Shown here: positions 1 through 64,000 of the stretch, piece after piece
Layout: each line of letters begins with the position of its first letter
Position numbering within the stretch: position 1 is the first letter of the stretch
Source: Reichenbachiella ulvae
GTDB taxonomy: Bacteria > Bacteroidota > Bacteroidia > Cytophagales > Cyclobacteriaceae
Assembly (NCBI RefSeq): GCF_025833875.1
Contig: NZ_JAOYOD010000001.1
Coordinates: 372,001 to 436,000, forward strand
DNA length: 64,000 bases
Direction of reading: 5' to 3'
The notes under the pieces: generated by a model
What the model was told of the DNA's origin: nothing
The model's database searches: none
The model's input: only the letters and a program-made list of their open reading frames with translations
Position numbers and translations under genes: made by a program

Positions 1-2057
1 ATGTAGAGTGGTTTGGAGAAGCAAGTGATAATGCCATTATAACTGTTGGCAATGTTAGCAACTATATTGACGAGTGTGAAGATTTGACTAATTGGACTTC
101 TTCACAGTCATTGTCTCTGGCAACTAATTATCAACAAGGAAATGCCGCCATAGAATTTGTCGGCAGCACAGAGATGGAGTTTCAAAAACTGTTCACGACA
201 CCTTTCAACTCAGGAGCAGATTCTGCAGATGCCGTTTTGAGATTTTGGTACTATGTTTCGGATGTGACTCAGATGCAGGGCAATAGTCAAGTGGAACTAG
301 GAAGCGGAGGCAAAGCAGATAGTTTGGAATACAACTGGCCTTTGCCAAATGATCTGGTGAATGGTTGGAATTTGGTAGACTTGAAGATCTCTGATGCGAA
401 TAGTATTGGTTCAGTTGATCTGAATGCAATCAATTGGTTTAGATTATACAATTTCAAATCTACTAGTATCACTACCAGAATTGACGCAATTCAGTTATTG
501 GATCCTTCGACAGAGCTGAGCTATAGTCTTCAAGTCAACGATGGAAGTGGTTCAGGTGTGTACACTAGTGGAACAGTTGTGAATCTTGTAGCTAATGCTG
601 CTCCTAGTGGTCAGGAGTTTGATCAGTGGGTGATAGATAATGGGACGGTCAGCATTTCGGATGTCAATGCATCTACCACATCTCTGACCATGCAACAAAG
701 TGCCGCTACAGTATCTGCGACTTATCGAGACATCAAGTATACCTTGACTGTCAGTAGTGGAAGTGGAAGTGGGGATTATATACAAGGAGAGGACGTGACC
801 ATAGTTGCTGATGCTGCTCCTTCGGGCTTCGAATTTGATCAATGGGTGATTGATTCAGGCTCTCCTGTGATTCTTGACCCTACAGCTATCAGTACCAATC
901 TCGTCATGGGAGGAGAGGCTGCTAGTATCTCTGCAACTTATCGATCCCTCAATTTAGTGAATGGGGCGAGCTTTGTGTCTCAATCAGTACCAGCAGTGAT
1001 GGAAGCAGGGCAGAGTATGACAGTGACGGTAACCATGAACAACAGTGGAACAAAGACCTGGATAGCAGGGAGCCATTTTCTGGGTAGTCAAAGCCCTCAA
1101 GACAATGTGATATGGGGTACGAGCCGTTCGGTATTGACACAGAATGTGGCGCCAGGAGTGGATTATACTTTTTCTATTAACATCACTGCGCCTACAACTG
1201 TCGGCACTTACGATTTTCAATGGAAAATGCTTGAAGATATGGTAGAATGGTTCGATGCAGCCAGTCCGAAATTGGACATCATGGTTTATAATCCTAATGA
1301 CTATCTGGATGACTGTGATGCGATTACGGGATGGCAGACTTCTGGATCTAATAGTTTGGTTTTGAGTGGCACAGTCCAACAGGGTAGCGGTAGTGTCAAG
1401 ATCAACGGATTAGGAACGGATGAGTTCAAGAAGGTTTTCTCACCAGTATACAATTCGGGCTTACCTGTAGCGAATGCTTATTTAGAGTTTTGGTACTTTG
1501 TCTCTGATGCTAGCAGAATGGGCAGTTCTAATCAGCTAGAACTTGGTAGCGGTGCAGGTCCGGATATTGAAGAATACAACTGGAACTTAACTGGACTACA
1601 GACGGGTTGGAATTTCATCAGCAAGAGTCTGGCCAGTGCTAATGTAACCGGTGGTACGCCAGATCTGTCTGCTATAGACTGGTTCAGGATCTATAACGTC
1701 AAGTCTGGAACAGTGACCAATCGAGTAGACGCCATCCAGATCACATATGGCAGCTCGTCGGCACGTAGGTTAGACGATTCATTCACTGAATCGATACTTG
1801 ATGATCTTCCTGTGGAGTTGAGTGTATACCCTAATCCGTCTAAAGATTACGTCCAAATTGATCTTGGTTCTGGTCATGCAGACAAGGTGCATGTAATCAT
1901 GTACAATATGCTGGGAGCCAAGGTGATTGAAAAACATCTGGATACTGATAACCATTCCAAATGGAGATTGGATCTTTCCAGATTGAACTATGGACTTCAT
2001 ATTATGGAAATCCATATCGATGGAGAGACACAGGTAAAACGAATAATGAAGCAATAA
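1..2057 (+). CDS. Secreted multidomain surface protein with T9SS sorting domain (5' end missing)
   Basis: The reading frame is open from base 3, so the gene starts outside the window; 684 codons are visible. In order I see the end of an Ig-like module (VEWFGEAS, residues 1-8), a beta-sandwich module resembling a carbohydrate-binding domain (about 23-162), two InlB B-type repeats (about 163-290, each with FDQWVID), an NBR1-type Ig-like domain (about 290-405, ending MVEWFDAAS), a second copy of the beta-sandwich module (about 410-570, again with EYNW and IDWFRIYN) and a C-terminal type IX secretion domain (about 585-684, VYPNPSKDYVQIDL). So the protein alternates Ig and CBM-like units, and the visible start is inside an earlier unit. 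Likely a cell-surface or secreted glycan-binding protein or enzyme whose catalytic part lies upstream. A TTG at 84 is not the real start. The domain order is well supported; the ligand is unknown. Confidence 0.8.
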   Translation, partial: VEWFGEASDNAIITVGNVSNYIDECEDLTNWTSSQSLSLATNYQQGNAAIEFVGSTEMEFQKLFTTPFNSGADSADAVLRFWYYVSDVTQMQGNSQVELGSGGKADSLEYNWPLPNDLVNGWNLVDLKISDANSIGSVDLNAINWFRLYNFKSTSITTRIDAIQLLDPSTELSYSLQVNDGSGSGVYTSGTVVNLVANAAPSGQEFDQWVIDNGTVSISDVNASTTSLTMQQSAATVSATYRDIKYTLTVSSGSGSGDYIQGEDVTIVADAAPSGFEFDQWVIDSGSPVILDPTAISTNLVMGGEAASISATYRSLNLVNGASFVSQSVPAVMEAGQSMTVTVTMNNSGTKTWIAGSHFLGSQSPQDNVIWGTSRSVLTQNVAPGVDYTFSINITAPTTVGTYDFQWKMLEDMVEWFDAASPKLDIMVYNPNDYLDDCDAITGWQTSGSNSLVLSGTVQQGSGSVKINGLGTDEFKKVFSPVYNSGLPVANAYLEFWYFVSDASRMGSSNQLELGSGAGPDIEEYNWNLTGLQTGWNFISKSLASANVTGGTPDLSAIDWFRIYNVKSGTVTNRVDAIQITYGSSSARRLDDSFTESILDDLPVELSVYPNPSKDYVQIDLGSGHADKVHVIMYNMLGAKVIEKHLDTDNHSKWRLDLSRLNYGLHIMEIHIDGETQVKRIMKQ

Positions 2058-2109
2058 ATGAGAAAACTGGGTATGTCTAAGCTCAGTCTTTTCATAATTA
2101 TTTAGTTAG

Positions 2110-2172
2110 GTCGCTTTCGAGGGATATGGTCTCTGTTTAGGAGAGATCATCCGTAGAAAGCGACTTTTTTTA
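2110..2172 (+). terminator. Rho-independent terminator after the T9SS protein
   Basis: Perfect 9-bp arms GTCGCTTTC (2110-2118) and GAAAGCGAC (2156-2164) enclose a smaller inner hairpin (GGTCTCT/AGAGATC) and are followed by a run of seven T. It separates the surface-protein gene from the sulfatase operon that starts at 2278. Confidence 0.85.
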
Positions 2173-2277
2173 TACTTTTTTTCAATTTTCACTCGAGTTA
2201 ACTCTGATTTAAGCTTCTATTAATTGCTCCATTTTAGTCTTGTCAGGGTTATTGAAAGAGGAAGCTTAGAATAAGCG

Positions 2278-3882
2278 ATGCAAATTATGAGGAATACTAA
2301 ATTACTGTTAGCTGTACTTGTCGTTGGTCTGGTGCAGGTTTTATTGAGTGCTTCAGTTTGCGGTCAGTCAAAGAAAAAGAATTTACTTTTTATTATGACA
2401 GATCAGCAGCAATACAAGGCTCTTAGCTATGCTGGTAACGATGTGTTGAAGACCCCAAACCTGGATCGATTGGCAAAGAGTGGTGCGTTTTTCAAAAATG
2501 CTTATACTCCGAGTGCAGTTTGTGCTCCTGCTCGTTCGTCCATTCTGACAGGTCATACTGTAGAAAATACCGGTATGTGTAATAATGAGAAGGCTTATTT
2601 TCATCAAGAAGAGGGGCTAATGAAAATGCCTACTTTTGATGAAATCCTAACCCAGTATGGATATCACTGCGAATACTATGGTAAATGGCACACTCAGTCT
2701 AAACATGCTACTGTTTACCAAAATCCTAAGTCTCAGTCAAAAAATGGTAAGTCGATCTTCGAACATGGAGGTCAAAATCATGTTTATATAGATTACATCA
2801 ATAAAAATTATCCTTTGGTACCATTGGATTCGGGTCAGCAGATCGACAAGTTTACCCAGAGAGCCTATGTACCGGATCCACTAGATCGTTTGTATGGATT
2901 GAATGCGGAGGAAGTAACTAAGATTAAGAAGGGCTTGTCCCAACCCAATTTTCATGGAGAACTCAAAGTACCTGCGCAGCATAGTTTTACAGCATTTCAG
3001 GCCAAAGAAACCATGGATGCGATAGAGCGCCTAAAGGATTCTACATTCAGCATTACTTGTTCGTTTCATTTTCCACATGCACCGATGATACCTCCGTATC
3101 CTTACTACGATATGTATCCTGCAGATGAAATGAATCCTCCGGCCAGCATTGATGATGACATGTCTAACTCACCGTATCGATCCGCTAATGGCCGACTGGG
3201 ACTACCAGAGTATAGCGACCCTGAGAAAATCAAATACATGATTTCTAATTATTACGGCCTTATTGCTGAGATCGATCATTGGGTAGGTGAGATTATAAGT
3301 ACATTGGATGAAAATGGTTTGGCTGAAAATACCTTGATTATTTTTACTAGCGACCATGGAGAGATGTTAGGCGCACATGGCTTGAGAGAAAAGAACGTAT
3401 TTTATGAAGAATCCTCTCATATTCCACTGCTAATTAGTTTGCCTGGTGAGATAGAAGAACAAACCCAGGTGGATGGATATGTATCGCTGATCGATCTGTT
3501 TCCCACTATTCTTGATTATTTGGACCTGCCACAGCACCCTTCGGATGGTCGCACCCTTCGGAATCTTATCGACGGCTTAGATACTGAGCATGGAAAATAT
3601 GTGGTCACTGAATGGGACTACCGTGGTGATGTAGAGCCAAACTACATGATCATAATGGATGGTTGGAAACTCATGATACCCTACAGTGAGGAGTCTGAGG
3701 TATTGAATGCCATGTACAATCTCCATCAAGATCCACATGAAACGAACAATTTGTTAGGGAATAATCCCGATCGACACCAATATAGAGACAAGGCAGAGGA
3801 GTTAAGAGCCCAATTGCTCGAATGGTTAGAAGAAAGAGGTTCCGAGCATTATAGTGGTGTTAAAAGTAGAAAATTGATATAA
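2278..3882 (+). CDS. Sulfatase, S1 family (exported)
   Basis: A 534-residue formylglycine sulfatase. A hydrophobic signal peptide (about 8-30, ending CGQ) sends it to the periplasm or surface. The metal-binding start motif IMTDQQQ is at 39-45, and the sulfatase signature C-A-P-A-R begins at Cys82, the residue converted to formylglycine. TSDHGEMLGAHG further on supplies the second metal site. The length is typical. It probably removes sulfate esters from a glycan so that the mannosidases downstream can act. It opens a run of same-strand genes separated by 3-130 bp; no sulfatase-maturing enzyme is in the window, so maturation must come from elsewhere. ATG at 2278 is used; an in-frame ATG at 2287 would also keep the signal peptide. 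The exact substrate cannot be read from the sequence. Confidence 0.9.
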   Translation: MQIMRNTKLLLAVLVVGLVQVLLSASVCGQSKKKNLLFIMTDQQQYKALSYAGNDVLKTPNLDRLAKSGAFFKNAYTPSAVCAPARSSILTGHTVENTGMCNNEKAYFHQEEGLMKMPTFDEILTQYGYHCEYYGKWHTQSKHATVYQNPKSQSKNGKSIFEHGGQNHVYIDYINKNYPLVPLDSGQQIDKFTQRAYVPDPLDRLYGLNAEEVTKIKKGLSQPNFHGELKVPAQHSFTAFQAKETMDAIERLKDSTFSITCSFHFPHAPMIPPYPYYDMYPADEMNPPASIDDDMSNSPYRSANGRLGLPEYSDPEKIKYMISNYYGLIAEIDHWVGEIISTLDENGLAENTLIIFTSDHGEMLGAHGLREKNVFYEESSHIPLLISLPGEIEEQTQVDGYVSLIDLFPTILDYLDLPQHPSDGRTLRNLIDGLDTEHGKYVVTEWDYRGDVEPNYMIIMDGWKLMIPYSEESEVLNAMYNLHQDPHETNNLLGNNPDRHQYRDKAEELRAQLLEWLEERGSEHYSGVKSRKLI

Positions 3883-3898
3883 AGCGGAACTAAGGATA

Positions 3899-6214
3899 AT
3901 GAAAACTCAAATATTAGTCTTAATACTTTTTAGTTTGATGACTTTAATGGCTTGTAGTCCAGAATTACCATCAGGACATATATGGCAGCAAGAGAAGTCA
4001 TTGGTTGATTTAGTCAACCCACTGATGGGCACAGATTCTAAATTCTCTCTCTCCAATGGCAATACTTATCCTGCAATTGCCTTGCCCTGGGGAATGAATT
4101 TTTGGACTCCCATGACATCTCCAATGGGTGATGGTTGGACTTATAAGTATAATGAAAATATGATTCGTGGAATCAAACAAACTCATCAGCCTAGCCCATG
4201 GATCAATGATTACGCAGCTTTTTCATTGATGGCTGTCACAGGTGAGTTGAAATATCAGGAAGAAGATCGAGCCTCATGGTTCTCTCATAAGGCAGAGACA
4301 GTCCAGCCGAATTATTACAAAGCCTATCTGGCTGACTATGATGTCACTGTAGAGCTCACGCCCACAGAGAGGGCGGCTCAGTTTCGTTTTACTTTTTCTG
4401 AAACAGACTCTGCCTATATTCTTTTAGATGGGTTTTTTAAAGGATCGATGGTGACCATACTGCCTGAAGAAAACAAAATCATTGGCTATTGTCGCAACAA
4501 TTCGGGGGGAGTGCCAGACAATTTTCATAACTACTTTGTAGCTGAGTTTGACAAAGATTTTGAGATCACACATACCTGGAATGATGACTGGTTGCTCCAA
4601 TCCAATAGTCTATATAGCGAGGGAGAGCATGTCGGTGCGATAGTAGGGTTCAAAACTAGGAAGGGAGAGACAGTAAATGTCCGAGTTGCATCCAGTTTTA
4701 TCAGTCCTGAGCAGGCGCAGTTTAATCTTGACCGTGAGATTGGAGAAGATGGATTTGAAGATACCAAACAAAAGGCAAAGACCATCTGGGAAAATGAATT
4801 GGGTAAAATCAAAGTGAGAAGTACCAATCAGAACCACATCAAAACGTTTTATTCTTGTCTATATCGGGTGCTGCTGTTTCCGAGGAAGTTTTATGAAATC
4901 ACTGAAACTGGGGATGTGATACATTACAGCCCATATAATGGGGAGGTCTTACCGGGTTACATGTTTACCGACAATGGGTTCTGGGATACTTTTAGAGCTG
5001 TTTTTCCATTTTTTAATCTCATGTATCCGGAGCAAAATGCTCTAATCATGGAGGGTTTAGCCAATACTTATTTAGAATCGGGATGGCTGCCCGAATGGGC
5101 CAGCCCAGGGCATCGAAACTGTATGATTGGGTCTAACTCTGCACCGATCATAGCCGATGCCTATCTCAAAGGAAATGCCAATGAAAGCATAGAGATATTG
5201 CTGGAGGCCATGATCAAAAATGCTGAAGTGGAGAAGGGACGACCTCATGCCTCAGTGGGGAGAGAAGGACTCGACTATTATAATCAGCTGGGCTATGTAC
5301 CCTATGATGTCGGAATTAGAGAAAATACAGCTCGAACCCTGGAATATGCCTATGCAGATTTTACCATCGCACAGGTAGCCAAGAGACTTGGAGATCAGAC
5401 ATTGGCTGATCGATTTTATCAGCAATCGCTAAATTATCAGAAGGTTTTCGACCCTGAAACTAATCTCATGAGAGGCAAGAATGAAGATGGAACCTTTCAA
5501 TCACCCTTCAACCCACTCAAGTGGGGTGATGCCTTCACTGAGGGCAACAGTTTGCATTACACATGGTCTGTTTTTCATGATGTGCAGGGCTTAATTGACC
5601 TAATGGGAGGTAGTGAGATATTTGTGGATCAACTGGATCAGGTATTCAACATGCCGCCAGATTTTGATGATAGCTATTATGGGCAGACCATACATGAGAT
5701 TCGTGAGATGCAGATTGTAAATATGGGCAATTACGCACATGGCAATCAACCGATCCAGCATATGATTTATCTCTACAACTATGCTGGTGCATCACACAAG
5801 TCACAAAAATGGATACGGGAAGTGTTGACCAAGCTATATGCTCCTACCCCAGATGGCTATTGTGGAGATGAAGATAATGGACAGACTTCAGCTTGGTATG
5901 TGTTCAGTTCTCTGGGGTTTTACCCTGTTACACCAGGAGTGGATGAGTACGTGATAGGATCTCCATTATTTGACTATGCAGAATTGACAATGCCCAATGG
6001 TAAGTCTTTAATTATCAAATCGGAGAATAATAGTGAAGACAATTTTTATATCCAAGAGATGAACTGGAGAGGAAAACCCTATGAAAATCACTTTTTGAAA
6101 TACAGTGATTTGATCAAAGGAGGAGAGTTGGTTTTTGAAATGAGTAATACACCTAACAAGAACAGAGGAATGGAAATTGGTAACCTGCCATATTCTTTGA
6201 GCTTGAAGAAATAA
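3899..6214 (+). CDS. GH92 family alpha-mannosidase-like lipoprotein with Gln in place of the catalytic acid
   Basis: A 771-residue GH92 protein with a lipoprotein signal (LMAC, Cys19). Family marks are NTYPAIALPWGMNFW near the N-terminus of the mature protein, the Asp pair in GDEDNGQTSAWYVF, and GFYPVTPG close to the C-terminus. GH92 enzymes are calcium-dependent, inverting exo-alpha-mannosidases; the GDED aspartates act as base. The usual acid motif GNEP reads G615-N-Q617-P here, so Glu is replaced by Gln. In GH92 enzymes known to cleave mannose-1-phosphate-6-mannose linkages the acid is also Gln, because phosphate is a good leaving group, so this copy may act on mannosyl phosphodiesters or may be specialised otherwise. 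It lies 16 bp after the sulfatase and 9 bp before the ROK-like gene, presumably one operon. Family assignment is firm; specificity is inferred. Confidence 0.92.
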   Translation: MKTQILVLILFSLMTLMACSPELPSGHIWQQEKSLVDLVNPLMGTDSKFSLSNGNTYPAIALPWGMNFWTPMTSPMGDGWTYKYNENMIRGIKQTHQPSPWINDYAAFSLMAVTGELKYQEEDRASWFSHKAETVQPNYYKAYLADYDVTVELTPTERAAQFRFTFSETDSAYILLDGFFKGSMVTILPEENKIIGYCRNNSGGVPDNFHNYFVAEFDKDFEITHTWNDDWLLQSNSLYSEGEHVGAIVGFKTRKGETVNVRVASSFISPEQAQFNLDREIGEDGFEDTKQKAKTIWENELGKIKVRSTNQNHIKTFYSCLYRVLLFPRKFYEITETGDVIHYSPYNGEVLPGYMFTDNGFWDTFRAVFPFFNLMYPEQNALIMEGLANTYLESGWLPEWASPGHRNCMIGSNSAPIIADAYLKGNANESIEILLEAMIKNAEVEKGRPHASVGREGLDYYNQLGYVPYDVGIRENTARTLEYAYADFTIAQVAKRLGDQTLADRFYQQSLNYQKVFDPETNLMRGKNEDGTFQSPFNPLKWGDAFTEGNSLHYTWSVFHDVQGLIDLMGGSEIFVDQLDQVFNMPPDFDDSYYGQTIHEIREMQIVNMGNYAHGNQPIQHMIYLYNYAGASHKSQKWIREVLTKLYAPTPDGYCGDEDNGQTSAWYVFSSLGFYPVTPGVDEYVIGSPLFDYAELTMPNGKSLIIKSENNSEDNFYIQEMNWRGKPYENHFLKYSDLIKGGELVFEMSNTPNKNRGMEIGNLPYSLSLKK

Positions 6215-6223
6215 TGAATTGAG

Positions 6224-7162
6224 ATGAAAAAAAGGAATATAGTGATTGGCGCTTATGTAGGCGGCAAGGGATTTAAGTGTGCCGCTATAGATATGGAAAG
6301 TAAATCGATAGTGGATGGATCTTTGGTGGTTGGCAAAATGGACAAGGATGCTGGCAATCGACATATTATTCCACTTTGGTCGCTGAAGCTGAAGACTTCC
6401 ATGAGAGCTGTGGATGCAGATGAGGTACTAGGGATTGGCTTTTCTATTCCTGGTCCTTTTGATTATGAAAAAGGTATAGGTGACTATCGAGGAGTACCGA
6501 AATATGAAAGTTTGCATGGCTGTGACATCTCTGAAGAGTTGAAAAAACGAGTATTGCCAGAGGGTAATCTGGAATTTAGATACATCAATGATGGCATTGG
6601 GTTTGCGCTAGGTCAGGACTGGGTAGCTTCTGGAAAAAACAGTAGGGGTATTTCCCTGATAATTGATGAAGGCCTGGGATCTGCATTTTTGATGAATAAC
6701 CTACCGGTCTTCAAAGGAAGAGGAGTCCCAGAGGATGGCGCTACCTACAAGGTACCCTTTAGAAATGGAATAGCGGATGACTTTTTTTCTATCCGTGGAC
6801 TCATTGCCAAATACAGTGAACTAGGACACAAGGTGCCGAAATTCCCCGTTGGAGCAATTCAGAAATCTACCAAGGATCAGGCTGATCTAGATACCTTCTC
6901 CAGTTTTGGGAAGGATTTGGGAGAATTCCTAGATCCTATTTTGAGTGAATTCAACCCGGAATATGTTTCGTTTGGCGGTTTGATAGGTAATCAACTCCAA
7001 TATTTCAGCTCGACTTTACAGAAGGCTCTGTCTGACGATAATAAACAAGTGCAATTGCAAACTTCAGAGGTTGGAGATGATTCCTTTTTGTTTGGAGCAG
7101 CCAGACTGTTTCAGTCTTCCTATTGGCCCACCGTCCAACCGCTATTGGCTCAAATGGATTGA
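6224..7162 (+). CDS. ROK-family-like protein, altered phosphate-binding motif
   Basis: A 312-residue cytoplasmic protein with ROK (repressor/ORF/kinase) architecture: GFSIPGPFDYEKG in the N-terminal half, the catalytic-type N122-D123 pair, and a GLGSAF stretch in the place of the usual GTGIGGG loop. The first phosphate motif, normally GxDIGGT, reads GAYVGGK at residues 9-15, so the Asp and Thr are changed. The Cys-rich zinc motif common in ROK proteins is not seen. It may be a sugar kinase with a divergent ATP site or a sugar-sensing protein without kinase activity. Lying between two GH92 genes, it most likely handles mannose or a related hexose released by them. There is no N-terminal winged helix, so it is not a classical ROK repressor. 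Confidence 0.7.
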   Translation: MKKRNIVIGAYVGGKGFKCAAIDMESKSIVDGSLVVGKMDKDAGNRHIIPLWSLKLKTSMRAVDADEVLGIGFSIPGPFDYEKGIGDYRGVPKYESLHGCDISEELKKRVLPEGNLEFRYINDGIGFALGQDWVASGKNSRGISLIIDEGLGSAFLMNNLPVFKGRGVPEDGATYKVPFRNGIADDFFSIRGLIAKYSELGHKVPKFPVGAIQKSTKDQADLDTFSSFGKDLGEFLDPILSEFNPEYVSFGGLIGNQLQYFSSTLQKALSDDNKQVQLQTSEVGDDSFLFGAARLFQSSYWPTVQPLLAQMD

Positions 7163-7190
7163 GCCTAATGTCAATTGAAATGAATTCAAT

Positions 7191-9419
7191 ATGAAAAAAC
7201 TTTTAATTTTATTCACGTTGTTCTTTGGCTCTTATCTAGCTTATGCGCAACAAGACAATACTGACTATATAGATCCTACTATTGGTAATGTGTCACAGCT
7301 GTTGGTTCCTACTTATCCGACGGCACATCTACCTAATCAGATGCTTCGTGTACATCCTGAAAAGGGAGATTATCTCACAGATCAGATCAATTTTTATCCC
7401 TTGCAGATCGTCAAACACAGGAGTGCGGGTGAGTTCAGAATGAAGGTTTTTACTGGCCAGCCCACTTTCGATTCTGGTAATCGAAAGATGGCTATTGATC
7501 ATGATTTGGCAGAGATCAAGCCCTGGCTTTTTAGTCATTATCATATTGACGATAATTTGAGAGTTAGTTTTGCTCCAGCTAGTAGGAGTGGAATTTATCA
7601 ATTCGAACCCCATTCAAATTCGGAGATGCACTGGGTGATTCAAGGATCCAGAGAGTTAAGTATCGAGAAGACGCGAAAGGGAGAAATTCACCTTCATGAC
7701 AAGCTCTACAATACAACACGCGGCACTGATCCAGTGACCAGGGTATTGCCTCTGTATGTATATATGCAGATAGTGAATGTCGAAGGCAAAATCATAAAGG
7801 ATTTATCCTTGAGTATCGAGAAAGGTGAGATCGTGCTATCCACCAATAGCCCTGTATCAAAAGTGCAAATGAAATATGCCGTTTCCTATGTCAGCCAAGA
7901 GCAGGCTAGGGATAATTTTCTAAGAGAGGTTCAAACTCAAAACCTCGATGAGCTAGCTATGGCTGGTCAAAAAATGTGGCAACAAACAGTAGGGCAGATC
8001 CAGGTAGAAGGAGGGACTGAAGGGCAAAGGAGGACATTCTACACCTCCCTCTATCGTACCTATGAGCGCATGGTTGACGTCAACGAGTATGGTCAGTTCT
8101 ACAGCGGTTATGATGGAAAGGTACATCAGAGTGAGCGACCTTTTTATGTAGATGACTGGATTTGGGATACTTATTTGGCTCAACATCCCTTACGGACGAT
8201 TTTGAATCCAGAGATGGAAAATGACATGCTGCACTCCTATGTTCAGATGTACCTGCAAAGTGGGTGGATGCCTACATTTCCTCAAGTGTATGGCAATCAT
8301 ATGTGTATGACGGCCTATCATTCTTCAGGTATTTTTATTGATGCCTATCGCAAGGGACTGAAAGATTATGATGTGGGGTCTGCTTATGAAGGGATTAAAA
8401 AGAATTTATTAGAGGGCTCATATATTCCCTGGAGGCAAGGGACACCCAGAAGACCTGTTGATGATTTTTATCACGAGCATGGCTATTTTCCCTCACTCAA
8501 AATTGGCCAAAAAGAGACCGATCCTATGATGGACAGGTTTGAAAAACGCCAGCCTGTACCTGTGAGCTTAGGTATCAATTATGACTATTGGGCTATGACC
8601 GAGTTGGCTAGAGAGATTGGCAAGGAACAGGAGGCTGACCAATACGCTTATCGCAGCACAGAGTATACACAGCTATGGCATCCGGAGCATCGAATGTTTT
8701 TACCAAAAGATGAGGATGGCCAATGGCTCAATATTGATCCTAAGTCTGCAGGTGGTCTGGGCTATCGAGAGTACTATGACGAAAACAACGGTTGGACCTA
8801 CGCCTGGGATGTTAAGCATGATATCGATGGATTGGTGGAGTTATTGGGAGGTAAAGAAGCCGCGATTGACCGATTGGATCAGTTGTTTAGAGAACCGATG
8901 GGTAAACGTAAATCTCAGTTCTATATCGATGGGTCCAATTCTACAGGTATGGTAGGGCAGTTTTCAATGGGCAACGAACCATCTTTTCATATTCCATACT
9001 TATATAACTATTTCGGAGCTCCCTGGAAGACGCAGCAGCGTACCCGTTTTCTTTTGGATGTTTGGTTCAAGGATAATCTTTTTGGGATACCAGGCGATGA
9101 AGATGGTGGAGGAATGACGGCTTTTGTTGTTTTTACCTCAATGGGTTTGTATCCTGTGACGCCAGGCATTCCGGTGTATAGCATCACTAGTCCAGTCTTT
9201 GAGCGCGTGACTATCGATTTGAAAAATGGAAAACAATTCACAATAATAGCCGAAGGAGCTAGCAAAAAGAGCAAATATATTCAGAGAGCCTTGATTAATG
9301 GGCAGGAGATTGATAGCCCCTTTATATCCCACGAGCAGATCATGTCAGGGGCTACATTAGAATTGGAGTTATCCGATCTGCCAAATAGAAATTGGGGTTT
9401 GAACGGGATAAGACCATGA
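7191..9419 (+). CDS. GH92 family alpha-mannosidase (canonical catalytic residues)
   Basis: A 742-residue GH92 enzyme with a signal peptide (MKKLLILF...AYAQ, about 1-20), so exported but not lipidated. The catalytic acid motif GNEP is intact (Glu596), followed by SFHIPYLYNYFGAPW, and the base region GDEDGGGMTAF keeps both Asp residues. GLYPVTPG follows as expected. It should remove terminal alpha-linked mannose in the periplasm in a calcium-dependent, inverting reaction. It is clearly a diverged paralogue of the GH92 two genes upstream, which differs at the acid position, so the two probably act on different linkages of the same glycan. It sits 28 bp after the ROK-like gene and continues the operon. 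Confidence 0.93.
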   Translation: MKKLLILFTLFFGSYLAYAQQDNTDYIDPTIGNVSQLLVPTYPTAHLPNQMLRVHPEKGDYLTDQINFYPLQIVKHRSAGEFRMKVFTGQPTFDSGNRKMAIDHDLAEIKPWLFSHYHIDDNLRVSFAPASRSGIYQFEPHSNSEMHWVIQGSRELSIEKTRKGEIHLHDKLYNTTRGTDPVTRVLPLYVYMQIVNVEGKIIKDLSLSIEKGEIVLSTNSPVSKVQMKYAVSYVSQEQARDNFLREVQTQNLDELAMAGQKMWQQTVGQIQVEGGTEGQRRTFYTSLYRTYERMVDVNEYGQFYSGYDGKVHQSERPFYVDDWIWDTYLAQHPLRTILNPEMENDMLHSYVQMYLQSGWMPTFPQVYGNHMCMTAYHSSGIFIDAYRKGLKDYDVGSAYEGIKKNLLEGSYIPWRQGTPRRPVDDFYHEHGYFPSLKIGQKETDPMMDRFEKRQPVPVSLGINYDYWAMTELAREIGKEQEADQYAYRSTEYTQLWHPEHRMFLPKDEDGQWLNIDPKSAGGLGYREYYDENNGWTYAWDVKHDIDGLVELLGGKEAAIDRLDQLFREPMGKRKSQFYIDGSNSTGMVGQFSMGNEPSFHIPYLYNYFGAPWKTQQRTRFLLDVWFKDNLFGIPGDEDGGGMTAFVVFTSMGLYPVTPGIPVYSITSPVFERVTIDLKNGKQFTIIAEGASKKSKYIQRALINGQEIDSPFISHEQIMSGATLELELSDLPNRNWGLNGIRP

Positions 9420-9508
9420 TTTGAAAACAGCAAACAGGAAGGATATATCCTAATTAAACCCCCGCATGAATATTGGTTTATCTTTAGGAAGCAAAGATTT
9501 TGATAATA

Positions 9509-10771
9509 ATGGAAAGACGAAATTTTATTAAGCAAGCAACAAAAGTCACTGCAGGACTAGGGGCTGGACTTAGTTTGGTATCATGTAGCCAATCGAATGG
9601 TTCAAAAAAAATGGTAGCTCCTTGGCCTGATGATCAACGCATTCGAATAGGAATTATAGGAGTGGGCAATAGAGGAAGCTCTATTGTGGATGTGTTGAAT
9701 GCCTCACCAATTTTTAAAGTAATTGCATGTTGCGATGTGCTGAGTTTTAGACTCAATGATGCTATGAAACGCATCAATGATGAAGCTAAGGGCTATCGCG
9801 ACTATGAGGACTTGCTAAAAAATGATGAGCTAGAAGCAGTGGTGATTAGTACGCCATTGCACGAACACTACAGGATAGCGATGGATGCTCTAGATGCAGA
9901 TCTACATATCATGTGTGAGAAAGCTCTCGCTCATGATATAGAACAGTCACAAAATATCAAACGTAAAGCGGATCAGAGTAATAAGCTATTTCAGATTTCA
10001 TATCAGTACCAACTCAACCCCACTTTTAAGGCGATCAAAGACATCATCCATAGCGGCCACTGTGGAAAGGTTATGCGTATTGACGCTTGTTGGCACAGGA
10101 ATAGCAATTGGCGCAGGCCAGTTGAGAATCCCGCATTGGAGCGACAAATTAACTGGCGAATGTATCGTGAATATTCGGGAGGACTCATGGCCGAGCTAGG
10201 TTCTCACCATCTCAATATGATAGATAATATCATGGGAACTCATCCTGTCAAAGTGGTTGGATCTGGGGGGATCGATTATTGGAAGGATGGAAGAGAGGTG
10301 TTTGATAATGTCTACACAATATTTGATTATCCTAATGGTGCCAAAGCATCATTTAGTTCGATTCTGTCTAATAAATACGAAGATCAAACCATTAAATTCT
10401 ATGGTGACAAAGCAACGATTGTGACCAATCAGATGAATGAGGCTTACATTTATCCTGAAGGTGAATCGGCTTCAGGTTGGGGAGAAGGGATAGATGGAGT
10501 TTCTGGAGCTTCGATTAAACTAGTAGATGATGACCAAGTCCAGGGAAGAAAAATCACACCTAGGGAGGAAGTAAATAACTGTCCTTTTGAGGATAATTAT
10601 ATGAAAACGACTTGGTTACTCTATGACAATTTTGCCGCTGCAATCAAAGGAGAAAAGGAACTACTTGTGGGATTGGAGGATGGATATCAAAGTGCCATTT
10701 CAGTTCATATGGCCAATATGGCTATGAGAGAGGAACGGACGGTGAAGTGGCTACCCGAGTATGATATATGA
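9509..10771 (+). CDS. Gfo/Idh/MocA oxidoreductase, Tat lipoprotein
   Basis: A 420-residue NAD(P)-dependent sugar oxidoreductase exported folded by the Tat system: RRNFIK at residues 3-8, then a lipobox LVSC with Cys26. The Rossmann motif IGIIGVGNRG begins near residue 47, the family EKA motif (CEKALAHD) follows, and AELGSHHLNMID carries the His that usually takes part in catalysis. I use the ATG at 9509; an upstream in-frame TTG at 9500 would add three residues in front of the Tat signal. In Bacteroidota, periplasmic members of this family oxidise the C3 hydroxyl of glycosides to 3-keto sugars, which DUF1080 proteins then cleave; the next gene is a DUF1080 protein, which supports this role. 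Substrate is not determinable. Confidence 0.88.
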   Translation: MERRNFIKQATKVTAGLGAGLSLVSCSQSNGSKKMVAPWPDDQRIRIGIIGVGNRGSSIVDVLNASPIFKVIACCDVLSFRLNDAMKRINDEAKGYRDYEDLLKNDELEAVVISTPLHEHYRIAMDALDADLHIMCEKALAHDIEQSQNIKRKADQSNKLFQISYQYQLNPTFKAIKDIIHSGHCGKVMRIDACWHRNSNWRRPVENPALERQINWRMYREYSGGLMAELGSHHLNMIDNIMGTHPVKVVGSGGIDYWKDGREVFDNVYTIFDYPNGAKASFSSILSNKYEDQTIKFYGDKATIVTNQMNEAYIYPEGESASGWGEGIDGVSGASIKLVDDDQVQGRKITPREEVNNCPFEDNYMKTTWLLYDNFAAAIKGEKELLVGLEDGYQSAISVHMANMAMREERTVKWLPEYDI

Positions 10772-10790
10772 ACAAATAAATAAATACTAA

Positions 10791-12170
10791 ATGAAACTAT
10801 TAAAACTAATGGTCCTTGGCTTGATGCTGGGAACGACTGCATCGGCTCAGTCTAATGACTGGAAGGTGTTGTTCAACGGTAAAAACCTAAAGGGTTGGAC
10901 CAAAATCAACGGACAGGCAGATTTCAAAGTAGAGAATGGGGTGATTGTGGGTGTAAGTAAGAGGAATACTCCTAATACTTTTTTGAGAACCAATAAGACT
11001 TATGGTGATTTTATTCTTGAGTATGAAGCCAAAATCGATCCTGCTTTGAATGCAGGGGTGCAAATCCGAAGCAATACTCAAGCGGATTATAGAAATGGAA
11101 AGGTGCATGGCTATCAAGTAGAATTAGATCCAAGTGATAGGGCATGGTCTGGTGGCATCTATGATGAGCAAAGAAGAGGATGGCTGTACAATTTGGAAGG
11201 AAATGAGGCAGGAAAGCTAGCCTTTAAACAAAATGAATGGAACCAGTTCAGGGTAGAGGCGATTGGTAATAGTATCAGAGTTTGGCTCAATGGTGTACCG
11301 ACAGCCGATTTGGTAGATGACATGACCGCTAGTGGATTCATTGCCTTGCAGGTTCATACAATAGAGAATGAGGATCAGGAAGGTAAAGAAATCCGCTACA
11401 GAAACATTCGCATCCAAACCAAAAATCTTCAAGAGGTTAAAACTACTGTGAGTAATGAGATCAAGGAGGAAAGTTACCTGCTGAATACGCTGACCAAAAG
11501 AGAACAAGCCGATGGTTGGAAGCTTCTTTGGGATGGACAGTCCACGGATGGTTGGCGTGGAGCAAAATTGGATCGGTTTCCAGATAATGGATGGAGCATG
11601 GAGAATGGTCTACTCACTGTGGCAGACAATGATGGGGCCGAATCTGAAAATGGGGGAGATATCGTCACCATCAAAAAATATGAGAATTTCATACTGGAAG
11701 TCGACTTTAAGTTCAGTGAAGGAGCAAATAGCGGTATTAAGTATTTTGTGGACACAGAGCTAAATAAAGGTAAAGGTTCATCAATAGGCTGTGAATTTCA
11801 GATACTGGATGACAAGTTGCATCCCGACGCTAAAAAAGGAGTGGAAGGCAACAGAACAGTAGGGTCGCTTTATGATTTGATTACGGCTGATGCACGACTA
11901 TATACCGAGGCTAAAGGTCCGCAAAAGAGAGTCAACGTCTATGGATGGAATAGGGCAAGAATAATCGTTCAAGGTCAGAAAGTACAGCACTACCTCAACG
12001 GTATGAAGGTGGTAGAATACGAAAGAGGTACACAGATGTGGAAGGCTCTGGTAGCCTACAGTAAGTATCAAAAATGGCCCATCTTCGGGGAGGCGCCCAT
12101 AGGTCATATCCTGCTACAAGATCACGGAAATGAGGTTTCGTTTAAAAACATTAAAATCAAGGAATTGTAA
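10791..12170 (+). CDS. Double DUF1080 protein (3-keto-glycoside hydrolase-like)
   Basis: A 459-residue exported protein (signal peptide to about residue 20, TASAQ) with two DUF1080 (3-keto-disaccharide hydrolase) domains: about 22-210, opening [15 protein letters not shown], and about 240-459, opening [15 protein letters not shown]. Both are lectin-like jelly rolls with the typical GVQIRS and GIKYFV strands. DUF1080 enzymes cleave glycosides already oxidised at C3, so the protein fits with the Tat oxidoreductases on both sides (19 bp upstream, 3 bp downstream). Single-domain members are about half this length; a tandem arrangement could mean one catalytic and one binding domain. Which domain is active cannot be told from sequence alone. 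Confidence 0.88.
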
Positions 12171-12173
12171 GTT

Positions 12174-13502
12174 ATGGAGAATTCTAGAAGGAAATTTATC
12201 AAAAATGCAGCTGTAGGGTCTGCAGGTTTTATGCTAGCAGGTTCTGCCCTATCCGCCAAAAGTTATAGTCAAATATTAGGTGCTAACGATCGTATACATG
12301 TAGCAGTATTAGGTCTGGGCAGACGTTTGGGAGGTTTCATTGATCCATTGACTCAGTCTTCAAGCAATGTTGAGCTTAGGTATCTCTGTGATGTGATGGC
12401 AAGCCAGAGAGAAAAAGCTGCTTCCATTTTTGCAGACAAATTGGATTATAAACCGAAGCTGGAAAATGATTTGCGAAAAGTATTTGCAGATAAAAAAGTA
12501 GATGCCGTTTTCAATGCGACCCCAGATCACTGGCATGCACCTGGATCCATTATGGCGCTGGAGGCAGGAAAACACGTGTATGTAGAGAAGCCATGTAGTC
12601 ACAATATGAATGAAAACGAATTGCTGGTAGCAGCAGCGCAAAAGTATGGTAAAGTCGTACAGATGGGTAACCAACAGCGTTCCTCGGCTCATAGTGTGCA
12701 TATCATCAATGAAATACACAAAGGCTTGATCGGTAAGGCATACAAGGCCGTAGCCTTCTATACCAATAAGCGAGGTAGAGTGCCTAATCAACAGGCTGCT
12801 CCAGTCCCGCAAGGATTGGATTGGGAGTTGTTTCAAGGACCCGCACCCCGCAGAGCTTATACTTCAGAGACCTGGGATTACAACTGGCACTGGTACGGGT
12901 GGGACTATGGTACTGCGGAGGCAGGCAATAACGGTACGCACGAAATGGATATAGCTCGATGGGCACTACGGGTAGATTTTCCTAACCGTGTAGATGTAGA
13001 TGCGGCCAAGGGCCAATATTTGAATGATGGATGGGAGATGTATGATACAATGGAGGCTACTTTCAAATTTGACGACAACAAATCGATCAAATGGGATGGG
13101 CGTAGCAGAAATGGCTATGATACCTATGGGTATGATCGAGGGACCATTATCTACGGAAGTGAGGGTAGTGTTTTTGTCAATAGGAATAAGTACATCGTTT
13201 ATGATTTGGCGGGAAAAGTCGTGAAAGATTTTGCGTCAGATCAGCAAGAAGCTGGAGTGGCCCTGGGAGGAGGAGGATCAGCCTCTACACGTCATGCCCA
13301 GAACTTTTTCAATTCGATTAGAGGAAAGGAACAGCTGACAGCACCGATCGAAGATGCATCGGTGAGTATGGCTATGGTTCACTACACCAATGTGGCCTAT
13401 CGAGTAGGTAAAGGCTTTGATATCGATCCATCTGGTAAGTTTATGGATCAAGAGGCTTTGAAACTGTGGGCCAGAGAATATGAAAAAGGTTGGGAAATCT
13501 AG
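12174..13502 (+). CDS. Gfo/Idh/MocA oxidoreductase, Tat-exported
   Basis: A 442-residue sugar oxidoreductase with a Tat signal (SRRKFIK, residues 4-10) and a hydrophobic stretch ending near SALSAKS; no lipobox Cys, so soluble in the periplasm. The dinucleotide motif VAVLGLGRR is at about 43-51, the family EKP motif appears as YVEKPCSHN, and GTHEMDIARWAL carries the likely catalytic His. It begins 3 bp after the DUF1080 gene, so the two are probably translationally coupled. It differs strongly from the first Gfo/Idh/MocA protein of this operon; a pair may oxidise different sugars, or one may reverse the other's reaction. A strong hairpin follows the stop codon. Confidence 0.9.
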   Translation: MENSRRKFIKNAAVGSAGFMLAGSALSAKSYSQILGANDRIHVAVLGLGRRLGGFIDPLTQSSSNVELRYLCDVMASQREKAASIFADKLDYKPKLENDLRKVFADKKVDAVFNATPDHWHAPGSIMALEAGKHVYVEKPCSHNMNENELLVAAAQKYGKVVQMGNQQRSSAHSVHIINEIHKGLIGKAYKAVAFYTNKRGRVPNQQAAPVPQGLDWELFQGPAPRRAYTSETWDYNWHWYGWDYGTAEAGNNGTHEMDIARWALRVDFPNRVDVDAAKGQYLNDGWEMYDTMEATFKFDDNKSIKWDGRSRNGYDTYGYDRGTIIYGSEGSVFVNRNKYIVYDLAGKVVKDFASDQQEAGVALGGGGSASTRHAQNFFNSIRGKEQLTAPIEDASVSMAMVHYTNVAYRVGKGFDIDPSGKFMDQEALKLWAREYEKGWEI

Positions 13503-13532
13503 TCTTGATAATAAATTGGTCAGTGAATTTAC

Positions 13533-13564
13533 AGACCCTGTTTTCCTTGTTGAAAACAGGGTCT
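13533..13564. terminator. Strong hairpin between operon segments
   Basis: A perfect 13-bp stem (AGACCCTGTTTTC at 13533-13545, complement at 13552-13564) with a 6-base loop. It lacks a T run, so it could be an attenuator or an mRNA-stabilising 3' hairpin rather than a full terminator. It lies 12 bp before the phosphoesterase start. Confidence 0.65.
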
Positions 13565-13576
13565 ATCTAAAAGAAA

Positions 13577-14386
13577 ATGATAAATAAATATTTATATCTC
13601 CTTATTATAGTAGGTTTTTTTGCTTGTAAACAAGTTCCACCTTCTTTCACCTTTGTGCAGCTCTGTGATACCCAGCTGGGCATGGGGGGCTATGAGCACG
13701 ACAAGGCGAGCTTCGAACAGGCGGTAAAACAGATCAATGCCTTAGATCCTGCATTCGTAGTGGTATGTGGTGACCTAGTCAATGATGCTTCTGATTCCTC
13801 ATTTTCGGATTTCAATTCTATCAGAGAGGGCTTTCGTATGCCCTGCTATTTGGCATCCGGCAATCATGATGTAGGTAACCTGCCCACAGCTCAATCTTTG
13901 ATTTATTACAGAGAGAAGATAGGGGATGATTATTATCAATTTGAATATTCTGATGTGGCCTTTTTGGTGACCAATACTCAACTATGGAAGGCAGAGGTGC
14001 CTGAAGAGTCACAACGCCATCATGATTGGTTCATGGAATCATTGAAGGCGAACAAAAACAAATTTCAATCCCAAGTCGTCATTGGGCATTATCCTTTGTA
14101 CATCGATTCTATATCAGAGGAAGAAGCCTATTTTAACTTGCCATCGGATAAACGATTCTCACTCGTTGAGGCTTTTGAACAAAACCACGTACGTGCCTAT
14201 TTGAGTGGACATACTCATCATCGAATGATCAATCAGTACAATAGTATATGGATGGTGGGAGGGGATCCTACCAGTAAGGTGTTTGATGAAAATCCTCTGG
14301 GGTTCAGAGTATGGACTGTATCGGCTGATACATTATTACATGACTTTGTTGCATTAGAAGGATTCGAATTTTCGACAGAAAAATGA
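13577..14386 (+). CDS. Calcineurin-like phosphoesterase lipoprotein (CPPED1-like)
   Basis: A 269-residue metallophosphoesterase with a lipoprotein signal (VGFFAC, Cys17). The metal-binding motifs appear in order: VQLCDTQLG (the usual DxH with Gln replacing His, as in CPPED1-like members), VVCGDLVND, ASGNHD, VIGHYP and SGHTHH. It would hydrolyse a phosphate ester or phosphodiester in the periplasm with two bound metal ions. In this cluster a phosphatase would fit a phosphorylated glycan, in line with the GH92 whose acid residue is Gln. The hairpin just upstream suggests its expression is partly separate from the genes before it. Substrate is unknown. Confidence 0.85.
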   Translation: MINKYLYLLIIVGFFACKQVPPSFTFVQLCDTQLGMGGYEHDKASFEQAVKQINALDPAFVVVCGDLVNDASDSSFSDFNSIREGFRMPCYLASGNHDVGNLPTAQSLIYYREKIGDDYYQFEYSDVAFLVTNTQLWKAEVPEESQRHHDWFMESLKANKNKFQSQVVIGHYPLYIDSISEEEAYFNLPSDKRFSLVEAFEQNHVRAYLSGHTHHRMINQYNSIWMVGGDPTSKVFDENPLGFRVWTVSADTLLHDFVALEGFEFSTEK

Positions 14387-14508
14387 ATAAAGTCCACCAT
14401 TTTATTGCCGCTTTAATTCCTTATTAATTGACAGTTAATCTGTTCATGTTTCATTCGCTACTGGTAATAGTCAAGTAGACTGATAGAGGAAACTAAATTG
14501 GAATAGGC

Positions 14509-15915
14509 GTGAGGTTAAACTTGTGTAGGAGATGGGGAGTAATTGTTATAGTAGTGATATTCTTTTGCTGGGGATGCAAGAGTATTTCAAATCAAAAAAC
14601 GGAAACCCCCAATGTTTTAATCATACTGACAGATGATATGGGGTACGGAGATATATCCGCCTATAATGAATCTGCAGTTTCTACTCCTGCAATTGATCGA
14701 ATTGGGAAGGAAGGGGTTATTTGTACAGATTTTTATGTTCCCACTCCGTATTGTGCACCTTCCAGAGCCTCATTGCTGACTGGTCGGTTTCCACTTAGAC
14801 ATGGACTGATCCATAATCCGACTCCCGATGCAGGGATTGATGACATAGGGTTGTCCTCCCGAGAAATAACCTTGGCGGAACTTTTGTCCGATGCGGGATA
14901 CAAAACCCAATGCATAGGTAAGTGGCATCTGGGGCACAAAGAGGAGTATTTTCCTACCAACCATGGATTCGATGATTATTATGGTATTTTATACTCAAAT
15001 GATATGAGACCAGTCCAGATGATACACAATCTGGACACGGTGAGCTATCCAGTCAATCAAAATAATCTGACCAGGGATTATACAAACAGAGCATTGGATT
15101 TTTTGGAAGAAAATAAGGATCGCCCCTTTTACCTCCAGTTCAATCATGCCATGCCTCATAAACCTTTGGCAGTATCAGAAGAATTTTATACACCAGAATC
15201 ACCAGAGGATTTATATCAGGATGTGATAAATGAGTTGAACTGGTCCACCGATATGATTATGAACAAGTTGGAGGAGTTGGGGGTTTTGGATCAAACGATT
15301 GTTATTTTTATGTCGGACAATGGTCCCTGGTATGGAGGCGATGCAGGAGGTCTCAAAGGCATGAAGGCTACCACTTGGGAAGGAGGGATTCGCGTGCCTT
15401 TTATGATTCGATTCCCTGAGCGTTTTTCTTCGGACAGTCGAGTATCAGTACCCTGCTCATCATTAGATGTATTGCCTACGGTCCTGACACTCACACAAGT
15501 GGAGCCTGTAAAACTTAATACTCTGGATGGGCAGGACATAACAGATGTTTTGAATGGTAAATGCACCGAACATCAGCCTGTATTTAGTCTCCATGATGAT
15601 CAGATCATGTCCATTCGACATGAAGACTTTAAACTTTTTGTCAAATCTCCACGAAGTACTAGGCTTCCTCTTGACTGGATCGATCCGCGTGCTCCTGATG
15701 ATAGCACGATTATCGCCAGAGCAGAGCAGGCTGGGCCTGAAGATTATCCAGGGGTATTTCCCTTAAAACCTAAAGAGGATATTCAGTTGTTCGATCTGAG
15801 TCAAGATAGAACCGAGTCTAAGGATTTGTCAGTGGACAAGCCGGGCAGGGTGGTCAATCTACTTCAGGTATATGAAGATTATCGAGCCAATTTTCAATTG
15901 CCTAATTCAAAGTAA
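14509..15915 (+). CDS. Sulfatase, arylsulfatase A-like lipoprotein
   Basis: A 468-residue formylglycine sulfatase. It starts at GTG, since no ATG lies before the signal sequence and AGAGGAAA stands upstream. The short signal ends in a non-standard lipobox (FCWGC, Cys23). The metal motif ILTDDMGYGD is followed by the signature C-A-P-S-R at Cys82, then GKWHLGH, and MSDNGPWYGG near the second metal site. The pattern resembles arylsulfatase A and N-acetylgalactosamine-6-sulfatase type enzymes more than the other two sulfatases here. It begins a sub-operon with the next sulfatase (26 bp downstream). Probably periplasmic or outer-membrane anchored; substrate linkage not known. Confidence 0.9.
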   Translation: MRLNLCRRWGVIVIVVIFFCWGCKSISNQKTETPNVLIILTDDMGYGDISAYNESAVSTPAIDRIGKEGVICTDFYVPTPYCAPSRASLLTGRFPLRHGLIHNPTPDAGIDDIGLSSREITLAELLSDAGYKTQCIGKWHLGHKEEYFPTNHGFDDYYGILYSNDMRPVQMIHNLDTVSYPVNQNNLTRDYTNRALDFLEENKDRPFYLQFNHAMPHKPLAVSEEFYTPESPEDLYQDVINELNWSTDMIMNKLEELGVLDQTIVIFMSDNGPWYGGDAGGLKGMKATTWEGGIRVPFMIRFPERFSSDSRVSVPCSSLDVLPTVLTLTQVEPVKLNTLDGQDITDVLNGKCTEHQPVFSLHDDQIMSIRHEDFKLFVKSPRSTRLPLDWIDPRAPDDSTIIARAEQAGPEDYPGVFPLKPKEDIQLFDLSQDRTESKDLSVDKPGRVVNLLQVYEDYRANFQLPNSK

Positions 15916-15941
15916 AAGTGTTAACATCAAAAATAGAAAGA

Positions 15942-17330
15942 ATGAAGAAATTCAGAATTCAATGGTTAATCGTATTCGTTTTATCAGTAGTGGGTTGTAC
16001 CCAACCAAAAGATGAAAACACAACTGTAGAAAACTCTGATCAAAATGTACTTTTCATCATCGTAGACGACTTGAAACCGACTTTAGGTAGTTATGGTGAT
16101 ACGCTGGCCATTACACCCAATGTGGATCGCTTGGCTGATATGGGGATTCAGTTCAGAAATGCCCACTGCAATTTTGCAGTGTGTGGACCAAGTAGAGGTT
16201 CTTTTTTATCCGGTCTCAGACCCGAAACTCTGGGTATTCTCGACAATGTTACTCCTTTACAGTCTGTTCTGGGAGATAGAGTGACTTTGCCTCATTTTTT
16301 TAAGCAGAATGGATTTGAAACAGTAGGAATCGGGAAGACATTTCATGACAAAGAACCAGATCATGAAGATACCAAGGCATGGGACGCTTATTTTAAATTC
16401 ACTACCTCCGAGTTAGGAGAAAAAGGAGAAAAGCGAAACTTGACCAATGGAGAATTTCCATGGTGCTATTGGCAGGCTGCTGAAGGAGAAGATATTGATC
16501 AGCAGGATGGTCAGGTCACCCAAAAGGCCGTGGACCTGATCAGTACCCAAAGAGACAAGCCTTTCTTTTTAGCTGTAGGGCTGCACAAACCACATGATCC
16601 ATTTGTTGCTCCCAAAAAGTATTTTGACATGTATCCACTAGAAAATTGCACACCTCCATCCTTGCCGGAGGACTGGGAGCGAGCGTACCCTTATTCCCTA
16701 CCTGGGTGGTCAGAGGTGTTTGATAAAATGACCGAGCAGGATCAGCGTGAGTTTATTCGCTCTTACTATGCCTGCACCTCATTTATGGATGCACAGGTAG
16801 GACGTATGCTGGATGCTTTGGAAGAGACGGGACAGTTGGACAATACTCTCATCGTTTTGATAGGTGATCATGGTTATCACCTGGGCGAACACGGCTGGTG
16901 GAACAAGGTAACGGTATATGAAGAAGGTACCAATGCACCCATGATCATTGCTGGCAATGCGGTGAAAAATAAAGGGGTTGAGACAGAGGCATTGGTGGAG
17001 TTCATAGATATATACCCTACTTTGATAGATGTGATGGGAATCGAAGGTGCTCCAGAGCATCTTCAGGGTGAGAGTTTTGCTACAGTGCTAGCTACCCCGA
17101 CGGCAGATTTCAAAGAGGCCGTTTACGCAGTGACCAAAAGGGGAGATATGCTGGGACGAATGGTAAAAACAAAGCAATGGAGATACATCGAATGGGATGG
17201 GGGTGAGCAGGGAAAAGAACTGTATCACCAGACTGAAGATCCGCAGGAATATCAGAATCTGGCACTAGATCCTAACTATCAGGCACAAATAGAAAAGTTG
17301 TCCTCTTTACTTCGAAACAAAGAAATATAA
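15942..17330 (+). CDS. Sulfatase, iduronate-2-sulfatase-like lipoprotein
   Basis: A 462-residue sulfatase starting at ATG 15942; an upstream in-frame GTG at 15918 would put eight extra residues before a well-formed lipoprotein signal (SVVGC, Cys19). FIIVDDLKPTLGSYGD and the signature C-G-P-S-R at Cys81 match the iduronate-2-sulfatase group, as do GLHKPHDPF and IGDHGYHLGEHGWW. It would remove 2-O (or similarly placed) sulfates at the cell surface. Its TAA stop overlaps the ATG of the next gene by one base (TAATG), so the two are translationally coupled. Together with the two other sulfatases it implies a glycan with at least three kinds of sulfate position. Confidence 0.9.
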   Translation: MKKFRIQWLIVFVLSVVGCTQPKDENTTVENSDQNVLFIIVDDLKPTLGSYGDTLAITPNVDRLADMGIQFRNAHCNFAVCGPSRGSFLSGLRPETLGILDNVTPLQSVLGDRVTLPHFFKQNGFETVGIGKTFHDKEPDHEDTKAWDAYFKFTTSELGEKGEKRNLTNGEFPWCYWQAAEGEDIDQQDGQVTQKAVDLISTQRDKPFFLAVGLHKPHDPFVAPKKYFDMYPLENCTPPSLPEDWERAYPYSLPGWSEVFDKMTEQDQREFIRSYYACTSFMDAQVGRMLDALEETGQLDNTLIVLIGDHGYHLGEHGWWNKVTVYEEGTNAPMIIAGNAVKNKGVETEALVEFIDIYPTLIDVMGIEGAPEHLQGESFATVLATPTADFKEAVYAVTKRGDMLGRMVKTKQWRYIEWDGGEQGKELYHQTEDPQEYQNLALDPNYQAQIEKLSSLLRNKEI

Positions 17331-18232
17331 TGACTATATCGACCTTAAAACTCTTGTGTTTCTTGGCGCTGGCATATGGCAATATTCAGATTGTTTCTGC
17401 TCAGCTGTCCGAGGGTACGTTGGTATATGATGCACCGGATCAGGTGGTATGGCATGCAGCATCTCAGACCTGGTTTGTTTCCAGTTTGGGCGGAGGTATC
17501 TCCCTTGAAAAAGATGGATACGGCTGGATCAGTAGGCTGGATCGCGAGGGGCAGGTGATAGCTCCATATTGGATTGGTAAAGATGAAGGGATGCACGCAC
17601 CTTCAGGAATGACCCTCACCGAGAACTATTTGTTTGTTTGCGATAGGGATGGGGTCTATCAGGTGGATATAGAGAAGTCTCAGATTCACGCTTTTTTTGA
17701 AATACCAGATGGTGAATTTGTCAATGATGTAGCGATGGGTCCGGATGGGGAACTTTATGTCTCTGATTTTTTTGCCAATCGAATCTATCGCATTCAGCCA
17801 GAGAGTAAAAAAGTAGAAGTATGGCTCGAAACCGACAACCTTCTTTCTCCAGATGGATTGATGATAGATCAGGATCAACTCATAGTAGCATGTTGGGGAC
17901 GCCTAAGTGAGCCGGGAACATTCGAAACGTCTAAGTTAGGGGATCTGTTGAGTATAGATCTGAAATCTAAAAAGATACGAACCCTGGCACAGGATGTGGG
18001 CAATTTGGAGGGGATCACCAAAATTGGAAATGATTTCTACATCACCGATTGGGCTGCGGGTAAATTGCTAAAAGTCAAACCTAAGAGTGCTGAGGTTCAA
18101 ACGATACTATCTGGACTGGAGCATCCGACTGACCCGTGGTATGCTGAGAATTTAGATGTATTGGCATTTCCTCAGCATGGTACTAATCAGGTGCTTTTTT
18201 TGAATATGAATTCTAATCTTAGTGAGAAATGA
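17330..18232 (+). CDS. SMP-30/gluconolactonase-like exported beta-propeller
   Basis: A 300-residue protein with a signal peptide (to about residue 25, VSAQ) followed by repeated propeller blades such as GPDGELYVSDFFANRIYRI and LLSPDGLMIDQDQLIVACW. The fold matches SMP-30/NHL six-bladed propellers, which bind calcium and often open lactones. A lactonase would fit a pathway in which sugars are oxidised in the periplasm by the Gfo/Idh/MocA enzymes. It is coupled to both neighbours: TAATG with the sulfatase upstream and a 4-base overlap with the next gene. It could also be a non-catalytic binding protein. Confidence 0.7.
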   Translation: MTISTLKLLCFLALAYGNIQIVSAQLSEGTLVYDAPDQVVWHAASQTWFVSSLGGGISLEKDGYGWISRLDREGQVIAPYWIGKDEGMHAPSGMTLTENYLFVCDRDGVYQVDIEKSQIHAFFEIPDGEFVNDVAMGPDGELYVSDFFANRIYRIQPESKKVEVWLETDNLLSPDGLMIDQDQLIVACWGRLSEPGTFETSKLGDLLSIDLKSKKIRTLAQDVGNLEGITKIGNDFYITDWAAGKLLKVKPKSAEVQTILSGLEHPTDPWYAENLDVLAFPQHGTNQVLFLNMNSNLSEK

Positions 18233-19125
18233 TCCTTAAGGTATTGACCTTCAAAAATTTCATAGTCTTGATAGGCATTAGTCTTGCAACGTACGGTTGC
18301 AAGACACGCCTGTCTTGGGACCAACCAAAGTCGAAACATTGGCAGTTGAATAGCTACAATTTTGGAGGGCTGGAGTTGCTCTCTGCGGCAGATCAGGTCG
18401 ATTTGTTGAGATCTTCAGGATATGATGGGATTGTCTTGAGAGTGGCCAGACCCGAAAATTTTGAAATGCTGCCGGAGTTTCTCGCCTATGCGGATACATT
18501 CGATGACTTTGCGGTAGATGCGGCTTTTGTACGTTATAATTTTAATGATTCCATCGAATCAAGAGAAAGATGGCGAGTGGTAGTAGATCAGATCGCTGAC
18601 AAGCAAATCCAGCTTTGGGTCATATTTGGGAAAAAGGAAGTTGGATTCGGAGATGACTTTGTAGAGGCTAAATTGCGAGAAATACTAGAGTATGCAAAGC
18701 CGAGAGGAGTGGAAGTGATTTTATATCCTCATAGTGATTGCTATTTCGAATCGGCAGAAGAGGCTTTGCCTCTGGTTGAAAGAATCAATGACAGTCAGTT
18801 GAACCTGGCATTTCATCTCTACCACGAAGTGCGTGCACACAATGGTGCTCGGATAGATCAGGTCCTGGATAGGATACAGCATCGACTAGGAGCAGTGACC
18901 CTGGCAGGGACCGATTCTGTGGCGGATTACAGGTCTTCCCTCACCCGAGATAGCACTACGATCAAAGCATTAGGTCAGGGAACTTTTGATGTCGACCTGT
19001 TGCTTATCGAAATTCAAAAGATAGGATACTCGGGAAACATAGCTTTGATGAATTTTGGTATCAAACAAGCCCCGGCAGTCTATTTGAAAAACAATTCTAA
19101 AATCATGAAAGAATACATGGATTAA
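18229..19125 (+). CDS. TIM-barrel sugar isomerase/epimerase-like lipoprotein
   Basis: A 298-residue protein with a lipoprotein signal (ATYGC, Cys24) and the layout of the xylose isomerase-like TIM barrel family: VDLLRSSGYDGIVL near the start, EVILYPHSDCYFES, LNLAFHLYHEVRAHNG and GYSGNIALMNFG. These carry the acidic and His residues that normally bind metal. Exported members occur beside Gfo/Idh/MocA and DUF1080 proteins in Bacteroidota and are thought to act on keto-sugars. It overlaps the upstream SMP-30-like gene by 4 bases (ATGA) and is the last gene of the cluster; the tRNA fragment and terminator at 19.2 kb follow. Confidence 0.72.
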   Translation: MILKVLTFKNFIVLIGISLATYGCKTRLSWDQPKSKHWQLNSYNFGGLELLSAADQVDLLRSSGYDGIVLRVARPENFEMLPEFLAYADTFDDFAVDAAFVRYNFNDSIESRERWRVVVDQIADKQIQLWVIFGKKEVGFGDDFVEAKLREILEYAKPRGVEVILYPHSDCYFESAEEALPLVERINDSQLNLAFHLYHEVRAHNGARIDQVLDRIQHRLGAVTLAGTDSVADYRSSLTRDSTTIKALGQGTFDVDLLLIEIQKIGYSGNIALMNFGIKQAPAVYLKNNSKIMKEYMD

Positions 19126-19185
19126 ATGGTTCATGTGATACTGAATTGACACAAAACCCATTTTTTTCGCTTTGAGGATTTTGCT

Positions 19186-19236
19186 AATCGACATCATAAC
19201 CCGAAGTCCTCAGCTTCGAGTCCTGCTCCCGCTACT
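19186..19236 (+). repeat. Left tRNA-Met 3' fragment, candidate attachment site
   Basis: This stretch matches the fragment at 50815-50868: TCATAACCCGAAG and a 22-base block covering the T-loop, 3' acceptor strand and the bases after it are shared. Here the 5' half of the anticodon stem is damaged and the T-arm carries changes, so it cannot be a working tRNA. The rest of 19126-19452 holds the terminator below and AT-rich sequence without a recognisable gene. Confidence 0.7.
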
Positions 19237-19284
19237 CACAAATAAAAGGCAGTTACGTAAAAGTAGCTGCCTTTTATTTGTGAG
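19235..19284 (+). terminator. Hairpin terminator after the left tRNA fragment
   Basis: Perfect 18-bp arms (19235-19252 and 19267-19284) with a 14-base loop; the 3' arm includes CTTTTATTTG. The same arrangement, tRNA end then hairpin with AAAAGG in the 5' arm, occurs at 50872-50900. Confidence 0.8.
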
Positions 19285-19452
19285 AAGTTCATGAGTATTT
19301 CACGTCTCCTTATTTGCTTCTCACTTTTCTTTATATATTGCTAGATTAATCATAATTATTTGAGGATCAGATAGATGAATTTTACTGGGTTAAAATTTTT
19401 ATTTCAATTAATTAAAATTTTTTATTTATAAACACTTTAAAATCAGCGGTAT

Positions 19453-19722
19453 ATGGAGGTAATATGTTTGCAGTCCAGAGCACTGGATTTGCTAATCACA
19501 AAAGTTCTGGATGAAGCGAAAGAACGTCTAGACAATCTCAACAAAAGGTGGCTCAATCATGAAGAGACAATGAGCCTTCTAAACATCAAATCAAAATCAA
19601 CACTGCAGAAGCTTCGAGATGCTGGGAGTATTCGTTTTTCACAGCCAGAGAGGAAGATCATATTGTATGATCGTGAGTCTATCGAGCAGTATTTGGAAGC
19701 TAACGCAAGAGAAACATTTTAA
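19453..19722 (+). CDS. Helix-turn-helix DNA-binding protein, excisionase-like
   Basis: An 89-residue protein with a coiled N-terminus (about 8-32) and a C-terminal winged-helix DNA-binding segment: RWLNHEETMSLLNIKSKSTLQKLRDAGSI, then ILYDRESIEQYLE. This matches the helix-turn-helix family found beside integrases in Bacteroidota mobile elements, where such proteins act as excision factors or regulators. It is the first gene inside the left tRNA fragment, about 220 bp from it, which suits an excisionase. No integrase is adjacent; the one at 49.3-50.6 kb is at the other end of the proposed island. Confidence 0.75.
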   Translation: MEVICLQSRALDLLITKVLDEAKERLDNLNKRWLNHEETMSLLNIKSKSTLQKLRDAGSIRFSQPERKIILYDRESIEQYLEANARETF

Positions 19723-19733
19723 CCAGAAGAATT

Positions 19734-19925
19734 ATGAAATATCAAGATGGATTTAACAAGGGCTATTTGCTGATGGAACTGCAACCCCAGATAGCAAAAG
19801 AACTGATCAAAAATTTAAGAACTGACTCGGAATATGGCAGAGGCCTGTATGGGGGAATTAAGCAATACGAGTTGGATCAGAGAATGCAGAACAAGAAGAA
19901 TAGAGGAACCCAAATGAAATTTTAA
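19734..19925 (+). CDS. Small hypothetical protein, 63 residues
   Basis: A small basic protein beginning 11 bp after the HTH gene and followed by a good terminator, so it is probably co-transcribed with it. It contains LQPQIAKELIKNLRTDSEYGRGLYGGIKQYE and ends with a Lys/Arg-rich tail. I do not recognise a family. No signal peptide or membrane segment is seen; a small partner of the HTH protein is possible. Confidence 0.55.
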   Translation: MKYQDGFNKGYLLMELQPQIAKELIKNLRTDSEYGRGLYGGIKQYELDQRMQNKKNRGTQMKF

Positions 19926-19950
19926 TAGGTCCCTCCAATAATGAAATATG

Positions 19951-19987
19951 AACCGATGATGGCTGTTGCTATCATCGGTTTTTTTAT
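19951..19987 (+). terminator. Rho-independent terminator
   Basis: Arms AACCGATGAT (19951-19960) and ATCATCGGTT (19971-19980) followed by a run of T. It ends the HTH/small-protein unit. Confidence 0.85.
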
Positions 19988-20099
19988 GTCTTTTTGGACA
20001 TAGACCATCACTTTTTATTTAGTATTTTCTTTAGGACAAATGAGATTGATCTCATCAGTTAGACCCGGTATCTAGGATTTCGAATGCTGATAGCATATT

Positions 20100-20192
20100 T
20101 GATATTTTGATATTCTGATATTATCGAGACGTTTTGATATTCTGATATTCTGATATTTTTTAATTCTTTATATATTCTAATACTTTGATATT
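20100..20192. repeat. TGATATT direct-repeat cluster
   Basis: Seven copies of TGATATT lie at 20100, 20108, 20116, 20135, 20143, 20151 and 20186, mostly at an exact 8-base step (two runs of three). Related CTAATATT words follow. It is AT-rich and non-coding, within a gene-free stretch (19926-20690). Possible roles are iteron-like protein binding or a simple slippage repeat. Confidence 0.7.
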
Positions 20193-20348
20193 CTAATATT
20201 CATAATTGAATGCACTATTCTTTTAGGCATATGAACATAGCCTTTTTTCAAGTATCCTTTCCAAGTATTGGATATCAAATAACCCATTTGATTCTTAGAA
20301 ATGTAATAATTGACCTTGAATCTAATTCTTGAGAACATGAATGATGAA

Positions 20349-20515
20349 AAAGAAAGCAAGTCGGATATTTGGGTACCCAAACATCAAATGACTTGACTTG
20401 CTTTCTTTGAAAAATACAATATGTATTAAAATCATTATGTAAGTCTCAATCGATTGATTATATACCATGATTTATTTTTTCAAAAAAAAGCGAGTCGGAG
20501 ATTTGCGTAACGCAT
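20349..20515. repeat. Structured repeat pair with nested palindromes
   Basis: AAAGAAAGCAAGTC (20349-20362) pairs perfectly with GACTTGCTTTCTTT (20395-20408); the perfect palindrome TTTGGGTACCCAAA (20368-20381) lies inside the loop. A second related copy starts near 20487 (AAAGCGAGTCGGAG, then ATTTGCGTAACGCAT), keeping GAGTCGGA/GATTTG spacing but with changed palindrome bases. No ORF covers it. It could be a small RNA, a recombination site or a regulatory structure. Confidence 0.6.
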
Positions 20516-20690
20516 AGTCAGCTTGCCTCTCTAAAGATTCGGGTTTGCGCCATTCTGTTGCATTGGTTGGTGTTGGATTAATACTATCTGTGATGTGAAT
20601 GAGAAGGTAAGGCAGGGTATCAGTTAGCTCTAAAAATTGTTTGTAGTCTCTCGGTGAACAAACAAATTTTTAATTCTAACTAATACAATT

Positions 20691-21125
20691 ATGAAGATCG
20701 AGAGATTAGAAATGCCTGGTTTCTTTTATGTGTTGAAACTGGACAATGGGGTGAGTAAATTTGGAATATCCAGACGGTGGAGTCTTAGGTATCGCTACTA
20801 CAACAAGGAACACAAAGGGCAGCGTTTTCAGGTGGAACACCATGATCACTGGGACCATTTTTGGCAAGCAGAGTTGATCGAAAAGATGATGATCAAGCTG
20901 TTAGAGCCTTGGGCCGTTCCAGGAAAAAGGGAATATATTATCGAAGCTTTTCCGATCGAAGCTATCATTTCCTGTTATCAAAAAGTTAAGCAATTCATGA
21001 TAGAAGAAGAGGATTTTCTTTATGCTCAGGATTTCTACAAGGAAGGCAAAGCCAGAATGGATCATTACAAAAATCTATACCGGATGAGAGAAAAGAAGTT
21101 CAAAGAGTTGATGATGCAGAGCTGA
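20691..21125 (+). CDS. GIY-YIG/T5orf172-like small protein
   Basis: A 144-residue soluble protein whose first part (FFYVLKLDNGVSKFGISR, about residues 11-28) resembles the start of GIY-YIG-type endonuclease domains of the T5orf172/MUG113 kind. The expected acidic residue would be in the helix QAELIEKMMIKLL (about 65-77), followed by PWAVPGKREYI. The C-terminal third is charged and helical. Such domains occur in mobile elements as nucleases. The assignment rests on pattern only; a non-catalytic relative is possible. A strong terminator starts 5 bases after the stop codon. Confidence 0.55.
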   Translation: MKIERLEMPGFFYVLKLDNGVSKFGISRRWSLRYRYYNKEHKGQRFQVEHHDHWDHFWQAELIEKMMIKLLEPWAVPGKREYIIEAFPIEAIISCYQKVKQFMIEEEDFLYAQDFYKEGKARMDHYKNLYRMREKKFKELMMQS

Positions 21126-21129
21126 AATG

Positions 21130-21166
21130 AACAAGCGACCAGTCTAGAGTCTGGTCGCTTGTTTGA
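21130..21166. terminator. Rho-independent terminator
   Basis: Perfect 13-bp stem AACAAGCGACCAG (21130-21142) and its complement (21151-21163) with an 8-base loop and a short T run. It can serve both the + strand gene before it and the - strand genes after it. Confidence 0.85.
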
Positions 21167-21187
21167 AATATTAAATAATAACACAAA

Positions 21188-21331
21188 TCACCTTTCAAAG
21201 AAGCCTTTCCATGCCTCATAGAGTAGCCATCCTACAACAACTCTTTTGATAGTAATAAGAGCGATAAGCTTGTTGAAATAGAAGCTGAGGTGATCAATTA
21301 GTGATCTAAACCAGTTGTCTGAAGAATCCAT
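21188..21331 (-). CDS. Possible 47-residue small protein
   Basis: An ATG-started frame of 47 codons on the - strand, 28 bp downstream of the secreted-protein gene on that strand and before the shared terminator. Translation begins MDSSDNWFRSLIDHL and has an amphipathic or membrane-tending middle (LIALITIKRVVVGWLLYEAW), ending FFER. Position, size and terminator suit a small membrane-associated protein in the same transcript. There is no homology to confirm it. Confidence 0.4.
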   Translation of the reverse strand: MDSSDNWFRSLIDHLSFYFNKLIALITIKRVVVGWLLYEAWKGFFER

Positions 21332-21359
21332 ATGATGGGTTGATTGAGTGAAAGATAGA

Positions 21360-21917
21360 TTACCAGGTCTCCGCTGTTAAAGAGCCTTCCAGCGCCTCTA
21401 CCAGAGAGATCATTTTTTCCTCTACTTGCATTTTGTAATTATTCCAATAATCCTCAGAAGTGCGATGACCTTTGACTTGTTCTATAGGTCCACAAGAATT
21501 CTTGGGCTTTTTTGGTAAATGGTGGACGAACTCATCAAACTTGAAATGAATCTGACCTTCCCTGATTTTGATTAAGCCCTGGTAATTGAAATGACCATAG
21601 GGCTTTGCATCCTTTAACCACAGACTGGCGGTGCTGTTAGGATCATAATTGGAAGCCATCTTGGCCGAATAATAAACAGGAATGCCACCATGTATGGTGA
21701 TCAAAGTATATCCGTCTATTTGTTCAGTTTCAAGAGTGTCTGTAATCGATACTTCTTTCAGAAGATCCATGATCTTACTTTCCGCTGATTCGATGTTGCC
21801 TTCGGTGTTTTCAAAAGAACCCTTGTAAGTGACCAGGCCGGTTTTCAAATCTACATCTTGAGCAAAAAGGAAATGGAAGGAAAGTGATAAGAATATCACA
21901 AGAACTATTCTGTACAT
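21360..21917 (-). CDS. Secreted hypothetical protein, DUF4468-like
   Basis: A 185-residue protein with a clean signal peptide (MYRIVLVIFLSLSFHFLFAQ, cut after residue 19 or 20). The mature part has a strand-helix pattern like the DUF4468 domain (KTGLVTYKGSFENTEGNIESAESKI ... GLIKIREGQIHFKFDEFVHHL), a TBP-like fold of unknown function common in Bacteroidota. It is transcribed away from the Xre regulator at 22018 with a short shared upstream region. No catalytic motif is visible, and its role in the island is unknown. Confidence 0.6.
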   Translation of the reverse strand: MYRIVLVIFLSLSFHFLFAQDVDLKTGLVTYKGSFENTEGNIESAESKIMDLLKEVSITDTLETEQIDGYTLITIHGGIPVYYSAKMASNYDPNSTASLWLKDAKPYGHFNYQGLIKIREGQIHFKFDEFVHHLPKKPKNSCGPIEQVKGHRTSEDYWNNYKMQVEEKMISLVEALEGSLTAETW

Positions 21918-22017
21918 AGCTGTAATGGTTAGTTAAAAAATTGATTGAAAGACAATACTAAACAATTATAACTAATCCGTTATAAGTTCTTGAGGCTGCT
22001 TAGAACATTTTTATCCT

Positions 22018-22236
22018 ATGGATGAGAATAAGGAGGAAGCGCTTTTGAAACTCGGTAGCAAGATCAGGGAGATCCGCGAGTCAAAGGGGCTTTCTCAAAC
22101 CCAATTGGCCTATAAGATTGGGAAAGATCAGCCATCGATCAATCGCCTGGAGAAAGGTAGGATTAATCCTAGCTATGTGTATCTGTTAGAGGTTTCCAGT
22201 GGATTGGAAATCACGATAGCTGAGTTGTTGTCCTAA
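22018..22236 (+). CDS. Xre-family HTH regulator (HipB-like size)
   Basis: A 72-residue single-domain HTH_3 protein: IREIRESKGLSQTQLAYKIGKDQPSINRLEKG forms the helix-turn-helix. It is divergent from the secreted protein on the other strand and may control it. The HipA-like kinase at 23405 often pairs with such a regulator, but here a terminator (22346-22380) and a phosphoesterase gene lie between them, so the pairing is only possible, not shown. Confidence 0.85.
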   Translation: MDENKEEALLKLGSKIREIRESKGLSQTQLAYKIGKDQPSINRLEKGRINPSYVYLLEVSSGLEITIAELLS

Positions 22237-22345
22237 AAGATGAGACCACACTCAATTGAATAGAGATATCCCTAAAACAATATTTATGGACAGAGCCATA
22301 TTAAGTTTTCAAAATATTTTGATTAACTTGACAATGGTTGGTTTA

Positions 22346-22380
22346 GCCGTAGCTCTGAAGGAGTTGCGGCTTTCGTTTTT
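22346..22380 (+). terminator. Terminator, shared module with 29777-29809
   Basis: GCCGTAGCTC (22346-22355) pairs with GAGTTGCGGC (22361-22370), with wobble pairs, followed by TTTCGTTTTTTT. The stretch before it, CAATGGTTGGTTT, is repeated before the terminator at 29777. The remainder of 22237-22618 holds no gene I can recognise. Confidence 0.8.
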
Positions 22381-22618
22381 TTCATGGAACCGGATTGGAT
22401 CTAAAACGTACTGACCCAATAAGTCTTTATGACTTGCATCTCACATTTTGATGGACATCCTGTGGGAAGGGTGTAGCTATAGGCCAAGTACTTGGCGATT
22501 GTTCTACAAAGGAAATTGAATCAGGCCCTCTGATTCAGTCGAAAGCATAGCTTTTGATCTCTTGTTGAATGTGTTGTGAGCTTAACACAATCATTGTTTA
22601 ACTAAGAGAATTAAAATC

Positions 22619-23398
22619 ATGAAATTTCAGTATGCTAGTGATCTCCATCTGGAGTTTGAAAATAACCACTACTTTTTGACACAGGTCAATAACCTGAAGC
22701 CAGTAACTCCATACCTGATTTTAGCAGGAGACATAGACAACATCATTCATCGTCAAGTAACCAGAGATAGCTACTTTGAGTGGCTGTCCAAAAATTGGGA
22801 ACAAGTCTATATTATTCCAGGTAACCATGAATGGTATATGAATGAAGATGTCTCTCAGGCATTTGATATTGATCTGGAGATCTGTCCCAATGTCCGATAC
22901 CTCAATCATCAAAAGGTTCATATCGAAGGAGTAGATTTTTATTTCACTACACTATGGTCGATGGTTAGACATCATATGATTAACCATTACATTGCCGATT
23001 TTCGTAGCTGTAAATATGTCGGTGAGCGCTATACTTATAAGCATCATGATGAGCTTCATCAAAGGGCTGTAAAATGGCTCAGTACTGAGCTGAATAAGGA
23101 AAAAACAAATCCTAGAGTAGTGGTGTCACATTTTGTGCCATGTCCACAAACTGATGGCTATCCAAAGGGGTCTAATTCGCTCATCGGCCCAATCATTAAA
23201 AGATACTTTACAGCGGATTTATCTGTGAGAATCGAAGGGTGGGACATCGACTACTGGATTTATGGCCACAACCACTGGGATAAAGATATCGATGCTTTAG
23301 GTACAAAATTCAGATCTAATCAACTAGGCTATGTCTTTCAAATGGAACATCGTGGATTTGACTTTGCCAAGACTATTGAAATCCCAACCCAGAACTAA
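22619..23398 (+). CDS. Metallophosphoesterase (calcineurin-like)
   Basis: A 259-residue cytoplasmic phosphoesterase with all metal motifs: ASDLHLE (6-12), LAGDID, IPGNHEWY, VVSHFVP and YGHNH. Unlike the lipoprotein phosphoesterase at 13577 it has no signal peptide. Its stop lies 6 bp before the start of a HipA-like kinase gene, so the two are almost certainly co-expressed. A phosphatase joined to a protein kinase toxin could reverse or balance its action, but this is inference. Substrate could also be a nucleotide or nucleic acid end. Confidence 0.9.
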   Translation: MKFQYASDLHLEFENNHYFLTQVNNLKPVTPYLILAGDIDNIIHRQVTRDSYFEWLSKNWEQVYIIPGNHEWYMNEDVSQAFDIDLEICPNVRYLNHQKVHIEGVDFYFTTLWSMVRHHMINHYIADFRSCKYVGERYTYKHHDELHQRAVKWLSTELNKEKTNPRVVVSHFVPCPQTDGYPKGSNSLIGPIIKRYFTADLSVRIEGWDIDYWIYGHNHWDKDIDALGTKFRSNQLGYVFQMEHRGFDFAKTIEIPTQN

Positions 23399-23404
23399 TA
23401 AAGT

Positions 23405-24682
23405 ATGATTAAGACAGCAGAAGTGTGGATATGGGAAACCTTTGTAGGTGCTATTCACTGGGATGAGAAAAGACAACTGGCAAGATTCCAATACGATTCG
23501 AAATTTCAGGAAAAGGGATGGGATTTGTCCCCATTCAAAATGCCAATAAGTCAGGGAATAAGAACATATGAATTTCCTGAATTAAGGAAGGGTGAGAATA
23601 GCCAAGATGATACCTATCGAGGACTACCAGGTCTGTTCGCGGATTGCTTGCCTGATCGGTTCGGAACGCAGCTGATGGATATTTGGCAAGAAAGAAATGG
23701 CAAGATGAATTCCATAGAGCAACTCTGCTTTATCGGAAATCGAGGAATGGGAGCTTTGGAGTATCGCCCTGCAGATGATAAAAACGATGATAGTAATGCT
23801 ATCCTGGAGATTGACCGCTTGGTAGAGGTGGGGCATATGGCTTTGCATCGAATGAGTTTGAATGCCAGGGAGGAAGAGTTTCTGGAGCAATGGATTAGAA
23901 TTGGGACTTCTGCAGGAGGAGCCAGACCTAAGGCAGTCATAGCCTACAATGAACGAACAGGGGAGATTAAGACAGGACATGGGGCTATGGATCCTAGTTT
24001 CGAACCCTGGTTGATCAAGTTCGATGGAGTAAGCGGTGCACAGTTTGGCGAGAGCCTGGGCTGGGGACAGGTAGAGTATGCCTACTATCTGATGGCTAAA
24101 GAATGTGGTATAGATATGATGGAGTGTCAAACCATCCATGATGGGAAAAGGGTGCACTTCATGACCAAGCGCTTCGACCGTGGTATCAACAATGAGAAAC
24201 ATCACACCCAGACGCTATGTGCCATGCAGCACTATGACTACAACCGACTTCAGGCCTTTAGCTATGAGCAACTATTCGAAACGATAACTGATCTAGGCCT
24301 TACCGATCAAGAAAAAGAACAGATGTTTAGGCGAATGGTATTCAATGTCATAGCGACTAACTATGATGATCATACCAAGAACTTTGCCTTTAGGCTGAAG
24401 AAGGGAGGGCGCTGGGAATTGACTCCAGCTTATGATGTTTGCTATGCTTATGATCCAACCAACAATTGGGTCAATCAACAAACCCTTAGTGTCAATGGGA
24501 AACATTCAGGCATAAGTAAAGCAGATCTGATGACAATAGCCTATACCAATAACATCAATAGAGGGGAAGAAATCATTGATCAGATCATTAGGGTAGTGAA
24601 GGGGTGGAGTGACTTTGCCACAAAGGTTGAGGTGGATGAAAAGAAGAAAAAGGAGATTAGAAGGAATCTGAATTTACTGTGA
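23405..24682 (+). CDS. hipA: HipA-family serine/threonine kinase toxin
   Basis: A 425-residue HipA-like protein. RGLPGLFADCLPDRFG near 75-90 and the glycine-rich SAGGARPKA loop are family marks. The catalytic loop N319-Y-D321-D-H323-T-K-N holds the expected catalytic Asp, and TPAYDVCYAY carries the metal-binding Asp. HipA kinases phosphorylate translation factors such as glutamyl-tRNA synthetase and slow growth; the target here is unknown. The normal antitoxin HipB would be a small Xre protein; the nearest one (22018) lies beyond a terminator, and the gene just upstream is a phosphoesterase. All kinase motifs look intact, so the enzyme should be active. Confidence 0.88.
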   Translation: MIKTAEVWIWETFVGAIHWDEKRQLARFQYDSKFQEKGWDLSPFKMPISQGIRTYEFPELRKGENSQDDTYRGLPGLFADCLPDRFGTQLMDIWQERNGKMNSIEQLCFIGNRGMGALEYRPADDKNDDSNAILEIDRLVEVGHMALHRMSLNAREEEFLEQWIRIGTSAGGARPKAVIAYNERTGEIKTGHGAMDPSFEPWLIKFDGVSGAQFGESLGWGQVEYAYYLMAKECGIDMMECQTIHDGKRVHFMTKRFDRGINNEKHHTQTLCAMQHYDYNRLQAFSYEQLFETITDLGLTDQEKEQMFRRMVFNVIATNYDDHTKNFAFRLKKGGRWELTPAYDVCYAYDPTNNWVNQQTLSVNGKHSGISKADLMTIAYTNNINRGEEIIDQIIRVVKGWSDFATKVEVDEKKKKEIRRNLNLL

Positions 24683-24786
24683 GTCCTTCCTGACTTTTTG
24701 TACAAATGGAAGAGCTATTTTGATTTTTCTACGATTCGCAGGGTGGGCTGGGATGTTTGCTGTCGATACATTAGTTTGGTAGCACC

Positions 24787-24807
24787 AAGCAGGTCAGCAA
24801 CCTGCTT
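24787..24807. other. Small hairpin in the hipA downstream gap
   Basis: AAGCAGGT and ACCTGCTT with a 5-base loop. There is no T run, so it is a weak terminator at best. The 24683-24928 gap has no other recognised feature. Confidence 0.4.
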
Positions 24808-24928
24808 CCCGCAGCAAGTATTTGAGAAAGAGTTAAAAAGAAATAATGGGAACTGTTCTCATTATCCATTAAAATAGTAGGTACAATGCGTACAGTGCGT
24901 ATTGTGCAAATATCGGTAATTCACTACG

Positions 24929-25999
24929 ATGATTAACTTTTATTTTTACTCTAAACAATATCTGGAACTCCTTGAGAAACATGAAAATGTCGTAAACTAC
25001 ATTTCATCAATTTCATCAAAGAAGGAAAGTTTCTTGGTGAACCCACAGACTATACTTAATGTACCAAGAGGAAATCCAACCCAGGCCGTTAATGAGCTCA
25101 ATAGACTTCATGAACAAATTACGGGCATAAATGACGAGATACTTGAAATAACTCGATCGAAAAGGCCAAACGAAATTTATGATTTAATTAATTCATTGAT
25201 TACCGACTTGAATCTTTTTGATCGCACATATTCTGACGATAATTCGTTAATCATACAACTAAAGGATTTTCCAGAAAAGCATACTGATGCGTATTCTGAT
25301 AAGAAAGCCGATCAAATATTCAAACTTTCTGACTTAAGTGAGAAAATAAATCAGAGTTTAAATGATCTTAAACAGAAATCTAATTTTGTAATTTCCGAAT
25401 TTGACAAAACTCATAAAGCATCACCTAAAAACTATGCTGAATTAAGAATTGGGACAGATAAGGATGTTCCAATGATTTCCGATTTCACCTTGATTTTAGA
25501 AAGCATTCAGGACTTATATGATTTTATATGTTTCATCTATAAAATTGACGAAAAAAAGAATCATATAATCCTCAATCATATTGCAACAGGATCATGGTTT
25601 ACGGAAATTCTTGGTATTAAACAGGTAGTTATTACTATTGAAAATCTCCTGAAAGAGTTTGGTTCCTTCTTACGAGATTTAATTAACGGAACTATTAACC
25701 GAGAGAGATTTGAAAATGAATGCAAAAAAGCAGAGACATTTATTAACCTTATGAAACTGGCAAAAGAAAACGGAATAGATAATGCGGAACTTGGGATTTT
25801 CAAATCATTAAAACCTTTGGTCGATAGCTTCAGTACGGAAACAACAACCATATTTATCAACGAAAAAGAGATACTTGAACTTAAAGAATTGGAGAAACTA
25901 ACTCTAATAGAGCGCAAGAAAAAAAGAACTGAACTATTGGAAAACATCAATCTTTTATTAGAAGAAGGGGAAAAGAATAAAAACGATACCAAACACTAA
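24929..25999 (+). CDS. Hypothetical protein, helical, 356 residues
   Basis: I do not recognise this family. It is AT-rich with Lys/Asn/Ile-heavy codon use unlike the neighbouring hipA, which suggests separate acquisition. Most of it predicts as long helices (QAVNELNRLHEQITGINDEI; the last 60 residues, KEILELKELEKLTLIERKKKR, look coiled-coil). A central segment reads NHIATGSWFTEILGIKQVV. No signal peptide or membrane segment is present. It stands 129 bp before an abortive-infection-like membrane protein with similar base composition, so the two may have arrived together as a defence-related pair; that is inference. Confidence 0.6.
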   Translation: MINFYFYSKQYLELLEKHENVVNYISSISSKKESFLVNPQTILNVPRGNPTQAVNELNRLHEQITGINDEILEITRSKRPNEIYDLINSLITDLNLFDRTYSDDNSLIIQLKDFPEKHTDAYSDKKADQIFKLSDLSEKINQSLNDLKQKSNFVISEFDKTHKASPKNYAELRIGTDKDVPMISDFTLILESIQDLYDFICFIYKIDEKKNHIILNHIATGSWFTEILGIKQVVITIENLLKEFGSFLRDLINGTINRERFENECKKAETFINLMKLAKENGIDNAELGIFKSLKPLVDSFSTETTTIFINEKEILELKELEKLTLIERKKKRTELLENINLLLEEGEKNKNDTKH

Positions 26000-26127
26000 A
26001 AATGAAAATGCGAACGGAGTCTTTTGAGATGACAATGCGAAACGGAAGTCTCGTGCTTCTAGCATCTGGAGCGCATACTCATTTTAGTTGAGCTTTGTAG
26101 GGAATTATAGAATATCAAAAAATAGAT

Positions 26128-26841
26128 ATGAGTAAAATCAAGCCAATCAAAAAGATACTTCTACCATTTTTAATAGTGCTTTTTATTGGAATTCTAGTGC
26201 CAATTATTTTTTACGTTCATCAATTTTCTGGTTCAGGCCTGTCCGAAGATCCTAATAACTGGGGGGTTCTAGGAGATTATTTTGGCGGTGTTTTGAATCC
26301 CATAATTGCACTAGCTAGTCTTATCATTCTTTCATATCTAACCTATTTGGTCAGTGAACAAAGTAACGAGAAGAATAAAACTCTCATCGTTTTTCAGAAA
26401 AGACTTACTGCATTTGAAGAGCTAACAAAGCCATTCAAGGATATAAACTTATTGGGTACCCGAATTTCGACTGCATTACAGTTCACCAATCAGCTTGAAT
26501 ACTTAACTCCAGAATCTAAGCTTCATAAAATGATAGAGATGAAAAAGGAACTTTCCCTTATCACCAATACATTCACTGAATACTATTATACTCTCAGATT
26601 ATTTAATGTCAACTATGGACATTTATTCGAATACGACTTCTCTTGTGAAGATTATAAGCAGCTATTGGAACAAATGAGAAAGCTCGGAGAATATCATGAC
26701 GACGTTAGCAACAACCTATTTGACGAAAATAAAACTACAGAGTTAAGTGCTGAAAAATTTCAACCCGATCAGGCAACAATGAGACTTATAGCAAAGGTTA
26801 TCAACGAAATCAGGAACGAAATTCTACCAAAAAATAATTAA
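26128..26841 (+). CDS. Two-helix membrane protein, putative phage abortive-infection (putAbiC)-like
   Basis: A 237-residue protein with two N-terminal membrane helices (about 9-31 and 55-75) joined by a short loop carrying DPNNWGVLGDYFGGVLNPI, the conserved block seen in proteins annotated as putative phage abortive infection (putAbiC-type) as well as in some other membrane proteins. The remaining 150 residues are a cytoplasmic helical domain. AT-rich like the gene upstream. The role in phage defence is suggested by family label and by its accessory-region setting, not by any motif with known activity. Confidence 0.55.
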   Translation: MSKIKPIKKILLPFLIVLFIGILVPIIFYVHQFSGSGLSEDPNNWGVLGDYFGGVLNPIIALASLIILSYLTYLVSEQSNEKNKTLIVFQKRLTAFEELTKPFKDINLLGTRISTALQFTNQLEYLTPESKLHKMIEMKKELSLITNTFTEYYYTLRLFNVNYGHLFEYDFSCEDYKQLLEQMRKLGEYHDDVSNNLFDENKTTELSAEKFQPDQATMRLIAKVINEIRNEILPKNN

Positions 26842-27104
26842 TACGGCCAACAACAAATGCTATGGGAATGAATGGGATTTCCTCCCTCTAATTGTAGTTT
26901 GTAACTAAATTTTCCTATCATCTTTGTATTATAATTTGGTTCAATTTCCCCAACTCGTCCTCGTTTAGCGGAGCGCAACGAGGATGACCGAGCCTAGCGT
27001 TTGCAACGCGAAGGGAATACCTACCAAGCCCCATGTTTATCCTAAATTTCCTCCCATTCCCCTGATCATACCCCAAAAAATGGGACAGTGGGTTTAGTTC
27101 AGAA

Positions 27105-27401
27105 ATGACGATTAAATTTACTGATATGACACGCAAGAAGTACACATCAAAATTCAAGACGAAGGTGGTATTAGAGGCCATCAAAGAGCAATCAAGTGTA
27201 GCAGAACTAGCACAGAAATATGAACTAGCCCCTCAGCAAATCAACCTCTGGAAAAGAGAGTTTTTGGCCAATGCAGAGGGTGTTTTTGAGAAAAAAGGCA
27301 AGAGCAAGAAGTCCCAAATTGAAGATGAACGTGATCAGCTGCTTAAGGTAATTGGGCAACTTAAAGTTGAGAATGATTTTTTAAACGACGCCTTGCGGTA
27401 A
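27105..27401 (+). CDS. IS3-family transposase OrfA
   Basis: A 98-residue protein with the N-terminal helix-turn-helix of IS3 OrfA (RKKYTSKFKTKVVLEAI, SVAELAQKYELAPQQINLWKREFL) and a C-terminal leucine-zipper-like helix (DERDQLLKVIGQLKVEND). It binds the inverted repeats. An in-frame ATG at 27126 (MTRKKYTSKF) could be the true start. At 27377-27383 the mRNA can slip into the orfB frame, giving the full OrfAB transposase. Confidence 0.9.
   Translation: MTIKFTDMTRKKYTSKFKTKVVLEAIKEQSSVAELAQKYELAPQQINLWKREFLANAEGVFEKKGKSKKSQIEDERDQLLKVIGQLKVENDFLNDALR
27377..27383 (+). promoter_or_regulatory. Programmed -1 frameshift site, T TTT TTA
   Basis: In the orfA frame the codons are GAT TTT TTA; the heptamer T_TTT_TTA is a recognised -1 slippery type. 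The -1 frame is closed by TGA at 27374-27376 and open from 27377 into orfB, which fits exactly. Confidence 0.8.
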
Positions 27402-28249
27402 GACCTCTTGCTGAACGGCGATCATTGATAAGCAAGGGTCAATTGAGTATGGCAAAGCAGTGCAAACTACTTTCCCTACACCGTTCGGGAATATATTATA
27501 AGCCCAGAGGAGAATCTGAATTGAACTTAAAACTCATGCGTATGATGGACGAGCATTATCTCCACCATTCTTTTAAGGGGGCACGCAGCATGCATACCTG
27601 GCTGACCAAAGACAAGGGACTGCAGGTGAGCAAAAATCGGGTTGAACGACTCTACTATCGGGTGATGGGGCTTAGAGCTACCCAGCCTGGAAAACATACT
27701 TCCAGACGGCACAAGGCTCATAAAGTGTACCCTTATCTGCTTCGTAATCTGACCGTGAAACGTCCCAATCAGGTCTGGGCAATAGACATCACCTACATCC
27801 CAATGAAGAAGGGTTTTATGTATTTGATAGCCATTATTGACCTCTACAGCAGGTATGTAGTCAATTGGTCAGTATCTAACTCAATGGATGCGGACTGGTG
27901 CCTAAACTGCCTAGAAGAGGCTATAGAAACACATGGAAAGCCAGAGATCCTCAATACCGATCAAGGCTCACAGTTTACATCAGAAGTCTTCGCCAACTTC
28001 GTCTTGAGTCAAGACATCAAATTGAGTATGGACGGAAAAGGAAGGGCTATTGACAATGCCTTTATTGAGCGGTTGTGGAGAAGTGTAAAGTATGAAAAAC
28101 TGTACCTCAATCCACCTAAGGACGGTATGGATCTGTACCTACTAGTGGCAGAGTACTTCAACTACTACAACATGGAAAGAAGGCATACAAGTATCGAGAA
28201 TCAGAGACCGATTGATCTCTATCAAACCACCCAAAAACAGGCCGCCTAA
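27377..28249 (+). CDS. IS3-family transposase OrfB (made by frameshift)
   Basis: The integrase-like catalytic domain of the transposase. DDE residues appear in QVWAIDITYIPM (first Asp), LNTDQGSQFTS (second Asp) and AFIERLWRSVKYE (Glu). The open frame begins at the slip site (reads FFKRRLAVRPLAERRSLIS), so it is normally translated as the C-terminal part of OrfAB; an internal TTG at 27425 is not a convincing start on its own. About 290 residues in this frame. Confidence 0.9.
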   Translation, partial: FFKRRLAVRPLAERRSLISKGQLSMAKQCKLLSLHRSGIYYKPRGESELNLKLMRMMDEHYLHHSFKGARSMHTWLTKDKGLQVSKNRVERLYYRVMGLRATQPGKHTSRRHKAHKVYPYLLRNLTVKRPNQVWAIDITYIPMKKGFMYLIAIIDLYSRYVVNWSVSNSMDADWCLNCLEEAIETHGKPEILNTDQGSQFTSEVFANFVLSQDIKLSMDGKGRAIDNAFIERLWRSVKYEKLYLNPPKDGMDLYLLVAEYFNYYNMERRHTSIENQRPIDLYQTTQKQAA

Positions 28250-28353
28250 TGAGTAGATTATTTTTGGGTTTTATTGTTAATGAAAGGATTATTAAACACT
28301 ATTGTAGAACTTAAAACCGAACAATCCCTGTCCTAACTATTGGGGTATGATCA

Positions 28354-28797
28354 CCCTCCCCAAACCACTGTCTGTCACCACGCATAATTTCCCATTTTGT
28401 CTCCCAAATTATGGGGCGACTTTAAAATCCTGCCAAAATCCTTTAAAATCCTGCCATTTTCTAAAAAAGTGCCTTGATTATTTGGAATGAGGCTTTTGGG
28501 CTCCTAGCTTTTGATCTGGGTTTGGCTATGACCAAGCCCGGGTGAATAGGAAATAGAAGAAAAGTGAGTAGGTGAATCCCTGTCATATCATTGAGTATCG
28601 GCAGGCAGCTAATCCGATATGTAGGCTGCCAGTAGATGTACTTGGGTTCGTCACTATTAACTATTAATCTATTCACTTTTTATTCCTGAATAGGGAACCG
28701 AAGGGACGCCTTCAGTGCTTGGTTCAGGATGAAAACGCGAGCAGTGAAAATCACTGACTTGGAAACATTACTTACCTAAATTTAAAAATGCAAGATT
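28354..28797. other. Intergenic stretch with a 21-bp tandem pair
   Basis: No gene is recognised. CTTTAAAATCCTGCCA occurs at 28420-28435 and 28441-28456, a 21-base step. A GGCAGGCAGC/GTAGGCTGCC inverted pair lies near 28600-28630. The end of this stretch should hold the promoter for the gene at 28798. Confidence 0.5.
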
Positions 28798-29496
28798 ATG
28801 TCAAAGGAGACTTATGACGCTATGCTGCCAGTGGTCGAAGCGATCTCAGCAGCAGACATCCTAAACCCGAACATGCCCATCGATACTTTCGTGCAGGAGG
28901 CAAAGAACCTAAAGATCTGGTCGGCCTCCGATCAGGAGAGACTGGTCAAAGTGGGGACCCCTGTTGAATATTTCGACGAGTTACTGTTGAGAGCCGATGC
29001 CCTGGCTTTTTCGCAGAGCCTCTGGATGAAGGACCAGTACAGCCGTGAGGAGGCCCGGCAGGAGTGGGAGCAAAAAGAGGAATCTGCCTATGAACTCAAA
29101 AATCGATTGGAACATGCCTTTCGTTTTGCCTTTCGGTCCCGACCCGAGTTGCTCAAGAAGGTGCAGGTGATCGAGGAGGGCTCTGGCCATGTCGACATGC
29201 TGCAGGACCTGAGTGATCTGTCGGTATTGGGTACAGCCAACCTACCGCTGCTCGAGGCGATCAATTTCGATACGGAGCTGCTGACCCAGGCATCCACTAC
29301 CTCTAGCGAGATGGGCGTGCTGCTGGCTCAGGTCAACGGCGAGCGCCAGGACAACAACAGCGCCAAGCGCACGCGAGATCGGTTCTACACCCACCTGAAG
29401 CATGCGGTAGACGAAATCCGCAAGGCGGGCAAATATGTCTGCTGGCAGGAGCCAGATAGGCTCAAGGGCTATAAAAGTCGCTATCACAGCGGTTGA
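28798..29496 (+). CDS. GC-rich hypothetical protein next to a CCCGGG array
   Basis: A 232-residue soluble protein of unknown family, mainly helical (AYELKNRLEHAFRFAFRSRPELLKKV at about 95-120). The second half, ALLAQVNGERQDNNSAKRTRDRFYTHLKHAVDEIRKAGKYVCW-like region, ends in a basic tail (RLKGYKSRYHSG). Its DNA is visibly richer in GC than its neighbours, with many C/G third positions, so it was probably acquired from elsewhere. Its TGA overlaps an ATG (TGATG, 29494-29498) that opens a 17-codon frame into the repeat array. The strict array right behind it suggests the protein and the palindromes form a unit, for example a DNA-binding protein with its sites; that is inference. I cannot name a function. 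Confidence 0.7.
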   Translation: MSKETYDAMLPVVEAISAADILNPNMPIDTFVQEAKNLKIWSASDQERLVKVGTPVEYFDELLLRADALAFSQSLWMKDQYSREEARQEWEQKEESAYELKNRLEHAFRFAFRSRPELLKKVQVIEEGSGHVDMLQDLSDLSVLGTANLPLLEAINFDTELLTQASTTSSEMGVLLAQVNGERQDNNSAKRTRDRFYTHLKHAVDEIRKAGKYVCWQEPDRLKGYKSRYHSG

Positions 29497-29504
29497 TGAC
29501 TGCT

Positions 29505-29685
29505 CCCGGGTCCCGGGACGGGTCCAAAGTCTCCCGGGAAGGGGTATAACTCTCCCGGGGAGCCATCAGATTGTCCCGGGAAGGGCTACAAGTGACCCGG
29601 GACGGCCATAAGGTCACCCGGGAGAGGGGCAGAGTCTCCCGGGGAATAGTCTAGGTCTCCCGGGAGGTACCGTTGGTCGCCCGGG
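29505..29685. repeat. Ten CCCGGG palindromes, nine at exact 21-bp spacing
   Basis: CCCGGG starts at 29505, 29512, 29533, 29554, 29575, 29596, 29617, 29638, 29659 and 29680. From 29512 on, every step is exactly 21 bases, about two turns of B-DNA, so all palindromes face the same side of the helix. Typical unit: GTCTCCCGGGAR followed by about nine variable bases. Read in the frame starting at 29511 each unit gives seven codons of the form (S/T)-R-x-x-x-x-(V/L), but two units contain stops. The spacers are unrelated and far too short for CRISPR. Confidence 0.9.
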
Positions 29686-29776
29686 GCCTGGTACAGATAA
29701 TAGTTGAGAGGTTTTAGATTAATTCTGATTATTTCTACCTTCATAAGAAGTTGAGTTATGCTCAATGGTTGGTTTG

Positions 29777-29809
29777 GCCGCAGCTCGATCGGGCTGCGGC
29801 TATTTTTTT
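29777..29809 (+). terminator. Rho-independent terminator
   Basis: GCCGCAGC (29777-29784) pairs with GCTGCGGC (29793-29800), followed by TATTTTTTT. The upstream CAATGGTTGGTTT matches the sequence before the terminator at 22346. The rest of 29497-30044 contains the CCCGGG array, this terminator and the next one, but no gene I accept. Confidence 0.85.
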
Positions 29810-29972
29810 GCTGTTTGGTTGTTGTGTTTTCCTGCTCATCAAGATCTAATAAGTTGTCGAATCTATGCTTTTATACCTTATCTGCTGACCCATACGATTC
29901 ATTCTGGCGAGTTAAGGTTATGAATTTTCTTAATAGCAGGTTGATGAGTGAATTGGCCTCAATCTAAAAGAT

Positions 29973-30008
29973 AAAACCCATGGGCACTGCCTCATGGGTT
30001 TTGTTTTG
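29973..30008. terminator. Terminator serving aspA (- strand) and the + strand side
   Basis: AAAACCCATG (29973-29982) and CATGGGTTTT (29993-30002) form a perfect 10-bp stem with A and T tracts on either side, so it can work in both directions. It stands 37 bp past the aspA stop codon. Confidence 0.8.
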
Positions 30009-30044
30009 GGTTAATGTAAAATCTTGAATTCTTACCTTACTTTT

Positions 30045-31499
30045 TTAGGCCTTTTGAACGTATTGTGGGTTCATCAGATTGTCAGGTGAAAAAAGTTGGT
30101 CCCATTGTGATTGGTTTACTAGCTTTTTTTCTTTGACAGTCAAATCGTAAATGCTTTTTCCTGTTTCCAATGCTTCTTTGGCTATAGAAGAGCATACCTT
30201 ATATCCCAACAATGGATTGAGCAAGGTCACAATACCGATGCTGTTCATTACCATTTCTCTGCAGTGATCTTCGTTGGCAGTGATGCCATCGATACATTTG
30301 CTCCGTAAGGCTGAACAAGCATTGGTCATCCATTGTATGGAGGTAAATAAGCTAAAGGCAATAACAGGTTCCATGACGTTGAGTTGTAATTGCCCTGCCT
30401 CTGAAGCCATTGTTACGGTTACATCCGCCCCTATTACATAGTAGGCGGTTTGGTTGACCATCTCTGGAATGACTGGGTTGACTTTTCCGGGCATGATCGA
30501 TGAACCTGGCTGTAGTCGGGGTAAATTGATTTCGTTTAAACCTGTGCGGGGACCTGAGGATAATAGGCGGAGGTCATTACAGATTTTGGAGATCTTTACG
30601 GCGCTTCTTTTCATTACACCAGAAAGCTGAACATATGCACCTGTGTCTGAGGTGGCTTCTATCAGATCCTCGGATATCTTTAAAGGCAAACCGGTGATTT
30701 CAGTGAGGTAACGAGTAACTAATTCTGGATAACCCTCCGGTGCGTTGACTTTAGTACCAATAGCAGTAGCTCCCATGTTGATTTCTTGAATCAATTTTTT
30801 GCTGTCGCTTAATCGATCTACTTCTTCTAGTATGGTGATAGACCATCCTTTGAATTCATCACCCAAGCTCATCGGTACCGCATCCTGGAGTTGAGTTCGG
30901 CCCATTTTTAGGACATGTCGAAATTCCCTTGCTTTAGCTGCCATTGCATTAGCCAATAATTTCAGTTCCTTTATATAGGCATCTATTCGCAGCAGCAGTG
31001 CAATCCGAAAAGCTGTAGGATATACATCGTTGGTAGACTGCGAACAATTGACATGGTTATTGGGATGACAGATATCGTAGTTGCCTTTGTCATACCCCAT
31101 GTTTTCCAATACTACATTGGCTATTACTTCATTGGCATTCATGTTGATCGATGTGCCAGCGCCCCCTTGAATCAGATCAGTACAAAAATGATCATTTAGT
31201 CTTCCTGATATGATCAGGTCACAAGCTTCCTCTATTTTTTGTCCCAGCTCTGGATCCAGTACGCCCTTTTTGACATTAGCGCGAGCCGCAGCTTTCTTTA
31301 CATAGCCGAGTGCCTCTATCATAAATGGTTCGTGGGAGATAGGTATTCCTGTCACTTGGAAGTTGTCCATGGCACGTCGGGTTTGTACCCCGTAGTAAGC
31401 CTGGTTTGGGATTTTTATTTCTCCAAGAAAATCCTCTTCCTTACGGTAGGGTGTAGCTTTCCCGTTGGAAGCCTTCGCTTTCACGTCTTCAGTCATCAT
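30045..31499 (-). CDS. aspA: Aspartate ammonia-lyase
   Basis: A 484-residue fumarase/aspartase superfamily enzyme that turns L-aspartate into fumarate and ammonia. Diagnostic segments are GGAGTSINMNANEVIAN, HVNCSQSTNDVYPTA, the GRTQLQDAVP block and the superfamily signature GSSIMPGKVNP (about 331-341), which holds the catalytic Ser loop. Length is standard for aspartase. Two ATG codons open the frame. In this locus it would process the aspartate backbone of cyanophycin after the dipeptide is split. It is followed (in its own direction) by a terminator; upstream on the same strand, 30 bp away, is an Lrp/AsnC regulator, probably co-transcribed. Confidence 0.95.
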   Translation of the reverse strand: MMTEDVKAKASNGKATPYRKEEDFLGEIKIPNQAYYGVQTRRAMDNFQVTGIPISHEPFMIEALGYVKKAAARANVKKGVLDPELGQKIEEACDLIISGRLNDHFCTDLIQGGAGTSINMNANEVIANVVLENMGYDKGNYDICHPNNHVNCSQSTNDVYPTAFRIALLLRIDAYIKELKLLANAMAAKAREFRHVLKMGRTQLQDAVPMSLGDEFKGWSITILEEVDRLSDSKKLIQEINMGATAIGTKVNAPEGYPELVTRYLTEITGLPLKISEDLIEATSDTGAYVQLSGVMKRSAVKISKICNDLRLLSSGPRTGLNEINLPRLQPGSSIMPGKVNPVIPEMVNQTAYYVIGADVTVTMASEAGQLQLNVMEPVIAFSLFTSIQWMTNACSALRSKCIDGITANEDHCREMVMNSIGIVTLLNPLLGYKVCSSIAKEALETGKSIYDLTVKEKKLVNQSQWDQLFSPDNLMNPQYVQKA

Positions 31500-31529
31500 T
31501 ATCGTTTTGGGTTTATTCTTAGTAGTTGT

Positions 31530-31997
31530 TTAGTTGGATAGCGGAATGTTTCGGCGAAATGCACAGCCAAAATCTATGAATGATTCTGTTTTTAAAATCC
31601 CCTTGATGCTATCCAGCTTTTCGTAAATGACTTCTCTCATATGCTCATTACTTTTGGCCATCACGCGTAAGAACAGCGTGTAGTTGCCTGTGATGTAATA
31701 GCATTCAACCACTTCAGGAATTTTTTCCAATTCAGCGATGATATCCTTGCTTTGAGAATCGTCCTTTAAGGTCAACCCGGTAAAAGCACTCCATTCATAC
31801 CCGATTTTTCTTTCGTTGATAATGGGTGCGATTTTTTCCAAAATACCATTCTGTTGCATAGCAGATACACGCTGATGAATCATGGTATTGGAAACCCCAA
31901 GTTCATTGGCAATGTGTGAAAAAGCCATTCTCCCGTCTTCTTCCAGGTAACCAAGTATCTTCAGGTCTAACTCGTCGAATTTAATTTTTGTGTGCAT
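31530..31997 (-). CDS. Lrp/AsnC-family transcriptional regulator
   Basis: A 155-residue regulator starting at ATG 31997 (an in-frame TTG sits two codons earlier). The N-terminal HTH reads ELDLKILGYLEEDGRMAFSHIANELGVSNTMIHQRV (about 8-43); the C-terminal RAM ligand-binding domain follows (VVECYYITGNYTLFLRVMAK). Lrp/AsnC proteins bind amino acids, and one placed between divergent aspA and rocD/rocF operons probably senses arginine, ornithine or aspartate. A short inverted repeat (32010-32028) just upstream is a possible operator. Function as the locus regulator is inferred from position. Confidence 0.9.
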   Translation of the reverse strand: MHTKIKFDELDLKILGYLEEDGRMAFSHIANELGVSNTMIHQRVSAMQQNGILEKIAPIINERKIGYEWSAFTGLTLKDDSQSKDIIAELEKIPEVVECYYITGNYTLFLRVMAKSNEHMREVIYEKLDSIKGILKTESFIDFGCAFRRNIPLSN

Positions 31998-32009
31998 GTT
32001 CAAACGTTT

Positions 32010-32028
32010 GTGACAAATGTAATGTCAC
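32010..32028. promoter_or_regulatory. Candidate operator between lrp-like gene and rocD
   Basis: GTGACA (32010-32015) and TGTCAC (32023-32028) form a 6-bp inverted repeat with a 7-base spacer, 12 bp upstream of the regulator's start codon in the divergent, very AT-rich intergenic region. Inverted pairs in this position fit Lrp/AsnC autoregulation. Confidence 0.45.
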
Positions 32029-32130
32029 GAATGATAAAATGAAATATTTAAATAAAAATCTTTTAAAAGTTTAAAAATAAATATAATTGCTGTTAAAATG
32101 TTTAAATATTAAACTTAGATACTTTGAGAC

Positions 32131-33378
32131 ATGATGGAAATGGAGATCGAAAATGCCAACACTGATGAAATGATCGCAGAAGAATTGAAATATAGCGCGC
32201 ATAATTATCACCCTATGCCCGTGGTGCTGAAAAGCGGAGAGGGCGTGTTTGTAGAAGACGTAGAAGGCAAGAGGTATTATGATTTCTTGTCAGCTTATTC
32301 AGCAGTCAATCAAGGTCATTGTCATCCAAGAATTGTATCAGCTCTCAAGGAGCAAAGCGAAAGGTTAACCTTAACTTCAAGAGCATTTCACAATGATCAA
32401 TTCGGTATTTATGCCAGATATATAACGGAGCTTTTTGGTTATGAAAAGATGCTTCCTATGAATACCGGTGCTGAAGCAGTGGAAACTGCCCTTAAGATTT
32501 GTCGAAAGTGGGCCTATGAAAAAAAAGGAATTGAAGAGGGGCAAGCGATTATTTTGTTTGCATCAGAGAACTTCCATGGAAGAACATTAGCGGTGATTTC
32601 GGCTTCTTCAGACCCAGATAGCCGTGGAGGTTTTGGACCATATCTTCCTGGGATACAACAGGTGAGGTACAACGATTTGAGCGACCTGAAAAGAGCTCTT
32701 GAAAATAAAAATGTAGCCGGATTTATCGTTGAGCCCATTCAGGGTGAAGCCGGGGTGGTGGTACCAGATGATCATTATTTGTCCGAAGCATTTGCACTAT
32801 GTCAGCAGAATCAAGTGTTGATGATAGCCGACGAGATTCAAACGGGTATTGCACGGACTGGAAAGATGCTCTGTGTAGATCATAGTGGAATAAAACCCGA
32901 TATGGTGCTGCTCGGTAAGGCACTCTCAGGAGGAACTGTACCAGTATCTGCGGTACTCTCTAGCTCTGAAATAATGGAAGTGATTCGGCCAGGTCAGCAT
33001 GGATCCACTTATGGGGGTAGTCCATTGGGTTCTGCTGTAGCCATGGCAGCCTTGCAAGTAGTGGTGGACGAGGGGCTAGAAGAAAATGCCAGCAAAATGG
33101 GTGAGATGTTTCGAGAAAGAATAGCTGTTTTGATGGACAAATGTGACCTCATCCAATGTGTCAGAGGAAAGGGATTACTGAATGCTATTGTGATCAATTC
33201 CAGTGAAGATTCTGATTTGGCTATGCGCATTTGTCTGCAGTTGAAGGAAAATGGTTTGCTGGCTAAGCCTACGCATGGAAATAAAATCCGATTAGCGCCA
33301 CCTTTGGTGATCACCGAAGAACAAATGGATCATGCCTTGACTATTATTGAAAGAACTTTTTTGAAATTCAATTCTTAA
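32131..33378 (+). CDS. rocD: Ornithine aminotransferase
   Basis: A 415-residue class III PLP aminotransferase, ornithine--2-oxo-acid type: YDFLSAYSAVNQGHCHPRI, MNTGAEAVETALK, FHGRTLAVISASSDP, VEPIQGEAGVVVPDD and the PLP lysine K263 in LLGKALSGGTVPVSAV. It turns ornithine and 2-oxoglutarate into glutamate-5-semialdehyde and glutamate. It opens the arginine-degrading operon, 20 bp before the arginase gene. Length and motifs are complete. Confidence 0.95.
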   Translation: MMEMEIENANTDEMIAEELKYSAHNYHPMPVVLKSGEGVFVEDVEGKRYYDFLSAYSAVNQGHCHPRIVSALKEQSERLTLTSRAFHNDQFGIYARYITELFGYEKMLPMNTGAEAVETALKICRKWAYEKKGIEEGQAIILFASENFHGRTLAVISASSDPDSRGGFGPYLPGIQQVRYNDLSDLKRALENKNVAGFIVEPIQGEAGVVVPDDHYLSEAFALCQQNQVLMIADEIQTGIARTGKMLCVDHSGIKPDMVLLGKALSGGTVPVSAVLSSSEIMEVIRPGQHGSTYGGSPLGSAVAMAALQVVVDEGLEENASKMGEMFRERIAVLMDKCDLIQCVRGKGLLNAIVINSSEDSDLAMRICLQLKENGLLAKPTHGNKIRLAPPLVITEEQMDHALTIIERTFLKFNS

Positions 33379-33397
33379 CTCATTAACCCGACAAAAG

Positions 33398-34378
33398 ATG
33401 AAGAAAGACTATTGTTTAATTGAAAACAAATCAGAGCTGGGAGCTGGTACTCGTGGCTCTAGTTTGGCTGTAGATGCGATCAGATCTGCTGCTTTGGTAA
33501 AAGGCTCAAATTTTTTTCATGACTTGAAAACCAAAAGCATAGTGCAGAATAACGCAGCGCTCACCTTACCTGGGGGGCATTCTCATGCCAAAAAAATCGA
33601 CGTGATTCGTGAAATCTATCAGGACCTGTGCTATCGCGTATTCGAAACTTTGAGAATCGATCAACAGACACCTATTGTTATTTCTGGTGATCATTCGTCT
33701 GCTGGTGGTACGCTGGCAGGAATAAAGAAAGCTTATCCAGATGCCAAGATTGGTGTCGTATGGATCGATGCGCATGCAGACATGCATTCGCCCTACACGA
33801 CTCCATCTGGCAATGTTCATGGCATGCCGCTGGCAGCTGCTATGGGAATGGACAATCTAGACAATCAAATCAATGAGCCTGATGCGCAGATAGTGAGAGA
33901 TTGGGAGGCATTAAAGCTAACAGGTGGGTACTCACCTAAAATAAATCCTGAAAACCTGGTTTTGATGGGGGTGAGAGATACTGAATCTGCAGAAGACTGT
34001 TTGATCAAAGATCATGGAATTAGAAATGTTACTGTGAGTGAATATAGAAAGAGAGGGAACGCTTCGGTCATTCAGTCAATTTTCGCTGAGGAGTTGGCAG
34101 ATTGTGATAAGGTATATATCTCTTTTGACGTTGACAGTCTGGACTGTGATGAGATTAGCTATGGAACGGGAACACCTGTGAAGGGAGGATTCTTGGTGGA
34201 TGAGGTGGTAGAGATCATCAAAGGGGTCTTTTCGTCTGGTAAGGTTTGTTGCTTCGAAATGGTGGAAGTGAATCCTCTTTTGGACAACAAAGGAAACAAA
34301 ATGGCTGAGGTAGCTCTTGAGGTATTGGAAAATGCATTGCCCCAGCAAACCAGGCAAAACGAAATCTCATATTCTTAA
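33398..34378 (+). CDS. rocF: Arginase
   Basis: A 326-residue manganese arginase of the ureohydrolase family. Metal ligands appear in SGDHSSAGG, WIDAHADMHSP (DAHAD) and SFDVDSLDCDE (DVD); NVHGMPLAAAMG and EMVEVNPLLD are also typical. It converts arginine into ornithine and urea; the ornithine passes to the aminotransferase encoded just upstream. No urease genes are in the window. With the aminotransferase it supplies the arginine branch of cyanophycin breakdown. Agmatinase or formiminoglutamase is less likely given the rocD partner. Confidence 0.93.
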   Translation: MKKDYCLIENKSELGAGTRGSSLAVDAIRSAALVKGSNFFHDLKTKSIVQNNAALTLPGGHSHAKKIDVIREIYQDLCYRVFETLRIDQQTPIVISGDHSSAGGTLAGIKKAYPDAKIGVVWIDAHADMHSPYTTPSGNVHGMPLAAAMGMDNLDNQINEPDAQIVRDWEALKLTGGYSPKINPENLVLMGVRDTESAEDCLIKDHGIRNVTVSEYRKRGNASVIQSIFAEELADCDKVYISFDVDSLDCDEISYGTGTPVKGGFLVDEVVEIIKGVFSSGKVCCFEMVEVNPLLDNKGNKMAEVALEVLENALPQQTRQNEISYS

Positions 34379-34638
34379 TTATCGCAATAGAATATTTGTT
34401 TTTTCGCAACTATTGCGGGTAATGATTGAATTGCTCGCAATAATGTTTGCATTAGACGAATATTATTTCTACCATTGAAATTAAATGAAGGCAGCAGTAT
34501 CAAATAATCAATTCAAATTCACCCCTTGTTTCAAGGTGGCGAGCCTTCTTGGACTACAACCTATATTCAACAATTAAATAGGATTCTACCCTTTTGAATC
34601 CCATCGATGAGTCTTCCTCATCAAGTATTTAATTGTTT

Positions 34639-36921
34639 ATGATGAAATCCTTTTTATTAAGTTTATTTCTGGGAATTTCCCTGATCTGTCAGGCGGAAAA
34701 TGGCAAGTTGCTATTGATTGGTGGCGGTGCAGAATCTGATGCTGAGAATAGCTGGAGCGATGCTCCGTATACCAGGGCAGTAGAGCTGTCAGGCAACAAG
34801 AAGGTGGCTATTATCAGTTATGATTTTGGCTCTGGTGATAACAGCTGGTTGCCAAATTATTTTAAGTCGCGGGGCGCTACAGAAGCAGTCAATATCGAAA
34901 TAGCTAATACCACAGAGGCCAATGACACTCAGCTATATCAGCAGTTGATGGTATATGATGTTCTCTTCTTCAAAGGTGGGGATCAACTCAAGTATTACCA
35001 ATACTACCGTGACAGTGAAGTGACACGCGCAATCAAAGATAAGTATGAGCAGGGAGGGGTGATAGCAGGTACGTCTGCAGGTATGGCGATCCTTTCAGAA
35101 GTTGTTTATACAGCGGATGGACCTTCAGTCTATCCAGACCAGGCCCTGCAAAATGTCCATAACAGTGATATTACGCTTTCCAATGATTTTGTGAATCTCC
35201 TCAGTGGGGGGGTGGTAGATACTCATTTTGCCGAAAGGGGTCGTTTTCCGAGACTTTTGACCTTTATGGGGCGTTGGTATCTAGACCATGGAGACTTTGT
35301 ACTTGGAATAGGAGTGGATGATAAGACGGCTCTTTTCATAGACGAAAACCAAGTGGCTACCGTCTATGGTACAGGTGCTGTTAGTTTTTATCAAATGGAC
35401 AATTTTGAGTCTATTGAGGGGCGACCGCAAAGTAAAAACATCAAGGTCAGGCAATTACTTCATGAACAGCAAATCGACCTAAGTTCAGAAGGTTTACAAG
35501 TTTTTAATTCTGAATCAGCTACGATGAAAGAAGTCGAGCATCTGGGAATGAAAAGGATTTGGATATCTGGTTCTGAGTCTGTCAATCACAATCAATCCAT
35601 GATTGAGTCTTTTTTAGCCAGCAATGAAAGTCAAATAGTGATAGTCTGTAAGGAAGGGTCAGTTTTGGCTGACTCTTACCTTAACTTCTTAGCAGAGCGT
35701 ACCGAACAAGAGGTGTTATTACTAGAAGTCAAAGAACATTCCGAATGTGAAGGGGCCGAGATTAGAAATCTAATCCGAGAAAGCGCCGCATTTGTAATAG
35801 GAGATGTTGATCGAGCTGATTTCATGGCTTTTCTTCAAAATGACCCCAATGGAAAACAACTTTTAAAAAGATGGCAAAGTGATGATAGTTTTCTTGCCTT
35901 TGTCGGTGAGGCGGCTACTCTAGTCGGTGAGACTTTTTGTAGCAATTGCCAAAGCGATGAGTTAAATGCTTACAAAGGGCAATTGGAGTTCGAAACAGGG
36001 TTGGGGCTCTTAAAGTCTTCTATTATAATGACTGAAACTTTTGATCCCAGCAGTTCGGATTTTTATGAAAATAATACTGCAGCTGTTCTATATGCGATGG
36101 TCAATGAATCGCTGCACCATGGTATATACCTCAATCAAAAGTCCTATGCGAGCCTTGAGGCCAAAGGGGGACAACTGGTTTATCAGTCGGCAGGAGAATT
36201 TTCTACTATCATAGTAGAAAATACAAGCACTTCAAATGCACTGGCCAATCAACCGATTAACGCTTCAGGGCAAATTAGAAATGTAGTAGGTTTTGACAGG
36301 ATGAATATCTCATTGGTAGCCGATATGGAAGTACCATTAGGGACTGTCATTTCTAATGGTGTTTTAGAAGAAGCTTTGGAGCCAATGCCTCCTTTGGATG
36401 TGGTCTATGAGTTTCAAGATGAAGGGGTGGAGATTTCTTGGTCCGTTCAGAATCCCGAATGGCAGATTGAAGTGTATCGTTCTACTGATGGTGTCGAATA
36501 CCAATTGATACAGAACCTGTCGGGTGAATCAGAAGGCATTCTCGATTCCAATATTCAATTAAATCAAGCGTATTTTTATAGATTAAATAGTATTGATGAT
36601 CAGGGTAATCGCTCGTGCAGTGTAGAACTGATCGTCGAATCAAAAGTATTATACACAATTGACCCAAAAAGTATGATGCGTTTTGACGTGTTCCCTAATC
36701 CCATCACAAACGGGATAGTGCACATCGGTGGGCCTACTGGACAGAGGCTTCAGGATGTGAGAGTGCTAGACCTTGGCGGTAAGGTCTTGATGAATCGGTC
36801 TGGATTTTATTTGAACCAGAATTTGGATCTATCTCATCTCTCAGCGGGTAGCTATTTGCTTCAGCTGGGAGGTAGAGAAGGTATTGAAACCCACAAAATA
36901 GTAGTAAAAAATGATCAGTAA
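34639..36921 (+). CDS. Secreted cyanophycinase with a second, degenerate S51 domain, FN3 and T9SS sorting domain
   Basis: A 761-residue exported peptidase S51 protein starting at ATG 34639 (a TTG two codons earlier is not needed). Signal peptide to about residue 20. First catalytic domain (about 22-285): KLLLIGGGAESDAENSW, FFKGGDQLKYY, the nucleophile motif GTSAGM with Ser146, and DTHFAERGRFPRLL with His196. A second S51-like domain (about 310-545) keeps the fold marks (GLGLLKSSIIMTETF, HGIYLNQKSYASLE) but reads FVGEAATLVG where GTSAG is expected, so it has no serine. A fibronectin III-like domain (about 585-680) and a type IX sorting domain (VFPNPITNGIVHIGG) finish it. It would cut cyanophycin outside the cell or on its surface into beta-Asp-Arg dipeptides; the dead domain may bind polymer. 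Confidence 0.88.
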   Translation: MMKSFLLSLFLGISLICQAENGKLLLIGGGAESDAENSWSDAPYTRAVELSGNKKVAIISYDFGSGDNSWLPNYFKSRGATEAVNIEIANTTEANDTQLYQQLMVYDVLFFKGGDQLKYYQYYRDSEVTRAIKDKYEQGGVIAGTSAGMAILSEVVYTADGPSVYPDQALQNVHNSDITLSNDFVNLLSGGVVDTHFAERGRFPRLLTFMGRWYLDHGDFVLGIGVDDKTALFIDENQVATVYGTGAVSFYQMDNFESIEGRPQSKNIKVRQLLHEQQIDLSSEGLQVFNSESATMKEVEHLGMKRIWISGSESVNHNQSMIESFLASNESQIVIVCKEGSVLADSYLNFLAERTEQEVLLLEVKEHSECEGAEIRNLIRESAAFVIGDVDRADFMAFLQNDPNGKQLLKRWQSDDSFLAFVGEAATLVGETFCSNCQSDELNAYKGQLEFETGLGLLKSSIIMTETFDPSSSDFYENNTAAVLYAMVNESLHHGIYLNQKSYASLEAKGGQLVYQSAGEFSTIIVENTSTSNALANQPINASGQIRNVVGFDRMNISLVADMEVPLGTVISNGVLEEALEPMPPLDVVYEFQDEGVEISWSVQNPEWQIEVYRSTDGVEYQLIQNLSGESEGILDSNIQLNQAYFYRLNSIDDQGNRSCSVELIVESKVLYTIDPKSMMRFDVFPNPITNGIVHIGGPTGQRLQDVRVLDLGGKVLMNRSGFYLNQNLDLSHLSAGSYLLQLGGREGIETHKIVVKNDQ

Positions 36922-37051
36922 TATGAAATCACATATCATCGATCGTTCCTTGCTTTTCTGTGGTGACGGATCTGCTATTGCTTTGAAATCAGCCCCAAAG
37001 GTGATTGAGAACCAAAGTTGGAAACCCGTGAGCTTACAAAATCTGCAGCCT

Positions 37052-37114
37052 ATTTTCAATAATTGAAAATCAGGGGCACAAAAGTGCTGATAACCTTCAA
37101 ATCAGCGCTTTTCC
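37052..37114. terminator. Terminator and palindrome between cyanophycinase and susC
   Basis: AAAAGTGCTGA (37081-37091) pairs with TCAGCGCTTTT (37103-37113) with one wobble, and ends in T's: a terminator for the cyanophycinase gene. Just before it is the near-perfect palindrome ATTTTCAAT-A-ATTGAAAAT (37052-37070), a possible operator for the following susC operon. Nothing else stands out in 36922-37210 apart from a GAGAAAGC/GCTTCTC pair near 37165-37190. Confidence 0.6.
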
Positions 37115-37210
37115 GATAAGCAAGGAATTATTCCTTATAGAAATATCATTAGTCACTTAACCAGAGAAAGCGATATAGTTGCTTCTCTCGGATCAAATAA
37201 AATATAGAAT

Positions 37211-40200
37211 ATGAATAAATTTTTTACAGCAATCGTTTTGATGCTAATTAGCTTGCCTCAGTTGCAGGCACAAGTATCAGTGAGCGGTCAAGTCATCTCT
37301 GCAGAGGATGGTGTTGCCTTGCCGGGTGTGAATGTCGTTCAAAAGGGCAGCACTGTAGCCACTGTGACAGATGTGGATGGCAATTATTCGATAAAACTGA
37401 CACAGGAAGATGCCGTGTTAACCTTTTCTTTTATCGGGATGGAAAACCAGGAGGTTGAGGTTCTGGGCAGGTCTGTAGTTGATGTAGAGTTGCAATCCGA
37501 TACCAAACAATTGGATGAGGTTTTGGTAGTAGGATACGGGGTGCAAAAGCGGACCGACGTGACTAGCTCGGTACAACAGGTAGATTCTGACCTATTAGAA
37601 AATGTACCTGCATCCTACAGTTTTGAAAATGCACTGCAAGGTCAAACAGCAGGGGTCAATATTTCTAGCTCATCGGCTACACCCGGTGCAGCCATCAATA
37701 TGAACATCCGTGGTGTAACATCTATCTCAGCTAGTAGTCAGCCTCTCTTTGTTATAGATGGAGTGCCTTTGGTCTCCAGAAATAACTCAGCGCTTAACTC
37801 TAATATCCAACCTGTAAATCCTCTCGCAGATATCAATAGCAACGACATAGAGAGTATCACTGTACTCAAAGATGCTGCTGCCGCTTCGGTTTATGGATCA
37901 AGAGGTGCGAATGGTGTTATTTTAATTACAACCAAAAGAGGTGCCGTAGGTAAAACCAAGTTTAATGTGGGCTACTACACGGGGGTTTCAGAAATCAGCA
38001 ATGTGCCAGAATTAATGAACGCTAAACAGTGGATTGAGTTCCTGAATGTGGCAGCAGAAAATGATGGGTTGGGAGAAAATTATTGGAACTCTCGATTGGG
38101 AGATCCAAATGACCCAAATCTTAAAACTTACAATGCCTATGATGAAATATTTAGAACAGGCATTACACACAATGCAGATGTGAGTATCCAGGGAGGAAAC
38201 GAAAAGACCAAGTTTTACCTATCAGGCAATTATTACAATCAAGAAGGTATTCAGGTAGGGACGGCCTTTGAAAGAATGTCAGGACGATTGAATATTGATC
38301 ACTCTGTCAATAGTAAGTTGGGTGTGGGTACCAATGTGATGGTGAGCAGAACCAATCATGCCAGAACCATCAATGAAAATGACGAGTATGGAGTGGTAAT
38401 TAATGCCCAGGCTTGGGATCCTACAGCCCCATTGAAGAACGATGAAGGTAACTACACAAATCCATTCTCTTATTATGGCTGGTGGGCTTTAGAAAATCCA
38501 CTTTTCATCGCTGAGCAATATCGAAACGATGCTATTACAGATCGGGTATTAGGGACAGCTTTTCTGACTTATGATATCTTTGATGACTTGACCTTCAAGA
38601 CTACCTGGTCCGCTGATATGAGTGGTTTGACAGAGGAGTCTTTTACTCCTGCAGGTGGAAACGAAACAGATATTGGCGAGGGGATTTTTGCAACATATGA
38701 TGAACTGACCTGGGTAGGAGAGTCTACCTTGACCTACAATAAGACCCTTGGATTAAAGCATAACGTCAGTGTATTGGCGGGCTACTCCATTCAGGAAAGC
38801 AGAGCGTTGTTTTCTGAAACGTTAGGGACAAATTTCCCTTCCAACAATGTATATAAAATATCCACAGCTGCTACTACCACGGGTTCTTCTGGAGAAACCA
38901 GTTACGGATTTCAGTCTTTCATAGGAAGATTGAATTATAACTTTGCAAGTAAGTATTTGGTGAGCCTATCTATTCGAACTGACGCTTCCTCTAGATTCGG
39001 TACTAATAATCAATATGGAACCTTTCCATCTGCTTCTTTAGGCTGGGTGGTATCAGAGGAGTCCTTCTTGTCTGGCCAAGATGTACTAAACTATTTAAAG
39101 TTTAGAGCCAGTTATGGCATAATTGGCAATGCAGAGATATCCAATTTCGGATGGAGGGGAGTGTATAATCTGGAGTCTCCATATAATGGAGCGGGAGGTA
39201 TAGCACCTTCCACTCTTGAGAATCCTAATCTTGGATGGGAACAGACTACTCAATTGAACATTGGTACTGACTTTCAACTATTCGACGGTAGAATTGGAGT
39301 AACAGGTGACTATTTTGAGAAAACGACAGAGGACTTGCTTTTCAATGCTGATGTACCAGGAACAACTGGTTTTGCCAATATTCCTTCCAATTTCGGAAGT
39401 ATTAAGAACACCGGATTTGAGATTTCTGTTAATGCGAACCTATTGAGCTTAGGAGATTTTAAATGGGATATGAATGCCAATTTCTCCCATATCAAAAACG
39501 AAGTTGTAGAGATTCAAAATGATGGTCAAATTGTCTCAAGGAACTTCATTCTTCAGGAGGGAGAATCCTTGAGTCAGTTGCATTTGATAAAGTTTTTAGG
39601 TGTTGATCCATTAACTGGTGATGCGGTTTTTGAAGATGTGAATAGTGATGGAGTGATCAATTCGGATGACAAGCAGGCTGTTGGTTCGGGTATCCCTACA
39701 ATGTTTGGTGGATGGACCAATTCCTTTTCTTACAAGGGATTGAGCTTGAGTGTATTGTTTCAATATGTTGGAGGTAACAAAATTTTCAACCAAAGCAGAC
39801 ATGCCTATGAGAATTACGGGTCGCTTCAGAGTGGACTACCTTATGGTAATCAAAGCATCGAATCGTTGGATTACTGGAAAGAACCTGGCGATATCACTCG
39901 CATTCCAAGACCTTCTTTGGCAGGACCGAATGAGTCGAATGCGCAATGGCAGAGGTTTAGTACTCAATACCTGGAAGATGGTGACTTTGTGAGATTGAAA
40001 AATGTAAAACTATCCTATAATCTGCCTAGTGACTGGGTGAGTAAAGTTGGATTGGAAACTGTGAATATTTATCTGCAGGGACGAAATCTCTATACCTGGA
40101 CGCAGTACAAAGGCTTTGATCCTGAAGTGTCTACTAACACAAGTAGTCAGGAGGATTTGAATACGCTTCAAGGTGAAGATTTTGGAACACTGGGACAAGC

Positions 40201-40237
40201 GAGAACTTACAGTATAGGCGTCAATATTGGATTTTAA
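37211..40237 (+). CDS. susC: SusC/RagA-type TonB-dependent outer-membrane transporter
   Basis: A 1008-residue TonB-dependent receptor with signal peptide (to about 20, LQAQ), an N-terminal carboxypeptidase-regulatory-like domain (VSGQVISAEDGVALPGVNVV), a plug domain (VLVVGYGVQKRTDVTSSV; NMNIRGVTSISASSQPLFVIDGVPL-type segment; GSRGANGVILITTKRG) and a 22-strand barrel ending YSIGVNIGF. It imports large ligands together with the SusD lipoprotein 11 bp downstream. Being inside the cyanophycin cluster it is predicted to import cyanophycin fragments or beta-Asp-Arg rather than a sugar. The start ATG is preceded by AT-rich sequence without a clear Shine-Dalgarno. Confidence 0.93.
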   Translation: MNKFFTAIVLMLISLPQLQAQVSVSGQVISAEDGVALPGVNVVQKGSTVATVTDVDGNYSIKLTQEDAVLTFSFIGMENQEVEVLGRSVVDVELQSDTKQLDEVLVVGYGVQKRTDVTSSVQQVDSDLLENVPASYSFENALQGQTAGVNISSSSATPGAAINMNIRGVTSISASSQPLFVIDGVPLVSRNNSALNSNIQPVNPLADINSNDIESITVLKDAAAASVYGSRGANGVILITTKRGAVGKTKFNVGYYTGVSEISNVPELMNAKQWIEFLNVAAENDGLGENYWNSRLGDPNDPNLKTYNAYDEIFRTGITHNADVSIQGGNEKTKFYLSGNYYNQEGIQVGTAFERMSGRLNIDHSVNSKLGVGTNVMVSRTNHARTINENDEYGVVINAQAWDPTAPLKNDEGNYTNPFSYYGWWALENPLFIAEQYRNDAITDRVLGTAFLTYDIFDDLTFKTTWSADMSGLTEESFTPAGGNETDIGEGIFATYDELTWVGESTLTYNKTLGLKHNVSVLAGYSIQESRALFSETLGTNFPSNNVYKISTAATTTGSSGETSYGFQSFIGRLNYNFASKYLVSLSIRTDASSRFGTNNQYGTFPSASLGWVVSEESFLSGQDVLNYLKFRASYGIIGNAEISNFGWRGVYNLESPYNGAGGIAPSTLENPNLGWEQTTQLNIGTDFQLFDGRIGVTGDYFEKTTEDLLFNADVPGTTGFANIPSNFGSIKNTGFEISVNANLLSLGDFKWDMNANFSHIKNEVVEIQNDGQIVSRNFILQEGESLSQLHLIKFLGVDPLTGDAVFEDVNSDGVINSDDKQAVGSGIPTMFGGWTNSFSYKGLSLSVLFQYVGGNKIFNQSRHAYENYGSLQSGLPYGNQSIESLDYWKEPGDITRIPRPSLAGPNESNAQWQRFSTQYLEDGDFVRLKNVKLSYNLPSDWVSKVGLETVNIYLQGRNLYTWTQYKGFDPEVSTNTSSQEDLNTLQGEDFGTLGQARTYSIGVNIGF

Positions 40238-40248
40238 ATTAGAAGATC

Positions 40249-41598
40249 ATGAAAAAAACAATCAATAAATATCTCATCATATTGTTGGGTATAGTGATCA
40301 CTACTTCGTGTGATGTACTCGATCAGGAACCTAAGGATTTGATAGCAAGTAGCGATGCGATCGTTGATGCCAGATCAGCAGAGTCTGCACTGAATGGACT
40401 CTACCATACCGTTCAGAGTGGCGATTTGTATGGAGGCAGGTTCATTATGTCCTCTGAGATGCTGGCATTGAACGCCGAAGCTGCGGCCTTTCAAGCGTAT
40501 TGGCAGGAGCTGAGTACGGGAAATGTCCCCACCTCAAATGCTCAATTGGAATTCTATTGGATAGCAGCATACAATGCGATCAATGCAGCCAATAATATCA
40601 TCGCTTCTGTCCCTGAAGTAACCGAGTTAAGTGATGCAGATCAAGACAGAATGTTGGGAACGGCTTATTTCTTTAGAGGGTTGATGTTCTTTGACTTGTT
40701 GAGACAACATGGGGAGTTTTTCGATTTAGGATCGATCTATGGAATCCCTCTTCCATTAGAGCCATCTAACGTGCCTAAGGAAACAGCAAGATCTACTGTG
40801 CAACAATCCTTTGAACAAATCAATCTCGATTTGGAAATGGCCATTGACTTTTTGGAAGATAGTGGGGATAAATACTATGTTTCAAAGGGAAGTGCACAGG
40901 CCTTAATGGCTCGAGCTGCGCTTTATCAGAAGGACTATGCTACTGCCATATCCATGGCAAATCTGGTTATCAATAACAGTCAATATGAATTAGAAGAGGA
41001 TTACAACGCCATATTTAATGTAGAGGACCCATCATCTGAGTCTATCCTTGAGTTAAATTTTATTAATCTCACAGACCCCAATGTATGGGGGGTAGAGATG
41101 TATGTTACCCCACCAGAAGTGGCTGTTCGTGCAGATCTAATGAATTTTTTCAATTCCAGAGGAGAAAGCGAGAGGGGGGGACTATTTGAAGCCAATGGTA
41201 ACTTATATAAGTGTACTAAATATGGTTCAGCAGCCACTGATGACATGGCCAATACTATCTTGATAAGATTGTCTGAAATGTATATGATACGTGCGGAAGC
41301 ATCCGCCATGGTGGCCGGAGGTAGTCTGGAGGATGCAAGAACAGATATCAATAGACTCAGAAGTAGAGCAGGTCTGGCAGATATTTCTTCCATTGCTTCG
41401 GAGGATGCCTTGATTACTATTCTACTCAATGAAAGGAGAGCTGAATTTGCTTTCGAAGGTCAATATTGGTTTGATCTGGTCAGGTTGGGCAGAATGGAGC
41501 AAGTGACAGGACGTCCTAGCTATCGTAGAGTGATGCCCATTCCGCTAAGAGAAATGATCCTGACGGATGACGTTCTGATTCAGAATCCTGAGTATTAA
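40249..41598 (+). CDS. susD: SusD/RagB-type surface lipoprotein
   Basis: A 449-residue SusD-family lipoprotein (ITTSC, Cys21). Family features: DQEPKDLIASSDAIVDARSAESALNGLY at the N-terminus, tetratricopeptide-like helices (GSAQALMARAALYQKDYATAISMA) and the C-terminal AEFAFEGQYWFDLVRLGRM block that ends most SusD proteins. It forms the lid of the SusC transporter and holds the ligand. It lies 11 bp from susC, so the two are co-translated. The bound ligand is predicted to be a cyanophycin fragment from context alone. Confidence 0.93.
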   Translation: MKKTINKYLIILLGIVITTSCDVLDQEPKDLIASSDAIVDARSAESALNGLYHTVQSGDLYGGRFIMSSEMLALNAEAAAFQAYWQELSTGNVPTSNAQLEFYWIAAYNAINAANNIIASVPEVTELSDADQDRMLGTAYFFRGLMFFDLLRQHGEFFDLGSIYGIPLPLEPSNVPKETARSTVQQSFEQINLDLEMAIDFLEDSGDKYYVSKGSAQALMARAALYQKDYATAISMANLVINNSQYELEEDYNAIFNVEDPSSESILELNFINLTDPNVWGVEMYVTPPEVAVRADLMNFFNSRGESERGGLFEANGNLYKCTKYGSAATDDMANTILIRLSEMYMIRAEASAMVAGGSLEDARTDINRLRSRAGLADISSIASEDALITILLNERRAEFAFEGQYWFDLVRLGRMEQVTGRPSYRRVMPIPLREMILTDDVLIQNPEY

Positions 41599-41615
41599 TT
41601 CAAAAGAAGAACAAA

Positions 41616-42980
41616 ATGAAATTCATATATAATATATCAAAATATCTTCCGTTCATGCTCGTCCTTTTGATGACAGCTTGTTTGGAAGAGGAGGAGACGG
41701 CTCTGATTCCACAAGCAGACTTCAGTATAGAGGATGGGGCTGTGTTGAAGCAGGGTGAGACTATCAATTTTGTGAATCACTCCGAAGAGTCTTATTCTTA
41801 TTTATGGTCATTTGGGGATGGTCAAACTTATGTAGGAGTCAATGCTTCGCATGTCTATAATCTGCCTGGAGACTATACGGTGACCTTGAAAGCAGAGGCA
41901 GAAGGATCTCGCTCGATTAGCAGTATGGATATAAAGATTGAAGGCCTGGTTCCAACTGCTTCTTTCAGTGTAGAAGATGGCGATAATCTTAAGGTTTCTA
42001 TTCCTGTGAGTTTTGTGAACGAGACTATGGATGCGGTCAGCTATAGCTGGTCCTTTGGTGATGCTGCAAACTCTACGAGCACAGAAGAGTCTCCAACATT
42101 TACCTATGATCAGCCGGGTGATTACACTGTGACTTTGACTGCTACTGGTACTGGAGGAAATGCCGTGTCAGAACAAGTCATCACAGTCAATCCAAACAAT
42201 TATGAGCTGTATTTTATCGATAATGATGCGGGCAAAATGAGAAAAATCGACTTAAACAATCCTACTGTGGCGGTAGATGTGTTTGATCTACCGGGTTTCT
42301 GCATGGGGATGGCATATGATGCGACCAACGAGGAGTTCTACTACAGCGATGACGATACGAAGGCGGTTTATAAAAATACCTTGACCGGTAGTGCTCAAAT
42401 GACAGTAGCTTCAGGATTGGCAGACCCACGAGACATTGCCTTGGACATAGCGGATAGTTATATGTATGTGGCGGAGCGAGCAGGTGATAAAATTACCAGA
42501 GTGGACTTGATTGATAATTCGACGCTCACCTACTACAGCTCGACTGATGATGCCAACTTCTTATTGCCTGTTGGTTTGGATATCTATGATGGCAACTTAT
42601 ATGCCACTGCGGTGGAGATAGATTCAGAGACAGTTTGGAAAGGAAGTATGTCTGAGATTTCTCTGACCAGAATCATCGATTACGGTGCAGGCGGATATGG
42701 CTATGGACTAGAAGTGGACAAAGTAAACCAGAAGGTTTATTTCGATGATACGGATGGAGGCAAGTTGTTACGTGCAGACCTGGATGGTAGCAATATCGAG
42801 GAGGTTGGTAGCAGTGTAGATCGCGTTTATGGTATTGCCATCAACAATGAAACGGGCAAGGTGTACTGGGTAGACCGCAATGGGTTGTTCAAAGTCGCTA
42901 ATCTGGATGGAACAGAAGAGGGGCTCCTAGTTGATTTAGCGGTAGATGTACGTGGATTAATAATTCGTAAAGTAGACTAA
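41616..42980 (+). CDS. PKD and YWTD-propeller surface lipoprotein A
   Basis: A 454-residue lipoprotein (LMTAC, Cys22). Two PKD domains are seen (about 28-105 and 110-192, each with YxWSFGD and PGDYTVTL), followed by a six-bladed YWTD/NHL-like beta-propeller (about 195-454, repeats such as YFDDTDGGKLLRADLDGSNIEEV). It begins 17 bp after susD, in the position where SusE/SusF-like surface glycan-binding proteins normally stand. The architecture is unlike SusE/F; it may bind the peptide polymer on the cell surface. Related to the next gene, which has one PKD domain. Confidence 0.8.
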   Translation: MKFIYNISKYLPFMLVLLMTACLEEEETALIPQADFSIEDGAVLKQGETINFVNHSEESYSYLWSFGDGQTYVGVNASHVYNLPGDYTVTLKAEAEGSRSISSMDIKIEGLVPTASFSVEDGDNLKVSIPVSFVNETMDAVSYSWSFGDAANSTSTEESPTFTYDQPGDYTVTLTATGTGGNAVSEQVITVNPNNYELYFIDNDAGKMRKIDLNNPTVAVDVFDLPGFCMGMAYDATNEEFYYSDDDTKAVYKNTLTGSAQMTVASGLADPRDIALDIADSYMYVAERAGDKITRVDLIDNSTLTYYSSTDDANFLLPVGLDIYDGNLYATAVEIDSETVWKGSMSEISLTRIIDYGAGGYGYGLEVDKVNQKVYFDDTDGGKLLRADLDGSNIEEVGSSVDRVYGIAINNETGKVYWVDRNGLFKVANLDGTEEGLLVDLAVDVRGLIIRKVD

Positions 42981-42982
42981 TC

Positions 42983-44107
42983 ATGAGGATAAATAAATAT
43001 ATAGGTAAAGCAGCAGGTATATGCCTGTTGGCATGGGCGGCTTTGAGCTGTGAGGAAGAGTTTCCAGTTCCGGAAAGCAGCGAAGTAGCAGCTGATTTTA
43101 GCATCACATTTTCAGATGGTGATTTTGCACCCAGTGTGGTGGTTTTTGAATCTACTTCTTTGCTCAAAGAAGGTATTACAGAGGTGAGCTATGTATGGAA
43201 TTTCGGTGATGGAACCAGCGGTTCAGGATCCTCAGTCACTCATAGCTATGATATGCCAGGAGATTATAGGGTATCCATGGTGGCAAGCACTGGAGCGGAT
43301 TTGGACGCCATTGAGAAGGTGTTAACCGTGAGAGATCCGAATGCCCTGCAAGTGGATATCTTGTTTATGGATGCGGGAACCATGGCTATCGAAAACCTGA
43401 ATGGAACCTCATTTGAGGTGGATGGATTTGGTACAGGACTAGCATATGATGAGACATCGGAGACCTTGTATTATACCGACGCAGATAATGGAACGCTGAT
43501 TTCTTCTGCGGTGGATGGGTCAGCCATGACAGTTGTAGCTACTGGATTGGATGATCCAAGAGATCTGGCTCTAGATATCGAAGCAGGTATGGCATATGTT
43601 GCAGATAGAGGGTTGCAGGCTATTTTGGAGGTTAATCTGAGCGATGGTACTGTTTCCACCTTATACGATGTAGCTTCTGATGGTCTAGGCGAGTTGCCAG
43701 TCGGTATCGATTTTTATGATGGTAATATCTATGTGACTTGTGTAGAGATCGATGCAGAGGCGGTTTGGAAAGGCAATGTGGATGGCTCTGGGATCACTAG
43801 AATACTTGACTACTCTGGAGCTGGATACGGCTATGGCATTGCTGTAGATTCTGTTAACAAAAAGATCTATTTTGACAATACAGACAATTCTGAAATTCTG
43901 ATGGCCAATTTGGATGGAACTGGTGTACAACAGGTAATAGCCACGAGCAATCGGGTATATGGACTAGCAGTAGACAATACCAATCAAAAATTGTACTGGA
44001 CAGAAAGAAATACGGGGAATGTGTACATGTCTGATTTGGATGGTTCTAACCGTGTTACCATAGGTTCAGGTTATACTGATCCTAGAGGTTTGGTTTTTAT
44101 TCCATAA
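42983..44107 (+). CDS. PKD and YWTD-propeller surface lipoprotein B
   Basis: A 374-residue lipoprotein (AALSC, Cys23) with one PKD-like domain (about 30-115, VWNFGDGTSGSGSSVTH, PGDYRVSMV) and a beta-propeller (about 120-374) with blades like YFDNTDNSEILMANLDGTGVQQV and LYWTERNTGNVYMSDLDGSNR. It is a paralogue of the protein encoded just before it (GxGYGYGIAVDSVNKKIYFD is nearly the same in both), 2 bp apart. Probably the pair forms part of a surface complex with SusC/SusD for ligand capture. Catalytic residues are not evident. Confidence 0.8.
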   Translation: MRINKYIGKAAGICLLAWAALSCEEEFPVPESSEVAADFSITFSDGDFAPSVVVFESTSLLKEGITEVSYVWNFGDGTSGSGSSVTHSYDMPGDYRVSMVASTGADLDAIEKVLTVRDPNALQVDILFMDAGTMAIENLNGTSFEVDGFGTGLAYDETSETLYYTDADNGTLISSAVDGSAMTVVATGLDDPRDLALDIEAGMAYVADRGLQAILEVNLSDGTVSTLYDVASDGLGELPVGIDFYDGNIYVTCVEIDAEAVWKGNVDGSGITRILDYSGAGYGYGIAVDSVNKKIYFDNTDNSEILMANLDGTGVQQVIATSNRVYGLAVDNTNQKLYWTERNTGNVYMSDLDGSNRVTIGSGYTDPRGLVFIP

Positions 44108-44130
44108 GGATTATTTGGAAGTTGTAAATG

Positions 44131-44156
44131 ATCGAACCGGTGAGAGCCGGTTCGAT
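44131..44156 (+). promoter_or_regulatory. Intercistronic hairpin before the second cyanophycinase
   Basis: A perfect 10-bp stem, ATCGAACCGG (44131-44140) and CCGGTTCGAT (44147-44156), with loop TGAGAG, ending 9 bases before the ATG at 44166. It may adjust the expression of the genes that follow relative to susCD, or protect the upstream mRNA. Confidence 0.6.
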
Positions 44157-44165
44157 ACTTTAATC

Positions 44166-45032
44166 ATGAAAAAAACGATAATAATTGTACTGTGCATTTT
44201 AGGCTTTATTACTTGCAATGAAACTAAGAATCAATCTGCTGGAGTAGGAAGGGAACAGGCCAAAGGAAAGCTGTTTGTGATAGGTGGAGGCAAAAGGCCT
44301 GAAGCCATGATCAAACGCCTGGTACAGGAGTCATCTGTTTCAGATGGGGGGTATTTGATCATATTGCCCATGTCTAGTGCAGAGCCAGATTCTTCTGTCT
44401 ACTATGCCAGAAAGCAGTTTGATGCATTGGGGTTGCAAGACAAGGTGTTCGGTATGAACATCCATGGGGATTCCGTTTCTGAAGCACAGATCGACAGTTT
44501 GAAAAAGGCAGCCCTGATCTATATCTCTGGTGGGGATCAAAACCGATTTATGTCTGCCATAGAGGGATCACAAATACAATCGGCCATACAGGAAGCCTAC
44601 CATTCAGGGGCAACCATAGCCGGTACTAGTGCGGGAGCAGCTATGATGAGCGAAGTGATGATTACCGGTGATGAGCGTAGGTATCCTGAATATAGTAGTA
44701 CGTTTCAAAATATAGAATCTGACAATATAGTGACGGATCAAGGGTTGGGGCTGATCAAAAGTGCGATCATAGATCAACATTTTGTCAAGCGAAGCAGATA
44801 CAACAGACTATTGAGTGCGGCGATTGAATATCCGGCCCTTTTGGGCATTGGGATAGATGAATCGACAGCTGTTTTGGTCAGCGGAGATAGCGCAGAAGTA
44901 GTCGGTGAGTCGCAGGTAGTTCTATTTAGAAATCAGGGAGAAAAACCCTCTGAGAATGGATCTAAAATAGGAATACGCGATCTTAGGGTAGATATACTGC
45001 TGCCGGGGGAGAAGTTTTCTCTTAAGCGCTAG
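44166..45032 (+). CDS. cphB: Cyanophycinase lipoprotein
   Basis: A 288-residue peptidase S51 protein. I start it at ATG 44166 (MKKTIIIVLCILGFITC); the longer TTG-started frame from 44115 would place 17 residues before a clear lipoprotein signal with Cys17. KLFVIGGGKRPEAMIKRL, YISGGDQNRFMSAI, the nucleophile motif GTSAGA with Ser155, the GLGLIKSAIIDQHF block with His205 and GIGIDESTAVLVSG are as in cyanophycinase. It is a single-domain form and membrane-anchored, likely in the periplasm or at the surface. It would finish degradation of imported cyanophycin pieces to beta-Asp-Arg dipeptides. The two cyanophycinases in this locus differ strongly, suggesting extracellular and periplasmic steps. 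Confidence 0.92.
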   Translation: MKKTIIIVLCILGFITCNETKNQSAGVGREQAKGKLFVIGGGKRPEAMIKRLVQESSVSDGGYLIILPMSSAEPDSSVYYARKQFDALGLQDKVFGMNIHGDSVSEAQIDSLKKAALIYISGGDQNRFMSAIEGSQIQSAIQEAYHSGATIAGTSAGAAMMSEVMITGDERRYPEYSSTFQNIESDNIVTDQGLGLIKSAIIDQHFVKRSRYNRLLSAAIEYPALLGIGIDESTAVLVSGDSAEVVGESQVVLFRNQGEKPSENGSKIGIRDLRVDILLPGEKFSLKR

Positions 45033-45062
45033 ATTAGAAGTTAGACTTGAAAACATATTAAG

Positions 45063-46442
45063 ATGAAGATAAAACTACCCGATACCATTGTTTTGTTGCT
45101 AATCATACTTGTCTTTTCCTGTGTGCTTACTTGGATCGTGCCATCTGGTGAATTTGACCGAATCGAACGAGATGGGAGAGAATTGGTCGTGTCTGGTTCT
45201 TATCATGTTGTTTCGCCTAATCCGGTTGGTTTCTTTCAATTGATCATGGCACCTATTAGAGGGTTTTCGGGATCAGCCGAAATCATAGCCTTCATATTTT
45301 TCGTAGCAGGTGCCTTTGGAATAATCAATCGTAGTGGTGCCATATCTGCGGGTCTTCGTCGACTGGTTGATGGCTATAATACCAATAGAAAAAAGAGGTG
45401 GATCATCCCGGTGTTGACGTTATTCTTTTCTATGGCTGGCGCTACTTTTGGAATGAGTGAAGAAGTTCTGGTTTTTATCTTGTTGACTTTGCCATTGTCA
45501 TTTTCATTAGGATATGATTCCTTCATGGGAGTAGCCATCCCTTTTTTAGGGGCTGGTGCCGGATTTGCAGGGGCTTTTATCAATCCGTTTACAGTAGGGA
45601 TTGCCCAGGGAATCGCAGAGCTGGCTCCCTTTAGTGGATGGGAATACCGAGTGATAGTTTGGTTCATATTCACTAGTGTCACGATAGCATTTTTGATGCG
45701 ATATGCTGCACGATTAGAAAAGGACCCTAAGATTAGCCTCAATTATCAAGAGGATCAGAAATCTAAGCATCGCCACATTGAAACAGATCAAGAAGAATTC
45801 AATGGAGCACATCGATGGGTCTTGATTACACTGGCCCTGGGCTTGGCATTTCTTATCGTAGGGGTCAATAGATGGGATTGGTACATTACGGAAATATCTG
45901 CTTTGTTTTTGGTTATGGGTATGATTTCTGCTCTGATTGCAAGAGTTGATATGCAAGAAGCCATTGATGCTTTTATGGCTGGAGCGGCAGAGATGATCAA
46001 GGTCTGCTTTGTGATAGGTATCGCCCGAGGCATTATCATAGTGGCTTCTGAAGGGACCATAATAGACACCATGTTGTACTATACCTCTACTGCTGTCGAA
46101 GGGTATCCGAATACGCTCTCTATTCAACTCATGTTTTATGTACAGACTTTTTTGAATTTCTTTTTGCCCTCCGGTTCGGGACAGGCCGCTTTGACCATGC
46201 CGATAATGGCGCCTCTCAGTGATATTATAGGAGTGTCAAGGCAAACAGCAGTTTTAGCATTTCAGCTCGGAGATGGACTTTCTAATATGGTGATCCCTAC
46301 GAGTGGAGTCACGATGGGGGTGCTTACACTTTCGAATATCTCGTACAAGAAATGGCTTCAATGGATATGGCCTCTTATGCTGATCTACTTCGTTTTGGCC
46401 ATGATTTTACTCATTCCTCCCACTTTGGTTTTTAATTGGTGA
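45063..46442 (+). CDS. yfcC: YfcC-family inner-membrane carrier
   Basis: A 459-residue polytopic membrane protein, with about 11-13 hydrophobic segments, of the YfcC family (C4-dicarboxylate/basic amino acid carrier superfamily, related to DcuC and ArcD). Family features: VPSGEFDR after the first helix, GMSEEVLVFILLTLPLSFSLGYD, FAGAFINPFTVGIAQGIA and the C-terminal FFLPSGSGQAALTMPIMAPLSD. In E. coli-type genomes the substrate is uncertain. Between a cyanophycinase and an isoaspartyl peptidase that lacks a signal peptide, it is the natural candidate for bringing beta-Asp-Arg into the cytoplasm; alternatively it imports arginine or exports a product. Inference only. Confidence 0.85.
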   Translation: MKIKLPDTIVLLLIILVFSCVLTWIVPSGEFDRIERDGRELVVSGSYHVVSPNPVGFFQLIMAPIRGFSGSAEIIAFIFFVAGAFGIINRSGAISAGLRRLVDGYNTNRKKRWIIPVLTLFFSMAGATFGMSEEVLVFILLTLPLSFSLGYDSFMGVAIPFLGAGAGFAGAFINPFTVGIAQGIAELAPFSGWEYRVIVWFIFTSVTIAFLMRYAARLEKDPKISLNYQEDQKSKHRHIETDQEEFNGAHRWVLITLALGLAFLIVGVNRWDWYITEISALFLVMGMISALIARVDMQEAIDAFMAGAAEMIKVCFVIGIARGIIIVASEGTIIDTMLYYTSTAVEGYPNTLSIQLMFYVQTFLNFFLPSGSGQAALTMPIMAPLSDIIGVSRQTAVLAFQLGDGLSNMVIPTSGVTMGVLTLSNISYKKWLQWIWPLMLIYFVLAMILLIPPTLVFNW

Positions 46443-46511
46443 GAGGAAATAATATACAATACTTAATAAAAGGAAGGCTCTGTTCATACAGAGACCAAAT
46501 AAGAAATAAAT

Positions 46512-47453
46512 ATGAAAAATAAATATTCATTGGCTATTCATGGGGGAGCAGGCACTATACTAAAGTCTAGCATGTCTGCTGAAAAGGAAGCCGCATATAA
46601 AGGAGTATTAGAGTCCTCGTTGTTGGCAGGAGAGGAAATATTGAAAAATGGTGGGAGTAGTTTGGATGCTGTGGAGGCATCTGTCATTGTGCTTGAAGAT
46701 AGTGACTTATTCAATGCTGGCAAGGGGTCTGTTTTCACTGCAGACGAAACACACGAATTAGAAGCTTCCATCATGTGTGGTAGAACCCTTCAGGCAGGAG
46801 CGATAGGTGCTGCCACAAGTATCAAAAATCCTGTGATGGCCTCTAGAAAAATTTTAGACTCTTCAGATTATGTGTATTTGTCTGGTCAGGGAGCTGATCA
46901 ATTTGCCAAAGAACAAGGATGTGAAATGGTTCCCAATAGCTACTTCTATTCTGACTTTAGGTATGAACAGCTACAGGCAGCCAGAGGGAGTTCGAGGATG
47001 AAACTTGATCATAGTACGGATAAAAAATTTGGAACTGTGGGTGCAGTAGCATTGGATCAACATGGGAATTTGGCTGCTGCAACTTCTACCGGTGGTTTGG
47101 TTAATAAGAAATATGGAAGACTTGGAGATAGCTCAGTGATAGGGTCAGGTGTCTATGCTAATGATGCAACTTGCGCTATTTCTTGTACTGGATATGGCGA
47201 ATTTTTCTTGCGCGGTGTGGTGGCCCATGATATCTCTTGTTTGATGGAATACAAGGGACTGTCATTAGAAGAGGCCGCTCAGTTGGTGATCAATCAAAAG
47301 CAAGTTGCATTGGGTGGAGAAGGTGGAATTATTGGAGTAGATCACAACGGTAATTGTAGCCTGGTTTTCAACTCAGAAGGAATGTATAGAGGTTCTATCA
47401 ATGATATGGATCCAATGCCACAGGTTGGCATCTATGGAGATATGCTGTCTTAA
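46512..47453 (+). CDS. iaaA: Plant-type isoaspartyl peptidase / asparaginase
   Basis: A 313-residue Ntn-hydrolase with the N-terminal LAIHGGAGT, the LDAVEASVIVLEDSDLFNAGKGSVF block and the self-cleavage site FGTVGAVALD, where Thr175 becomes the new N-terminal nucleophile after autoproteolysis. NKKYGRLGDSSVIGSGVYA and CTGYGEFFLRG complete the active site. There is no signal peptide, so it works in the cytoplasm. Members of this family split beta-aspartyl dipeptides, including beta-Asp-Arg, the end product of cyanophycinase, into aspartate and arginine. Those feed aspA and rocF/rocD in the same locus. Confidence 0.93.
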   Translation: MKNKYSLAIHGGAGTILKSSMSAEKEAAYKGVLESSLLAGEEILKNGGSSLDAVEASVIVLEDSDLFNAGKGSVFTADETHELEASIMCGRTLQAGAIGAATSIKNPVMASRKILDSSDYVYLSGQGADQFAKEQGCEMVPNSYFYSDFRYEQLQAARGSSRMKLDHSTDKKFGTVGAVALDQHGNLAAATSTGGLVNKKYGRLGDSSVIGSGVYANDATCAISCTGYGEFFLRGVVAHDISCLMEYKGLSLEEAAQLVINQKQVALGGEGGIIGVDHNGNCSLVFNSEGMYRGSINDMDPMPQVGIYGDMLS

Positions 47454-47545
47454 TCAGCACGAAAGGCATACTTATAAAGACTAAATGAGGCTATTTAGGT
47501 ATCACTTACGGGTGATATCCATTATTAACTTTTAAATAATAAGTG

Positions 47546-48808
47546 ATGAAAAAGTATGTATTGATTTTAGTCTTGACTACCTGTATGTTTCGTGTTTATT
47601 CCCAGGAGGATCGATTGAGCCAATTGAGTATGGATGAATTACTCAATGTTAATTTGGAAAAAACGGCTCAACCGATCGTTTGGGATCAAAGGGCAAAAAG
47701 CCAAGAGGTGATAAATCTGGCAGTAATGCTACCCAGTAGTAAGTTTCCAGGTTTTTCGAAAGAGCTGATGCAGGCAGCCCAACTGGCAATGGATCAGATC
47801 AATGCGTCTGGAGGAGTTTTAGGCAAAGATTTGAACCTAGTGTTAGTTGATGATGCTGCGGATCTGGATTTATGTTTGTTACAGGCAGATACCTTGATTC
47901 GTCGATATGGAGTGAGATATATAATAGGTCCAACCAATTCTGAAAGGGTCATTGCTTTGTCTAAGGAGTTTGAAGAGGAGGATTGGTATCTGATATCTCC
48001 ATCAGCTTCGGCGATTGAAATCAGTAACCTCAATGATGATAGGGTATTTAGAACAGCTGCGTCAGATGTGTTACAGGCTTCTTTTGCGACCAAATATGCC
48101 ATTGAGACATTGAGAAGAAGAAAGGCTAGTTTATTCTATATTGACAATGCTTATGGTCAAGGGCTAGCCCAGGAATTCAAAAGGAAATTTGAAGAACGGG
48201 GTGGTCAGGTAATTGCAGAGGAGTATTATAGCCCACTCGTGGATTTGCAGACGTATGATATCACTCAGAAAATAGAAGCATTGATAAGTGATGGGCCGGA
48301 TTTGATTTACCTCGTTTCCAATCATGTGGATATAGAATTGATGGCTCCCAAAATTCAAATGCCTGATGATGTCATCATTCTAGCAACGGATGCGGCCAAA
48401 GGTGAGTATGGCACTGTGGCAGCCAATGTACTCGATGGAATGATTGGAACCTCATCAGCATTTACCACACAATCTTATTTTTTAGATTCATACAAGATCA
48501 AGTATGGAACAGTTCCCACATTTTTAGAGAGTGCGGATGTATATGATATTGTGTATTTGTATGCCGGAGCTATATTGACCTCAGCAGTGAGCGATGAGTC
48601 GATCCATCAGTCTTTGCAGGATTTTTCTATGAAGGGTGCAAAAATGGACGCATCCCATTGGTCTCAGATTATCGAACTAATTAGCCGTGGTAAGAAGATA
48701 GACTTTATCGGTTCTACAGGTTCTCTTGACTTTCTGCCTAATGGGGATATACAAGATAGATCCATAGAGGTTTGGGAGCTAGATGCAGGAGATATTTTAA
48801 TTAAATAA
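47546..48808 (+). CDS. Periplasmic amino acid-binding-like protein (PBP type I fold)
   Basis: A 420-residue exported protein (signal peptide to about residue 20, RVYSQ) with the type I periplasmic-binding fold of Leu/Ile/Val-binding proteins: VINLAVMLPSSKFPGFSKELMQAAQLAMDQIN, IIGPTNSERVIALSKEF, DNAYGQGLAQEFKRKFEERGG and ESADVYDIVYLYAGAIL. The mature N-terminus contains LSQLSMDELLNVNLEK, like the short motif in some outer-membrane receptors. No ABC permease or ATPase genes are near, so it may be a sensor or a periplasmic carrier of dipeptide or amino acid. ATG 47546 is chosen over the GTG just before it. A terminator follows. Confidence 0.8.
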   Translation: MKKYVLILVLTTCMFRVYSQEDRLSQLSMDELLNVNLEKTAQPIVWDQRAKSQEVINLAVMLPSSKFPGFSKELMQAAQLAMDQINASGGVLGKDLNLVLVDDAADLDLCLLQADTLIRRYGVRYIIGPTNSERVIALSKEFEEEDWYLISPSASAIEISNLNDDRVFRTAASDVLQASFATKYAIETLRRRKASLFYIDNAYGQGLAQEFKRKFEERGGQVIAEEYYSPLVDLQTYDITQKIEALISDGPDLIYLVSNHVDIELMAPKIQMPDDVIILATDAAKGEYGTVAANVLDGMIGTSSAFTTQSYFLDSYKIKYGTVPTFLESADVYDIVYLYAGAILTSAVSDESIHQSLQDFSMKGAKMDASHWSQIIELISRGKKIDFIGSTGSLDFLPNGDIQDRSIEVWELDAGDILIK

Positions 48809-48837
48809 GGTATTTAGATTATTAATTCCGAATTAAA

Positions 48838-48886
48838 AAAGGCAGTTCTATGGGTAACATTCTACCAATCTAGAACTGCTTTGCTT
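48838..48886. terminator. Terminator after the binding-protein gene
   Basis: GCAGTTCTA (48842-48850) and TAGAACTGC (48871-48879) with a 20-base loop, A run before and T-rich after, so it can act in both directions. It closes the cyanophycin operon. Confidence 0.7.
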
Positions 48887-49078
48887 TCCACCCAAAACTA
48901 CGATACTGAGGCGAATTTTGGACTTTCAATTCAACTCCCAATAAGCCCCATTTATTCCTGCTAGAACACAAAAAATGTTTTACCCTTTGTTGATCTATTT
49001 CTAGTAAATAGCTGTAAAACAAGTGGGTAAAATTCCCTGGCGAGGATCAAACAATATAAGGGGTTGATTTGTTCAGAC

Positions 49079-49300
49079 TTATGCTTTGGTAATCATTTCA
49101 TTAATCTCATCTAAGATTTTATTTTGGATCATCTGACTATAGTTTTTTTCAGTAATCTCTACACTGGAGTGGCCAAGTCCTGAGGAGATTTTTCGAATGC
49201 CTATCCCCATCTCTAATCCAAGGATCGTCCAGGTGTCGCGAGCCGTATAGGTTGTGATTTTTTCCAACCATAAAGAATTCAGAAAATGGGAATTGATACT
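49079..49300 (-). pseudogene. C-terminal remnant of a second tyrosine recombinase
   Basis: A - strand frame reads YTARDTWTILGLEMG, then ISSGLGHSSVEITEKNYSQM, which is the end of a phage-type integrase (the ARHTW box and the GHSS...Y box). It is only about 60-75 residues, has no ATG start, and the conserved His of ARHTW is Asp. It differs from the complete recombinase next door, so it comes from another, now decayed, mobile element that used this site. Confidence 0.7.
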
Positions 49301-49305
49301 AATTA

Positions 49306-50649
49306 CTATTCGGATCCAATTACCATATCCAGTGCTTCATCAGCTTCCTTATGAATAAAGTTAGCTTGATAGTTAATTGTGGTTTTTAAATCCGAATGAC
49401 GATATAGTTTTTGGAGCATTAAGGGGTGAATCCTGTCTCCAGCTATGTTGCCGAATGTATGTCTTGCTATATGATTAGAAAGGTCCTTTTCTATTGAACA
49501 AAGAGAAGCAATTTTTTTCAGGTAGTCATTGATCAGTGATGTAGCATTACGTGATTTCACAAATAGATCTTCTGAGCTGCTTTTGTCGGCTTTGTTCATA
49601 TACGGAAAAACAAAGTCTTTTTTTCTAGTTTTAGGGGACTGGTAATTTTGAAGGATATCTTGGGCCTTTTTTGGTGTTTTTAACGATACCGTTTTTTTGT
49701 TTTTACCCATGGTATAAAACAATCGGCCGTCTTTGAAATCACCCCATGTTAGGTTTAACACATCAGTAATTCTTATTCCTGCAAAATAGTAAGCCACTAG
49801 CCAGACATTTTTAGCATGCCAAATTTGTGTGTTAGCTTCTAGGGTTAGGTTTTCGATTCGTTCCACCTCTTCTACAGTCAAGCCAATCTTATGACCAGAC
49901 CCAATTCTTATTTTTTCTTTTTCTCCAGCAAAGGGGTAGTGTTTTGCAGCTACTAATCCTTCAGCAATTGCTTCATTGAAAAGGGTTCTTATAAAAATGA
50001 GTTGGTTGGTGATTGTTCTTGGTTTCATATCCAAATATGACACACAGAAAACCTTATATTGATTGATAAATGTTGTGTTGATGTCCTCAAAGAATAGGCT
50101 TTTGTTATTTGCTAAAAGCTTAATCTTAGCAATAAATGAATATCCAGGCTTTCTACTTTCGCTTATTCTTTGTTTTCTTCTTTGCTTAATTTCTTCTTTT
50201 GCTTTGTCAAGAGGGGTAGAGGATTTAAGGTTTACAAATTCTTCGATATTGCACAGTATGGACCTTTCTGCCCGGGCGACAGAAAAAACATTACTAAGAT
50301 GTTTTCCTTTTACTCTTTCTGCACCGAATTGAAAGAATGATACTTTTCGTCCTTTTTTTGAGATTTTCTTTTTTATCCCTTTACTAGATGTGCTACTGTC
50401 GTCAGACTCCATCTCAAGTGCGATATCATTAGCCTCCTTAAGTTTTGATAATAAGAAATTGTTTAGCCGAGAGGAATTAGGATGTGATTTCTTAACTCTT
50501 CGTTCTGATGCATCCCAGTGTTTGAGTTCAATGGATTGGTCGGTATGTACATACTTAGGTTTTCTATCCTTTATGATTCTAATGGCCAAAGGATATGTGC
50601 CATCTTTTTTCTTCTTTTCTTTTCGTAATACGATTTTTACTGAGGCCAT
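49306..50649 (-). CDS. int: Tyrosine recombinase (integrase)
   Basis: A 447-residue site-specific recombinase of the type carried by Bacteroidota islands. An N-terminal arm-binding domain (VKIVLRKEKKKKDGTYPL) and SAM-like core-binding region are followed by the catalytic domain: R293 (AGIRITDVL), H393-x-x-R396 (NHIARHTFGN), H418 (LYRHSDL) and nucleophile Y427 (TINYQAN). All residues are present, so it should be active. Its start lies 166 bp from the tRNA-Met fragment at 50815 and reads away from it, the usual arrangement for an integrase inside an island. GGTTAAAC repeats upstream (50701-50737) may be arm-type sites. Confidence 0.93.
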   Translation of the reverse strand: MASVKIVLRKEKKKKDGTYPLAIRIIKDRKPKYVHTDQSIELKHWDASERRVKKSHPNSSRLNNFLLSKLKEANDIALEMESDDSSTSSKGIKKKISKKGRKVSFFQFGAERVKGKHLSNVFSVARAERSILCNIEEFVNLKSSTPLDKAKEEIKQRRKQRISESRKPGYSFIAKIKLLANNKSLFFEDINTTFINQYKVFCVSYLDMKPRTITNQLIFIRTLFNEAIAEGLVAAKHYPFAGEKEKIRIGSGHKIGLTVEEVERIENLTLEANTQIWHAKNVWLVAYYFAGIRITDVLNLTWGDFKDGRLFYTMGKNKKTVSLKTPKKAQDILQNYQSPKTRKKDFVFPYMNKADKSSSEDLFVKSRNATSLINDYLKKIASLCSIEKDLSNHIARHTFGNIAGDRIHPLMLQKLYRHSDLKTTINYQANFIHKEADEALDMVIGSE

Positions 50650-50700
50650 TTTGGAAATAGTTATTTTACATAGTGAAGTTAATGATAATAGATGTGAATT

Positions 50701-50737
50701 AGGTTAAACAATGGTTAAACATTTGGCCGTTTAACCT
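50701..50737. repeat. GGTTAAAC repeats upstream of int
   Basis: AGGTTAAAC at 50701-50709 pairs with GTTTAACCT at 50729-50737; a further direct copy GGTTAAAC lies at 50713-50720. Three half-sites between the integrase start and the tRNA fragment are consistent with recombinase or excisionase binding sites. Confidence 0.6.
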
Positions 50738-50814
50738 GTTTTTATATGGTTTGATATGACTATTATTTGTTTAAAAATGCCGTATAGAGCTGTTTTGATA
50801 CGTGTTGATGTATT

Positions 50815-50868
50815 AATCGTCGGGCTCATAACCCGAAGGTCGCAGGTTCGAGTCCTGCTCCCGCTACT
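50815..50868 (+). repeat. Right tRNA-Met 3' fragment, candidate attachment site
   Basis: The sequence has a complete anticodon arm (CGGG-CTCATAA-CCCG, anticodon CAT), variable loop, T-arm (GCAGG-TTCGAGT-CCTGC) and 3' acceptor strand, but the 5' acceptor strand and D-arm are missing. It is therefore the 3' end left by an insertion into tRNA-Met. It shares a 22-base identical block with the left fragment (19215-19236). Confidence 0.8.
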
Positions 50869-50871
50869 AGA

Positions 50872-50900
50872 TAAAAGGTCAGCAAAAGCTGGCCTTTTTT
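50872..50900 (+). terminator. Terminator after the right tRNA fragment
   Basis: AAAGGTCAGC and GCTGGCCTTT pair with one wobble around an AAAA loop, followed by T's. Its position after the tRNA end mirrors 19235-19284. Confidence 0.85.
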
Positions 50901-50924
50901 GTTTTAAGGTATTCTATTTTTTAT

Positions 50925-51764
50925 CTATAATACTTCCTCTTTCTTCTCCATCTGTCGATAGGCTTTGGCGCTCATGTTCCAGTATTTTTTGAAGAATTTG
51001 TTGAGGTGGCTCTCGTCGGTGAAGCCAAAATCATGGGCGATTTCCTTGATGGTGAAATGGCTGTGGATTAGTCGGTTTTGCATCAGTCCCATGCGATAAT
51101 TATCGATGTATTTGCGTAGGGTGATGTGCATGTTGCGTTTAAAGTAGTTGCTTACATAGTTTTTGCTGATGCCGAATTTTTCAGCCAGTAAGTCTATCTG
51201 GAGTAGTTTGGGATGGGTGATATTGTTGTGAATGTAAGAAAGTACCTTTTCCATTTTCGAACTCTCGATATGGAGAGCATGTACTTCTTTTTTGGAGGAG
51301 TAGTTTTGCTTAATGATCTCCAACATAGATAGGATCTGAAAGTAGACGATCTGATCATTACCTTCACTGCTGAGGATGGTTCTAAATATGCTTTCGATGG
51401 CTTTTTTGTTGCTGTTTTTGAATTGCAACCGCACATTGTGATATTCCTCATTTTCTAGTCCATATTTCAGCTTCTTACTTAGTACTTCGGGGATGCCCAT
51501 GCAGTCCTTGATGAAAGATTCTGTAAAACTGACCCCTACGAAATGGGTGCTTTCGAAAACCTCAAAATGATGGTGGTCTTTGGGGTTGAGCAGGAAAACA
51601 GAGCCTGTACTGTAAGAAATCTCTATGTCGTTGAGTACATGGATTCCCTTCCCTTTCTTGATGTAGATGATTTGGTAGTAATTGTGCGAATGCTCTGGCT
51701 CTATCCATCGGTCGTAGTGCCGATCCAGTAGGGTCAAAGGGTAGTATTGCTTGTGCTTATCCAT
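50925..51764 (-). CDS. AraC-family transcriptional regulator
   Basis: A 279-residue regulator with an N-terminal cupin-type sensing domain (EPEHSHNYYQIIYIKKGKGIHVL) and a C-terminal AraC double HTH: LLAEKFGISKNYVSNYFKRN and TIKEIAHDFGFTDESHLNKFFKKYW. It is transcribed away from nrdJ with a short shared upstream region (51765-51881), so it might regulate it, though such cupin-AraC proteins usually answer to sugars. It is the first ordinary chromosomal gene after the island border. Confidence 0.9.
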   Translation of the reverse strand: MDKHKQYYPLTLLDRHYDRWIEPEHSHNYYQIIYIKKGKGIHVLNDIEISYSTGSVFLLNPKDHHHFEVFESTHFVGVSFTESFIKDCMGIPEVLSKKLKYGLENEEYHNVRLQFKNSNKKAIESIFRTILSSEGNDQIVYFQILSMLEIIKQNYSSKKEVHALHIESSKMEKVLSYIHNNITHPKLLQIDLLAEKFGISKNYVSNYFKRNMHITLRKYIDNYRMGLMQNRLIHSHFTIKEIAHDFGFTDESHLNKFFKKYWNMSAKAYRQMEKKEEVL

Positions 51765-51881
51765 GCTTTTTTATTACTAGTTTTTGAAAATTATGTACTA
51801 GTAAAATATTGGTAAATGTACTCACTTTTGTGTTCGATCGAGATCTCGCCCAATAGATTTTTTTACACAAATGTCTCCAAT

Positions 51882-54800
51882 ATGAATCCACAAAATAAGC
51901 CAACAAAAGGCCTGAAAATCAATAGAATATTTACCAAAGAAAGTAAAGATCCATACGACCAGTTCGAGTTCGAATTGCGCTCATCTACGATTAGAGATCC
52001 TTCGGGAGAGGTCGTTTCACAAATGGACAATGTAGAAGTGCCCAAAGGTTGGTCGCAGATCGCCACGGACATCATGGCACAAAAGTACCTTCGAAAAGCG
52101 GGAGTCCCGCAAAAGGACGGAACAACCGGAACTGAAACTTCGGCGAAGCAGGTCGTTCATCGCCTGGCCAACTGTTGGAAAGTGTGGGGGCAGAAATACG
52201 GGTACTTCCGCACCAAAAAAGACGCCAATGCATTTTATGACGAATTGGTCTTCATGTTATTGGCTCAGTATGCTGCACCTAACTCGCCTCAGTGGTTCAA
52301 TACCGGACTGCATGAGTCATATGGACTCAAAGGAAAAGCTCAGGGCCACTACTATGTAGACCCAGATACTGAGGAACTGAAGCAGTCAGAATCCGCCTAT
52401 GAAAGACCTCAACCCCATGCCTGTTTTATCCTGGATGTAGAAGATGATTTGGTCAATCCCAATGGCATCATGGATCTGTGGGTGCAGGAGGCCCGGATTT
52501 TCAAGTATGGTTCGGGTGTAGGTACTAATTTTTCCAATATCCGGGGCAAAGATGAACCTCTGGAAGGCGGAGGGACCTCGTCTGGCCTGATGTCTTTCTT
52601 AAAGATCGGAGACAGAGCAGCAGGCGCTATCAAATCAGGAGGAACCACCCGCCGAGCAGCTAAAATGGTAAGTTTGGATTTGGATCATCCCGAAATAGAA
52701 GAGTTTATCAATTGGAAGAAGGAAGAGGAGAAGAAAGTCGCAGCGCTGATTGCAGCGGGTTATTCTTCGGACTACAACGGAGAGGCTTACCAAACTGTGT
52801 CAGGCCAGAATTCCAATAACTCTGTGCGCATACCCAATGCTTTTTTTGATCGATTAAAAAACAAAGAAGACTGGGAGCTGAAAGCGCGTACAGATGGTAG
52901 CGTGATGAAAACAGTATCTGCTGAAAACCTATGGGGGCAAATTGCAGATGCGGCATGGAGCAGCGCGGATCCCGGAGTACAATACGACACCACTATCAAC
53001 GAATGGCATACTTGCCCGGCTGATGGATCGATACGAGGATCTAATCCGTGTTCAGAGTATATGTTTCTGGACAACACGGCTTGTAATTTGGCTTCCTTTA
53101 ATCTCTACAAATTTTTCAATGAAGAGAAAAATGAGTTTGATATCGCCTCATTCCAGCATGCGAGTAGGTTATGGACTATAGTGCTGGAGATTTCAGTATT
53201 GATGGCTCAGTTTCCGTCCAAAGCAGTAGCACAGCGTTCCTACGATTACAGGACATTGGGACTAGGTTATGCCAATCTGGGCGCACTACTGATGGTGCAG
53301 GGGATTGCCTATGACAGCCCTGAGGCACGTGCATTGGCGGCTTCTATCACCTCTATTATGACGGGTACATCTTACAAAACATCTGCTGAGATGGCTTCTG
53401 TTTTGGGCGCTTTCCCGAGATATGAGCCGAACAAAGACAGTATGCTCCGTGTGATTCGAAATCACCGATATGCCGCATACAATACGCCTGACAATTTCGA
53501 AGGACTATCTGTTATACCTCAGACTTTGGATCAGAATCTTTGTCCTTCTGATTTGCTGCAAGCAGCACAGCAGGTTTGGGATGAGGCCCTGGCTTTGGGA
53601 GAGGAGTTTGGATACAGAAATGCGCAGACGACTGTGATCGCACCCACAGGCACGATTGGCCTACTGATGGATTGTGATACGACGGGAGTCGAACCGGATT
53701 TTGCTCTGGTGAAATACAAAAAACTCGCTGGAGGAGGATACTTTAAGATCATCAACCATTCGATCCCAAAAGCCCTGCGCAACCTCCAATATAGTGAGGT
53801 AGAAATCGATGCGATCGTGAACTATGCCAAGGGACATGCGAGCCTAAAAGGTGCCCCGCACATCGATGCAGACAGCTTGAAAAAACTAGGCTTCCTGGAT
53901 GCTGAAATAGAAAAGGTGGAAGCTGCACTTCCGACAGCTTTTGATGTGGCTTCTGTTTTTAGCTTTTATACGCTGGGTGAAGATTGCATGACCCGATTGG
54001 GGATAGAAGGCTATCACAGCATGGGATTCAACTTGCTGAAAGAACTGGGACTGAAACAGGAACAGATAGATGAGGCCAACGAGTACATCTGTGGTACCAT
54101 GACCATAGAGGGAGCACCCTACCTGAAGGAGGAGCACTATCCCGTTTTTGATTGTGCCAATCGCTGCGGAGAAAAGGGAGAGAGATACATTGCAGTCGGA
54201 GGACATGTTCGTATGATGGCGGCTGTTCAGCCTTTCATCTCTGGAGCGATCTCCAAAACTGTGAATATGCCTCATGAAACCCAACCGGAGGAGATTGCAG
54301 ATTGCTATTTGCAGTCCTGGGAGCTGGGCCTCAAGGCCTGTGCACTCTACCGTGATGGTAGCAAGCTGTCGCAACCGCTATCGGCCAAAAAAGACAAGGA
54401 GCAAGAGAAAGAAGAGGAAATCAAAGACCTGACTACCAATGCTGAAGAGGTTTTGAAGGCAGCCAGGTCGATTTTGGAGGAGTCTGATGACAATACTTTC
54501 CGTCAGAAATTGACCCGAATGGTCGAGCGAAGGAAGCTGCCCGATCGCCGAAATGGCTTTACACAAAAAGCCAAGATCGATGGGCATACCGTTTTCTTGA
54601 GAACTGGCGAATATCCAGATGGTACGCTGGGCGAGCTATTTATAGATATGTACAAGGAGGGAGCGTCCTTCCGATCCCTTCTCAACTGCTTTGCGATATC
54701 CGTATCTCTGGGACTGCAGTATGGCGTGCCACTGCAGGAGTTTGTGGACCGCTTTACTTTCACGCGTTTCGAGCCGGCAGGTCGTGTCGAGCACCCGAAC

Positions 54801-55166
54801 ATCAAGTCTGCTACTTCTTTGCTGGACTATATGTTCCGTCTGTTGGGCTATGAATATCTGGGTAGAGAGGATCTGGTACATGTTTCCAATCCTGTAGCTA
54901 AGGATCTTGGCAGTCAGGAGGAGGTCTTTACCGCTTCTCCAAAAGCCGAAACTAAACCTTCGTCTGACTCTAATCCCGTGATCGCTAATGCAGAAGCCAT
55001 CACTTATGCAGGAAAGACTGGGGACGAGGGAATTGGTCAAACACAACAAGCACTAGCCAGCATGATGGGAGATGCACCGATCTGTAACGACTGTGGTCAT
55101 ATCACCGTGCGATCAGGCACCTGCTACAAATGTCTGAACTGCGGCAATAGTTTAGGCTGCAGTTGA
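51882..55166 (+). CDS. nrdJ: Adenosylcobalamin-dependent (class II) ribonucleotide reductase
   Basis: A 1094-residue class II ribonucleotide reductase that makes deoxyribonucleotides with coenzyme B12. I start it at ATG 51882; a longer frame from an ATG at 51816 adds 22 residues that do not look conserved. Key segments: NSPQWFNTG, GSGVGTNFSNIRG, NPCSEYMFLDNTACN with active-site Cys390 and Glu392, and APTGTIGLLMDCDTTGVEP. The C-terminus has a four-Cys tail (CNDCGHITVRSGTCYKCLNCG) used in reduction. Complete. The organism must make or import B12. Confidence 0.95.
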   Translation: MNPQNKPTKGLKINRIFTKESKDPYDQFEFELRSSTIRDPSGEVVSQMDNVEVPKGWSQIATDIMAQKYLRKAGVPQKDGTTGTETSAKQVVHRLANCWKVWGQKYGYFRTKKDANAFYDELVFMLLAQYAAPNSPQWFNTGLHESYGLKGKAQGHYYVDPDTEELKQSESAYERPQPHACFILDVEDDLVNPNGIMDLWVQEARIFKYGSGVGTNFSNIRGKDEPLEGGGTSSGLMSFLKIGDRAAGAIKSGGTTRRAAKMVSLDLDHPEIEEFINWKKEEEKKVAALIAAGYSSDYNGEAYQTVSGQNSNNSVRIPNAFFDRLKNKEDWELKARTDGSVMKTVSAENLWGQIADAAWSSADPGVQYDTTINEWHTCPADGSIRGSNPCSEYMFLDNTACNLASFNLYKFFNEEKNEFDIASFQHASRLWTIVLEISVLMAQFPSKAVAQRSYDYRTLGLGYANLGALLMVQGIAYDSPEARALAASITSIMTGTSYKTSAEMASVLGAFPRYEPNKDSMLRVIRNHRYAAYNTPDNFEGLSVIPQTLDQNLCPSDLLQAAQQVWDEALALGEEFGYRNAQTTVIAPTGTIGLLMDCDTTGVEPDFALVKYKKLAGGGYFKIINHSIPKALRNLQYSEVEIDAIVNYAKGHASLKGAPHIDADSLKKLGFLDAEIEKVEAALPTAFDVASVFSFYTLGEDCMTRLGIEGYHSMGFNLLKELGLKQEQIDEANEYICGTMTIEGAPYLKEEHYPVFDCANRCGEKGERYIAVGGHVRMMAAVQPFISGAISKTVNMPHETQPEEIADCYLQSWELGLKACALYRDGSKLSQPLSAKKDKEQEKEEEIKDLTTNAEEVLKAARSILEESDDNTFRQKLTRMVERRKLPDRRNGFTQKAKIDGHTVFLRTGEYPDGTLGELFIDMYKEGASFRSLLNCFAISVSLGLQYGVPLQEFVDRFTFTRFEPAGRVEHPNIKSATSLLDYMFRLLGYEYLGREDLVHVSNPVAKDLGSQEEVFTASPKAETKPSSDSNPVIANAEAITYAGKTGDEGIGQTQQALASMMGDAPICNDCGHITVRSGTCYKCLNCGNSLGCS

Positions 55167-55312
55167 GTTTTAGTGAGAATGGGCCGGTTCTGAAAAGGGC
55201 TGGCCTTATTCGAACTTTCGCTTAATCCCTATGAGGATACATTTTAATGGCAATGCAAATGATCAAGATATGCATTGCCCAACTATTTAGCTAAAGGGCG
55301 TGTCATTATAAT

Positions 55313-55699
55313 ATGAAGCAACTTAGGCATTTTATCATTCTACCATTTTTGATACTTCTTTTTGGCTGTTCTGAGGAGGATTCAAATCTTAGCACGAATT
55401 ACCCAAACGGTTTAGTTAATTCATGGGTAGAGTCATATGAAGAAAGTCCTGGGGTTTATAGACCATCAGGTTTTATGACTTTTCCAAGTTCTAGGTTTAG
55501 ACAAGTCTATACTTTCAATAAAGATGGGAGTTGCGAATTTTTGGTTTTGTCTTCAGTTGATGCTCATTATATCCAATATGGAAAGTGGCAATATGATGAT
55601 GAAAATAAAATGATTAGAATTTACGATGCAGATAACCATCTGCTTAGAGATTTGGAAGTCAAGTCAATAAATGCTACTAAGCTAGTCTTAGTAATGTGA
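55313..55699 (+). CDS. Small lipocalin-like lipoprotein
   Basis: A 128-residue lipoprotein (LLFGC, Cys19). The mature part has alternating strands (RQVYTFNKDGSCEFLVLSS, IQYGKWQYDDENKMIRIYD) as in lipocalin-like domains common in Bacteroidota. No function can be assigned. It stands alone between nrdJ and the next gene. Confidence 0.65.
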   Translation: MKQLRHFIILPFLILLFGCSEEDSNLSTNYPNGLVNSWVESYEESPGVYRPSGFMTFPSSRFRQVYTFNKDGSCEFLVLSSVDAHYIQYGKWQYDDENKMIRIYDADNHLLRDLEVKSINATKLVLVM

Positions 55700-55800
55700 G
55701 TAGCAATATTTTTGGATTAACAACTTCTGGTTTGCAATGGCTTTTGCATACAACAGGATATTCCTTATTTTAGATTTGTTGTTCACCTCAATCATCTCTC

Positions 55801-56361
55801 ATGACTAAATCAATTCTAAGCTTAAGTTTGGCTCTATTCACCACAGGGCTAGTATTTGCACAGGAACCAATCAGCACAAAACGAGTGACTTCAATCATTG
55901 ATTCTACCTATCAAGAAGAGCTCGTCCTGATACAGGAGTTTACTGTTAATGCCTCGATTGATGAGGTTTGGGAGGCTTATACCAGTAAGGAAGGTTGGGA
56001 GAGCTGGAGTGTTCCACTGGCCGAAATTGACTTTAAAATTGGTGGGACTATCAAAACAAATTATAATCCCGAAGGACAAATAGGTGATAGTACTACTATC
56101 GTGACTAATATTATCAATTACGTGCCTTTCAGACTTCTGACCCTTCAGGCAGAGTTAACGGATAATTTTCCTGAGTTTATGAAGCAGGAGGCCAAGAATT
56201 TCTATAATGTAATATATTTTGAAGAGCCCGAACCGGGGCAAACGACAGTGAAATCTTATGGGATTGGTTATAGAAATACCCCAAAATACTTGAACCTTCT
56301 GAAGTTTTTTATCCCTGCCAATGAACAATCCCTGTTGAAGTTGATTGCCTATCTGGAATAG
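55801..56361 (+). CDS. Secreted SRPBCC/AHSA1-like protein
   Basis: A 186-residue protein with a signal peptide (to about 20, VFAQ) and an SRPBCC (START/AHSA1-type) domain: FTVNASIDEVWEAYTSKEGWESW, DFKIGGTIKTNYNP and a C-terminal amphipathic helix. Such domains hold hydrophobic ligands; exported ones are uncommon. Ligand unknown. It is not obviously linked to its neighbours. Confidence 0.7.
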   Translation: MTKSILSLSLALFTTGLVFAQEPISTKRVTSIIDSTYQEELVLIQEFTVNASIDEVWEAYTSKEGWESWSVPLAEIDFKIGGTIKTNYNPEGQIGDSTTIVTNIINYVPFRLLTLQAELTDNFPEFMKQEAKNFYNVIYFEEPEPGQTTVKSYGIGYRNTPKYLNLLKFFIPANEQSLLKLIAYLE

Positions 56362-56501
56362 TAGCTAAGTTCTTGTCTCATTCTTAAACAAGTTTGAATT
56401 TGAGGAAGCAGTAATCACAATTCCCAGAATCTACAATAGTTTATGGTTTATTAAATAGAATATCACTACGATTGCAGCTCGATAATAACTAAGAGTAAAT
56501 C

Positions 56502-56996
56502 ATGAGTAAAATGAGAATTTATCACCGCTATTTGGGTTTTTTCCTGGCGGGGATCATGGCCGTCTATGCTGTGAGCGGAATTGTTTTGATCTTTAGAGAT
56601 ACAGATTATTTCAAAAAGGAAACACAACTCGTCAAGGAGCTGCCTGCAGAGACGAAACCAGAAGAGCTGGGTGAGGCACTAAGGATTAGAAGGTTTAAAC
56701 TGGACAAGGTGGAAGATGGAGTGGCTTATTTCCAAAACGGTACCTATGATTTGAATACCCACACAGCCTCCTATGTGGTGAAGGAATTGCCATATGTTCT
56801 CGATAAAATGACACATTTACACAAGGCGACAAGCAGCCGTCCTTTGTTCTTCTTGAATATCTTCTTTGGGCTATCGCTGTTTTTCTTTGTGATGTCCTCT
56901 TTTTGGATGTTTATGCCGGGTTCGGACCTCTTCAAAAAAGGTGTCTATTTTGCACTAGCCGGGCTGGCCTTTGCTGGGCTCATGGTGTTTTTATAG
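56502..56996 (+). CDS. PepSY-type membrane protein
   Basis: A 164-residue membrane protein with one N-terminal helix (YHRYLGFFLAGIMAVYAVSGIVLIF, about 7-31), a periplasmic PepSY-like segment and two C-terminal helices (FFLNIFFGLSLFFFVMSSFWMF and a last one to the end). The layout is that of short PepSY-associated TM proteins in Bacteroidota, often linked to iron uptake. No partner gene is near. Confidence 0.65.
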   Translation: MSKMRIYHRYLGFFLAGIMAVYAVSGIVLIFRDTDYFKKETQLVKELPAETKPEELGEALRIRRFKLDKVEDGVAYFQNGTYDLNTHTASYVVKELPYVLDKMTHLHKATSSRPLFFLNIFFGLSLFFFVMSSFWMFMPGSDLFKKGVYFALAGLAFAGLMVFL

Positions 56997-57093
56997 TCCA
57001 ATTTTTGATTATTAGAATATTCTGACCTCATGGGCTGAAAATTAGGTTATTCCCCTAGTTTTTATTCTTTCAAATTCCACTTTGGAAATAGAG

Positions 57094-57135
57094 CGTCATA
57101 TTATCTTTGGGCACCCAAAAAATGATAATATGACG
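57094..57135 (+). promoter_or_regulatory. Hairpin covering the proline dehydrogenase start codon
   Basis: CGTCATATTATC (57094-57105) pairs perfectly over 12 bp with GATAATATGACG (57124-57135), which contains the ATG at 57130. Inside, TTTGG and CCAAA can form a further 5-bp stem. The start codon would be hidden in the folded mRNA, so translation may depend on temperature, a ligand or a protein. Confidence 0.6.
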
Positions 57136-58314
57136 TTTAAACCCAAATTTCATTTCGATGATACCGAAATCGCTTTTGGTGATAAAAGCAATTTCGATCT
57201 GAAACGAATGTATTTCCTGTTTGCGACCATGAACAACCCCTTTATTGCCAAGGTGGGCATCTGGTTGACACAGTTTGCACTTCGTATCCATATACCCATT
57301 AAATTCATGATCAAGAAGACCATCTTCGCTCAGTTTTGTGGAGGGGAGTCTTTGCGAGATTCTATGTCTACGGTGACCAAATTGGGTGACTCTAACATCC
57401 ATACCATATTGGATTATTCGGTGGAGGGAGAAAGTAAGGAGAGGGTATTTGATCAAAACTGTGAAGAAATCATCAAGTCACTCAAGATGGCCAAAGAATC
57501 TGATAAAATACCTACTGGAGTGATGAAATTGACAGGGTTTGTAGCCTTTGATTTGTTGGTTCAAAAGCAGGAAGGTAAACCTTTCAATACAAAGCAAACC
57601 CAGCGCTGGGAGGCTTTCGAGGCACGCGTGGAAAAGATCTGTTCCTTTGCGGTAGAATGTAATAAGTATCTCTTTATCGATGCGGAAGAGACCTGGATTC
57701 AGGAACCTATCGACGAGATCGTCAATCATATGATGGAAAAATATAACCGCGATCGCGTCTATATATTCAATACTTATCAAATGTATAGAACGGCTTCTCT
57801 TGGCAATCTGAAGGCCATTCATAAAATGGCACAACAGGGTGGTTTCAAAGTGGGAGCTAAGCTGGTGAGAGGTGCTTATATGGAAAAGGAACGCGAACGT
57901 GCGGAGGAAAAAGGCTATCCAGATCCGATTCATCCGAGCAAAGAAGCGACGGATAAGGCTTATGACGATGCGCTCATCTACTGCATGGAGAATCTAGGAG
58001 AGATCTACGTATGTGCCGGTACGCACAACGAAAACAGTTCCCAACTCCTGGCTAAACTCATGGATGACCATGGGGTGAAAAAAGACGATCCAAGGGTGTT
58101 TTTTGCGCAGCTATATGGTATGAGTGACAATATCTCTTATACTCTGGCTCATGCCAATTACAATGTGGCCAAATATGTTCCCTATGGACCGGTCAAGAAG
58201 GTGCTGCCCTACCTCATGCGTAGAGCGGAAGAGAATACCTCTATCTCAGGACAAAGTAGTAGAGAGTTTAGACTCGTTAAAAATGAGATGAGAAGAAGAA
58301 AGAGATTGAGTTAG
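57130..58314 (+). CDS. Proline dehydrogenase
   Basis: A 394-residue monofunctional proline dehydrogenase (FAD TIM barrel) that oxidises proline to pyrroline-5-carboxylate. Typical blocks: GVMKLTGF, KLVRGAYMEKERERA, GTHNENS, FFAQLYGMSDNIS and the C-terminal RRAEENTSISGQSSRE, which contacts substrate. I use ATG 57130; the TTG at 57082 would add 16 residues with no family match. Its product is the same as that of ornithine aminotransferase after cyclisation, so it lies on the same route to glutamate as the cyanophycin locus, but it is outside the island. Confidence 0.9.
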   Translation: MTFKPKFHFDDTEIAFGDKSNFDLKRMYFLFATMNNPFIAKVGIWLTQFALRIHIPIKFMIKKTIFAQFCGGESLRDSMSTVTKLGDSNIHTILDYSVEGESKERVFDQNCEEIIKSLKMAKESDKIPTGVMKLTGFVAFDLLVQKQEGKPFNTKQTQRWEAFEARVEKICSFAVECNKYLFIDAEETWIQEPIDEIVNHMMEKYNRDRVYIFNTYQMYRTASLGNLKAIHKMAQQGGFKVGAKLVRGAYMEKERERAEEKGYPDPIHPSKEATDKAYDDALIYCMENLGEIYVCAGTHNENSSQLLAKLMDDHGVKKDDPRVFFAQLYGMSDNISYTLAHANYNVAKYVPYGPVKKVLPYLMRRAEENTSISGQSSREFRLVKNEMRRRKRLS

Positions 58315-58445
58315 CATCTTTTTTCAAATCCGCTTGATATTAGCCTTGACTTTTTGGGGTTACTCTAAATATGCGGGTTTAAACTGTCAGTTTTGATTTG
58401 ATCTAGGATAGTGAGTTATCGAAACTTTCGCCTCGCCGGCTTGGC

Positions 58446-58475
58446 TTTACTTTCTTCCTTGATGAAGAAAGTAAA
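58446..58475. repeat. Dispersed-type inverted repeat
   Basis: TTTACTTTCTTC (58446-58457) and GAAGAAAGTAAA (58464-58475) form a perfect 12-bp stem with loop CTTGAT, followed by CAAAGAAATCAAGG. This resembles a short repeat I recognise from other Bacteroidota intergenic regions. The rest of 58315-58805 (491 bp) has no gene that I can support. Confidence 0.6.
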
Positions 58476-58805
58476 CAAAGAAATCAAGGGCTGCATTCAT
58501 TTCTTCACGTCTTTTCCTGCTTTTAAGTAGAAAAAAACTAAAATGACTGAAGGCCCAGGATAAAATATATAGAATGCTTTAGCTAGTTCAGGCAGTTTGA
58601 ATCTTTTTAGCAGAAAGAAGAACAATTCTTAGAGATTGACAGGGATTGGTTATCAGCAAAGGCAAAAAATCACTATCTTCCGATTTTTTATGCCCCGAGG
58701 GCATTCGTTGATTGAAAACTGGTGGCTGATTCCTTTTGCATGAAGCTTGCTTTATTTCGATCGACTCATTAACCTTGAATTGATAATAGACAACTAATTT
58801 GATTG

Positions 58806-60254
58806 ATGGTCAGAGAGAAACGTGAAGCGAGCCTCCTGGAGGCTTTGATACCCATCCTATTTCTAATTGTTTTCCTAAGTTTTAATGTCGCTGTTTTCGG
58901 TGATGGTGCCCTTGACGGCTCCAACCAAATCATCCTGATTTTGTCAGGTGGGGTAGCTGCTTTGGTAGCTACGAGATTGGGATACAATTGGGAAGAAATC
59001 CAAAAAGGAATTACACGCAGTATCAATTCGGCCATGCCGTCGATCTTGATTTTGTTGATGATTGGATCTTTGGCTGGTAGTTGGCTGATCAGCGGGATCG
59101 TTCCTGCTATGATCTACTACGGTCTACAGATTCTGAATCCTACGATATTCTTGTTTGCTTCTACAGTGGTATGTGCAATTGTATCCATGGCAACTGGTAG
59201 TTCCTGGACGACTTCTGCTACAGTGGGGATTGCATTGATAGGAATAGGTCAAACCATGGGGATACACGAAGGGCTAGTTGCCGGATCGATACTATCTGGA
59301 GCCTATTTTGGAGATAAAATGTCTCCGCTATCTGATACCACCAATCTGGCTCCAGCCATGGCGGGTACGGATCTTTTCACACATATACGATACATGACTT
59401 TAACGACGGTACCATCCATTACTATCACCCTAGTGATTTTCTTGGTGGTGGGTTTTGTTTATAATCCTGAGGTGAGTGAATTAGGTACAGCCTCTGTACT
59501 TCAAGCAATTGAAGCCAAGTTTTCTGTCAATCCATTGCTGTTTGTCGTACCGGTGGTGGTGATCGTGATGATCGTGAAGAAAGTGCCAGCATTACCTGCT
59601 TTGTTAGCCGGTACGCTGTTGGGGATTGTTTTTGCGCTCATTTTTCAGCGTGATGTGATTGCCGAAGTGGCAGCCCATAGTGGATCCAATCTGGAAGTAC
59701 TTTTTGTAGGATGTATGAAAGCGCTCTATGGCTCTGTCGGTGTTACTACCAACAATGAAATGGTCAATGAACTTTTGAGTTCTGGTGGAATGTACGGGAT
59801 GCTGAATACGGTTTGGTTGATTGTAAGTGCGATGATTTTTGGAGGTATTATGGAAGGTACTGGGCTATTGAAGAAAATTGCAGCCACCATTATCCAATGG
59901 GTCAATTCTGCTGGATCACTGATTGCATCTACAGCTGGAACTTGCGTGTTTTTTAATGTGACTGCATCAGATCAGTATCTGGCCATCGTTGTACCAGGTA
60001 GAATGTACGCAGACATGTATAAGGAAAAAGGCCTGGCACCAGAGAACCTGAGTAGAACACTGGAAGATTCGGGCACGGTGACTTCTGTCCTAATCCCATG
60101 GAATACCTGTGGTGCTTATCACTCCTCTGTGTTAGGGGTGGGGACATTGGCTTTTGCACCCTATTGTTTTTTCAACATCATTAGCCCTATCATGACGGTC
60201 ATTTATGGCTACTTTAACATCAAGATTAAAAAACTGACAAAAAAAGAAGATTGA
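58806..60254 (+). CDS. nhaC: Na+/H+ antiporter, NhaC family
   Basis: A 482-residue polytopic inner-membrane protein with about 11 helices. NhaC marks: SMATGSSWTTSATVGIALIGIG, GAYFGDKMSPLSDTTNLAPAMAGTDLF and NVTASDQYLAIVVPGRMY. It exports sodium in exchange for protons, expected in a marine organism. ATG 58806 is preferred over the TTG just before it. It is immediately followed (no gap) by the exonuclease gene. Confidence 0.92.
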   Translation: MVREKREASLLEALIPILFLIVFLSFNVAVFGDGALDGSNQIILILSGGVAALVATRLGYNWEEIQKGITRSINSAMPSILILLMIGSLAGSWLISGIVPAMIYYGLQILNPTIFLFASTVVCAIVSMATGSSWTTSATVGIALIGIGQTMGIHEGLVAGSILSGAYFGDKMSPLSDTTNLAPAMAGTDLFTHIRYMTLTTVPSITITLVIFLVVGFVYNPEVSELGTASVLQAIEAKFSVNPLLFVVPVVVIVMIVKKVPALPALLAGTLLGIVFALIFQRDVIAEVAAHSGSNLEVLFVGCMKALYGSVGVTTNNEMVNELLSSGGMYGMLNTVWLIVSAMIFGGIMEGTGLLKKIAATIIQWVNSAGSLIASTAGTCVFFNVTASDQYLAIVVPGRMYADMYKEKGLAPENLSRTLEDSGTVTSVLIPWNTCGAYHSSVLGVGTLAFAPYCFFNIISPIMTVIYGYFNIKIKKLTKKED

Positions 60255-60833
60255 ATGGAAGTAAGAAAGATCAGTAAAGAAGAAGTAAATGATTTGCCTT
60301 TGATTAAGTATGAAGGCGAGAGTATCATCATCGATGATGCCTCTGATATACCTGCCGCTGCAGAGTATTTGAGTCAATTTTCTTTGCTGGGCTTTGATAC
60401 CGAGACCAAGCCTGCCTTCAAAAAAGGACAGGTTCATCCGGTGGCCTTACTTCAATTGGCGACCCCTGAGCGCGTGTATTTGATTCGTTTGCTCAAAACG
60501 GGTCTGCCGGACGAGATCATTGCATTGTTCGAAAATCCTGAAGTGATCATTGCAGGGATTGGCATTAGAGATGATATCAAGGATCTGAAAAAGATCAAGC
60601 CGTTCAAGCCAGCGGGCTTTGTGGATCTGAACGAAAAGGGTAAGAAGCTCGGATTTGAAAGCATAGGGGCGCGCAATTTTGCGGGTATGTTCATGGAGGG
60701 TCGAATCTCCAAGAGTCAACAGGTGTCCAATTGGGAAAACGACGAATTGACAGAAGCACAAATCAACTATGCAGCTACTGATGCCTGGATCTGCATAGAT
60801 GTCTATAAGCAAATGCACCAACTAGAAGACTAA
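60255..60833 (+). CDS. 3'-5' exonuclease, RNase D-like (DEDD family)
   Basis: A 192-residue single-domain exonuclease: LLGFDTET (Asp48, Glu50, Exo I), IAGIGIRDDIKDLKK (Exo II) and YAATDAWICIDVY (Exo III). It lacks HRDC domains, so it is smaller than RNase D. It starts immediately after the nhaC stop and ends 3 bp before the AddB-like gene, a possible link to nucleic-acid repair. Confidence 0.88.
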   Translation: MEVRKISKEEVNDLPLIKYEGESIIIDDASDIPAAAEYLSQFSLLGFDTETKPAFKKGQVHPVALLQLATPERVYLIRLLKTGLPDEIIALFENPEVIIAGIGIRDDIKDLKKIKPFKPAGFVDLNEKGKKLGFESIGARNFAGMFMEGRISKSQQVSNWENDELTEAQINYAATDAWICIDVYKQMHQLED

Positions 60834-60836
60834 GCA

Positions 60837-63689
60837 ATGTCCAACTCTCATTTTCTTCGGTCCCTGGCAGAACGCTGCAAGGCGGAGTTTGGTGAGAACT
60901 GTGGGCAGCTCAAGGTTATATTTCCTAACAAGCGGGCGGGGGTATATTTTGCCAGCTACCTTTCCGAGCTATACGAAAAGCCCATTTGGTCTCCCATGAT
61001 CAGTTCTTTCGAGTCCTTCGTCGAAGAGCAGCAGGATAAGAAACTGGCAGACGAACTCCAGTTGAGTTTCATCCTTTACAAAGCCTACAAGCAACTGGTG
61101 CCACATGCCGAATCTTTCGATGCTTTTTTGCCATGGGGCGAAATGATCCTAAAGGATTTCAATGATATCGACAATTATCTGGTCGAGACCAAGCATATAT
61201 TTCATGTGATTAAGTCGCAGAAAGAATTGGATGAAGCTTTTCATTTTCTATCGGAGGAAGATCAAAAAACCGTTCAGCAATTCTGGCAAGGCTTTTTGCC
61301 CGAGCCAGATAAAAAGCAATCGGAATTCATCAAGACCTGGTCGATATTGGATCAGCTCTATGTTAGATTCAACGAGCTCCTGGCCGAACAAAATCTGACT
61401 TACAAGGGACACTTGTTCAGAGAGTTTTGCGAGAATAACCAGCTGAAAGATACTGGTGCAGTGTGGTTTGCAGGTTTCAATGCCCTGACACGTGCAGAAG
61501 AAAAGATCATCAAAGAATGTCTGGAGACAGGTAGTAGCGATATCTTTTGGGAACTGGATCGATACTACTTTGAAGACGAGTATCAGGAGGCTGGTTTGTT
61601 CTTTCGTGAATATGCCAAGGATTCGATTTTAGGTGCTTCTGTTCAGCGAGATATTCAGGATGTTCTAAATACCAAAGACAAGCAAATTGATTTGATTTCT
61701 GCTCCCCTGAAAATGGGACAGGTCATGGCCTGTACACAAAAACTGGAGGAGTTGGCTGCCAGCGCTGAAGGTTTGAAAGATACGTTGGTCATTCTCTCTG
61801 AAGAGAGTCTCTTGCCAGTACTCTTAGATAAGCTGCCAGAAGCGGCCAGTCAGGTTAATATCACCATGGGGTGGTCTATTGCTCAGGCACGCGCCTATAT
61901 TTTGTTCGAAAAGATGCTGGTGCTTGCAATGAATCGAAGCAAAGATTCGCAGCTTTACCTTACCTTCAAAGAATTGTCAGACATTCTGTCTTTCAATGAT
62001 TTTTTCGGTCTGGAGCAAGAAAAGGTAGATGCCTGGCAGAAGGCTTGTTTGGAGAATCAGCGATATTTCTTTCCTCCTGAAGAGTTAATAGAATTGTTGC
62101 CTCGGATAGAAGCTTTCCTCAATGCACAGACAAGCGCTCAGATTTTAGCGGCCATTACAGACTTTATTCATGAGAGTCCATTGGACGAATGGGCAGAGTT
62201 GGATCGATCAGTGGCGGTCTTGCTGCACAGCACTTTCAAGCGATTGGCCAAAGCAGCAGAACAGTTTCAGATCGAGCTGGAGCCGAGCTCATTGTTGCGA
62301 CTTTATAAGAAATTAGGGACGAATTTGAAGTTGCCTTTTACCGGTGATTCAGATGGCGGGCTTCAGGTCATGGGGATTTTGGAAACCAGAAATTTGAGCT
62401 TCAAGAATATTTTGATCCTTGGGATGAATGAAGGCTCCTGGCCGAGAGAGTCCAGTCAATCGTCTTTTATTCCCTACAATATCCGCAAGGCCTTTGATCT
62501 ACCGACTACCGAGCATCAAGATGCGATGCAGGCCTATTTGTTTTACCGACTGTTACACAATAGTGATCAACTTTGGATCTCATACAACAATGTGACCGAG
62601 TTTAATAAAAATGGCGAACTGAGTCGTTACATGCAGCAGTTGGAGTTCGAGTCGGATGAGACAAAGGTAGAGATCAAACGACAGTCTGTCTTGACGCAGA
62701 TTGCTCCTGTGCCAGCTTACAGCATCACCAAGACCAAAACAGCAGAAGTGATGAAGCGATTGGGAGAATATCTCTATGATTCTTCCAGTCCTCGTAAACT
62801 TTCGCCATCTGCGCTCAATACCTACATAGATTGCAAATTGAAATTCTATTTCAACTACGTCGAGCGAATCTATGAGCCCAATGAAATAAGAGAGGACATC
62901 GATCCATCGATGCTGGGGAATCTGTTGCATCGGGCTATGGAGTTTCTATATGAGGGACAGTCTGAGATGACAAAGGAGTTGGCTGAATCCTTGAATGGGA
63001 AGGTAGAAGCAGCTGTCAAGGCAGCCTTTGTGGATCAGAAATTAAACATAGAGGACAGCAGGCAGAGTCTGGGGCGCCAGATGATCGTATTTGAAGTGAT
63101 CAAGAAATTCGTCCTCGACATATTAAGAACTGATGCTGCAAGTGCTCCTTTCGAATTTGTAGGGCTGGAGTCTGAAGACTTCTTCTATGATTTTCCGATT
63201 GAGACGATGGAAGGGTCCACCAAGGTCTCGCTGAAAGGTATCATCGACCGGATCGACCGAAAGGGGGAGAGCATTCGTATCGTAGATTACAAGTCGGGTA
63301 GCGACAATCGTGAATTTGGTGATTTGGAAGATCTGCTTGACGCTGGTTCTACCAATCGCAACAAAGCGGTTTTTCAGCTCTTTTATTACTCGATGCTTTA
63401 TAAGGAAAACCACCCCGACAATGCACTACCCATCCAACCGTTGATGTACAATAGCCGTGACTTATCCCAGGCGGACTTTGATGGTCAGATCAGACAAAAG
63501 AAAGGTACTAAGGGGTCTGATCGTAAAGGAGGGATAGTCATGGATTACCGTCAGTTCGAGGAGGAGTACAAGCAAACACTTGAGCATCTCCTGACTGAAA
63601 TCTTTAACTCCTCTATTGATTTTAACCAGACGGATGACTTGAAGAAATGTCAGTATTGTCCCTACGTGGAGATCTGTAGGAGGAGTTGA
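60837..63689 (+). CDS. AddB-like PD-(D/E)XK nuclease-family protein
   Basis: A 950-residue protein of the AddB/RexB-like class found in Bacteroidota double-strand break repair. N-terminal region resembles an inactivated helicase fold (IFPNKRAGVYFASYL). The C-terminal PD-(D/E)XK nuclease has the IVDYKSG motif (Asp817, Lys819) and four cysteines that can hold an Fe-S cluster: Cys666 (YIDCKLKFYF) and CQYCPYVEIC (938, 941, 947). With an AddA-type helicase it would resect DNA ends for RecA; that partner is not in the window. It follows the exonuclease gene closely. Confidence 0.88.
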   Translation: MSNSHFLRSLAERCKAEFGENCGQLKVIFPNKRAGVYFASYLSELYEKPIWSPMISSFESFVEEQQDKKLADELQLSFILYKAYKQLVPHAESFDAFLPWGEMILKDFNDIDNYLVETKHIFHVIKSQKELDEAFHFLSEEDQKTVQQFWQGFLPEPDKKQSEFIKTWSILDQLYVRFNELLAEQNLTYKGHLFREFCENNQLKDTGAVWFAGFNALTRAEEKIIKECLETGSSDIFWELDRYYFEDEYQEAGLFFREYAKDSILGASVQRDIQDVLNTKDKQIDLISAPLKMGQVMACTQKLEELAASAEGLKDTLVILSEESLLPVLLDKLPEAASQVNITMGWSIAQARAYILFEKMLVLAMNRSKDSQLYLTFKELSDILSFNDFFGLEQEKVDAWQKACLENQRYFFPPEELIELLPRIEAFLNAQTSAQILAAITDFIHESPLDEWAELDRSVAVLLHSTFKRLAKAAEQFQIELEPSSLLRLYKKLGTNLKLPFTGDSDGGLQVMGILETRNLSFKNILILGMNEGSWPRESSQSSFIPYNIRKAFDLPTTEHQDAMQAYLFYRLLHNSDQLWISYNNVTEFNKNGELSRYMQQLEFESDETKVEIKRQSVLTQIAPVPAYSITKTKTAEVMKRLGEYLYDSSSPRKLSPSALNTYIDCKLKFYFNYVERIYEPNEIREDIDPSMLGNLLHRAMEFLYEGQSEMTKELAESLNGKVEAAVKAAFVDQKLNIEDSRQSLGRQMIVFEVIKKFVLDILRTDAASAPFEFVGLESEDFFYDFPIETMEGSTKVSLKGIIDRIDRKGESIRIVDYKSGSDNREFGDLEDLLDAGSTNRNKAVFQLFYYSMLYKENHPDNALPIQPLMYNSRDLSQADFDGQIRQKKGTKGSDRKGGIVMDYRQFEEEYKQTLEHLLTEIFNSSIDFNQTDDLKKCQYCPYVEICRRS

Positions 63690-63785
63690 ATTCGAAAATA
63701 AATACAATTACCTACCCCACTTGTAGCATATTGCCCCTGAATAAGTCCTGAGAAATTCTAGTTTTGCGCTCAAATCAATTCACTT

Positions 63786-64000
63786 ATGAAGCGCATTCTA
63801 TTGCCCCTTTTTATTTTTCAGTTGCTGTTCCATTCGGTTTTGGCTCAATCCAGCAAAGAGCTGCTAAGAAAGGCGGACGAGCAATTCGAAAATTTGCATT
63901 ACGATAAGGCTTTGCCTCTTTATGAAAGGGCCTTTCAAAATAAGGAGGAAAATCAGGCTCTGCGTGGGATCATTCGTTCTCATCTGGAGTTGGGTATGCA
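63786..64000 (+). CDS. Exported TPR-like protein (3' end missing)
   Basis: The gene begins at ATG 63786 and runs off the window. The 71 visible residues show a signal peptide (MKRILLPLFIFQLLFHSVLAQ) and a tetratricopeptide repeat (LLRKADEQFENLHYDKALPLYERAF). This start is typical of OmpA/PD40-type outer-membrane proteins of Bacteroidota, such as those associated with type IX secretion or gliding, but the domain that would show this is outside. Confidence 0.7.
   Translation, partial: MKRILLPLFIFQLLFHSVLAQSSKELLRKADEQFENLHYDKALPLYERAFQNKEENQALRGIIRSHLELGM

What the first reader, a model, noticed from the sequence alone, without database searches (positions are those of the whole stretch)
30045..48808. 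A complete cyanophycin utilization locus organised like a polysaccharide utilization locus
Seen: two exported S51 cyanophycinases with GTSAG nucleophile motifs, SusC/SusD, two PKD/propeller lipoproteins, a YfcC-type carrier, a plant-type isoaspartyl peptidase, arginase, ornithine aminotransferase, aspartate ammonia-lyase and an Lrp/AsnC regulator, in one 19-kb stretch. Known: cyanophycinase gives beta-Asp-Arg, isoaspartyl peptidase splits it, and arginase, OAT and aspartase use the products. Inference: SusC/SusD here serves a polyamide, not a sugar, making a PUL-type system for a cyanobacterial storage polymer. Every step from polymer to central metabolism has a candidate gene.
Basis: partly seen in the sequence, partly recalled or inferred. 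Interest (0 to 1): 0.95.

Follow-up and report, generated by a model that had tools for sequence, protein, structure and literature searches.

The report
Cyanophycin-eating locus with hidden leader peptides
This bacterium carries a block of genes predicted to let it grab, import and digest cyanophycin, the nitrogen-storage polymer of cyanobacteria; this kind of locus was reported before, but here it comes with a family of tiny upstream genes, seemingly not described so far, that likely switch it on or off.

Summary
In detail: two S51 peptidases, SusC/SusD, two PKD-propeller lipoproteins, a YfcC carrier, IaaA, arginase, OAT, aspartase and Lrp lie together, plus an unlisted LivJ-like protein. 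The cyanophycin reading is well supported. S51b keeps every compared cyanophycinase residue. SusC lies within 10 kb in 79 of 141 S51b loci, against 0 of 13 control S51 loci. A same-genus species keeps the twelve-gene order; six others lack S51b, this arginase and this aspartase. The host has no cyanophycin synthetase over cut-off. The kind is not new: a Bacteroidetes locus was described in 2017.

Three things are new here. (1) Short ORFs ending LQP[IV]F[ND][CN]-stop precede S51a and SusC (45 found; clear codon signature; none at 28 SusCs of loci without S51b): likely ribosome-arrest leader peptides. (2) YfcC accompanies cytosolic dipeptidases (36 of 44), not exported ones (1 of 36), suggesting it imports beta-Asp-Arg; on the tree this is only 2-3 independent contrasts. 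(3) S51a pairs a cyanophycinase-fold domain with a probably degenerate second one. Nothing is tested experimentally; what the leader senses is unknown.

The parts
30045..31499 (-). aspA, aspartate ammonia-lyase
   Evidence: NF008909 717 bits, over cut-off; 75% identical copy in the same place in L247
31530..32003 (-). Lrp/AsnC-type regulator
   Evidence: PF01037, PF13404; 81% identical in L247; beside S51b and OAT in L214, L215, L217, L218, L220
32131..33378 (+). ornithine aminotransferase (OAT)
   Evidence: TIGR01885 648 bits, cut-off 378
33398..34378 (+). arginase family (rocF-like)
   Evidence: PF00491; TIGR01229 204 bits, below its 228 cut-off; found in 2 of 8 genus members, the same two that have S51b
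34485..34577 (+). leader ORF 1, ends LLGLQPIFNN-stop
   Evidence: ends 56 nt before the listed S51a start
34633..36921 (+). S51a: exported S51 protein; first domain (about 22-262) of cyanophycinase fold, probable degenerate second S51-like domain (about 298-535), FN3-like domain, T9SS tail
36923..37066 (+). leader ORF 2, ends SLQNLQPIFNN-stop
   Evidence: ends 145 nt before SusC
37211..40237 (+). SusC-type TonB-dependent transporter
   Evidence: PF07715, PF13715; nearest solved 8aa4, then RagA
40249..41598 (+). SusD-type lipoprotein
   Evidence: PF07980, PF14322; lipobox-like motif in 34 of 34 orthologues
41616..42980 (+). PKD1: PKD and LDL-receptor-b repeat lipoprotein
   Evidence: PF18911, PF00058; lipobox-like motif in 21 of 22 orthologues
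42983..44107 (+). PKD2: PKD plus propeller lipoprotein
   Evidence: lipobox-like motif in 14 of 16 orthologues
44166..45032 (+). S51b: canonical exported cyanophycinase (TTG 44115 also possible as start)
   Evidence: TIGR02069 159.5 bits; all nine compared CphB residues
45063..46442 (+). YfcC/DcuC-family inner-membrane carrier, predicted beta-Asp-Arg importer
   Evidence: PF03606 364 bits; NF008611 398 bits, below its cut-off 500; co-occurrence
46512..47453 (+). IaaA, cytosolic-type isoaspartyl aminopeptidase
   Evidence: PF01112 335 bits; NF007589 340, below its cut-off 567; aligned to 2zak/2zal, beta chain from residue 175
47543..48808 (+). LivJ/ANF-type substrate-binding protein, orphan; probably accessory
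   Evidence: PF01094, PF13458; in no other locus stretch examined, though most stretches, L247 included, end close behind the locus

Best explanation
The window carries a gene block, kept in order by one same-genus relative while six others lack its S51b, arginase and aspartase, that is predicted to capture cyanophycin at the cell surface, cut it to beta-Asp-Arg, import it and feed its aspartate and arginine into central metabolism, with short leader ORFs that likely gate its expression. Inferred mechanism: PKD-propeller lipoproteins and SusD hold the insoluble polymer. T9SS-secreted S51a and the exported, possibly lipid-anchored S51b cut it to oligomers and beta-Asp-Arg. SusC takes the products into the periplasm. 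YfcC carries the isodipeptide across the inner membrane and cytosolic IaaA splits it. Aspartase gives fumarate plus ammonia; arginase and OAT give urea and glutamate semialdehyde, which a P5C dehydrogenase encoded elsewhere would oxidise. Lrp would govern the amino-acid arm. The LQPIF leader peptides upstream of S51a and SusC likely stall the ribosome at their stop codon when a pathway metabolite (arginine or beta-Asp-Arg are guesses) is present. Shown here: sequences, families, residues, gene order, distribution, codon signature. Not shown: substrate, transport, cleavage, stalling.
Against: No experiment. Of 27 order-sample genomes with S51b, 10 have no SusC within 10 kb and 7 carry CphA1 (3 of them with SusC), so S51b is not always a scavenger enzyme. 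SusC relatives of the window's at 46-47% identity sit in genomes without an S51b orthologue; in the four of five whose neighbours I scanned these are mostly unrelated genes, though one has a DcuC-family carrier. IaaA-type enzymes are promiscuous (PMC10206079). S51a misses the equivalog cut-off. The YfcC link rests on 2-3 independent contrasts and is not significant on the tree; six cytosolic M20 loci and two cytosolic IaaA loci have no YfcC within 3 kb. Leaders occur at only 16 of 86 SusCs and 18 of 65 S51a-type genes in S51b loci, and no conserved RNA structure after them was seen. S51b had a lipobox-like motif in only 24 of 87 orthologues.
Confidence: 0.8

Rival explanations
1. The locus feeds on isoaspartyl-rich or ordinary peptides (protein debris), with S51 enzymes as general aspartyl peptidases and SusCD as a RagAB-like peptide importer.
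For: RagA is among the nearest solved SusCs; IaaA enzymes are promiscuous (PMC10206079, parts 1-2 of 5 read); M20-type peptidases, and near S51b in L214 an M28-type one, take the dipeptidase place in some loci.
Against: S51b keeps the compared cyanophycinase residues across orthologues; the arginine arm is tied to the block; solved dipeptidase-E enzymes rank well below cyanophycinases for S51b and S51a.
Confidence: 0.12
2. It turns over the cell's own cyanophycin store.
For: Other S51 genes of this family do sit with CphA1 and IaaA (L145, L146); 7 of 27 S51b genomes have CphA1.
Against: The host has no CphA1 over cut-off in an assembly rated 98.77% complete; S51a and S51b bear export-type N-termini, and SusCD with lipoproteins would be pointless for an internal store.
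Confidence: 0.03
3. The LQPIF ORFs are not arrest peptides but short functional or signalling peptides, or act only by translational coupling.
For: No conserved hairpin or terminator follows them; the downstream read-out is unknown.
Against: Conservation is confined to about the last 15 residues and ends at the stop; N-termini vary in length and sequence; they sit before S51a, SusC, IaaA or S51c and not before SusD, PKD, S51b or YfcC.
Confidence: 0.35

Closest known systems
Cyanophycin utilization locus of Salinivirga cyanobacteriivorans (Ben Hania et al. 2017, doi 10.1111/1462-2920.13639; paper not held; known from a passage in PMC10206079 and, for its PUL-like transport complex, from the recalled abstract)
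   Same: Bacteroidetes locus with cyanophycinases, an isoaspartyl dipeptidase and a transporter for scavenging cyanophycin; per a passage in PMC6243061 it too has two S51 types, one with a Por secretion domain.
   Different: Here IaaA stands for IadA; PKD-propeller lipoproteins, Lrp-OAT-arginase-aspartase arm and LQPIF leaders; whether Salinivirga has any of these was not checked.
TonB-dependent receptor beside cyanophycinase in Citromicrobium JLT1363 (Tang et al. 2012, PMC3400609, passages)
   Same: TBDT predicted from gene neighbourhood to take up cyanophycin.
   Different: Citromicrobium; no SusD in the passages read.
RagAB and other SusCD peptide importers (function recalled)
   Same: SusCD pair; RagA among the nearest solved SusCs.
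   Different: Not known to me to be linked to cyanophycinase.
TnaC and SpeFL ribosome-arrest leader peptides (recalled; TnaC also seen in a search listing, PMC8429421)
   Same: Short upstream ORF whose C-terminus abuts the stop codon, ahead of amino-acid catabolic genes.
   Different: No shared sequence noted; stalling, ligand and read-out untested here.
CphA1-S51-IaaA storage operons
   Same: S51 plus IaaA.
   Different: With synthetase, no SusCD nearby (L145, L146).

Membership tests
Cyanophycinase (TIGR02069; CphB/CphE) | equivalog score over cut-off | tested here: met
   S51b 159.5 against 126.6; S51a 123.4, not over
Cyanophycinase (TIGR02069; CphB/CphE) | Ser132-His174-Glu201 triad and Gln101, Asp172, Gln173, Arg178/180/183 (roles and numbering recalled) | tested here: met
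   S51b all nine; S51a seven of nine, Q173T and E201D
Cyanophycinase (TIGR02069; CphB/CphE) | releases beta-Asp-Arg from cyanophycin | not testable with these tools
   needs assay
Polysaccharide utilization locus | adjacent SusC/SusD | tested here: met
Polysaccharide utilization locus | carbohydrate-active enzymes in the locus | tested here: not met
   no such family in the Pfam scans of the 13 genes of 30045-48808; so PUL-like, not a PUL
Cyanophycin utilization locus (Ben Hania 2017 as cited) | cyanophycinase, isoaspartyl dipeptidase and transporter clustered | tested here: met
   S51a/b, IaaA, SusCD, YfcC; IaaA here, iadA in the cited locus
Cyanophycin utilization locus (Ben Hania 2017 as cited) | host uses exogenous cyanophycin | not testable with these tools
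   needs growth test; host has no CphA1 over cut-off
IaaA isoaspartyl aminopeptidase | Ntn family with catalytic Thr at the start of the beta chain (recalled) | tested here: met
   PF01112; solved beta chains align from residue 175; equivalog NF007589 not reached
Ribosome-arrest leader peptide | short coding ORF upstream, conserved C-terminus at the stop | tested here: met
   45 instances; heterozygosity by codon position 0.203, 0.038, 0.531
Ribosome-arrest leader peptide | ribosome stalls, ligand-dependent | not testable with these tools
   needs toe-printing or profiling

The most novel reading that the evidence does not exclude
The LQP[IV]F[ND][CN]-stop ORFs are a new family of nascent-peptide sensors that gate cyanophycin loci of Bacteroidota: the peptide stalls its own ribosome when arginine or beta-Asp-Arg is present, taking the place of the ECF-sigma/FecR switch that other lineages use for the same locus. 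With it comes a YfcC carrier that imports the isodipeptide beta-Asp-Arg, a substrate not known to me for that family.
Probability: 0.45. Interest if true: 0.86.

Novelty: new variant of a known kind. Interest (0 to 1): 0.72.

Why it matters
Cyanophycin is a nitrogen store of cyanobacteria, and a recognisable, widespread locus gives a marker for who eats it in genomes and metagenomes. It shows the SusCD machine applied to an isopeptide polymer. The leader ORFs offer a ready system for finding a new nascent-chain sensor; they have nearly escaped annotation (one look-alike for the second ORF in a search of 5.77 billion predicted proteins; no Rfam match). The YfcC pattern gives a testable substrate for a carrier family known here only as a putative basic amino acid antiporter.

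Tried and rejected
Own-store turnover was rejected because the host has no CphA1 over cut-off. A DNA operator reading of the CGCAA...TTGCG repeats at 34381-34442 was dropped: one palindrome, as many as chance gives. A tRNA beside the integrase, seen by Rfam, was not found by ARAGORN. A conserved terminator after the leaders was looked for and not found; folding of the gap gives a mean z of -1.8 for 17 SusC and -1.0 for 17 S51a cases. Leader ORFs were not found in two host stretches holding the P5C dehydrogenase and another arginase-family gene (L275, L276). Promoter and terminator scans were at or below chance. A single SusC clade for cyanophycin was expected and not seen. Rfam gave nothing in 34370-37260 at E up to 1.

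Biases: the leader motif was seen by eye in the window and L247, then scanned in 184 loci mostly chosen for S51b; a genome-wide scan was not done. Leader and FecR lineages differ, so their exclusion may be mere kinship. The exported/cytosolic split uses a simple hydrophobicity rule, not a trained predictor; the single exported case with YfcC (L245) looks like a start-codon artefact. The M20 groups were added after some of the later loci had been seen, so the later loci are a clean test for IaaA alone: YfcC with exported 0 of 5, cytosolic 4 of 5. ORFs come from a greedy caller of my own. Of 34 family-sample hits besides the host, 20 were fetched, 6 were already held and 8 lower-scoring ones were not fetched; of the order hits all 27 of 190 bits or more and 13 weaker ones were fetched.
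Full report
OBSERVATION. S51b passes the cyanophycinase equivalog (159.5 bits against 126.6); S51a just misses it (123.4). Two items were not listed: a LivJ/ANF-type binding protein at 47543-48808, seen in no other locus stretch examined (most stretches end close behind the locus), and two short ORFs described below. The host genome gave two S51 matches, these two, and no cyanophycin synthetase over cut-off (best 73.5 bits against 850). A P5C dehydrogenase lies far away (779 bits), as do two further arginase-family genes.

SURFACE. A lipobox-like motif, by a simple rule, is in 34 of 34 SusD, 21 of 22 PKD1 and 14 of 16 PKD2 orthologues, often followed by acidic residues. PKD2 is modelled as a PKD domain plus a propeller of about 24 strands; its 50 listed solved matches are mostly LRP-family propellers, some solved with peptides. 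S51b had the motif in only 24 of 87 orthologues, so its anchoring is uncertain.

DISTRIBUTION. A search of the species-genome collection for S51b gave 69 loci. In an even sample of 390 genomes of the order, 27 have S51b at 190 bits or more; SusC lies within 10 kb in 17 of 27 and all 17 also have YfcC or IaaA; of the other 10, nine have none of the three and one (L112) has YfcC and IaaA with a SusC 12 kb off. Two of those nine sit on contigs of 7-8 kb. Of 13 lower-scoring S51 loci taken as controls none has SusC (in three my ORF filter lost the S51 itself). With class, phylum and family samples, 79 of 141 non-duplicate loci have SusC within 10 kb and 33 have the contiguous order SusC-SusD-PKD-PKD-S51b. 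CphA1 is present in 7 of the 27 order-sample genomes, 3 of them with SusC.

RECRUITMENT OF SusC. On a tree of 50 SusCs near S51b and 26 others, the label needs 7 changes, at least 5 forced by well-supported branches (quick method, some long branches). The window SusC groups with four others near S51b; its next relatives at 46-47% identity are in genomes lacking an S51b orthologue. So pairing seems to have been made or broken repeatedly.

ONE ACCESSORY UNIT. In the same genus, G1242 has aspA, Lrp, OAT, arginase, S51a, SusC, SusD, PKD1, PKD2, S51b, YfcC and IaaA in the window's order, 43-81% identical, with a third S51 inserted before IaaA. Six other genus members have no S51b match at E 1e-40, no match to this arginase at 1e-10 and no aspartase match above 39%; SusC and the rest were not sought in them. 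Lrp and OAT also sit near S51b and SusCD in five loci of family f74, one with arginase.

YfcC. IaaA is exported in some loci and cytosolic in others. In the first set examined, exported IaaA never had YfcC nearby (0 of 15) and cytosolic IaaA nearly always did (15 of 16, window included). Over all dipeptidase types (IaaA, IadA, two M20 groups) the figures are 1 of 36 exported and 36 of 44 cytosolic; in loci fetched after the idea was formed, 1 of 9 and 14 of 21 (Fisher p 0.014), of which only the IaaA part (0 of 5, 4 of 5) was untouched by later choices. On the S51b tree this is only 2-3 independent contrasts, none against the expected direction, and cannot reach significance. The simplest reading is that YfcC brings beta-Asp-Arg to the cytosol. 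No held paper joins YfcC and cyanophycin.

LEADER ORFs. The gaps before S51a and SusC hold ORFs of 30 and 47 codons that share the ending LQPIFNN-stop. Scanning the loci found 45 ORFs ending LQP[IV]F[ND][CN]-stop, window included; 43 in 184 non-duplicate loci against 0 in three Markov controls and 0 in reversed sequence. They stop mostly 45-180 nt upstream; a leader lies before 18 of 65 S51a-type genes, 16 of 86 SusCs and 3 of 44 IaaAs in S51b loci; before none of 79 SusD, 81 PKD, 141 S51b or 50 YfcC there; before one of 1,489 unlabelled genes there (a frame that itself ends as another leader); and before 0 of 28 SusCs and 0 of 608 unlabelled genes in the other loci. Lys at -14 (41 of 45), Leu at -10 (41) and Gly/Asn at -8 (44) are also conserved. 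Over the last seven codons and the stop there are 43 distinct codon strings among 45, yet the peptide hardly varies: heterozygosity by codon position over the seven codons is 0.203, 0.038 and 0.531. This is selection on a translated peptide ending at its stop codon. Among 80 S51b loci with SusC, 23 have a leader, 21 have FecR next to SusC, none has both and 36 have neither, suggesting alternative switches, though the lineages differ. One database protein resembles the second ORF; the motif string occurs in one unrelated held paper. I infer nascent-chain arrest; the ligand and read-out are not known.

PRIOR WORK. PMC10206079 (parts 1-2 of 5 and passages read) reports cyanophycinase-dipeptidase clustering in 45 of 52 genomes without cphA1 and cites Ben Hania et al. 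2017 for a cyanophycin utilization locus in Bacteroidetes; from memory its abstract calls the transport complex homologous to polysaccharide utilization loci (paper not held). PMC6243061 (passages) notes two S51 types, one with a Por domain, in a Balneolaeota strain and Salinivirga. PMC3400609 (passages) predicts cyanophycin as a TonB-receptor substrate. In PMC8880816, PMC11573002, PMC2536512, PMC7564069 and PMC12590107 I saw only passages that mention cyanophycinase or cyanophycin genes. Searches for cyanophycin with SusC (98 papers, 20 listed), with Bacteroidetes/TonB terms (28, 25 listed) and with PUL (3 listed) showed no other title or abstract opening that describes this system. For leaders, (60 papers, 20 listed) showed none either. 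Hence: a new variant of a known kind, with the leader family as the surprising part.

Noticed in passing
49306-50649 (-), 50807-50858, 27425-28249: A tyrosine-recombinase-type integrase and a transposase-type gene flank the block; a weak tRNA-like Rfam hit beside the integrase is not found by ARAGORN. The block may have moved as an island.
   Followed up: partly
L247:1445-2506; ends of L114, L115, L117, L119, L123, L125: A third S51 paralogue near YfcC/IaaA; in L247 it also has its own LQPIF leader.
   Followed up: partly
L051, L223, L226, L233, L237-L239: Distant loci with a cytosolic M20-type peptidase, S51b and YfcC; in L051 and L053, where scanned, also an RpiR-type regulator or a TonB receptor without SusD: another build of a cyanophycin locus.
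   Followed up: partly
L003, L005-L009, L011, L013, L014, L035, L054, L210: Mostly flavobacterial loci carry FecR (most also ECF sigma) and an exported M20 peptidase, with no leader, IaaA or YfcC found.
   Followed up: partly
L200, L216: Two LQPIF leader ORFs in tandem before SusC (both) and before the S51a-type gene (L216).
   Followed up: no
L145, L146: Same family and genus as G274: CphA1, S51 and IaaA together, a storage operon without SusCD nearby.
   Followed up: partly
47543-48808: Orphan LivJ-type binding protein behind IaaA; no permease genes beside it.
   Followed up: no
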